Source: Candidatus Paraburkholderia schumanniana
GTDB lineage: Bacteria; Pseudomonadota; Gammaproteobacteria; Burkholderiales; Burkholderiaceae
Direction of reading: 5' to 3'
Assembly (NCBI GenBank): GCA_001189335.2
Contig: LFJH01000007.1
Span: forward strand, 1 to 35,360
DNA length: 35,360 bases
The translations under genes and the position numbers were made by a program. Of this stretch, positions 1 to 35,360 are shown piece by piece; position 1 is the stretch's first letter; each line of letters starts with the position of its first letter. A model generated the notes under the pieces. That model saw only the letters and a program-made list of their open reading frames with translations, was not told where the DNA came from and did not search any database.

Positions 1-228
1 CGCTGACATTTGATGACGTGAACGGCACAGCGACCCAGCGAGGAACCAGAAACAAGAATGGGCTCATTTGAAGCCGCCGTCGTTCTGAGGTTCGTTGGGT
101 GCGACTCTCATCGTGGCGCAGGGAGGAATCCTCTTCAAGACGCCGAATAGATTCACGCAAGCCAACCACAACATCGATATCAACGTTGCAAAAACGGGGA
201 GGACCATAGATTCTTGTTCTTGAGATTG
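1..228. other. Left edge: no recognisable gene
   Basis: About 230 bases lie between the window edge and the sigma-28 promoter. On the minus strand, downstream of that promoter, two short frames are open. One codes for a short peptide with a hydrophobic start that stops inside the window. The other is an arginine- and glutamate-rich frame with no start that I can support. Neither is recognisable and neither has a good ribosome site, so I call no gene. Because a perfect flagellar promoter faces this stretch, it may hold the 5' end or the remains of a class III flagellar or chemotaxis gene continuing off the edge. Confidence 0.4.
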
Positions 229-255
229 TTATCGGCGTGAGAAGGAAAAACTTTA
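229..255 (-). promoter_or_regulatory. Perfect-consensus sigma-28 (FliA) promoter overlapping the fliT stop
   Basis: On the minus strand, TAAAGTTT (248-255) is followed by an 11-base spacer and GCCGATAA (229-236). This is an exact match to the enterobacterial FliA consensus in both boxes and in spacing. The TAA of fliT is the first three bases of the -35 box. Transcription would run leftward, out of the window, so the promoter serves a gene beyond the edge rather than fliT. The match is seen directly; activity is inferred. Confidence 0.8.
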
Positions 256-552
256 GAACCGGGCCGCTCGATGATATTGGCTGGCGGCACTGGCGTTGTC
301 CATCGACCGGCGATAGGTCGCCGAAAGCGTCGTCTGTGCGTCCCGCGCGCGTGCGGTCATCGCATCGATGCTCACCTGGATCTTGCGAATCGCCGCGAGG
401 GCTTCCGCCGGTTGTTCCGCCTGCAGCGCCATCACGAACGGCGCGCGCGCTTCGGAGAGTTCGGCGGCCCGCGCCCAGTCTTCCTTGCTCACTGCCGCCT
501 CGATCGCCTCGGTCAACGCCCAGGCTTTCTGAATCAGTTCCTGCTGGTTCAT
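253..552 (-). CDS. fliT: FliT-like flagellar export chaperone
   Basis: The predicted protein has 99 residues, is largely alpha-helical and is charged, starting MNQQELIQKAWALTEAIEAA. It lies 22 bp downstream of fliD in the same direction, the usual place for the small cytoplasmic chaperone that holds the filament cap protein FliD before export and, in enterics, also binds FlhDC. The frame is open from an ATG start to a TAA stop with no visible lesion. Identification rests mainly on position, size and helical character, because FliT proteins diverge strongly. Its stop codon is part of a sigma-28 promoter for the next gene. It is one of the few intact genes in this motility cluster. Confidence 0.7.
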   Translation of the reverse strand: MNQQELIQKAWALTEAIEAAVSKEDWARAAELSEARAPFVMALQAEQPAEALAAIRKIQVSIDAMTARARDAQTTLSATYRRSMDNASAASQYHRAARF

Positions 553-574
553 GGCTCGGTCTGCTGCCTCTCGG

Positions 575-2092
575 TTACTTTGCGTTTGTCGCCCGCGCGC
601 CCGCGCTGTTGGTGCCGCCGAACAGCGCCGTCAAATAGCTCGATTGCGTCGACATGCTCGACATCAGCGTGTTCAGCGCCGTGAACTGCGCGTTGTAGTC
701 GGTCGTCAGTTGCTGCTTGTAGGCCGTGAGCTGCGTCTGCTGATCCGCGATACTGGACAGGTCGTTGTTCAACGCCGTCGTGCGCGTGTCGATGATGCCG
801 CCCGTCGCCAGAAACGATGTCAGGCTGTTGTTGAGCGAAGCCGCCACGCCGTCGGTCGAGTTGAACAGTTTGGCCACCGTGCCGGAGTTGCTCGTCAGCG
901 CGGCGGAGAGCGTATCGCCGTTCGTCGACAAGCTGCCGTCCGGCTGCAGCGTGATGCCGATCGATGCCAGTTTGACCGCGCTCAAGCCCGTGCCGATCGC
1001 CTTGCTGATCGTGCCCGCGATCGTATTCTTGATGGTGTTCATTATCGAGTCGCCGAGCAGCGCGCCTTGCGTGCTGGAGGTCGAATCGTACGAGGTCAGG
1101 CTCGCCGCCGTCGTGATGAAATTGTTGTATGCCGTGACGAACGAGTTGATCGCGGTCTTCAGGTTGGCGGTGTCCTGGCTGACCGTCAGCGTCTGCGGCG
1201 AGGAGGTGACCGAGTCAGCGGTGAGCGTCATGCTCACGCCCGAGATCGCTTCCTTGACCGTGTTGCTCGCGCTCGTGACCGGTGTGCCCGCGATCGTCAG
1301 ATGCGAGTCCTGGCCCGAGCTGGTCTGGGTCCAGTTGCTGGCGCCGGTCGCGATCGTCGTGTAGGGGGTGACCGTCTTGATCGGATCGTTCGGATCGGTC
1401 GTCGATGTACCCGATGTCGCCGCCAGCGAGTTGAGCGCGCTGTCACTCGAAGTGACGGAAACGTTGATCGCATTGGCGAGCCCCGTCGACGTCGAACGCA
1501 GCACGAGATGCTGGCCGTCCGAGCCATTGATGACGGTCGCCGTGACGCCCGGGTTGTCGGTCGCGGAATTGATCGCGTACGCGATGCCCGCGGGCGTGTT
1601 GTTGCTGCTGTCGATGTTGATCGTGCTCGATTGGCCATTGACCGTGAGCTTTATCGAGCCGGTGCCGAGCGCACCCGCGGCGATTACGCCCGATGTGAGC
1701 GACTGCGACGAGGCGATGTTGCTGACGCTCACGGAATAGCTGTCGGCGACGGCGGTGGTGTCGGCGGTGGCCGTGATGCCCTTGCCGTCCGCTGTGGCCG
1801 TGAAGGCGCCGAGCGCCTTGCCGTTCGAGAGGTTCGTCAGTGAGCTTTGCAGCAGCGACAGGACCGACTTGAGCGATCCGACCGCGGTGAGCTGCGTGTT
1901 GTCGGCCGTTTTCTTGTTGTTGAGCGTGTCGGTCTGTCCCACGACCTTCGCGTTCACGAGCGCGCTGACGAGCGAGTTCACATCCATCGTCGAGTTCGTG
2001 GAACCGCTGATGATCGACTGCGCGGCCTGCTGGACGGCGCTGTTCGGATCGACAGTGGTGCCCGATGTCGAGGTCGTGGCTACGGTGGTCAT
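575..2092 (-). CDS. fliD: Flagellar filament cap protein FliD (hook-associated protein 2)
   Basis: The frame is intact and codes for 505 residues, close to the usual FliD length. The N-terminal helical segment contains the typical MDVNSLVSALVNAK region near residues 37-50. It is followed by a Ser/Thr/Ala-rich central part lacking cysteine, as in exported flagellar axial proteins, and a C-terminal helical segment (about residues 420-505) with the heptad-like pattern needed for filament-cap assembly. FliD caps the growing filament and folds flagellin monomers. It sits between fliC and fliT on the same strand and is separated from fliC by about 180 bases. It is intact although the flagellin it would polymerise is broken, which suggests that decay here is recent. 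Confidence 0.95.
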   Translation of the reverse strand: MTTVATTSTSGTTVDPNSAVQQAAQSIISGSTNSTMDVNSLVSALVNAKVVGQTDTLNNKKTADNTQLTAVGSLKSVLSLLQSSLTNLSNGKALGAFTATADGKGITATADTTAVADSYSVSVSNIASSQSLTSGVIAAGALGTGSIKLTVNGQSSTINIDSSNNTPAGIAYAINSATDNPGVTATVINGSDGQHLVLRSTSTGLANAINVSVTSSDSALNSLAATSGTSTTDPNDPIKTVTPYTTIATGASNWTQTSSGQDSHLTIAGTPVTSASNTVKEAISGVSMTLTADSVTSSPQTLTVSQDTANLKTAINSFVTAYNNFITTAASLTSYDSTSSTQGALLGDSIMNTIKNTIAGTISKAIGTGLSAVKLASIGITLQPDGSLSTNGDTLSAALTSNSGTVAKLFNSTDGVAASLNNSLTSFLATGGIIDTRTTALNNDLSSIADQQTQLTAYKQQLTTDYNAQFTALNTLMSSMSTQSSYLTALFGGTNSAGARATNAK

Positions 2093-2221
2093 GGGTACTC
2101 CGGTCGTTGAGCTTCGCGATCGTTCGAAAATTGGGCGGGAGTCGCCGTCTCCCGAAAACGCGTGCAGGGAGACGAGCTCCCTGTGCGCTGACTGCCTTCT
2201 TGCGGTGATGCCTTGTTACAT

Positions 2222-2253
2222 CCGGCGCGCCTTGTACTGAGAACGCGCGCCGG
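2222..2253 (-). terminator. Hairpin after fliC
   Basis: A perfect 9-bp GC-rich inverted repeat (2222-2230 with 2245-2253) with a 14-base loop lies 20 bases past the fliC stop on the minus strand. There is no T-run after it, so it is either a weak terminator or an RNA-stabilising hairpin between fliC and fliD. Confidence 0.4.
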
Positions 2254-2274
2254 TTACAGCGTCGGCAATGATGC

Positions 2275-3757
2275 TTAGCCGAGGAGCTTCAGAACCTGCT
2301 GCGGCATCGAGTTCGCCTGAGCCAGCACCGAGATACCGGCTTGTTGCAGCACCTGAGCCTTCGACAGGTTCGCGGTTTCCTGCGCGAAGTTCGCGTCGGT
2401 GATCTGCGACTGAGCCGACGACAGGTTGGTCGACTGAGCCTGCTGCGTCGCGGCGATCGAGCTGAAGCGGTTTTGCGCAGCGCCCAGACCTGCCTGAATG
2501 CTGTTCACCGTGTTCAGTGCGTTGTCGATCGATTCGATCGCGACGTTCGCCTTCGTCAGGTCGATGCTCGATACGGCGACCGGTTGTTGGTCGCGTTCGC
2601 CGTTGCGATTCCTGCGCGGCTCGCGAGTTCGTTGGCCGTGCCGAAGCCGGTCGGTGCCGTCGAGCCAAGCGCGCCACCAGCGGTGAAGGCGACCGTATCG
2701 CCGGCCGTGATCGTGAACAGCGCAGCAGCGCCGCTGCTCAGCGCATTACCGTTCTGGTCGGTGAACTTGAAGCTGCCGTTACCGTCGGCGAGCACGTTGA
2801 TCGACGTGATCGCGGCAGTGGCGCCGGTTGCAGCGGTGCCGTCCGCATTCAGCGCGACGCCGGTGATCGTGCCAAGGTTCTGGTTCGCCGTAGCGTACCA
2901 CCTTGGGTCATGCCGTTGTTCGTCGTGCTGATCGTGTTGAGAGCCGTTGCGGCGGTGCTTTGGGCGGACGTCTGATTCGTCGTCGCGAATGCGCCCGAGC
3001 CCGACAGCGTCAGCGGCTTCGGATTCGTCGTCGAACCGGTCGTGCTGGCGCCGAACAGCGAGGTCGTCACGCTCGACGACAAAGCCTGGTTGTTCTGGTC
3101 GGTGAACGTGAAGCTGCCGTTGCCGTCAGCCAGCACGTTGATTGCGGTGATCGCCGGGGTCGTGCCTGCCGCTGCCGTTGCGCTCGTGCTGTCGAGGCTG
3201 ATGCCGCTGATCGTCGAGATCGTCGTGCCCTTTTGCGGCACGCCGCCGCCGAGCTGAGCAGCCGACACGCCCTTGCTCAGATCGACGCTGATCGTCTGGC
3301 CGACGTTCGCGCCGACCTGGAAGCTGACCTGGCCAGCCGAGCCGTCGAGCACATTCGTGCCGTTGTACGTGGTCTGCGAAGCGATACGGTTCACTTCAGC
3401 GATACGCTGCGACACTTCCTTCTGCAGCGCGGCCTGGTCGGTGGCCGAGAGCGAGCCGCTCGAAGCCTGCACGGCCAGCTGGCGGATACGCTGGAGGTTG
3501 TCGGTGATCTGGTTCAGACCGCTCGACGCAGTTTGCGCCATCGACACGCCGTCGTTCGCATTCGACACGCCCTGGTTCAAACCATTGATCTGCGTCGTCA
3601 TGCGCGACGCGATCGCCTGGCCAGCGGCATCGTCGGTGGCGCTGTTGATGCGCTTGCCCAACGACAGGCGGGTGATGGCCGACGACAGCACGCTCTGCGT
3701 GCTGTTGAGGTTCTGCTGGGCAACCAGCGAGTTGATATTGCTATTGATACCGATCAT
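2275..3757 (-). pseudogene. fliC: Flagellin, broken by two frameshifts
   Basis: The filament protein gene starts MIGINSNINSLVAQQNLNST, with the classic D0/D1 N-terminus, and ends in the D1/D0 C-terminus (AQANSMPQQVLKLLG). Between these ends the reading frame changes twice. One base appears lost at about 2890-2896, after NNGMTQGGT, and another at about 2579-2585, after NATNN. With the frames rejoined, all the expected flagellin sequence is present at about 494 residues. The central region carries two similar copies of a block containing INVLADGNGSF. The start is set by an AGGAG site just upstream. As read, translation stops after about 300 residues and lacks the C-terminal helices essential for polymerisation. 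A candidate sigma-28 promoter lies upstream. Confidence 0.9.
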
Positions 3758-3856
3758 TTTTTTGCTCTCCTGGGAGACTTTGTCTGGCTTTGGCTAAAGC
3801 ACCGAGTGTTTGCCTGGCGGTCCTGCGCTCGGTGATAGCCGGCCGCCTACTTGTGG

Positions 3857-3881
3857 TTATCGGGCCCCTCGAAAAACTTAA
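3857..3881 (-). promoter_or_regulatory. Candidate sigma-28 promoter of fliC
   Basis: On the minus strand, TTAAGTTT (3874-3881) is followed by nine bases and CCCGATAA (3857-3864), about 100 bases upstream of the fliC start. Each box is one or two bases off the FliA consensus, and the spacer is two bases shorter than the usual 11. Position and resemblance support the call. The short spacer could mean a degraded promoter. Confidence 0.5.
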
Positions 3882-4001
3882 GGCCCGCGCAAACGATTTA
3901 TGTGATGAATGCTGCCGTAAGGCATTGAAGGCTCGCCCGGCACGGCTTCGGTTTCGCGCGTATGCTTTTCGATCCGTTCTTCTTGCGCATTCGGAGCACA
4001 C

Positions 4002-4952
4002 ATGCAGACACGCAGCATCGGCAATTCGGATCTGAAAGTCGCGCCGCTGGTCTTCGGCGGCAACGTGTTCGGCTGGACCGCCGACGAGCGCACGTCGTTC
4101 TCGATCCTCGACGCATTCGTCGATCACGGCCTTAACTTCATCGATACCGCGGACGTCTATTCCGCGTGGGTCGACGGGCATCAGGGCGGCGAATCGGAGA
4201 CGATCATCGGCAAGTGGTTCAGGAAAAGCGGCAAGCGCCATCGGGTCGTGCTCGCAACGAAAGTGGGCAAGCTCAGCACGCGCGCAGGCCTGACCGCGGC
4301 GAACATCGCGGCGGCCGTCGACGATTCGCTGCGGCGCCTCAAGACCGACTACATCGACGTCTACTTCTCCCATTACGACGACGAGCAAACGCCGCTCGAC
4401 GAGACGCTCCCTGCATATCAGAAGCTCATCAAGGCGGGGAAGGTGCGGGTGATCGGCGCGTCGAACTACACGGGCGAACGGCTCGGAGAGGCGTTGAAGG
4501 TTGCGGAGGATTCGGGCTTGCCGGCCTATCAGATCCTCCAGCCGGAATACAACCTCTACGACCGGGAGGGCTACGAAACCGGTCTCGAGCCGGTGGCCGT
4601 GCAGCACCGGATCGCGGTCGTGCCGTACTACGCTCTCGCGAGCGACTTTCTCTCCGGCGAGTACCGGTCGAAGAAAGACACGTGGAACAAGGCGCGCGGC
4701 TCGCGCGTGGAGAAATATCTCGACGATCGCGGGCTTACGATTCTCGACGCGCTCGACGAAGTGGCGAAGCGCAACGACACGACGCCCGTGAGCGTCGCGC
4801 TGGCATGGCTCATCGCGCGCCCGAGCGTGACGGCGCCGATTGCCAGCGCGACGTCCGTCGGACAACTCGAAAGCCTCGCGGCCGCGACGCGCCTCGCCCT
4901 CGCCGACGAAGACGTGAAACTCCTCGACGAAGCCAGCGCGTGGCAGAAATAG
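4002..4952 (+). CDS. Aldo/keto reductase family oxidoreductase
   Basis: The frame is intact and codes for 316 residues, a normal length for a (beta/alpha)8-barrel NADPH-dependent aldo/keto reductase. The catalytic tetrad can be read directly: Asp48 and Tyr53 in IDTADVY, Lys87 in LATK and His124 in YFSH. The C-terminal part has the family's cofactor-binding region (SVALAWLIARPSVTAPIASA). A GGAG site about 10 bases before the ATG supports the start. It probably reduces an aldehyde or ketone in the cytoplasm; the substrate cannot be told from sequence. It stands alone, divergent from fliC, and is not part of the flagellar regulon by function. Confidence 0.93.
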   Translation: MQTRSIGNSDLKVAPLVFGGNVFGWTADERTSFSILDAFVDHGLNFIDTADVYSAWVDGHQGGESETIIGKWFRKSGKRHRVVLATKVGKLSTRAGLTAANIAAAVDDSLRRLKTDYIDVYFSHYDDEQTPLDETLPAYQKLIKAGKVRVIGASNYTGERLGEALKVAEDSGLPAYQILQPEYNLYDREGYETGLEPVAVQHRIAVVPYYALASDFLSGEYRSKKDTWNKARGSRVEKYLDDRGLTILDALDEVAKRNDTTPVSVALAWLIARPSVTAPIASATSVGQLESLAAATRLALADEDVKLLDEASAWQK

Positions 4953-4988
4953 GTCTGTTGCATCAATGAGTTGGATGGTCCGAAAGTG

Positions 4989-5017
4989 TTGGCAGGGGCG
5001 TGGTGTTCTGGTAACAT
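4989..5017 (+). promoter_or_regulatory. Sigma-70 promoter for rpsU
   Basis: TTGGCA (4989-4994), a 17-base spacer and TAACAT (5012-5017) form a good vegetative promoter, about 290 bases upstream of rpsU. The 5018-5306 leader is long and contains no supported gene, although GC-rich short inverted repeats are present near its end. Together with the 3' end of the previous gene, this accounts for the gap 4953-5306. Confidence 0.6.
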
Positions 5018-5306
5018 TGCGCCCAAATTGAGAAATGTGCCCGATTTCCTGCCTTCGCCGCTGAGAATGACAAAGTCGTCAATAGCCAGCAGCAAACGGC
5101 TCCGAAACGCGCGTTCACGTCGTTCTTTCGAAGGCGCATGCCGCTTCGGCGGCTGAATCCCAACCCTCTCTTTTCCGGCCTCCGTGGCCGCTTTGCTCGT
5201 GTCCGCCGCGCTGCGCATTGTTGTGTCCGGCGGATGATCGGAGTGCCGGGGCGCGGCGGTTTCATCGTCGCGCGCTTAGAAATACGTTTAGCAAACTAGG
5301 ATTTAC

Positions 5307-5507
5307 ATGACCACTATCGTCCTCAAAGAAAACAAGCCGTTCGATGTCGCGATTCGGCGTTTCCGCCGCACCATCGAGCGCAATGGCCTGATCGCCGAAC
5401 TGCGCGAGCGCCAGTCGTACGAAAAGCCGACCACCGAGCGCAAGCGCAAGAAGGCCGCTGCTGTCGCGCGCCTGCGCAGCCAGATGCTGCCGAAGAAGAT
5501 GCACTGA
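5307..5507 (+). CDS. rpsU: Small ribosomal subunit protein bS21
   Basis: This is a highly basic protein of 66 residues starting [20 protein letters not shown], with the family-typical [20 protein letters not shown] segment and the C-terminal SQMLPKKMH. bS21 binds the 30S platform near the anti-Shine-Dalgarno sequence and helps initiation. The protein is about four residues shorter than the roughly 70 I remember for this group; the missing part would lie between KAAAV and LRSQMLPKK. An AGG ribosome site precedes the ATG. It is monocistronic, with its own upstream promoter and a strong terminator after it. Intact. Confidence 0.95.
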
Positions 5508-5551
5508 ACATTCTTTCTGGCGCGAGAACCCGCTTCGCGCGCCAGATGGCA

Positions 5552-5594
5552 AAACGGCGGTGCGACCCGTGAGGGCGCACCGCCGTTTCGTTTT
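5552..5594 (+). terminator. Rho-independent terminator after rpsU
   Basis: A perfect 13-bp stem (5552-5564 with 5576-5588) with an 11-base loop is followed by a T-rich tail, TTTCGTTTT. A second, smaller GC-rich hairpin lies just before it (about 5519-5543). This is a strong terminator for rpsU and could also act on the converging unknown gene. Confidence 0.85.
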
Positions 5595-5618
5595 GTCGCT
5601 CGGTCTGGATCGTTGCGT

Positions 5619-5996
5619 TCAGACGAACGCGTGGCGTTTGCCGAGCGCCGCGAGCAGATGCGGCCATTCTTCGACGTCGGCGTCGTCGTGAACCTGCTCC
5701 AGTTCGAGCAGCAGGTCGATGATATTGGGATCGTAGGCATTCACGTTCGACGCGTAGAGCGCCCGGAGCAATTTGCCGTCCTGCGCATGCCGATAATACG
5801 AAATGCCGACACCTTCGAGCGCGGGATCATACACATCGTCCCGCACGAGCGAGCCGATCGCGCACTTGCGGCCTTCGGGACTGCGCAGCCGGCACGAACC
5901 ATTGTCGTCTTCCGAGACTGCGCGCTGCGTCAGCAGATGCGAACTGACGCGCTCGTAAATCTCCTTTGGGCTCAACATCATAATAGGGCTCAACAT
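5619..5996 (-). CDS. Hypothetical protein, paralogue of the upstream gene
   Basis: The product of about 125 residues is of unknown function. It contains CAIGSLVRDDVYDPALEG in the middle and a helical C-terminus NAYDPNIIDLLLELEQVHDD...EEWPHLL. The same pattern (a short CxxG-like loop, then LEG/MEG, then N-x-Y-x-PN-x3-LL-x2-L-x2-VHD) recurs in the gene just upstream, so the two are paralogues in a small operon separated by 17 bases. I chose the ATG at 5994-5996, preceded by a weak AGG. The original start may be the ATG at 5976-5978, because an 18-bp tandem duplication has copied the start region. No membrane segment or signal peptide is seen. I do not recognise the family. Confidence 0.65.
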   Translation of the reverse strand: MLSPIMMLSPKEIYERVSSHLLTQRAVSEDDNGSCRLRSPEGRKCAIGSLVRDDVYDPALEGVGISYYRHAQDGKLLRALYASNVNAYDPNIIDLLLELEQVHDDADVEEWPHLLAALGKRHAFV

Positions 5997-6003
5997 CACA
6001 GCA
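5968..6003. repeat. 18-bp imperfect tandem duplication over a start codon
   Basis: The 13-base sequence gggctcaacatca occurs at 5968-5980 and again at 5986-5998, an offset of exactly 18 bases. It duplicates the start-codon region of the hypothetical gene in frame, adding six codons. Confidence 0.85.
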
Positions 6004-6013
6004 CCTGCAATAC

Positions 6014-6443
6014 TCAAGCAGCCGTTTTCAGAAGCTCGGCGGCGGCGGAAAGGCCAAACTGACGCGCGATCGACGTGAGGCGCTCGCGCCACTCCCACTT
6101 GCCGAACACGTCATGGACGTTCTGCAGGCAGGAGAGCAATTCGACGGTGTTGGGCGAATACGTTGATGCGCGCACGAAGCAGCGCACGCTTGAGCGCCGC
6201 GACGCCGACATCCATATACTCCGGAATCTGCTCGGGCGGCTTCGCGATATAGCGGATGGGCACGCCTTCCATCGCGGTGACGTAGTCGCGCGGCCTGATG
6301 AACCGGCCGACGGGGCAACCGCCGCAATATCCGCGGTAGGCACCGCCTCCGTGCGGCAGCAATGCCGCTTGCCCTTGCACGAAAAGATGCTGTACTGCGC
6401 TATTGAAAATCTCCTGATGGGTCAGGAAGTTCAGGCTTTTCAT
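6014..6443 (-). pseudogene. Hypothetical protein, frameshifted paralogue
   Basis: The gene begins MKSLNFLTHQEIFNSAVQHL after a GGGGAG site and reads through a Gly/Cys loop (GGAYRGYCGGCPVGRF) and AMEGVPIRYI. At about 6159-6163 one base appears missing: the frame in use continues to a different tail, whereas the neighbouring frame gives YSPNTVELLSCLQNVHD and an EWRERL segment that match the downstream paralogue exactly in pattern. Rejoined, it would be about 143 residues. It lies 17 bases upstream of its paralogue on the same strand, so loss may be buffered by the second copy. Function unknown. Confidence 0.65.
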
Positions 6444-6905
6444 GATCTTCTCCCCTGCGCCCCTGCGCAGGGGCCATGCGTTTAGATTGTTCGAGGACCT
6501 GCACCTGCTGCACCGGAGCGGCGGCGTGGTTGCGAATGTGGCGCAACCTCAATGAACGCTTCGCCGCCCAGATACTGCTTCGAGCACGGCGGTTTTGCCG
6601 GCCTGGGCTTTCGGTCCACTTCGCCCTGTGTGCTCGCGTCGGATTTCTACACTCGATGAACCATCCGTACACCGCCAGTTATAACGGTTCGGTCCGGTAA
6701 AAAGGTGCGCCAGCGCACGCGGCGACGCCATTTTTACACGGACCGCACGTTCGTGCAGTGCGCAAAATACATTGAAAACCCTTGCATAGCGGAGATTTAC
6801 GCGTGCTTCGCTGCAAAAAAATGGCTTGTATTGTGGTATTTTCCCTGAGCCGCGCGTTTCGCGTTGAGAAATGTTGTCAAAACGCAAAAATCTTCCGTTA
6901 TGGAG
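6444..6905. other. Intergenic, AT-rich in part; no gene found
   Basis: Between the unknown operon and tag lie about 460 bases. The first 30 hold a GC-rich palindrome (cccctgcg...) next to the ribosome site of the 6014-6443 gene. The part from 6690 to 6900 is clearly more AT-rich than its surroundings, with several A and T runs. A leftward promoter for the unknown operon is expected here, but no convincing -35/-10 pair stands out. Open frames in this stretch have no family signal, and I do not call them. Confidence 0.5.
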
Positions 6906-7523
6906 TCAGCGGGCGGATTTGGCCGTCGCTTTACGTTTCGCCCCGGGTTTTCCTCGTGAGAGGCAACCGACGGCATGATCGTTGACCATGCCCGTCGCCT
7001 GCATGAACGCGTAGCAGATGGTCGTGCCGACGAACTTGCAGCCGTACTTCTTGAGCGCCTTGCTCAGCGCATCGGATTCGGGCGTCGATGTGGGCGTCGA
7101 TGCGGGCGTGGGGTTGTTCGTGTCGCGCGGTCTGTCGATGGGCGCACCGCCGACGAAGGACCACACGAAATCGGCGAACGAGCCGTGTTCCTGCTGGATC
7201 TGCTGCACGGCGCGCGCATTCGTCACCGCCGATTCGATCTTCGCCCGGTTGCGCACGATGCGCGCGTCCTGCACGATCCGCTTGATGTCCTTCTCCGTGA
7301 AGCGCGCGACCCGGTCGATGTCGAAGCCCGCGAACAGCGCCCGATAGCCTTCGCGCTTGTTGAGGATGGTCGACCAGGAAAGGCCGGCCTGCGCGCCTTC
7401 GAGCACGAGCATCTCGAACAGATGCTGATCGTCGTGGGACGGCACGCCCCATTCGTCGTCGTGGTACTGGATCATCGCGTCGGTCGTGGCCCACGCGCAG
7501 CGCTTGTGTTCAGTGTCTGCCAT
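6906..7523 (-). CDS. tag: DNA-3-methyladenine glycosylase I
   Basis: An intact product of 205 residues. It removes 3-methyladenine from alkylated DNA, the first step of base excision repair. The family hallmarks are present: Cys9 and His21 in RCAWATTDAMIQYHDDEWG, and the C-terminal zinc ligands His183 and Cys187 in VNDHAVGC, which form the zinc snap known from E. coli Tag. The KYGCKFVGTTICYAFMQA segment is typical. The ATG at 7521-7523 gives the normal N-terminus. A low-complexity linker near residues 135-148 (Thr/Pro/Ser repeats) is coded by a 12-bp minisatellite. It is divergent from the BadF-type pseudogene. Confidence 0.95.
   Translation of the reverse strand: MADTEHKRCAWATTDAMIQYHDDEWGVPSHDDQHLFEMLVLEGAQAGLSWSTILNKREGYRALFAGFDIDRVARFTEKDIKRIVQDARIVRNRAKIESAVTNARAVQQIQQEHGSFADFVWSFVGGAPIDRPRDTNNPTPASTPTSTPESDALSKALKKYGCKFVGTTICYAFMQATGMVNDHAVGCLSRGKPGAKRKATAKSAR
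7080..7113. repeat. 12-bp minisatellite inside tag
   Basis: Units gggcgtcgatgt and gggcgtcgatgc plus a partial third copy lie head to tail. On the coding strand they give Thr-Pro-x-Ser repeats in the Tag linker, so the repeat is in frame and probably tolerated. Confidence 0.75.
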
Positions 7524-7635
7524 TGCGAGTGCTCGTTGTTTTTCGATCGCGCCAGCATAGCGGAACGCGCGCGCCGCGCCATCCATGCCGTGCGGCCGAT
7601 TGGCGCATGCCGCGGCGGCCGGTAAGCTTGCGGCC

Positions 7636-8592
7636 ATGAATACTTCTTCGACTTCGGCATCGGATGGCTTCCTGCTCGGCATCGACGGCGGTGGAAGCGG
7701 CACGCGCGTGATTCTCGCTGATGCGCAGGGGGGGCGAGCTTGCACGGGCGGACGGCGGTCCGTCGGGACTCGGGCTCGGCGTGGAGCGGGCCTGGCAATC
7801 GATCGACGACGCGTGCCGGCGCGCATATTCAAGGCGGCCGCGCTGCCGTTCGACTGGCGCGCGTGCTCGCTCGGCTGCGGGCTCGCGGCGTGAACAACGC
7901 GGACTGGCTCACGGCGTTTCTCGCGGCGGCGCCCGCCGCGCGTGCGCTCAGCGTCGAAAGCGACGCCTACACGACCGTCCTCGGCGCGCACGGCGGCGAA
8001 CCGCGCGTGATAGTGGCGCTGGGCACGGGCAGCATCGCGGCTGCGCTGGACGAACACGGTGTGTGCCGCATCTCGGGTGGCTACGGCTTTCCGAGCGGCG
8101 ACGAGGCGAGCGGCGCGTGGCTCGACCTGCGCGCGGTGGTGCATCTTCAGCGGGTGCTCGACGGCCGCGCACCGGAAGACGGCTGGTCGCGCGAGCTGCT
8201 CGCGCGTACGGGCGCGACGGATTGCGACAGTCTCGTGGTCTGGCTGTGCAACGCGAACCAGACTGCCTACGCAACGCTCGCACCCACCGTTTTCGAGTTT
8301 CGCGATCATCCGGAGGCGGCGCGCTTACTGAATCAGGCGGGGCTGGAAATCGTTCGGCTCGTTGCGGCGCTCGATCCGCCGGGCGCGTTGCCCGTCGCGC
8401 TGTGCGGCGGGCTTGCCTTACGAGCCGTACGTGCCCGCCGCGCTGCGCGAGCGCCTGCGGGCCCCGCGCGCGGATTCCGCCGCGGGTGCGCTCGAACTGG
8501 CGCGGCGCGATAAAATGGCGTGCCTCGCGGCAGCTCCATCCGCTCACTCAGCGCACCAAAAAGGCAGTCATGTACTCGGCCATCGCTACTGA
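7636..8592 (+). pseudogene. BadF/BadG/BcrA/BcrD-type ATPase (N-acetylglucosamine kinase-like), multiply frameshifted
   Basis: The start (MNTSSTSASDGFLLGIDGGGSGT) has the ASKHA phosphate-binding motif, and later pieces include SDAYTTVLGAHGG, VIVALGTGSIAAALDEHG, GGYGFPSGDEASGAWL and ALPVALCGG, all typical of BadF/BadG sugar kinases. These pieces lie in different frames. One base is added in a seven-G run at 7728-7734, and further shifts fall at about 7825-7828, 7886-7891 and 8412-8420, so at least four lesions are needed to restore the protein. The end is uncertain. The last conserved frame runs to 8592, overlapping the start of the next gene. The original gene probably phosphorylated an amino sugar. 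Confidence 0.8.
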
Positions 8593-9406
8593 TCTCGACG
8601 GGACGCTTCTGAACAGCGACCACCAGCTCGATCCCTTCACCGCCGAAACCGTCCGCACGCTGGCGGCGCGCGGCGTGCCCATCATCATCGCGACGGGGCG
8701 GCATTATTGCGACGTCGCCGGCATCCGCGACCTGCTCGGCGTCGACGCCTACCTGATCACCTCCAACGGCGCACGGATGCACACGCCAGGCGACGAGCGC
8801 ATCTATTTGCGCGACCTCGATCCCGCCGCCGTGCGACGCCTCGTGCAGCCGGATCTCGTGGGCGGCAGCCGCGTCATCGTCAATCTGTTCGCCGACGACG
8901 CGTGGCTCATCGACCGTCACGCGCCCGAACTGCTGGTCTTTCATCAGGATTCGGGCTTCAAGTACGAGGTGATGGATCTGCAAGAGCATGATGGACAGGA
9001 CATCGCGAAGATGCTGTACATCGGCGATCCCGCGGATCTGAAGGAAACCGCCGCGAACCTGGAACGCGAATTCGGCGACGCGCTCTACGTCACGTATTCG
9101 CTGCCCGATTGTCTCGAGGTGATGACGTCCGATGTGTCGAAGGGCCGCGCGCTGCGCTACGTGCTGGAGCGGCTCGACGTCGATCCGTCGCAGTGCGTCG
9201 CGTTCGGCGACAACATGAACGATATCGACCTGCTGGAAACCGCCGGCCATCCGTTCATGATGAACAACGCCAATCCCGATCTCATCAAGCGCCTGCCCAA
9301 TGTGCCGCGCGTCAGGAACAACTTCGAGGCGGGCGTCGCGCATCAGTTGCGCAAGCTGTTTGGCATTCGCGACGAACTCGCGTTGCCCGGGCAGATGCCC
9401 GACTGA
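8570..9406 (+). CDS. Cof-type HAD-IIB family phosphatase
   Basis: An intact protein of 278 residues. HAD motif I is DLDGT with nucleophile Asp8 and acid Asp10; motif II is in the ITSNGA segment; motif III is the Lys of DVSKG; motif IV is GDNMND, which binds magnesium. The cap lies between motifs II and III, as in the YidA/Cof subfamily, which dephosphorylates sugar phosphates and flavin or nucleotide phosphates. The exact substrate cannot be assigned. AAGG precedes the ATG at 8570. The gene follows the broken BadF-type kinase, and the two may once have formed an operon. Confidence 0.9.
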   Translation: MYSAIATDLDGTLLNSDHQLDPFTAETVRTLAARGVPIIIATGRHYCDVAGIRDLLGVDAYLITSNGARMHTPGDERIYLRDLDPAAVRRLVQPDLVGGSRVIVNLFADDAWLIDRHAPELLVFHQDSGFKYEVMDLQEHDGQDIAKMLYIGDPADLKETAANLEREFGDALYVTYSLPDCLEVMTSDVSKGRALRYVLERLDVDPSQCVAFGDNMNDIDLLETAGHPFMMNNANPDLIKRLPNVPRVRNNFEAGVAHQLRKLFGIRDELALPGQMPD

Positions 9407-9466
9407 GCGCCGCGTGTGGCGAGCCGCTCGTGTTGGTCCAGCGGCCCGTCATCGCGCGTCGCGGGC

Positions 9467-9763
9467 TCAGCCGCGATGGCTCCAGTTGTTGCCGTAGCCG
9501 CGGTGATCCCAGCCCGCGCGGTTCCAGCGGCCGTAATCGTGGCGGTAATCGTGGCCGTAGCCGCCATGCCAGCCTGGTTCTTCATGGCGATAATACGGTG
9601 CGCCATACGCGGGCACCGTCGGACGCACGCACACCGGCGCCGGCGCCACATAGGCGGGCGCGCCGATCGATACGCCTACGTGCAGATCGCTGTGAGCCTG
9701 AGCCGCTCCTACTGCACCGATCGCAAGGCCGGTCGCGACAAGCATATGGGTGATGCGCTTCAT
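9467..9763 (-). CDS. Small secreted His/Gly/Tyr-rich protein
   Basis: The product has 98 residues. A clear signal peptide (MKRITHMLVATGLAIGAVGA, cleavage expected after AQA near residue 23) is followed by a mature part rich in Pro, Tyr, His, Gly and Arg, with repeated HDYRHDYGR and WHGGYGH-like elements. The ATG at 9763 is preceded by a strong AAGGAG site; a longer frame upstream lacks one. The mature protein should be periplasmic or surface-exposed, and the histidines could bind metal, but that is only a suggestion. No domain is recognised. Confidence 0.8.
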   Translation of the reverse strand: MKRITHMLVATGLAIGAVGAAQAHSDLHVGVSIGAPAYVAPAPVCVRPTVPAYGAPYYRHEEPGWHGGYGHDYRHDYGRWNRAGWDHRGYGNNWSHRG

Positions 9764-10041
9764 CGTGTTTCTCCTTAAAGGCGACGTGTGTCGCATGAGC
9801 CCAATGTAAGGGCGCGCCGTCTTACACGCTTCGACGACTTGTTACCGCGTGCAAGGATCGCGTAAGGAGAAGTGGGCGGCGCGTCGGGCGGCGCGAGCCG
9901 CTGAGAGCCTTATCCGGCGGGCCTCAAGCGCTACGCTGGAGTTTGGTAAGACAAGGCGTCGCCGCGATTCATAAGCATGCTGTGTAAACCGGCATTACAT
10001 TTGTCGCGCAGCTTTAATCATTCGGATCGCGCGCGTGGCGC
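9764..10041. other. Intergenic upstream of the secreted protein
   Basis: This stretch separates the secreted protein gene from the aquaporin terminator. Its right part (about 9950-10020) is more AT-rich and may hold the leftward promoter of the secreted protein. No gene or convincing promoter pair is seen. Confidence 0.4.
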
Positions 10042-10078
10042 AAAAACGAGAACGGGCGCACTTGCGCCCGTTGTTCTC
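10042..10078 (-). terminator. Terminator after the aquaporin gene
   Basis: An inverted repeat (10048-10059 with 10064-10078, GC-rich core gggcgc/gcgccc) is followed on the minus strand by CGTTTTT. It lies 22 bases past the aquaporin stop and is a good Rho-independent terminator. Confidence 0.8.
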
Positions 10079-10100
10079 ATGACTTTCTACGCTTCGAAGC

Positions 10101-10803
10101 TTATTTCTGGCGCGTAATGCACGGATAAAGCAGACCGGCGATGATCGCACCGATGATCGGCGCAATCCAGAACAGCCACAACTGATCGAGCGCCCAGCCG
10201 CCGACGAAGAACGCCTGGCTCGTCGAGCGCGCCGGATTCACCGACGTGTTCGTGACCGGAATCGAGATCAGATGGATGAGGGTCAGGCACAGGCCGATGG
10301 CGAGCGGCGCGAAGCCCTTCGGGGCGCGGTCGTCGGTGGCGCCGAGAATCACGAACAGGAAGAAAAAGGTCATTGCGACTTCGCAGATGAGCGCGGAGAC
10401 CATCGAGAACCCGCTCGGCGAGTGTTCGCCGAAGCCGTTTGCGGCGAAGCCGCTCGAAGCGAAATCGAAGTGCGGATTGCCCGTGGCGATCAGATCAGGT
10501 AGATGATCCATGCGCCGAGCGTCGCGCCGACAACCTGCGCGGCGATGTACGGCAAGAGGTCACGCACCGGAAAGCGGCCCGCCGTCGCGGACCGATGCTC
10601 ACGGCCGGGTTCAGATGACAGCCGGAAATGTGGCCGATGGCGTAGGCCATCGTCAGGACGATCAGACCGAACGCCAGCGAGACGCCGGCGAAACCGATGC
10701 CCAGCGCAGGAAAAGCCGCGGCGAGCACGGCGCTTCCGCAGCCGCCCAGCACAAGCCAGAAAGTACCGAAAATTTCAGCGCCGAGACGCTTCGACAAATG
10801 CAT
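10101..10803 (-). pseudogene. aqpZ: Aquaporin Z, broken by two lesions
   Basis: Both halves of the water-channel fold are recognisable: [20 protein letters not shown] and the first NPA box in HLNPAVS, then the second NPA box in NTSVNPARS with the selectivity-filter Arg, and a last helix ending at ITRQK. They are in different frames. The first shift is at about 10588-10594, just after NPAVSIG. The second is a perfect 5-bp tandem duplication (ATCAG twice, 10489-10498) that changes YLIATGN to a stop. Rejoined, the protein has about 233 residues, near the usual 231. The duplication is a slippage-type mutation and is hard to explain as a base-calling error. Own terminator downstream. Confidence 0.88.
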
Positions 10804-10997
10804 GATTCCGCCTTCGTGAAAAGAATGAAAAGCCGTTGATTTGAAACAAGAAAGCCTGAACCGCGCTTGCGGAGCGCAGTTTAAGCGCGACCTCTTTTGC
10901 CAACTGTCAAAAATGGTCGATCGGCGGTCGATTCACGGAAGCGGGCGGGATCTTCGGACTGATCCTTATCGGAGAAGGGCGGCGGGGCGGATGGACG

Positions 10998-11022
10998 AAA
11001 AAAACCGCCCGGATTCGGGCGG
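10998..11022 (-). terminator. Terminator after the glycosyltransferase gene
   Basis: A perfect 7-bp stem (ccgcccg, 11005-11011, with 11016-11022) and a four-base loop are followed on the minus strand by a T7 run. It lies 30 bases past the glycosyltransferase stop. Confidence 0.85.
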
Positions 11023-11051
11023 CTTCCCATGAAGGCGTCGGGCGGCGGCGC

Positions 11052-12116
11052 TCAGCCCACCGCCACCTGGCGGAGCACCGGGCGCTTCGCGGCCTGGAGC
11101 AGCGAGGCATAGCTCTCGACGTAGTTCCGCGCCATCGTCTTCGAGCTGAAGCGGCGCTCGAACTGCGCACGGATTTCCGTGCGAGAGAGTTCGTCCAGAC
11201 GCTGCAGTGCGCCTACGGCACCCGGCACGTCCTCGCAGATGAAGCCCGTCACGCCGTGATCGATGACTTCCGGCACCGAGCCGCGGTTGAACGCGATCAC
11301 CGGCGTGCCGCAGGCCATTGCCTCGATCATCACCAGGCCGAACGGCTCGTTCCAGTCGATCGGGAAGAGCAGTGCCTTGGCGCCCGAGAGGAATTCCGGC
11401 TTCTGCGCCTCGTTGATCTCGCCGATGAACTCGACATGCGTCTGCGACAGCAGCGGCTCGATCGTCGACTTGAAGTATTCCTGGTCGACCTTGTCCACCT
11501 TGGCGGCGATCTTCAGCGGCAGGCCGCTCTGTGCCGCGATCTCGATGGCCAGATCGGCGCGCTTTTCCGGGCAGATGCGACCCAGGAACGCGAGATATTC
11601 CGGCTTCTTGTGCGGCTGCGGCGTAAGCAGCCGGTCCGGCAGACCGTGATAGACCGTGTTCAGCCAGTTCGCCTGCGGCAGCGGTCCGCGCTGGTTGTCC
11701 GAGATCGAAATCACGTTCGCCTTCATGAACGTGTTGAAGATCGGCTGTAGCTCGGGCAGGTCGAGACGGCCGTGGAGCGTCGTCACGAACGGCGTGTCCA
11801 TCTGCGTGAAGAGCGGAAACGGTATGTAGTCGAGGTGAAAGTGCAGCACGTCGAACTCGTGGGCGCGCTGTCGGACGGTTTCGAGCAGCAGCATGTGCGG
11901 CGCGACCGCGTCGCGGACAGTCGGATCGAGCCGCAATGCGCGCGGCCATACCGCTTCGAGCTTCGCCTTGGTTTGCGAATCGCCGCTGGCGAACAAGGTG
12001 ACATCGTGCCCGAGGTCGACGAGCGCGTCGGTCAGATACGACACCACCCGCTCAGTGCCGCCGTAGAACTTCGGAGGAACTGCTTCGTGCAACGGTGCAA
12101 TTTGTGCGATTCGCAT
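11052..12116 (-). CDS. GT4-family glycosyltransferase
   Basis: An intact protein of 354 residues. The N-terminus MRIAQIAPLHEAVPPKFYGG with TERVVSYLTDALVDLGHDV is the acceptor domain of group 1 (GT4, GT-B fold) transferases. The C-terminal donor domain has GRICPEKRADLAIE and the EPFGLVMIEAMACGTPVIAF region, containing the E-x7-E motif. The start follows an AGGAGAG site. It transfers a sugar from a nucleotide donor to an unknown acceptor in the cytoplasm. Its position divergent from flhDC is compatible with a role in cell-surface glycan or flagellin glycosylation, but that is guesswork from context. It is intact next to a decayed motility cluster, which argues for a job outside motility. Confidence 0.9.
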   Translation of the reverse strand: MRIAQIAPLHEAVPPKFYGGTERVVSYLTDALVDLGHDVTLFASGDSQTKAKLEAVWPRALRLDPTVRDAVAPHMLLLETVRQRAHEFDVLHFHLDYIPFPLFTQMDTPFVTTLHGRLDLPELQPIFNTFMKANVISISDNQRGPLPQANWLNTVYHGLPDRLLTPQPHKKPEYLAFLGRICPEKRADLAIEIAAQSGLPLKIAAKVDKVDQEYFKSTIEPLLSQTHVEFIGEINEAQKPEFLSGAKALLFPIDWNEPFGLVMIEAMACGTPVIAFNRGSVPEVIDHGVTGFICEDVPGAVGALQRLDELSRTEIRAQFERRFSSKTMARNYVESYASLLQAAKRPVLRQVAVG

Positions 12117-12820
12117 AACGTGACTCTCCTATGTCGATCCAGAATTGGCGCTTTAGCGCCTTACTCTGGTCTCATGCTTGTCAAGGCGATGTTGGCATTG
12201 CAGTCACGCTCTGGTCGAGCGCTCGATACATGCCATTCGGGCGGGCCACGCGGGTAAGACGCCGCCCGAGATAGGTCCGGAGATGAAAAACATCGCGACC
12301 GGGTTATCCCTTAAGTTCATTATCGGGATCGGGAGCGGCATTTCACGTCATTTTTCAATCGCTTATCGTTGTTACAGCGCGAAACAAGTGCTGTTACGAA
12401 GTCAGAAATTGCATCGATACGGGCGATAGACGAATGTGGTGCCTCGGGAAGGCCGCAGTGCACTTTGTGAATAGCACGGAACGTTCCCGGTCCGCGGAGG
12501 CCCCTGTATGTGCGACGCGGCGCGCCGCCCGGAGAAATCCTCCCCTCGCCCATTAAACCTGATGAATGGCGGCCGATAACCCGGGTTTCAGTTCGGCAAT
12601 CGTGACGCCACGCTTTGTAAGAAATATTCCTACGCGAATCTTCGCGAAAATCCGGCGCAGCGTCGGAAGCTTTGTCCGACAGGCGCGGCCACGGGCATCG
12701 GCGACAATCGAAATCGACACCAAGACAACAAGCGCGGGGCCGGTTTCGCCATGTCTGTCGAGAAGCCGAGCAAACGTTCCCCGCCGGGCCTGACCAGCCA
12801 TGTATCGATTCGGGAAAAAG
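12117..12820. promoter_or_regulatory. Long flhDC upstream region
   Basis: About 700 bases separate the glycosyltransferase gene from flhD and hold no supported gene. The length fits a complex regulatory region for a flagellar master operon. Seen in it: the ribosome site of the glycosyltransferase at its left end; an AT-richer part around 12330-12430; a perfect FliA -10 octamer at 12572-12579; and several short inverted repeats, such as the one around 12634-12650 (cgcgaa...ttcgcg). No unambiguous sigma-70 promoter is called. Confidence 0.5.
12554..12579 (+). promoter_or_regulatory. Possible sigma-28 promoter upstream of flhD
   Basis: GCCGATAA (12572-12579) matches the FliA -10 box exactly. 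The upstream element is weak: TAAACCTG at 12554-12561 with a 10-base spacer. It lies about 240 bases before flhD and could give feedback of FliA on flhDC, or be chance. Confidence 0.3.
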
Positions 12821-13144
12821 ATGACGACCATTAATACGAGTACGCTCGCGGAAATCCGCGAGGTCAATCTGTCGTACTTGCTCCTCGCTCAGCGGCTTCT
12901 GCAGGAAGACCGCGTTTCGGCGATGTACCGCCTGGACCTCTCCGAGTAGGTCGCGCAGGTGCTGTCCTCGCTCACGCTCGCGCAGGTGGTGAAGGTGGCG
13001 ACGTCGAGCCATCTGCTGTGCCGCTTCCGTTTCGACGACCATACGATCCTTTCCTCGCTCGCCGACAAGGACAAGAGCGCGGCGCTCACGCAGGCGCATG
13101 CGGCGATCCTGCTGGCGGACAGTCCCGTCGCGCAGATCGGCTGA
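12821..13144 (+). pseudogene. flhD: Flagellar master regulator subunit FlhD, nonsense mutation
   Basis: The reading frame of 107 codons matches FlhD along its whole length: [20 protein letters not shown] at the start, LTLAQVVKVATSSHLLCRFR in the middle and AHAAILLADSPVAQIG at the end. Codon 43 is TAG (12947-12949), where the family normally has a Gln, consistent with a single C-to-T change of CAG. The frame is otherwise undisturbed. FlhD forms the FlhD4C2 complex that switches on the flagellar class II genes. The 42-residue product lacks most of the dimer core. Internal restart at the GTG of 12959 is conceivable but would give only the C-terminal part. The gene lies 22 bases before flhC. Confidence 0.92.
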
Positions 13145-13166
13145 CCGGCAGGACCGAGAGAGGCAG

Positions 13167-13738
13167 ATGGCGACCAAGAGCGTGGTGGCGGAAGTCCGCG
13201 AGATCACTCTGGCGATCGAGCTGATCGAGCTGGGCGCGCGCCTGAAGCTGCTCGAAGCCGAGACGAGCCTGTCGCGCGACCGGCTCATCAAGCTCTACAA
13301 GGAACTGAAGGGCGCCTCGCCGCCCAAGGGCATGCTGCCGTTCTCGACCGACTGGTTCGTGACCTGGCAGCCGAACATCCATTCGTCGCTGTTTCACGGC
13401 ATCTACCGGTTCATCCGCGCACACGGCAGCGCCGACGACGCCCAAGCAAGATTCAGGCCATCGTCAGGAGCTACCGGCTGTATCTGGAGCATGCCGCGCT
13501 GTATGGCGAGGAGCCCGTGCTCTCTCTCACCCGCGCCTGGACGCTCGTACGCTATTTCGAGTCCGGCATGCTTCAGACCAATATCTGCAGGCGCTGCGGC
13601 GGACGCTTCGTCGCACATGCCTACGACCTGCGCGCGGGCTACGTCTGCGGCCTGTGCCAGCCGCCCTCGCGCGCCGGCAAGACCCGCAAGTCGGTCGCAC
13701 GGCCCGCCGCGGAGGGCGCCGCGCGTATCGCGGCCTGA
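13167..13738 (+). pseudogene. flhC: Flagellar master regulator subunit FlhC, frameshifted
   Basis: The N-terminal frame runs from MATKSVVAEVREITLAIELI to FIRAHGSADDA. One base is missing at about 13432-13445, and the neighbouring frame gives KIQAIVRSYRLYLEHAALYG and the C-terminal zinc-binding region with ICRRCGG and YVCGLC, where the four cysteines are intact. Rejoined length is about 190 residues, normal for FlhC. FlhC is the DNA-contacting partner of FlhD, and the zinc cluster is needed for binding. As read, the product loses it. With flhD also broken, class II flagellar genes probably cannot be activated. Confidence 0.9.
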
Positions 13739-13806
13739 CGCCGCGCCTGCCCGCAATCTTGCTGCGGCGCGCGGTTTACCGTTTGCCCTCCGCGCGGAAT
13801 TGCCCC

Positions 13807-13833
13807 CAAAGTTTTCCCGTCGAGTGCCGTTAA
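13807..13833 (+). promoter_or_regulatory. Sigma-28 (FliA) promoter of the motA-che operon
   Basis: CAAAGTTT (13807-13814), an 11-base spacer and GCCGTTAA (13826-13833) match the FliA consensus at 7 of 8 positions in each box with exact spacing, 70 bases before motA. The other bases between flhC and motA (13739-13902) hold no gene. Confidence 0.75.
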
Positions 13834-13902
13834 CGGACATCACTGTGCCGCCATAACCGCGCACTCAACGGCGGTCTCGCCGTATCAAGAGAGGACTCGA
13901 CT

Positions 13903-14762
13903 GTGCTGATTTTCGTTGGATCGCTCGTGACATTGCTGTCCGTCTTCGGCGATTATGCGCTCGAAGGGGACACCTTGGCGCGCTCCTGCAACCCATCGAG
14001 GTTCTGATGATCGCGGGCGCGGACGTCGGAGCGTTCATCCTCGACAACAAAGTCAAGACCATCAAGGCAACCATCCAGGTCATCCCGACGCTCTTCAAGG
14101 GCGCCAAGTACGACAAGAGCATGTACATGGAGCTGATGGGCCTGCTCTATGTCCTGCTCGCGAAGGCGCGCAAGGAAGGCACGCTCGCGCTCGAAGCGGA
14201 TATCGAGGATCCAGAGAAGAGCCCGGTCTTCAGCCAGTATCCGAAGATCCTGGCGGACCATCACATCGTCGAATTCCTGACGGACTATCTGCGCCTCATG
14301 GTCAGCGGCAACATGAACGCGTTCGAGATCGAAAGCCTGATGGAGAGGAGATCGAGACGCATCACGTCGAGGGCGAAGCGCCCGCGCACGCGCTGACCAA
14401 GGTCGGCGACGCGATGCCCGCCTTCGGCATCGTCGCGGCCGTGATGGGCGTCGTGCACACGATGGCCTCCGCCGATCAGCCCACCCGCGGTCCTGGGCGA
14501 GATGATCGCGCAGGCGCTCGTCGGCACCTTCCTCGGCATTCTGCTTTCGTACGGCTTCATCGGGCCGCTCGCGAATGTCGCGGAGCAGCGCGTTGGCGAG
14601 CAGACCAAGATGTTCCAGTGCATCAAGGTGACGATCCTCGCGAGCCTCAACGGATACGCGCCCGCGATCGCGGTGGAGTTCGGCCGCAAGGTGCTGTTCT
14701 CGACGGAGCGCCCGTCGTTCTCCGAGCTGGAAGAGCACGTGCGCCGGGTCAAGTCGAAGTGA
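13903..14762 (+). pseudogene. motA: Flagellar stator protein MotA, three frameshifts
   Basis: MotA is the proton-channel subunit of the flagellar stator. A GTG start after AGAGAGGAC gives VLIFVGSLVTLLSVFGDYAL. One base is lost in the G-run at 13966-13969, after which the correct frame gives IEVLMIAGADVGAFILDNK and ILADHHIVEFLTDYLRLMVS. Another base is lost at about 14341-14350, after ESLM. One base is gained at about 14478-14486, in ADQP-PAVLGEM. The last part (LLSYGFIGPLANVAEQR and the C-terminal tail ending RRVKSK) contains the fourth membrane helix. All expected segments are present once frames are joined, so the gene is full length but dead. Confidence 0.92.
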
Positions 14763-14802
14763 CGGACGGCTTCATGACCTTTCCACCGACCGAGACACGG
14801 CG

Positions 14803-16230
14803 ATGAGCAACGGCAGCGATCGTCCCATTTTCATCAAACGCGTCGTCGCGGGCCGCAAGGGGCATCACGGCGGCGCGTGGAAGCTCGCCTACGCCGACTT
14901 CATGACCGCGATGATGGCGTTCTTCCTGCTGATGTGGCTGCTTTCGTCGACTTCGCCGGTGCAGCGGCGCGGCATCGCGGAGTATTTCCAGATACCGCTC
15001 AAGGCCGCGATGATCGGCGACAAGAGCGTCGGCGTGGGCAACAGCATCATCACCGGCGGCGGGCGTGACATCTCCAGCAACGAGGCGGGCGCCGCGCGCA
15101 GGACTCAGGGCGTCTCGCAACTCGCGGAGCGTGCCTCGTCGCAGAACGACGACGAGCTGCTCAAGGCCGCGCAGGGCGAGCTCGAACGCCGCGAGCAGGT
15201 GTGCCTGCACGATCTTCAGGCAAAGCTCATGGCGGCGATCGAGGCCAACCCGACGCTGCGCCAGTTCAGGCAGCAGATCCGCATCGAGTCGACGCAGCAG
15301 GGCTTGCGCATCGAGATCGTCGATACACAGAAGCGGCCGATGTTCGCGCTCTCCAGCGACAGCGTGCAGCCCTACATGCGCGACATCCTGCGCGAGATCG
15401 GCCGGAGCCTGAACGACGTGCCCAATCGCATCGTCGTGCAGGGACACACCGACGCCGTGCAGTACGCAGGCGGCAAGAAGGGCTACAGCAACTGGGAGCT
15501 CTCGGCGGACCGCGCGAACGCATCGCGGCGCGAACTGGTGGCGGGCGGCATGGACGAGGCGAAGGTGATGCGCGTGCTCGGTCTCGCGTCCACGCAGAAC
15601 CTGAACAGGAACGACCCGCTCGATCCGGAGAACCGGGGCATCAGCGTCATCGTGCTGAACCGGAAGACCGAATTGTCGATGCAGCGCGGCGACGGCGGCC
15701 CGAGCGCCACGCTCGACAACGGCACGAATGAAGGCGGCGGCGCATCGAGCGGATCACTGAACGAATCGCTGAGCGGCGCACTGAGCGGATCATCCGAAAA
15801 AACAGCCTCAAGACTCGGCACGTTTCGACCGTCATCACGGCAAGAGACAAACATGATCAAGCACATTCTGGCAATCGACGATTCGGCCGCGATGTGGCAA
15901 ATCATCTCGGCAACGCTGGCGACGGCGGGCTACGAAGTGACCGTCGCCTCCGATGGCGACGAAGGCCTGGAATGGGCGCTCGCCGAGCGCTTCGATCTCG
16001 TTCTGACCAGTCAGCACATGCCGGGCAGGAGCGGGCTCGATCTGATCGTGGCACTGCGCGCGAACCACGCCTACCGGGCGACGCCGATCCTGGTCCTCAC
16101 GACAGAAGACGGCGAGCCGTTCAAGGAGGCGGCGCGCTCGGCGGGCGCGACGGGCTGGATCGAGAAGCCGCTCGATCCGGACCTGCTGACCGAGCTGGTC
16201 GCCGCGCTCTCGGAAGATACGCAGCACTGA
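14803..16230 (+). CDS. motB: MotB fused to a CheY-like receiver (stop codon lost)
   Basis: Residues 1 to about 330 are the stator anchor MotB: KGHHGGAWKLAYADFMTAMM with the proton-accepting Asp33 at the start of one membrane helix (AFFLLMWLL), then a linker and the OmpA-like peptidoglycan-binding domain (VVQGHTDAVQY, NWELSADRANASRREL). The frame has no stop afterwards. It runs through a Ser/Gly-rich stretch and directly into the next gene's MIKHILAIDDS, making one frame of 475 codons. In relatives these are two genes. No stop is left in this frame between about 15700 and 15853, so the original MotB stop has been lost by substitution or indel. Whether the fusion is made or functional is unknown. 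MotA, its partner, is broken. Confidence 0.85.
   Translation: MSNGSDRPIFIKRVVAGRKGHHGGAWKLAYADFMTAMMAFFLLMWLLSSTSPVQRRGIAEYFQIPLKAAMIGDKSVGVGNSIITGGGRDISSNEAGAARRTQGVSQLAERASSQNDDELLKAAQGELERREQVCLHDLQAKLMAAIEANPTLRQFRQQIRIESTQQGLRIEIVDTQKRPMFALSSDSVQPYMRDILREIGRSLNDVPNRIVVQGHTDAVQYAGGKKGYSNWELSADRANASRRELVAGGMDEAKVMRVLGLASTQNLNRNDPLDPENRGISVIVLNRKTELSMQRGDGGPSATLDNGTNEGGGASSGSLNESLSGALSGSSEKTASRLGTFRPSSRQETNMIKHILAIDDSAAMWQIISATLATAGYEVTVASDGDEGLEWALAERFDLVLTSQHMPGRSGLDLIVALRANHAYRATPILVLTTEDGEPFKEAARSAGATGWIEKPLDPDLLTELVAALSEDTQH
15853..16230 (+). CDS. CheY-like response regulator without its phosphoacceptor Asp
   Basis: This is the receiver domain that should stand alone between motB and cheA: 125 residues starting MIKHILAIDDSAAMWQII, with the acidic pair Asp9-Asp10 and the Lys of WIEKPLDP. 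Position 53, normally the phosphorylated Asp in a LTDQNMPG context, reads LTSQHMPG here: codon AGT at 16009-16011 gives Ser. The fold is kept but phosphorylation by CheA should be impossible. It can be translated from its own ATG at 15853, although no good ribosome site precedes it, or as the C-terminal part of the MotB fusion. It is probably on its way to being a pseudogene. Confidence 0.75.
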   Translation: MIKHILAIDDSAAMWQIISATLATAGYEVTVASDGDEGLEWALAERFDLVLTSQHMPGRSGLDLIVALRANHAYRATPILVLTTEDGEPFKEAARSAGATGWIEKPLDPDLLTELVAALSEDTQH

Positions 16231-16324
16231 AGGGCAAGAGGCAAGCAGCAAGCGGACACGACACAGAGCAACCAGCCAAGCGCAAAAAGCGCCGATCGAA
16301 CAGCATTCCTGCGGTGACTCAAGC

Positions 16325-18601
16325 ATGACACTCGACATTACCCAGTTCTATCAGACCTTCTTCGACGAAGCGGATGAACTGCTCGCACAGATGGAGCAAC
16401 TGCTGCTCGTTCTGGACATCGCGAATCCCGATCCGGAAGACCTCGCCGCGATTTTCCGCGCCGCGCATTCGATCAAGGGCGGCGCGGCTACCTTCGGCTT
16501 CACCGCGCTTACCGAAACGACGCACATCCTCGAATCGCTGCTGGACCACGCGCGCAACAACGAGCTCGTCCTGCGCCGCGACATGATCGACACGTTCCTC
16601 GCGACCAAGGACGTGCTCTCCGACCAGCTCGCCGCCTATCGCGCGAGCGCCGAGCCGGATGCCGGCGCGGCCGCCGCGATCTGCGCGAAGCTCGAGCGCC
16701 TGAAGAACGAAAGCGCCGGGCCCGCCGAAGCCGGTGCGGGCCACATCGAGCCGCCCACGCTGCCGGGCACGGAGCATGGCGCAGCGAACGCGATGGTCCC
16801 TCCCGCCTACGAAGGCCCGAACGCGCCGCCCGCGCACGTGCTCGCGCAGGCGATGGATGTCATCGAGGACGACGGCGACTGGGACGGCGCGTTCGAGCTC
16901 GCCGATGGAATCACGCATGCGGGAACCGCTGCCGATGCAACGCCGGGGCACACCGGCGCGCCGGTGGCGGAAGCAGGAACCCACCTGAAAATTACGCTAC
17001 GGGGGGTGGGCGAGAAGGACCTGGCGACTCTGATCGAGGAGCTGGGAAATCTGTGAAGCATCGTCGGGGAAAAGAAGGCGGACGCCGAGTACGTGGTTTG
17101 GCTCGACTCGGACGTCCCCGCCGACGATATCGTCGCTGTGTGCTGCTTCGTGATCGATGAAAGGCAGATCACGATCGGCCGTGGCGATGCTACGGCGCGA
17201 TCGGCCGAGGCTCAGCCGGCGGCGCCAGCGGTGCAACCCACGCCACAACAAGAGCCGAAGCAATCGCAGGCTGAAGTCACGCCTGCATCCGCGGCCAGCA
17301 GTGAGGCAGTGAAAGAAGAAGCGGCGTCGGCGGCGGTTCAATCCGCCGCCCAGCCGTCCAAAACCTCGGCCGGCGACGCCGAGAAGAAGGCGCGCCCGTA
17401 GGCGGCCGCATCGGCGGAAGGCAGCTCGATTCGCGTCGGCGTGGAGAAGGTCGATCAGCTCATCAATCTGGTGGGCGAGCTCGTCATCACGCAGGCGATG
17501 CTCGCGGAAACCACGAGCACCTTCGATCCCGCCTTGCACGATCGCCTGTTCAACGGCATGGCGCAGCTCGAGCGCAACGCGCGCGATCTGCAAGAAGCCG
17601 TCATGTCCATCCGCATGATGCCGATGGACTACGTATTCAGCCGCTTCCCGCGCCTCGTGCGCGATATCGCCGGCAAGCTCGGCAAGGAAGTGGAGCTCGT
17701 CACGTTCGGTCAGGCGACCGAGCTGGACAAGAGCCTGATCGAGCGCATTATCGATCCGCTCACGCACCTCGTGCGCAACTCGCTCGATCACGGCATCGAG
17801 GCCGTGGAATCGCGCCGCGCGGCGGGCAAGCCCGCGACCGGCCAGCTCGTGCTGTCGGCGGCGCATCACGGCGGCAATATCGTCATCGAGGTGAGCGACG
17901 ATGGCGCGGGCCTGCGCCGCGACAAGATTCTCGCCAAGGCGCAGAAGCAGGGTCTGCAGGTTTCCGAGTCGATGACCGATGAAGAAGTCTGGCAGCTCAT
18001 CTTCATGCCGGGCTTCTCGACCGCCGAGCAGGTGACGGACATCTCCGGCCGCGGCGTCGGCATGGATGTGGTGAAGCGCAATATCCAGTCGATGGGCGGC
18101 CACGTCGAAATCAGCTCGCGCCAGGGCGCGGGCACGACGACCAGGATCGTGCTGCCGCTCACGCTCGCGATCCTCGACGGCATGTCGGTGAAGGTCGGCA
18201 ACGAGATCTTCATTCTGCCGCTCAACTTCGTGATGGAATCGCTGCAGCCGGCCGCCGAAGACATCTACACGGTCGCGAACGGCGAGCGCGTGGTGCGCGT
18301 GCGCGGCGAATATCTGCCGCTCGTCGTGTTGCACGGCGTGTTCGACGTCGAAGGCGCGTGCACCGACCCGACCCAGGGCATCGTCACGATCATGCAGACG
18401 GAAGGCCGTCGCTTCGCGATGCTGATCGACGAGCTCGTCGGCCAGCAGCAGGTGGTCGTGAAGAATCTCGAAACGAATTACCGCAAGGTGCACGGCATTT
18501 CCGCTGCGACCATCCTGGGCGACGGCAGTGTCGCGCTGATCGTCGACGTCGCCGCGCTCAACCGCGAATCGCGCGCCCAGCACGGCGCGCACTCTCACTG
18601 A
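16325..18601 (+). pseudogene. cheA: Chemotaxis histidine kinase CheA, two in-frame stop codons
   Basis: One continuous frame of 758 codons covers all CheA domains. P1 has phosphorylated His48 in FRAAHSIKGGAATFGF. P2 follows near residues 220-290, then a Pro/Ala/Gln-rich linker. P3-P4 have LVRNSLDHGIE (N box), DDGAGL and GRGVGMDVVKRNI (G boxes). The CheW-like P5 ends the protein. Two nonsense codons interrupt it: TGA at 17054-17056 (codon 244, in P2) and TAG at 17399-17401 (codon 359, in the linker). Because the frame is unchanged, these are base substitutions. The truncated product keeps only P1 and half of P2, so no kinase activity. Restart after the second stop could give P3-P5 alone. Confidence 0.94.
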
Positions 18602-18637
18602 CATCACCAGACCAACGAAAAGCCAAAGGGAGCTCTC

Positions 18638-19165
18638 GTGGCAGACATTCAATCGATTCAAAACGCAACGCTCGCCAGCACCGTGCGCCGCGATGCGCAG
18701 CACGCCGAAGCGGCCGGTCAGGAATTTCTCGTGTTCACGCTCGGCGCCGAGGAATACGGCATCGACATCCTCAAGGTGCAGGAGATTCGCGGTTACGACA
18801 ACGTTACAAGCATCGCGAACGCGCCGGCGTTCATCAAGGGCGTGATCAACCTGCGCGGCATCATCGTGCCGATCGTCGACATGCGCATCAAGTTTAGCCT
18901 GGGCCGCGTCGACTATGACAACCAGACGGTCGTGATCATCCTGAACGTCGCGCACCGCGTGGTCGGCATGGTGGTCGACGGCGTGTCGGACGTGCTCACG
19001 CTCACGCCGGAACAGGTGATGCCCGCGCCGGAATTCGGCGGCACGCTCGCGACGGAATATCTGACGGGTCTCGGCACCGTCGATGGGCGCATGCTGATCC
19101 TCATGGACATCGAAAAGCTCATGACGAGCCGCGAGATGGAGTTGATCGACTCCGTCGCTGCATAA
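18638..19165 (+). CDS. cheW: Chemotaxis coupling protein CheW
   Basis: Intact, 175 residues from a GTG start after AAGGGAG. CheW is the cytoplasmic adaptor that links chemoreceptors to CheA. Family landmarks are present: [39 protein letters not shown] and the second beta-barrel with [17 protein letters not shown]. No lesion is visible. It sits 36 bases after cheA and before the receptor gene. With CheA and the receptor broken, an intact CheW has no obvious partner in this window, so it may simply not yet have been hit by mutation. Confidence 0.96.
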
Positions 19166-19216
19166 GCCCGCACGTCAGCACGCAAACACAGACGCAAAGA
19201 AAGCAGGAACGAAGCC

Positions 19217-20976
19217 ATGCTGAAGAAGTTGTCGATCCGCACGACGCTCACGCTCGTCGGACTCAACTCCGCGGGCGCCGCGCTCACCTCGCTCGCGCAG
19301 GAAGATATGGTCGCGATGCGCGCGCTCTCCGAGACCTCGTCCTATTTGCTGCGCTCGCGCGTGACGCTCGACCGCGTGCGTTCGCTCGCCGAAGCGGGCA
19401 ACGACGCCGAAGCGAAGAAAGCGATCGATCGCGGCCAGTACCTAATGGACAAGAGCAACGAGAACTGGAAGCTCTATCTCGACACGCCGAAGCCGATGCT
19501 GCCGAAAGCCACGCTCGACGCCCTCGTGGCCCACCACGACACGCTGGTCAAGACCGGCGTGGAGCCGGAGTTCGCCGCGATCCGGGCGAACGACATGGCT
19601 GCGTACCACGCGATCGCCGACACCAAAATCAGCCCGATGTTCGTCGCGTTCGATCAGGCCGTGTCGGCTGCCGTCGCATCGCATCAGGTGCACGCGGAAA
19701 GCTCGCGGGCCAGCACGGCTTCGAATATCGCGACGCTCAACCTGACGATCGGCGCGGTGCTCGTATTTGCCGTGCTGATGCTCGTCGCCACGCGCATGGC
19801 GCTCTCGAGCCTGATCGTAAAGCCGATCAACGACGCCGTCGATCACTTCGAGCGCATCTCGCGCGGCGATCTCACGCACGCGGCGCACTCCGACAGCGAC
19901 AACGAGATCGGCCGCCTGTTCGCGGGCATCGAGCGCATGCGCGGCGATTTGACGGCGATGGTCGGCACGGTGCATCGCGGCGCGGAATCGATCGATGTCG
20001 GCGCGCATGAAATCGCGAGCGGCAACACGGATCTGTCGCAGTGCACGGAAGAGCAGGCGGCGTCGCTGCAGGAAACCGCATCGAGCATGGAAGAGCTCAC
20101 GAGCACGGTGAAGCAGAACGCCGACAACGCGCGCCAGGCGAGTCAACTTGCGGTGAACGCATCGGAATCGCGTCGCGCGGCGGTGAAGTGGTCGAGCAGG
20201 TCGTCCAGACGATGCACGCGATCGCATCGAGCTCGAGCAAGGTCGTGGACATCATCGGCGTGATCGAAGGCATTGCGTTCCAGACCAACATTCTCGCGCT
20301 CAACGCGGCCGTTGAAGCGGCGTGCGCCGGCGAGGAAGGGCGCGGCTTCGCGGTGGTCGCGGGCGAAGTGCGCTCGCTCGCACAGCGCAGCGCGGTGGCG
20401 GCGAAGGAAATCAAGGCGCTGATCGGCGACTCGGCGACGAAGGTCGACAGCGGCACGGAACTCGTCGCGCGCGCCGGCCAGACGATGGGCGAGATCGTGC
20501 AGGCCGTGCGCCGCGTGACCGACATCATGAGCGAGATCAGCGCGGCGTCGGAGGAGCAGTCCGACGGCATCGAGCAGGTCAACCGCGCCGTCACGCAGAT
20601 GGACAGCGTCACGCAGCAGAACGCCGCGCTCGTCGAGCAGGCCGCGGCCGCCGCGGCATCGCTCGAAGAGCAGACGCTCCAGTTGAAGGACATGGTCGGG
20701 CAATGGCGTCTGGAAGGTGCCGCACCGGTGCGCGCGAGCGCATCGACGGCTGCTGCGCGTCTCGCGCCGGCGGCGCCCGCCGCCCGCATCGAGCCGTCGT
20801 CGCCTGTGGCCGCGACGAAAGTCGAAAAGCACGCCAAGCACGACGAGACCGCAAAAGTTGCGCCGGAAGCGGCCGTTATCAAGAAAGCGGGCGGCGAAGC
20901 GGCCAAGCCCGCGAGCGTCGCGAAGCCCGCAACGGCGCCGCGCGCCAAGGCCACGACCGCCGCCGACGGCGACTAG
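19217..20976 (+). pseudogene. Methyl-accepting chemotaxis protein, frameshifted and lacking its first membrane helix
   Basis: A Tsr/Tar-type receptor. The periplasmic four-helix part (AMRALSETSSYLLRSRVTLD and following), the second membrane helix (TIGAVLVFAVLMLVATRMAL), HAMP and the cytoplasmic signalling hairpin ([18 protein letters not shown]) are present. The N-terminus passes from MLKKLSIRTTLTLVG straight to LNSAGAALTSLAQED, leaving no room for the normal first helix; an in-frame deletion is inferred. A single-base loss at about 20166-20172 then shifts the frame after VNASE. The tip also reads AACAGE where AARAGE is usual. The C-terminus has an Ala/Lys-rich tail. Confidence 0.88.
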
Positions 20977-21145
20977 GAAACCTTCTGATCGGGTCGGGGA
21001 CGAAAACGGCCATGCAGGCATCGCGCATGACGATCGATAGCCGGCGTTTCATCGAAACGCACGACAGACGCGAGTCGGCATGGCCGGGCGCGACGAACAC
21101 GCCACATCGAGCGCCGAGGATGGCGCCAGGAAAGCACGAAACATC

Positions 21146-22060
21146 ATGATGGCAACGCGCAACGCGCGCGTCGACTCGCCCGCCAGCGTGCGGAGCGCGG
21201 AAGTCGAGCGCGATTTCGAATTCACGGGGGCGGATTTCGCCCGCATTCGCGAGCTGATTCATCGGCGCGCGGGCATCTCGCTGTCGGACCACAAGCGCGA
21301 CATGGCGTACAGCCGCCTCGCGCGCCGTCTGCGCGCTTGCGGCATCGACACGTTCAAACAGTATCTCGACCGTCTCGAAACGAACGAGGACAACGCCGAA
21401 TGGGAGGCGTTCGTCAACGCGCTGACCACGAACCTCACGGCATTCTTCCGCGAGTCGCATCACTTTCCGATTCTCGCGGAGTTCGCGCGCCACCGGCAGC
21501 AGCCGTTGTCGGTGTGGTGTTCAGCGGCATCGACGGGCGAGGAGCCGTATTCCATCGCGATGACGCTGGTCGAAGCGCTGGGCGAGCACGCCGCGCGCCA
21601 CTGCACGGTGTTCGCGAGCGACATCGACAGCCAGGTGCTCGCGAAAGCCGAAGCGGGCGTGTATTCGCTCGAACAGGTGAAGGCGCTGCCGGTCGAGCGT
21701 CTGAAGCGCTTTTTCCTGAAGGGCACGGGCTCGCACGCGGGCCTCGTGAAAGTGCGCCCCGAGTTGCGCGCGATGGTGAATTTCGGCCGCATCAACCTGA
21801 CGGACGCGCGCGCTATGACGTGAAAGGTCCGTTCGACGCGATCTTCTGCCGCAACGTGATGATCTACTTCGACAAGCCCACGCAGGGCCGGGTGCTGACG
21901 CGCTTCGAGCCGTTGATGAAGCCGGGTGCGCTGCTGTTCGCGGGACACTCGGAAAACTTCACGTATGTGTCGCAGGCGTTCAGGCTGCGCGGGCAGACCG
22001 TGTACGAGCTGATGCGCGATGCGAAAGCGGCGCGCGCGCTAGCGGGGGGAGGCGGCATGA
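21146..22060 (+). pseudogene. cheR: Chemotaxis methyltransferase CheR, frameshifted
   Basis: CheR methylates receptor glutamates using S-adenosylmethionine. The start at 21146 follows an AGGAAAG site. Residues from FEFTGADFARIRELIHRRAG through NALTTNLTAFFRESHHFPIL and the SAM-binding WCSAASTGEEPYSIAM match the family. At 21804-21813 a GC repeat seems to have gained one GC dinucleotide, so the frame ends at TDARAMT, whereas the neighbouring frame gives TDARYDVKGPFDAIFCRNVM and GALLFAGHSENF. This last frame runs without a stop into the cheD ATG; an ATGA overlap (22057-22060) is the likely original end, which requires a further shift in the G-run near 22044. Confidence 0.9.
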
Positions 22061-22819
22061 GCGGACTGCCGATCGCGTCGAATTCTGTATTACGACAATC
22101 ACTTCAAGAAGCCGGGCGTCAAGCTCCTGCCGAACGAGTTCTACATGACGAGCGAGGACATGGTGCTCGTCACGGTGCTCGGCTCGTGCGTGGCGGCGTG
22201 CATCAACGATCGCACGGCGGACATCGGCGGAATGAATCACTTCATGCTGCCTGACGACGGCTCGGACGCGTCGCACGCCACATCCGACTCGATGCGCTAC
22301 GGCGCCTACGCCATGGAAGTGCTTATCAACGAGCTCATCAAGCGGGGCGGACGGCGCGAGCGCTTCGAGGCGAAGGTGTTCGGCGGCGGCGCGGTGCTCG
22401 CTGGCATGACGACCATCAACATCGGCGATCGCAATTCCGAGTTCGTGCGGCGCTATCTGGCGCTGAAAAAGATTCGCATCGTCGCCGAAGACCTGCAGGG
22501 CATGCATCCGCTCAAGGTTGCGTTCATGCCGCGTTCCGGTCAGGTGATGGTCAAGAAGCTCAGGACGCAGCACGATCCGGTCGTCGAGCGCGAGCAGGCG
22601 CTCGTGCAGCGCACGCCGGAAGAGCGCGCGGAGCGGCTCGCGAAAGCGCGTGCGTGCGTCGAGCTGTTCAGCCAGTCGAACGCGGCGGGCGCGAAGCCGC
22701 GCGCGGAACTATTCACGGCGCCGGCGAAGCCTGTCGCGAGTCCTGTCACGAAACCGCGCGTGGAACTGTTCGGCGACATCGCGCACGCTGCGCGGGCCAG
22801 AGAGGCGGAGGAAGCATGA
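22057..22819 (+). pseudogene. cheD: Chemoreceptor glutamine deamidase CheD, frameshifted near the start
   Basis: CheD deamidates receptor glutamines. The ATG at 22057 gives MSGLPIASN. One extra T at about 22083-22084 then breaks the frame. The correct continuation [20 protein letters not shown] lies in the neighbouring frame and continues intact to 22819. Catalytic Cys and His are readable in [13 protein letters not shown] and [10 protein letters not shown]. Rejoined length is about 253 residues. Restart at the ATG of 22145 would keep the catalytic core, so weak activity is possible. The C-terminal tail holds three copies of a short ELF-type motif. The stop overlaps an ATG (ATGA) at 22816. 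Confidence 0.85.
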
Positions 22820-22837
22820 CACTCACCCACGCCGAAC

Positions 22838-23909
<1,072 letters not shown>

Positions 23910-23957
23910 ACTTTCTGGATTACGCGGCAAAGCCGCAGAGAACACACGGGAGTAGTG

Positions 23958-24353
23958 ATGGACAAGAACATGAAGATCCTCGTCGTCGACGATTTTCCGA
24001 CGATGCGCCGTATCGTGCGTAACCTGCTCAAGGAGCTGGGCTACGGCAACGTCGATGAAGCCGAAGACGGCGCGGCGGGCCTCGCGCGTCTGCGCGGCGG
24101 CGGCTTCGACTTCGTGATCACCGACTGGAACATGCCGAACCTCGACGGCCTTTCGATGCTGCAGCAGATCCGCGCAGATGCGACGCTCTCGCATCTGCCG
24201 GTGCTGATGGTGACGGCGGAAGCGAAGAAGGAGAACATCATCGCGGCGGCGCAGGCGGGCGCGAATGGTTATGTGGTGAAGCCTTTCACGGCCGCCACGC
24301 TCGACGAGAAGCTCACGAAGATTCTCGAGAAGATGGCCAAAACCGGGAGCTGA
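23958..24353 (+). CDS. cheY: Chemotaxis response regulator CheY
   Basis: Intact, 131 residues. The N-terminal [20 protein letters not shown] contains the acidic pair, [13 protein letters not shown] holds the phosphorylated Asp, [12 protein letters not shown] the signalling Thr, and [12 protein letters not shown] the Lys. In relatives phospho-CheY binds the flagellar switch FliM and reverses rotation. The ATG at 23958 follows a GGGAG site; a GTG one codon earlier is less likely. It precedes cheZ by two bases. No lesion is seen, although every enzyme that would phosphorylate or use it in this operon is damaged. Confidence 0.96.
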
Positions 24354-24355
24354 TC

Positions 24356-25003
24356 TTGAACGATCTGACCACTGAATTCGCAGCCGCGGTCGCCGAGAGC
24401 AAGGGCGATCCGTCGAGTGACCGCATCCTCGCGCGCATCGGCCAGTTGACGCGCACGCTGCGCGACTCGATGCGCGAGCTCGGCCTCGACAAGCAGGTGG
24501 AAGCCGCCGCGCAGGCCGTGCCCGACGCGCGCGACCGCCTGAAGTATGTCGCGACGATGACCGAGCAGGCCGCCGAGCGCGCGCTCAACTCGACGCGCGC
24601 TCGGCCAAATGGTACGATGCGCCGCTCGCACAGGGCGAGGCGGGCGCGCTGTTCGCGCAAACGCACACGTTCCTGCAGAGCGTGCCCGAGCGGACTCAGG
24701 CCACCAACGCGCAATTGCTGGAAATCATGCTCGCGCAGGACTTCCAGGATCTGACCGGCCAGGTGATCAAGAAGATTACGGACGTCGTGTATCTGATCGA
24801 GCAGCAATTGCTGGGCGTTCTGCTCGAAAACATTGCGCCCGAGCGGCGCGAGCAGTTCGCGGCATCAGCGGCCGCGTTGATGTCGTCGACGGCCGGCAGT
24901 CCGGAAGGCCTCCAACGGACCGCAGATCAATCCCGAAGGACGCAGCGACGTCGTGCAGGATCAGTCGCAGGTGGACGATCTGCTCGCCAGTCTCGGCTTC
25001 TGA
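24356..25003 (+). pseudogene. cheZ: CheY phosphatase CheZ, internal deletion and frameshifts
   Basis: CheZ dephosphorylates CheY. Starting from a TTG after GGGAGC, the frame reads [17 protein letters not shown] to [13 protein letters not shown], then changes at about 24594-24605. Roughly 20 codons expected here seem to be missing, and the following frame gives [11 protein letters not shown] and [20 protein letters not shown], which contains the family's catalytic Gln-Asp region (QDFQDLTGQ). A second shift at about 24911-24914 moves the C-terminal CheY-binding tail (QSQVDDLLASLGF) to a third frame. The final stop is at 25001-25003. It is last in the operon and is followed by a terminator. Confidence 0.88.
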
Positions 25004-25052
25004 CGCGCCTGTCGACACATCGTCATTTCGACGTACTCAGGGTTCAACGCAG

Positions 25053-25086
25053 ACGCGAAGCGCATATGATCGTGCTTCGCGTTTTT
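25053..25086 (+). terminator. Terminator of the chemotaxis operon
   Basis: A perfect 9-bp stem (25053-25061 with 25074-25082), a 12-base loop and a TTTTT tail lie 50 bases after cheZ. Confidence 0.85.
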
Positions 25087-25110
25087 GTTGTGTGCGCTTG
25101 CGAACGTTAG

Positions 25111-25412
25111 GGCAATGCTGATTAAGTCTACCGCTTGTGCGCGTCAAGCGTTATAGAGCGCACAAGCAACGAGAAAGGCAAAAGATAATTGAAGCAGCAG
25201 ACGCTCGCGATGGCCGCGGATCAAGGTGCGGGGTTCGAGACCCGCCGCAAACGCACGCGACGCGACGAGTTTCTTGACACGATGAACAGGATCGTGCCGT
25301 GGACCGAACTGTGCGCGGTAATTGAACCGTATTACCCGAAACGCGGCAACGGTCGCCCGCCGATTGGTTGGGAGCGCATGCTGCGGATTCACTTCGTGCA
25401 GCACTGGTGGAT
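25111..25412 (+). mobile_element. Left-end remnant of an IS5-family insertion sequence
   Basis: The element begins directly after TTAG (25107-25110), which fits the YTAR-type target of IS5 elements, with a terminal sequence ggcaatgctgattaag. It contains the first part of a transposase and breaks off around 25412, where homology is lost. No right end or second target copy is seen before the SDR terminator, so the rest has been deleted. It is a dead remnant inserted just after the che operon terminator. Confidence 0.75.
25189..25412 (+). pseudogene. IS5-family transposase, N-terminal fragment
   Basis: About 75 codons from a TTG start, reading KQQTLAMAADQGAGFETRRK, then IVPWTELCAVIEPYYPKRGN and GRPPIGWERMLRIHFVQHWW. 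This is the N-terminal helical part typical of IS5-family transposases (the family usually continues HWFNLAD...). After HWW the resemblance stops and the catalytic DDE core is absent, so it cannot be active. The ATG expected at the start reads TTG. Confidence 0.82.
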
Positions 25413-25462
25413 CGGTGAAGCGCTGACCGGGAGCGATTCCGGTCGCGCTGTCCCGAAAGCAA

Positions 25463-25496
25463 AACCGGCTGCGTCACTCGTGCAGCCGGTTTTTTT
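25463..25496 (-). terminator. Terminator of the SDR gene, possibly bidirectional
   Basis: An 8-bp GC-rich stem (25465-25472 with 25482-25489), extended by A:T pairs, has T-runs on both strands and ends five bases before the SDR stop. Confidence 0.85.
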
Positions 25497-25500
25497 CATG

Positions 25501-26271
25501 TCATCCGCTCTTGCGCGGCTTGCGCGGCGCGCGTTCGAACAGCGCGTCGTAGAGCCAGCGCGGCAGCGCGTGCAGCAACATGCCCGCGATGCGCATCTGC
25601 CACGGGAACGTCGCGTAGCGCACGCGGCGCTCGATCACGCCCGCGGCCTTTGCGGCGAAGCGGTCGGCGTCCATGAGGAAAGGCATCGGGTAGGGATTGT
25701 GCTCGGTCATCGCGGAGCGCACGTAGCCGGGCGCGATCGTCACGACGGAGACGCCCAACGGCCGCATCTCGACGCGCAGCGACTCCAGATACTTCGCCGC
25801 CGCCTTCGACGCGCTGTAGGCGCCCGAACCCGGAAGCCCGCGCACGCCCGCGCCGCTCGCGATGCCGACGAGCGTGCCGCGCCGCGCGGCCGTCATCGAC
25901 TCGATGAAGGGCTCGAAGGTCGCGACCATGCCGAAATAATTGATGTCCATCACGTCGCGGAAGGTGTCGAGATCGCCCTGGCCGATCAGCGCGCCGCGGC
26001 TCACGCCCGCGTTCGCGATGACGATGTCCGCCGCGCCATGCTCCGCAATGAAGCGATGCGCGGCATCGGCGAGCGCGTCGGCGTCGCGGACATCGGCGGG
26101 GTAGATCGAGACCGTGGCGTGCGGATGGCGTGCGGCGAACGCCGCGAGGGAATCGGCGCGGCGGGCGACGAGGCCGACCACGGCCCCGCGCATCACGTAA
26201 TGCTCGGCCAGCGCGAGGCCGATGCCGCTCGATGCGCCGGTGATGAAGACCTTCAGGCGAACTGCATCCAT
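25501..26271 (-). CDS. Short-chain dehydrogenase/reductase
   Basis: An intact protein of 256 residues with the classical SDR plan: the cofactor-binding TGASSGIG near residue 11, NAGVS near 91, and the catalytic Ser, Tyr and Lys in the segment IASGAGVRGLPGSGAYSASK. The C-terminal part carries extra hydrophobic residues (PWQMRIAGMLLHALPRWLYD), so loose membrane association is possible. It uses NAD(P)H to reduce or oxidise an unknown alcohol or ketone. The gene is 22 bases after dsbA in the same direction and probably cotranscribed. Terminator downstream. Confidence 0.94.
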   Translation of the reverse strand: MDAVRLKVFITGASSGIGLALAEHYVMRGAVVGLVARRADSLAAFAARHPHATVSIYPADVRDADALADAAHRFIAEHGAADIVIANAGVSRGALIGQGDLDTFRDVMDINYFGMVATFEPFIESMTAARRGTLVGIASGAGVRGLPGSGAYSASKAAAKYLESLRVEMRPLGVSVVTIAPGYVRSAMTEHNPYPMPFLMDADRFAAKAAGVIERRVRYATFPWQMRIAGMLLHALPRWLYDALFERAPRKPRKSG

Positions 26272-26293
26272 ACCGGCGCGAGAGGAAAGAAAT

Positions 26294-26941
26294 TTACAGC
26301 TTCTTGTCGCGGACTTGCTGGACGAGGAAGTCCATCACCTGCGTTGTGCCCAGCAGGCTGTTGGTCATCGCGGGGCCGGTTTCGTATTTACCCTGCACCA
26401 CGACCGTCGGCACGCCGTCGATCTTGTAGTCCTGCAGGAGCTTGGCGTCGCGCTGCACGGCGCTCTGCGTCGAGAAGGAGTTATAGGCGTCCATGTACTT
26501 CTTCGGATCGACCCCCTGCGTCTTAAGGAAGTCCGCCTGCGCCTGCGGCGTGAGCAGATAGTTCTTTTTCACGTGGATCTCGTTGAAGACGGCCGGCGTG
26601 ACCTTCTCGGCGACGCCCAGCGCATCCAGCGCGTGATACATCTTCGAGTGCGGGATGAAGTCGTCGCGGAACGCTACCGGCACGCGCTTGAACACGATGT
26701 CCGGCCCCTGCTTCTTCGCCCATGCCTCGATGTACGGCTCGAACTCGTTGCAGTGCGGGCAGCCATACCAGAAGAACTCGATGACCTCGACCTTGCCCGC
26801 GGGCGCGCCGACCGGCTGTGCCGCCTGCAGCACCGTGTAGTCCTTGCCCGCAGTGGGCGCGGCCGTCGCCGAAGTCGCGACGCTCATGGAAGCGGCGGCA
26901 ATGCCGAGGGAAAGAGCGAAGGCGCTAAACAGTTTTTTCAC
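26294..26941 (-). CDS. dsbA: Periplasmic thiol:disulfide oxidoreductase DsbA
   Basis: Intact, 215 residues from a GTG start. A signal peptide (KKLFSAFALSLGIAAASMSV, cleavage near residue 28) is followed by a thioredoxin-like fold. The active site is Cys-Pro-His-Cys at residues 61-64 in FFWYGCPHC, and the cis-Pro loop is GVPTVVV. DsbA introduces disulfides into secreted proteins, including flagellar and envelope proteins. An upstream in-frame extension lacks a start and a signal peptide, which decides the GTG. It stands between the SPOR protein and the SDR gene in a conserved block. Confidence 0.96.
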   Translation of the reverse strand: MKKLFSAFALSLGIAAASMSVATSATAAPTAGKDYTVLQAAQPVGAPAGKVEVIEFFWYGCPHCNEFEPYIEAWAKKQGPDIVFKRVPVAFRDDFIPHSKMYHALDALGVAEKVTPAVFNEIHVKKNYLLTPQAQADFLKTQGVDPKKYMDAYNSFSTQSAVQRDAKLLQDYKIDGVPTVVVQGKYETGPAMTNSLLGTTQVMDFLVQQVRDKKL

Positions 26942-27060
26942 GATTGGAGATTGAACGCAAAGGGTAGGCAGAGGGTTCGAAGAAGGTCCATCAGTGGGAC
27001 ATACGACGCTTAATCCACGCTTAAGACCGGACGGGCGATGCAAGGCGCCGCCCTCGTTTT

Positions 27061-27095
27061 CGCCTGCGCTTTCGCGTCTCGCGGCAGCGCAGGCG
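27061..27095 (-). terminator. Strong hairpin between the SPOR gene and dsbA
   Basis: A perfect 10-bp GC-rich inverted repeat (27061-27070 with 27086-27095) with a 15-base loop. No T-run follows on the minus strand, so it may attenuate rather than terminate. Confidence 0.4.
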
Positions 27096-27115
27096 CTTCG
27101 ATTTCACTCGTTGGC

Positions 27116-27883
27116 TTATTGCCTGGAGAAGCGGATCACGGCGGTATCGACGCCCGCATCGGACAGGCGCTGACGCGCGGTGTTCATGTCCTCGAACTTC
27201 GCGAACGGACCGATGCGCACGCGATAGTACGTCACACCGCCCGCATCGCGCTGCGTGACCTTCGATTCGAAGCCCTGGAAGCCCAGGTGCGCGCGCTGCT
27301 GCTCGGCGTCGGCCTGCGTCTTGTACGCGCCCACTTGCAGGAAGTAGCCGGTGTTCACGTCACCCGGCGCGGGCGGCGTGGTCTTCGCCGTAGCGGGCGC
27401 GGAGCCGCCCTTCGGCGGCGCGGCGTTGGCGTTGCTGGTCGCATTCGGTGCGTTGGGCGTGTTCTCCGGCTTCTTCGCGGGCGTCGTGCTGGCGGTCTTC
27501 GGCGCGGACGCGGTCGCGCCCGAAGGCGGCACCTCGACGATCTGCGGCTCGTCGAGCATGCCCGACGACTGCGTTTGATTGTTGGTCTGGCCCGGCGCGG
27601 TGTTCGGCGGCGTGGGCTGCGCGGCTTGCGACAGCGGCTGGCCCGGCGTCTTACCTTGCAGCGGGCGGTTCGGGTCGTAGGGCTGTGCGGCGGCGGGCGC
27701 GGAGTTGGCTTCCAACGGCGGCGCGACCTTCGCCACGAACGGCGTGGGCGCGCGCGTGATGTACAGCGCGACGATCACGGCGATTGCGAGGCCGACGATC
27801 AGCCCCAGTACGATGCCGAGAAAGGTTCCCCCGGTTTGCTTCGACTGCTTGTTTTGCCTGGGCGTGCGACGAGGTTTTGCCAT
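27116..27883 (-). CDS. FtsN-like SPOR-domain protein
   Basis: Intact, about 255 residues. A short basic cytoplasmic start (MAKPRRTPRQNKQSKQTGG) is followed by one membrane helix (FLGIVLGLIVGLAIAVIVAL), a long Pro/Ala/Thr-rich periplasmic linker (about residues 50-175), and a C-terminal SPOR domain (GYFLQVGAYKTQADAEQQRA to AVIRFSRQ), which binds denuded septal peptidoglycan. This is the architecture of FtsN, a late activator of septal wall synthesis. An AGGTGA site places the start at 27883. It lies 129 bases after argS. Confidence 0.9.
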   Translation of the reverse strand: MAKPRRTPRQNKQSKQTGGTFLGIVLGLIVGLAIAVIVALYITRAPTPFVAKVAPPLEANSAPAAAQPYDPNRPLQGKTPGQPLSQAAQPTPPNTAPGQTNNQTQSSGMLDEPQIVEVPPSGATASAPKTASTTPAKKPENTPNAPNATSNANAAPPKGGSAPATAKTTPPAPGDVNTGYFLQVGAYKTQADAEQQRAHLGFQGFESKVTQRDAGGVTYYRVRIGPFAKFEDMNTARQRLSDAGVDTAVIRFSRQ

Positions 27884-28012
27884 CGTATGAATCACCTGCG
27901 AGAAAGTCTTCTGGTTGGCCGACGATTATAGCGGTGGCTCAAGGCAAGCCCGCGCCAGGCATCCGTCCGCGCACGCCGAAAGTTCCTAATTCGGCGTGGG
28001 CGCGGCGGGTGG

Positions 28013-29797
28013 TCACATCTTTTGAGGAGCCGATACGCCGATCGTCGCGAAACCGTTCTCGAGGACCTGACGCGTCGCCGCGAGCAGCGCGATGCGCGCG
28101 GTGCGTTCCTTCTCGTCGTCCACGAGCACGCGCTCCGCATTGTAGAACGAGTGAAATTCGCCAGCGAGGTCGCGCAGATAGAAAGCGACCGCGTGCGGCG
28201 CGAGTTCGTCGGCGGCGTGCGCGAGCATCTCGGGGAATTCGGCAAGCTTGTTGAGCAGCGCCATCGCACGGTCGCTAGACAAGGGCGAGAGATCGGCCTT
28301 CGCCGCCTGCGTCACGTCGCCGCCGTAGCGCGCCTTCCAGTCGGTGAGGATCGTGCAGATGCGCGCATGCGCGTATTGCACGTAGTAGACCGGGTTCTCG
28401 TCGTTCTGCTTGAGCGCGAGATCGATGTCGAACACGAACTCGGTATCCGCCTTGCGTGAGATGAGGAAGAAGCGCACGGCGTCGCGCCCGCGGCGGATGG
28501 TGTCCGGGTCGATCTGGTCCGGCGCCGTCTCGTGGCCGGGAGCCAGGCCGCCCGACCATTCGATCAGATCGCGCACGGTCACGTAGCTACCCGCGCGCTT
28601 GGAGATCTTCACTTCCTGTCCGTCGCGCATGACGGTCACCATCTTGTGCAGCACGTAATCCGGATAGCCCTTCGGAATGCCAATGCCCAGTCCCTGTAGA
28701 CCGGCGCGCACGCGCGCGATCGTGCCGTGATGGTCGGAGCCCTGGATGTTGATGACCTTCGTGTAGCCGCGCTGCCACTTGGTCACGTGATACGCGACGT
28801 CCGGCACGAAGTACGTGTACGTGCCGTCGGACTTCTTCATGACGCGGTCCTTGTCGTCGCCGTCGTCGGTCGTGCGCAGCCACAGCGCGCCGTCCTGCTC
28901 GTAGGTCTTGCCGGCATCGACGAGTTCCACGACCGTCTGCTCGACGCGCCCTTCCTTGTACAGCGACGACTCCAGATAGAACTGGTCGAATTTCACGCCG
29001 AACGCGGTGAGGTCCATGTCCTGTTCGTGACGCAGATACGCGACGACGAAATGACGTATCGCTTCGAGATCGTCGACGTCGCCCGTGCCCTTCACCGGCT
29101 CGCCGTCCTTCGCCGCGACGGTCTCGCCCGCCATGTAGTCGTGCGCGATGTCGGCGATGTACTCGCCGTTGTATGCGGCTTCCGGCCACTCCGCGTCACC
29201 CGGCTTGAAGCCGCGCGCACGCGCTTGCGTGGAGATGGCGAGGTTGTTGATCTGCACGCCCGCGTCGTTGTAGTAGAACTCGCGGTGCACGTCGTAGCCC
29301 TGCGTTTCGAGCAGGTTCGAGAGCGCGTCGCCGAGCGCGGCCTGGCGGCCGTGCCCGACGTGCAGCGGGCCGGTCGGATTGGCCGATACGAACTCGACCA
29401 GCACGTGCTTGCCGGCCTCGCGCGCCGAGCGGCCGTAGGCGGCGCCTTCGCCCAGCACGGCCGGGATCACGCCTTGCTTTGCCGTTGCCGTCAGACGCAG
29501 ATTGATGAAGCCGGGACCTGCCACTTCCGCGCTCTCGACAAGGCCTTCGGCCGCGGGATTGCCGAGCACCGCATCGACGATCTGCTGCGCGAGCTGGTGC
29601 GGGTTGGCGCGCAGCGGCTTGGCGAGCTGCATCGCGACATTCGATGCCACGTCGCCGTGCGCCGCGACCTTCGGTCGTTCGAGGACGATGGCGGGCGCGA
29701 CGAACGCCGCTTCGCTGGCGCCCTGAGTGGCTTGCGCGACCTGCTTGACCGCGTCGGTGATAAGCGTTTCGAGAGTTTGTTTATGTGCGGGCAGCAT
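28013..29797 (-). CDS. argS: Arginyl-tRNA synthetase
   Basis: Intact, 594 residues, a normal length for class I ArgRS. It charges tRNA-Arg with arginine. The HIGH-type signature is HVGHG in [19 protein letters not shown], and the KMSKS-type loop is represented by VKISKRAGS. The N-terminal additional domain (about residues 1-110), the catalytic Rossmann domain and the C-terminal anticodon-binding domain (from about 460, with [14 protein letters not shown]) follow in order. No lesion, which contrasts with the motility genes. Likely promoter at 29938-29967. Confidence 0.97.
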
Positions 29798-29937
29798 GCT
29801 GAATGTGATCCAGTGGAGCGAGTCCGGAGGGTATGGCGACTCGAGCGTGCGCCCGGAACCCGGTATGCGCGGCGCGAAGGGGCGCTGCTCGCCATTGTCC
29901 GCGAGGCATCGCGGACATATAACAGACTGAGCCCGGT

Positions 29938-29967
29938 TATATACCTACAAAGTGTGGATTTTAGCAA
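29938..29967 (-). promoter_or_regulatory. Likely sigma-70 promoter of argS
   Basis: On the minus strand, TTGCTA (29962-29967) is followed by an 18-base spacer and TATATA (29938-29943), about 140 bases before argS. A palindrome overlaps the -35 box. Confidence 0.45.
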
Positions 29968-29974
29968 GTGCTAA
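29961..29974. promoter_or_regulatory. Palindrome in the argS / DUF1840 divergent region
   Basis: TTAGCA-AG-TGCTAA is a perfect 6-bp inverted repeat with a two-base spacer. It overlaps the -35 box of the leftward promoter and lies upstream of DUF1840, the position expected for an operator. A further 10-bp palindrome (gtttgcaaac) lies at 30031-30040. Confidence 0.4.
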
Positions 29975-30075
29975 TATGTCGAATCAGGGTGTCGTCATGT
30001 TGTCAGGGAGACTGGCGCTTTGCATGTTTCGTTTGCAAACCGCCTATGACCCAACATAAACAAAAGGACCATGCC

Positions 30076-30402
30076 ATGCTGATCACATTCAAAACCCCCG
30101 CCGCGCCGGACGTCATGATGCTCGAGAACCTTGCGGAATATCTGCTCGGCATCATCGGCAAGCAGCTTACCGAGCGGGGCGTCATCACCCACGACGAATT
30201 GCCCACGGCAATCGAAAAGCTCGAGGCCGCAGTCGTCGTCGACAAGAAAGAGCGCGCCGAGCACGACGGTCACTTCCATGAGGGCGAGCAAGGACACGAG
30301 CCGCACGAGATTCCCATCGGGCTGGCGCAGCGCGCCTATCCGTTTCTCGACATGCTGCGCCTCGCGCGCAAGGAAAACACGGACATTCTCTGGGGCGTGT
30401 GA
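30076..30402 (+). CDS. DUF1840 family protein
   Basis: Intact, 108 residues. It starts MLITFKTPAAPDVMMLENLA, has a charged His/Glu-rich middle (HDGHFHEGEQGHEPHE) and ends LDMLRLARKENTDILWGV. This matches the small uncharacterised DUF1840 family common in Betaproteobacteria. There is no signal peptide or membrane segment. The second of two nearby ATGs is chosen because AAAAGGA is correctly spaced for it. Function is unknown. The His/Glu cluster could bind metal, but that is only suggestive. Confidence 0.85.
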   Translation: MLITFKTPAAPDVMMLENLAEYLLGIIGKQLTERGVITHDELPTAIEKLEAAVVVDKKERAEHDGHFHEGEQGHEPHEIPIGLAQRAYPFLDMLRLARKENTDILWGV

Positions 30403-30433
30403 GCTTTACCGCGCTGCGTTCGCGGCCACGAAT

Positions 30434-30468
30434 GAAAAAACCCGCATCGTCGCCGATGCGGGTTTTTC
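30434..30468. terminator. Bidirectional terminator after DUF1840
   Basis: A 9-bp stem (30441-30449 with 30454-30462) with a 4-base loop, A-run before and T-run after it. It serves DUF1840 on the plus strand and the small secreted gene on the minus strand. Confidence 0.88.
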
Positions 30469-30521
30469 TCTTCCTACCAATATTCGTGATACGTCGAGCG
30501 GTGTCGTCGCGACAAGACGGG

Positions 30522-30701
30522 TTACTGCGACTGGCCGTTGGTTTCCGACTTCGGCTTCTTTGCCTTCTTTTTGTGCTCGGACTGCGGCGGCGAGTACGAC
30601 GACGCGGTCGTGCTGCTGGCTGGCTGCGCGAAGGCGGCCGAACCCGACGCGAGAACGGCGGCTGCGATCGCGACGGTTGCGGCGGACGTCAGCTTCTTCA
30701 T
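30522..30701 (-). CDS. Small secreted protein of 59 residues
   Basis: A short frame with a textbook signal peptide (MKKLTSAATVAIAAAAVL-like, cleavage after AFA near residue 26) and a mature part of about 33 residues ending in a Lys-rich, hydrophilic tail (SEHKKKAKKPKSE). A GGAGAAAG ribosome site lies at the right distance before the ATG at 30699-30701, and a terminator follows. I do not recognise the family. Short secreted proteins of this shape are common in Burkholderia-group genomes. An 18-bp tandem duplication lies in its upstream region. Confidence 0.78.
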   Translation of the reverse strand: MKKLTSAATVAIAAAVLASGSAAFAQPASSTTASSYSPPQSEHKKKAKKPKSETNGQSQ

Positions 30702-30743
30702 GCGACTTTCTCCGTGACGAAATATGCGTGTCCGTCGTCACGA

Positions 30744-30779
30744 CGGCGTATCGCAGCGACACGGCGTATCGCAGCGACA
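30744..30779. repeat. Perfect 18-bp tandem duplication
   Basis: The unit acggcgtatcgcagcgac occurs twice head to tail (30744-30761, 30762-30779), 43 bases upstream of the small secreted gene, in its probable promoter region. The rest of 30702-30892 holds no gene. Confidence 0.92.
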
Positions 30780-30892
30780 GTTTACGGAAAGAAAAAATCG
30801 CCGCCGATGATGTAGCGCTTTTATTCGGCATCACAGCACGCGTATGTTTTTTCCCAACAACGCTAGCGAAAATCCCACTACCGCGAATTGTT

Positions 30893-33610
30893 TTAGCGTA
30901 GCGGGGCGAGCGCGCGCTCCGCGTCGGACTGCGAAATCGCCATGCGCTGCGCGAAGCTCGCCACCTGATCGTCGCCGATCTTGCCCACCGAGAAGTACGT
31001 GCTCGCGGGATGCGCGAGATAGAAACCCGAGACGCTTGCCGCAGGCAGCATCGCGAGCGATTCCGTCACGCTCATGCCGATCTCTTCCGCCTGAAGCACT
31101 TCGAACATATCGCGCTTCACGAGGTGATCCGGGCATGCCGGATAGCCTGGCGCCGGACGAATGCCGCTGTACTTCTCGGCGATGAGCGCGTCGTTGTCGA
31201 GCACTTCGTCCGGCGCGTAGCCCCACAGCTCGCGGCGAACGCGCGCATGCAGCGCTTCGACGAAGGCTTCGGCGAAACGATCGGCGAGGGCCTTCAGCAT
31301 GATCGCGCTGTAGTCGTCGTTGTCGGCTTGGAACTGCCGTTCCTTTTTGTCGACGCCCAGGCCCGCCGTCACCGCGAACAGGCCGATGTAATCCTTCACG
31401 CCCGAGTCCTTCGGCGCGATGAAATCGGCCAGCGACCGATTCGGGCGCATGACGCCGTCGACGACCGGACGCACGCTCTGCTGACGCAGGTTACGCCATG
31501 TCATCGCAACCCGTGAGCGTGATTCATCCGTGTAGATCTCGATGTCGTCGTCGTTCACGGTGTTCGCCGGCATCAGCATGATGACGCCGTTCGCCGTGAG
31601 CCAGCGGCCCTGGATGATGCGCGAGAGCATCGACTTAGCGTCCGAGAACACGCGCCGCGCCGATTCGCCGACGATTTCGTCGTTGAGAATCGCGGGATAG
31701 GGGCCGGCCAGATCCCAGGTCTGGAAGAACGGGCCCCAGTCGATGTAGTTCGCCAGCTCCGCGAGATCGTAGTTCTTGAAGACGCGACGCCCGATGAAGC
31801 TCGGCTTCTTCGGCGTGTACGCGCTCCAGTCGATCTTCGTCTTGTTGGCACGCGCCTCGTCATAGGTGACCATCGGCTGTGCCTTCTTGTTGGCGTGCTG
31901 CGTACGGATACGGTCGTAGTTGCTCCTGATTTCGTCGAGATACTTCGCCGCGCCTTCGTCCGACAAGAGGCTCGACGCCACCGATACCGAGCGCGACGCA
32001 TCCGGCACGTACACGACCGGACCTTCGTAGTTCGGCGCGATCTTGACGGCCGTATGCACGCGCGAAGTCGTCGCGCCGCCGATCAGCAGCGGCGTCTGCT
32101 TGCCGCGGAAGTAGTCGTCGCGCTGCATTTCGGCGGCGACGTAAGCCATCTCCTCGAGACTCGGCGTGATGAGTCCCGACAGCCCGATGATGTCCGCGCC
32201 TTCGTCCTTCGCTTTCTGAAGGATGGTCGCGCAGGGCACCATCACGCCCATGTTGACCACTTCGAAGTTGTTGCACTGGAGCACGACCGACACGATGTTC
32301 TTGCCGATGTCGTGCACATCGCCCTTGACGGTGGCGATGACAATCTTGCCCTTCGGACGCACGTCCGCGCCCGCATCGGCGAGACGCTTTTTTTCTTCCT
32401 CGATGAACGGAATCAGGTGTGCGACGGCCTGCTTCATCACGCGCGCCGACTTCACGACTTGAGGCAGGAACATCTTGCCCGCGCCGAACAGGTCGCCGAC
32501 GACGTTCATGCCGTCCATCAGCGGACCTTCGATCACGTTGATGGGACGCCCGCCTGCCTTCTCGATCTTCTGCCGGACCTCTTCCGTATCCTCGACGATG
32601 AAGTTCGTGATGCCATGCACGAGCGCATGCGACAGACGCGCTTCGACCGGCTGATTGCGCCATTCGAGGTTCTCTTCCTTCTTCGTGGCGCCGGTCTTGA
32701 ATTTATCGGCGCTTTCGAGCAGACGATCGGTGGAGTCCTCCCGGCGGTTGAGCACGACGTCTTCGACCATGTCGCGCAGTTCGGGGTCGAGATCGGCGTA
32801 GACGCCGAGTTGACCCGCGTTGACGATGCCCATGTCCATGCCGGCCTGAATCGCGTGATACAGGAACACGGTATGAATGGCTTCGCGTACCGGGTCGTTG
32901 CCGCGGAACGAGAACGACACGTTCGACACCCCGCCGCTCACCTTCGCGTGCGGCAGGTTCTGCTTGATCCAGCGCGTCGCGTTGATGAAGTCGACCGCGT
33001 AATTGTTGTGCTCCTCGATGCCCGTCGCGATCGCGAAGATATTCGGATCGAAGATGATGTCCTCGGGATCGAAACCCACTTCGTTCACGAGGATGTCATA
33101 GGAGCGCTTGCAGATCTGGGTCTTGCGCTCGAAGGTGTCGGCCTGGCCCTGCTCGTCGAACGCCATCACGACCGATGCCGCGCCGTATCGGCGGATCAGC
33201 TTCGCGTGATGTCTGAATGCGTCCTCGCCTTCCTTGAGCGAGATGGAATTGACGATCGCCTTGCCCTGCACGCACTTCAGGCCCGCCTCGATCACTTCCC
33301 ACTTCGACGAGTCGATCATGACCGGCACGCGCGCGATGTCCGGCTCCGACGCGATCAGATTCAGAAAGCGCACCATCGCGGCTTTCGAGTCGAGCATGGC
33401 TTCGTCCATGTTGACGTCGATGACCTGTGCGCCGTTCTCCACCTGCTGCCGCGCAACCGCGAGCGCCTCGTCGAACTGGCCGTTCAGGATCATGCGCGCG
33501 AACGCCTTCGAGCCGGTCACGTTGGTGCGCTCGCCGACGTTGATGAAGAGCGAACCCTCGGTGACGTTGAACGGCTCGAGGCCGGAGAGACGCATCGTGT
33601 GATCGGTCAT
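30893..33610 (-). CDS. metH: Cobalamin-dependent methionine synthase, folate/B12/SAM-activation part
   Basis: Intact, 905 residues. Order of domains: methyltetrahydrofolate-binding pterin domain ([20 protein letters not shown] at the start), the helical cap, the B12-binding domain with the DVHDIG motif that supplies the cobalt-ligating His, and the C-terminal reactivation domain with [12 protein letters not shown], which binds S-adenosylmethionine. The homocysteine-binding part is encoded by the separate gene 24 bases upstream, so the two products act together to make methionine from homocysteine and methyl-THF. This split is usual in the Burkholderia group, not a lesion. Confidence 0.96.
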
Positions 33611-33634
33611 GTCTGTAATCTCTTGGATTCGATG

Positions 33635-34693
33635 TCAGGCCGCGTCGCGGTATTGCGAAGGGAAGGTGCGCGGCTTTACTTCGGCGAGCGCCTTCGCGAT
33701 CTCCGCGATATGCTCCGGCGTCGTGCCGCAGCAGCCGCCCGCGATGTTCACGAGGCCCGCCGTCGCGAATTCCTTTAGCAATCCCGAGGTCACGTCCGGC
33801 GTTTCGTCGAAGCCCGTGTCGCTCATCGGGTTTGGCAGGCCCGCGTTCGGATAGCACGAAACGTATGTGTCGCACAGCTTTGCCAGCTCGGCGATGTACG
33901 GCCGCATCAGCGCCGCGCCGAGCGCGCAGTTCAGGCCGAACGTCAGCGGCTTCGCATGACGCAGCGAGTTCCAGAACGCCTCGACCGTTTGCCCGGACAG
34001 AATGCGGCCGGAAGCATCGGTCACCGTGCCGGAGATCATGATCGGCACCAGTTCGCTGGTATCCTCGAACAACTGGTCGAGCGCGAAGAGTGCGGCTTTC
34101 GCGTTGAGCGTGTCGAAGATCGTTTCGACGAGGAACAGATCGCAGCCTGCATCGAGCAGCGCTTTTGCCTGCTCGTAGTACGCGTCGTGCAGTTCGTCGA
34201 AGGTCACGTTGCGCGCGCCCGGATCGTTCACGTCCGGCGAGATGCTCGCGGTCTTCGGCGTCGGTCCGATGGCGCCCGCCACGAAACGCGGCTTGTCCGG
34301 CGTCGCGTACTTGTCGCAGGCTTGGCGCGCGAGCTTCGCCGATTCGATGTTCATCTCCGCGGCGAGCTCTTCCATGCCGTAATCGGCCTGAGCCACGCGC
34401 GTCGCGCCGAACGTGTTCGTCTCGATGATGTCCGCGCCTACCGCCAGATACTGCTCGTGGATCTCGCGGATCACCTGCGGCTGCGTGATGGACAGCAGTT
34501 CGTTGTTGCCCTTGATGTCGCGGCCGTAATCCTTGAGCCGCTCGCCACGATAGGCCGCTTCGTCGAGCTTGTAGCGCTGGATCATCGTGCCCATCGCGCC
34601 GTCGAGAATCAGGATGCGTTTCTGCAGGAGCGCGGGCAGCGCGGCGCCGCGCGTGTAGGCACGTACTGGAGTTGGAATGGCGTTCTGGGTCAT
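33635..34693 (-). CDS. Homocysteine S-methyltransferase subunit of split methionine synthase
   Basis: Intact, 352 residues. It corresponds to the N-terminal domain of Met[21 protein letters not shown] at the start, and zinc-binding cysteines in LNCALGA and in [11 protein letters not shown] near the C-terminus, which activate homocysteine. The ATG at 34693 gives the family N-terminus ([16 protein letters not shown]); longer upstream frames would run into the upstream terminator region. It is the first gene of the metH operon. A TACAAT -10 element lies at 34732-34737 but I see no good -35. No riboswitch-like structure is evident. Confidence 0.94.
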
Positions 34694-34805
34694 GACGGAC
34701 GAGGTCTGCACCAAATGTGAGATAGCCTGACATTGTAGCCGCAGCGAAGGGCGCCCGCTCCCGGCGAAGCGGCGCATGGCGGCGCGCGTCGAGGTGATGT
34801 CGGCA

Positions 34806-34840
34806 AAAAAAGAACCCCGCTGGATGCCGGGCGGGGTCTT
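34806..34840 (-). terminator. Terminator of the DUF3567 gene
   Basis: A 7-bp stem (34816-34822 with 34833-34839) is followed by an eight-T run on the minus strand, about 90 bases past the DUF3567 stop, and separates it from the metH operon. Confidence 0.85.
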
Positions 34841-34926
34841 CGGGAGAGGGCGAGTGTCGCCTGAGCCGCATGTCCGTGCGGCGGCGGTCACGGGACGGCC
34901 CGAGGGCGGCCCCCCCGTTCGGTGAA

Positions 34927-35184
34927 TCAGTGAAGTACGACGGGTTGGTTCATCAAGATATCGAACTGGCCGAGGAATTCATCGACATCCTCGAGCGACG
35001 GCTCTTCTTCGATTAACTTCTGCACGTTCTCGCGAAACTTTGCCGCGAGCGCGCCCTCGATGAAGATCTCCCGCTGCGTGTTCTTGTCGACGATCTCGTA
35101 ACCGCCCGCCTTCATGGCGAGATGGTTGTCCTGCGGCGGAAACTCGACGACGCAATAGTTGGGGCTGTTGTAGATCATTTGCAT
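34927..35184 (-). CDS. DUF3567 family protein
   Basis: Intact, 85 residues, matching the small DUF3567 family of Burkholderiales: [20 protein letters not shown] at the start, [20 protein letters not shown] in the middle, and [17 protein letters not shown] and PVVLH at the end. Preceded by a strong AAGGAG site. No signal or membrane segment, so cytoplasmic; function unknown. An IS-like terminal sequence begins 50 bases upstream of the ATG, so its native promoter may have been displaced. Confidence 0.9.
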
Positions 35185-35233
35185 GGCGATACTCCTTATT
35201 CCTTGTTTGCTCCTGGCAATACCTGCAGCTTAG

Positions 35234-35360
35234 GGCAACGCTGAACAAGCCGTTGTATTCATCGATTCGGTCGCAAACAGAGGCGGGGTCATCGTGAGTA
35301 AAGCTTTGCGCCTGCATTTCTTGCCCACCTGGGCGTTGCGCACGGGCCTGCGGCCCGCTT
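35234..35360. mobile_element. Probable end of a second IS5-type element, cut by the window edge
   Basis: After CTTAG (35229-35233) the sequence ggcaacgctgaacaag matches the terminus of the IS remnant at 25111 at 13 of 16 positions. Homology to that element does not continue beyond the terminus, so this would be a different IS5-family element or its other end. No transposase can be identified in the 127 bases visible. Confidence 0.5.

Follow-up and report, generated by a model that had tools for sequence, protein, structure and literature searches.

Motility loss in leaf symbionts has already been published, and in Orrella swimming is reported to allow infection of new hosts (PMC9600174). According to PMC8599487, cyclitol biosynthesis genes are pseudogenes in several symbionts, and are thus no strict requirement for membership of this group. 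As for the mosquito symbiont Asaia ADar, PMC6317953 describes flagellar genes as lost early in host restriction and retained in sister isolates; the flagellar region is absent en bloc there, whereas the genes described below are near full length and carry point lesions.

The window, that is, the whole 35,360-nucleotide stretch analysed here, belongs to a draft genome of 282 contigs that is 60% complete; a repeat of ~130 bases stands at both ends of its contig and recurs at, or close to, the ends of several further contigs. Regarding its affiliation, the genome lies within Caballeronia, and in an argS tree (one gene) the window pairs with Ca. P. kirkii with support of 98/98; the organism is most likely a leaf-symbiotic Caballeronia near Ca. 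P. kirkii, presumably with a plant host. Ca. P. kirkii UZHbot2 is a Psychotria leaf-nodule symbiont. The window genome amounts to 2.35 Mb at 60% completeness, or ~3.9 Mb by proportion, and that of Ca. P. kirkii to 3.9 Mb. Among the large-genome relatives used, seven in number, sizes run from 7.0 to 9.7 Mb.

Compared with intact relatives, 11 of the 16 motility and chemotaxis genes in the window are damaged (10 if motB is left out), namely fliC, flhD, flhC, motA, motB (by loss of its stop), cheA, the gene for a methyl-accepting chemotaxis protein (MCP), cheR, cheD, cheB and cheZ; the remaining five (fliT-like, fliD, cheY1, cheW and cheY2) are open. Lesions were called by frameshift-aware alignment of C. 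catudaia proteins to the DNA, rerun with the proteins of five more relatives, and gene names were checked by Pfam/NCBIfam, mostly on intact homologues. The features are as follows:

256..552, minus strand: fliT-like gene, open; 99-aa frame, full-length alignment, no lesion
575..2092, minus strand: fliD, open, 505 aa; Pfam FliD_N and FliD_C, no lesion
2275..3757, minus strand: fliC pseudogene, two frameshifts; its first ORF matches Flagellin_N and FliC_D2
~6016..6443, minus strand: u143, unknown conserved gene of 141 codons, one frameshift; alignment to relatives
~10104..10803, minus strand: pseudogene of an aquaporin (aqpZ-like) with two frameshifts; intact homologue matches Pfam MIP
11052..12116, minus strand: glycosyltransferase, intact, Pfam Glycos_transf_1; intact also in kirkii, calva and G014
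12821..13144, plus strand: flhD pseudogene, interrupted by a stop at codon 43 of 107; homologue matches Pfam FlhD
13167..13738, plus strand: flhC pseudogene, frameshift at ~codon 91-96 of 188; Pfam FlhC split over frames
13903..14762, plus strand: motA pseudogene, three frameshifts; Pfam MotA on the homologue
14803..16230, plus strand: motB lacking its stop and reading in frame into cheY1, a single 475-aa ORF
16325..18601, plus strand: cheA pseudogene, two in-frame stops; Pfam Hpt, H-kinase_dim, HATPase_c and CheW on the homologue
18638..19165, plus strand: cheW, open, GTG start; Pfam CheW
19217..20985, plus strand: MCP pseudogene; homologue matches Pfam MCPsignal and TarH
21146..22056, plus strand: cheR pseudogene, one frameshift; Pfam CheR on the homologue
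22072..22819, plus strand: cheD pseudogene, shifted out of frame at codon 5; homologue matches Pfam CheD
22841..23909, plus strand: cheB pseudogene, one frameshift; homologue matches Pfam Response_reg and CheB_methylest
23958..24353, plus strand: second cheY copy (cheY2), open; Pfam Response_reg
24356..25003, plus strand: cheZ pseudogene with two frameshifts, a 55-bp deletion accompanying one of them; homologue matches Pfam CheZ
25112..25423, no strand: junction lacking ~1.7 kb with the DUF2844 and DUF3443 genes; gap in the alignment to relatives
25501..35184, no strand: intact block of SDR, dsbA, SPOR, argS, DUF1840, metH2, metH1 and DUF3567; Pfam/NCBIfam families

That ten genes hold internal frameshifts or stops is agreed by all six reference protein sets, and the intact control, made of six large-genome relatives, has lesions in 0 of 196 gene rows. 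A sequence-only reading of this DNA had counted at least 11 of 15 motility genes as disabled: the same 11 genes are altered, but the denominator is 16 and motB, which has lost its stop, may or may not be disabled. Its remarks that several genes carry more than one lesion (fliC two, motA three, cheA two, MCP three, cheZ two) and that the broken genes are nearly full length proved accurate, with 90-100% of the C. catudaia protein aligned for each of them.

As for single genes, the fliT-like assignment is weak (Pfam FliT E 3e-4, under the curated cut-off). The two fliC frameshifts were called against the closest homologue (502 aa, 90% identical), and the other references differ in the place and type of lesion because the middle domain is hypervariable; INDeC2 has a long flagellin, which far exceeds this fliC in length. 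In flhC, Pfam FlhC matches at positions 1-94 in one frame and 87-172 in another, and the motB-cheY1 ORF carries MotB_plug, OmpA and Response_reg, the motB stop being TGA in six of the six relatives listed. The MCP gene combines a frameshift at ~codon 335, a 17-codon deletion near its start and a stop ~4 codons before its end, and the cheB frameshift sits in the variable linker between the receiver and methylesterase parts. The intact homologue of u143 has no match in Pfam or NCBIfam and no known motility link. Finally, the missing ~1.7 kb lies between cheZ and the SDR gene, and the DUF2844 and DUF3443 genes (names from Pfam) were not found within the window; dsbA starts here with GTG, not ATG.

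The right-hand block, SDR to DUF3567, had been described as ~9 kb free of lesions, and none of its eight genes is broken; lesion density is far from equal on the two sides (11/16 motility genes versus 0/8, Fisher p = 0.002), and by length alone the placement of all 16 major lesions on the motility side has p = 7e-4. Between fliC and flhD lie eight non-motility genes, of which two (u143 and the aquaporin) are broken; their difference from the motility genes has p = 0.08. The joint decay of motility genes beside intact housekeeping genes is confirmed, but decay extends beyond the motility genes.

Ca. P. kirkii resembles the window in that flhD, flhC, motA, cheA, MCP and cheB are damaged and dsbA, SPOR and argS are intact; it differs in that cheY1 is also broken, flhC has a 115-codon deletion, and three genes that the window has broken (cheR, cheD and cheZ) are open, while cheW, open in the window, was looked for in kirkii and not found. 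Of the 17 window motility lesions tested, 14 are covered in kirkii, which at 12 of them matches the intact relatives (its length change equals that of intact G005, or it has no stop); the other two, in the cheB linker and in flhD (in which kirkii carries a deletion of its own), are not callable. Hence no window lesion was shown to be shared with this sister symbiont, all 12 callable sites being different.

Regarding timing, dN/dS on the window branch for the ten broken flhDC-mot-che genes was 0.167, versus 0.133 between relatives, and for the right block 0.102 versus 0.083; it rose more in three open mot/che genes (0.124 versus 0.062), on few changes. Since the broken genes have gathered barely any extra amino-acid change, their decay looks recent, as had been proposed; a rise close to nil gives hardly any positive signal of relaxed selection, and is what would be expected of a very recent loss, which it fits without proving it. 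In kirkii the same genes reach a higher dN/dS of 0.318, which suggests that decay has gone further there.

Damage to the same operon recurs elsewhere in the genus. Broken genes in this cluster number 5/12 in kirkii, 5/13 in calva, 3/13 in G014 and 9/12 in the Tricalysia endophyte (G067, a record labelled Tri_sem and taken as such), and in partial loci 7/7 in pumila, 5/5 in brachyanthoides and 4/5 in humilis; dsbA, SPOR and argS have lesions in 0 of 24 rows. The damage to flhC in G014 may be slight, because its sole frameshift is at codon 7 and a 197-aa frame is open. In the six symbiont-like genomes beyond kirkii the operon is damaged mostly at sites other than those of the window. Calva, brachyanthoides, pumila, humilis and G067 share with the window an operon decaying beside intact dsbA, SPOR and argS; they differ from it in the position of the lesions, with few near coincidences, and in having a broken SDR gene, intact in the window. 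Near-coincident pairs are four: cheZ in window and brachyanthoides (three codons apart), cheZ in humilis and G067, u440 in calva and humilis, and SDR in calva and humilis. The cross-genome total of 172 lesions spans all reference-set genes, includes alignment noise (such as brachyanthoides cheR, 34% identical), and leaves out lesions in the last ten codons, the motB stop loss and large in-frame deletions. In the argS tree the Tri_sem record falls near humilis and calva, unlike the T. semidecidua endophyte of PMC10405798, placed near C. fortuita and C. novacaledonica.

As for the rest of the motility system, motility genes are lost or broken in the window genome. The flagellar structural cluster was searched for in this genome (60% complete) and not found, and the FlhA and FliF models have no match there or in kirkii; these clusters are possibly unsampled given that completeness, and the structural genes appear to have been lost. 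Calva differs in this respect, since both models match open genes there, as they do in G014. A second flhDC pair was considered as a spared copy, or as a new role for FlhDC, and dropped because it makes no clear exception: the window genome has an open flhD2, but its flhC2 is frameshifted at codon 178 of 220 with its FlhC domain complete, and the polB-like neighbour is broken; flhD2 is broken in kirkii, both genes have lesions in humilis, G056 and G067, and both are open in calva and G014.

That errors of sequencing or assembly made most of the frameshifts is very improbable, even for a draft this fragmented and with 12 of the 16 major lesions being frameshifts inside genes. All 12 lie on the motility side (chance by length 0.004), the 8.3 kb of right-block coding sequence are without lesion, homopolymer runs are few at the lesion sites (local alignments, by eye), and the three in-frame stops and the 55-bp and 17-codon deletions are atypical of read errors. 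Random error is unlikely because six references confirm the lesions and the housekeeping neighbours are clean; this explanation was rejected on the lesion types and the clean right block. It also remains improbable, if less so, that loss of flagella was adaptive, for instance by keeping the plant from perceiving flagellin, and not a matter of neutral decay: fliC is broken in the window, and all five symbiont-like genomes in which flhD (one half of the master regulator) was seen have it altered, but G014 has open fliC, FlhA and FliF, non-motility genes decay too, and most genes of the operon carry lesions, with no concentration in fliC or flhDC.

A more serious contender, with a chance somewhat below even, is general genome erosion, in which the motility block decays like any non-essential gene and is nothing special. 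The genome is rich in pseudogenes: in three other regions the script called 12 of 31 genes broken, after 7 of 38 ORFs had been dropped (six for lesions or poor coverage in the control relative, one truncated); two calls look doubtful on visual inspection, one frame being extended at its N terminus and the other overlapping another gene, and without them the count is 10/29. The aquaporin and u143 are struck as well, and flhC2 and the polB-like gene are frameshifted on another contig. Because decay is genome-wide, the motility excess is only suggestive: 11/16 does not differ significantly from 12/31 (p = 0.07), nor does it if motB is not counted (p = 0.14), whereas p = 0.03 is reached without the two doubtful rows. 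The idea of decay confined to motility was weakened by these background regions and by the two non-motility genes broken in the interval; what speaks against erosion alone is that the same operon is struck in 8/8 symbiont-like genomes assessed, window included.

The explanation that very probably holds is a recent, lineage-specific loss of motility in parallel lineages, as part of early genome erosion under relaxed selection. The window would be one contig from a Caballeronia genome that is still early in its erosion: with selection on motility gone, the flhDC-mot-che operon and fliC would gather small indels and stops, about a quarter to two fifths of other sampled genes would decay likewise, and essential genes would stay clean; the loss would be recent and private to the lineage, kirkii being without the window's damage at comparable sites. 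From the earlier reading, which had also found the pattern to fit relaxed selection on motility, the decay stands as real and recent and finds its counterpart in seven symbiont or symbiont-like genomes, but motility is not singled out. It should be noted, as points on the other side, that fliD and the fliT-like gene are still open, and that the sister relation comes from one gene.

In conclusion, the addition here is a lineage seen at an early stage of decay, its genes near full length and a relative damaged in the same operon at other sites, and shared versus private lesions could be used as dates for when and how often these bacteria became host-locked. Neither of the closest symbiont pairs in the argS tree, window/kirkii and calva/brachyanthoides, was found to share a mot/che lesion among comparable sites, so their last common ancestors probably kept a swimming system under selection; it is an evenly balanced proposition that the Caballeronia leaf-symbiont lineages each lost motility separately and late, with lesions that post-date the species split. 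If swimming is needed to reach new hosts, the lesions would date the lock-in to vertical transmission after the symbiont species had split, and, if late and separate loss is true, decaying motility operons would serve as clocks for that switch.

Regarding the motility genes, 34 proteins of C. catudaia were aligned to the window with frame changes allowed, and the alignment was repeated with the proteins of five other relatives. With gene families confirmed on window frames or on intact homologues, 11 of the 16 motility genes were damaged: ten have frameshifts or stops within the gene, on which all six references agree, and motB has lost its stop. The decay of motility and chemotaxis genes proposed by the sequence-only reading is real. 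There are 16 major lesions: three in motA, two each in fliC, cheA and cheZ, and one each in flhD, flhC, motB, cheR, cheD, cheB and the methyl-accepting chemotaxis protein (MCP) gene, a count that leaves out a near-terminal MCP stop and in-frame deletions. The fliT-like gene, fliD, cheW and both cheY copies, cheY1 and cheY2, keep intact frames (5/16). Loss of the motB stop creates one long frame:

14803-16230, motB-cheY1 fused frame, 475 aa, with MotB plug, OmpA and receiver domains.

This is a chance fusion, and it might still be translated. Within fliC, a repeat of ∼63 bases (2751-2813 and 3092-3154) has 89% identity.

As for the relatives, six with large genomes (Caballeronia sp. INDeC2, G033, G005, G006, G016 and G010), presumably free-living given their genome size, had no frameshifts or internal stops in 196 gene rows, a few of which are cut by the stretch end; nine further named relatives, compared near argS only, had one lesion, in u440 of C. 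telluris. The closest argS matches among named records were Caballeronia species and Candidatus Burkholderia/Paraburkholderia leaf-nodule symbionts, which places the window in the genus Caballeronia. In the argS tree (30 rows, one gene), it pairs with Ca. P. kirkii with support of 98/98, although one gene gives little basis for this pairing, and the symbiont-like genome G014 groups with Ca. P. calva and brachyanthoides. The record labelled Tri_sem is taken as a Tricalysia endophyte from its label and from PMC10405798, the available part of which deals with Caballeronia endophytes of Tricalysia and Empogona. The window spans all of contig C35 in a 2.35-Mb draft genome (282 contigs, 60% complete); a repeat of ∼130 bases lies at both its ends (88-222 and 35231-35360), and several other contigs carry it at an end or close to one; these are probably insertion-sequence ends where the assembly broke.

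The claim that the neighbouring housekeeping block is intact held for the right block, from the SDR to the DUF3567 genes (0/8 with lesions). Between fliC and flhD, however, two of eight non-motility genes are frameshifted (one for an aquaporin, the other an unnamed gene of 141 codons), and the DUF2844 and DUF3443 genes are absent after cheZ. The contrast is thus clear-cut on the right and less marked in mid-interval (motility 11/16 vs interval 2/8, p = 0.08). The unnamed gene (6016-6443), which has no Pfam or NCBIfam match, is intact in the six large-genome relatives and frameshifted at differing sites in 4/4 of the window, kirkii, calva and G014. For background, the same comparison with relatives was made for three ∼20-kb regions on other contigs of this genome. 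Of 38 ORFs, the script retained 31; 12/31 were broken, in regions that were picked for long contigs and may differ from the genome average. Against this background, p = 0.07 for motility 11/16, 0.03 when two doubtful rows are dropped (10/29), 0.14 when motB is left out (10/16), and 0.04 for the right block.

Twenty window lesions, 17 of them in motility genes (including the near-terminal MCP stop and motB), were read in local nucleotide alignment to kirkii, which covers 14 of the 17 motility sites, the two fliC sites and flhC being uncovered. At 12 of these 14, kirkii showed the same length change as the intact G005 or lacked the stop; it has its own deletion across the flhD site, and variability of the cheB linker prevented a call there. 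Both aquaporin sites and the site in the unnamed gene are also intact in kirkii; thus, no window lesion was shown to be common to the two, and none was shared at the 12 callable motility sites. A total of 172 lesions, part of them alignment noise, were counted over all genes of eight symbiont or symbiont-like genomes. They included four near-coincident site pairs; one of these involves the window, and calva and brachyanthoides form none with each other.

Broken/assessed genes in the 13-gene cluster; motB is not counted as broken in the window.
Window: 9/13
kirkii: 5/12
calva: 5/13
G014: 3/13
Tricalysia endophyte: 9/12
pumila (partial locus): 7/7
brachyanthoides (partial locus): 5/5
Ca. B. humilis (partial locus): 4/5

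In the same eight genomes, dsbA, SPOR and argS were broken in 0/24 rows. flhD is altered in 5/5 genomes where it was seen: in kirkii it has lost its start codon and has a deletion as well as a late frameshift, and in the Tricalysia endophyte 38 codons are deleted in frame; flhC is altered in 4/5, in G014 only at codon 7.

Branch dN/dS was estimated with Nei-Gojobori counts and three-way differences. For ten broken flhDC-mot-che genes it was 0.167 on the window branch, against 0.133 between relatives; the corresponding right-block values were 0.102 and 0.083. The rise is alike in both sets, which argues that the window branch was mostly under normal constraint and that the damage is recent, as first proposed, the broken set being barely above the relatives. 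For the intact cheY1, cheW and cheY2, the increase was from 0.062 to 0.124, with few changes counted. The kirkii values were 0.318 for the broken set and 0.178 for the right block, the metH genes lying outside its stretch.

FlhA and FliF models had no match in the window genome (60% complete) or kirkii; intact genes were found in calva, G014, C. catudaia and INDeC2. When 40 kb of INDeC2 flagellar clusters was searched as DNA in the window genome in two halves, the first gave 17 matches (best E 7e-18), all six listed falling on one repeat-like stretch; the second gave two, one of <40 bases and the other on contig C276, where an initial repeat end is followed by sequence that aligns from ∼0.6 kb downstream of flhA onward. 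At 60% completeness, this suggests that flagellar structural genes were deleted. A second flhDC pair, intact in calva and G014, lies on another contig:

L155:517-4085, contig C255, flhD2 intact, flhC2 frameshifted near its end, polB-like neighbour broken.

A third, intact FlhC-like gene (L154:3440-4009, contig C55) has no FlhD2 match beside it.

In the literature, the available parts of PMC6317953 and PMC8599487 describe, respectively, a flagellar region lost in one Asaia isolate and cyclitol biosynthesis pseudogenes in several symbionts, and that of PMC7186400 has nothing on motility lesions in leaf symbionts. Among the open-literature titles and abstracts listed, none was recognized as comparing which motility lesions leaf symbionts share and which are private, although such a comparison may already have been published.

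In conclusion, the finding is of an ordinary kind: the genome of what is probably a leaf symbiont is at an early stage of erosion. Of more interest is that the same operon seems to have been broken separately in related symbionts. Should the structural genes indeed be lost, the che operon would be the remnant of an already dead system.
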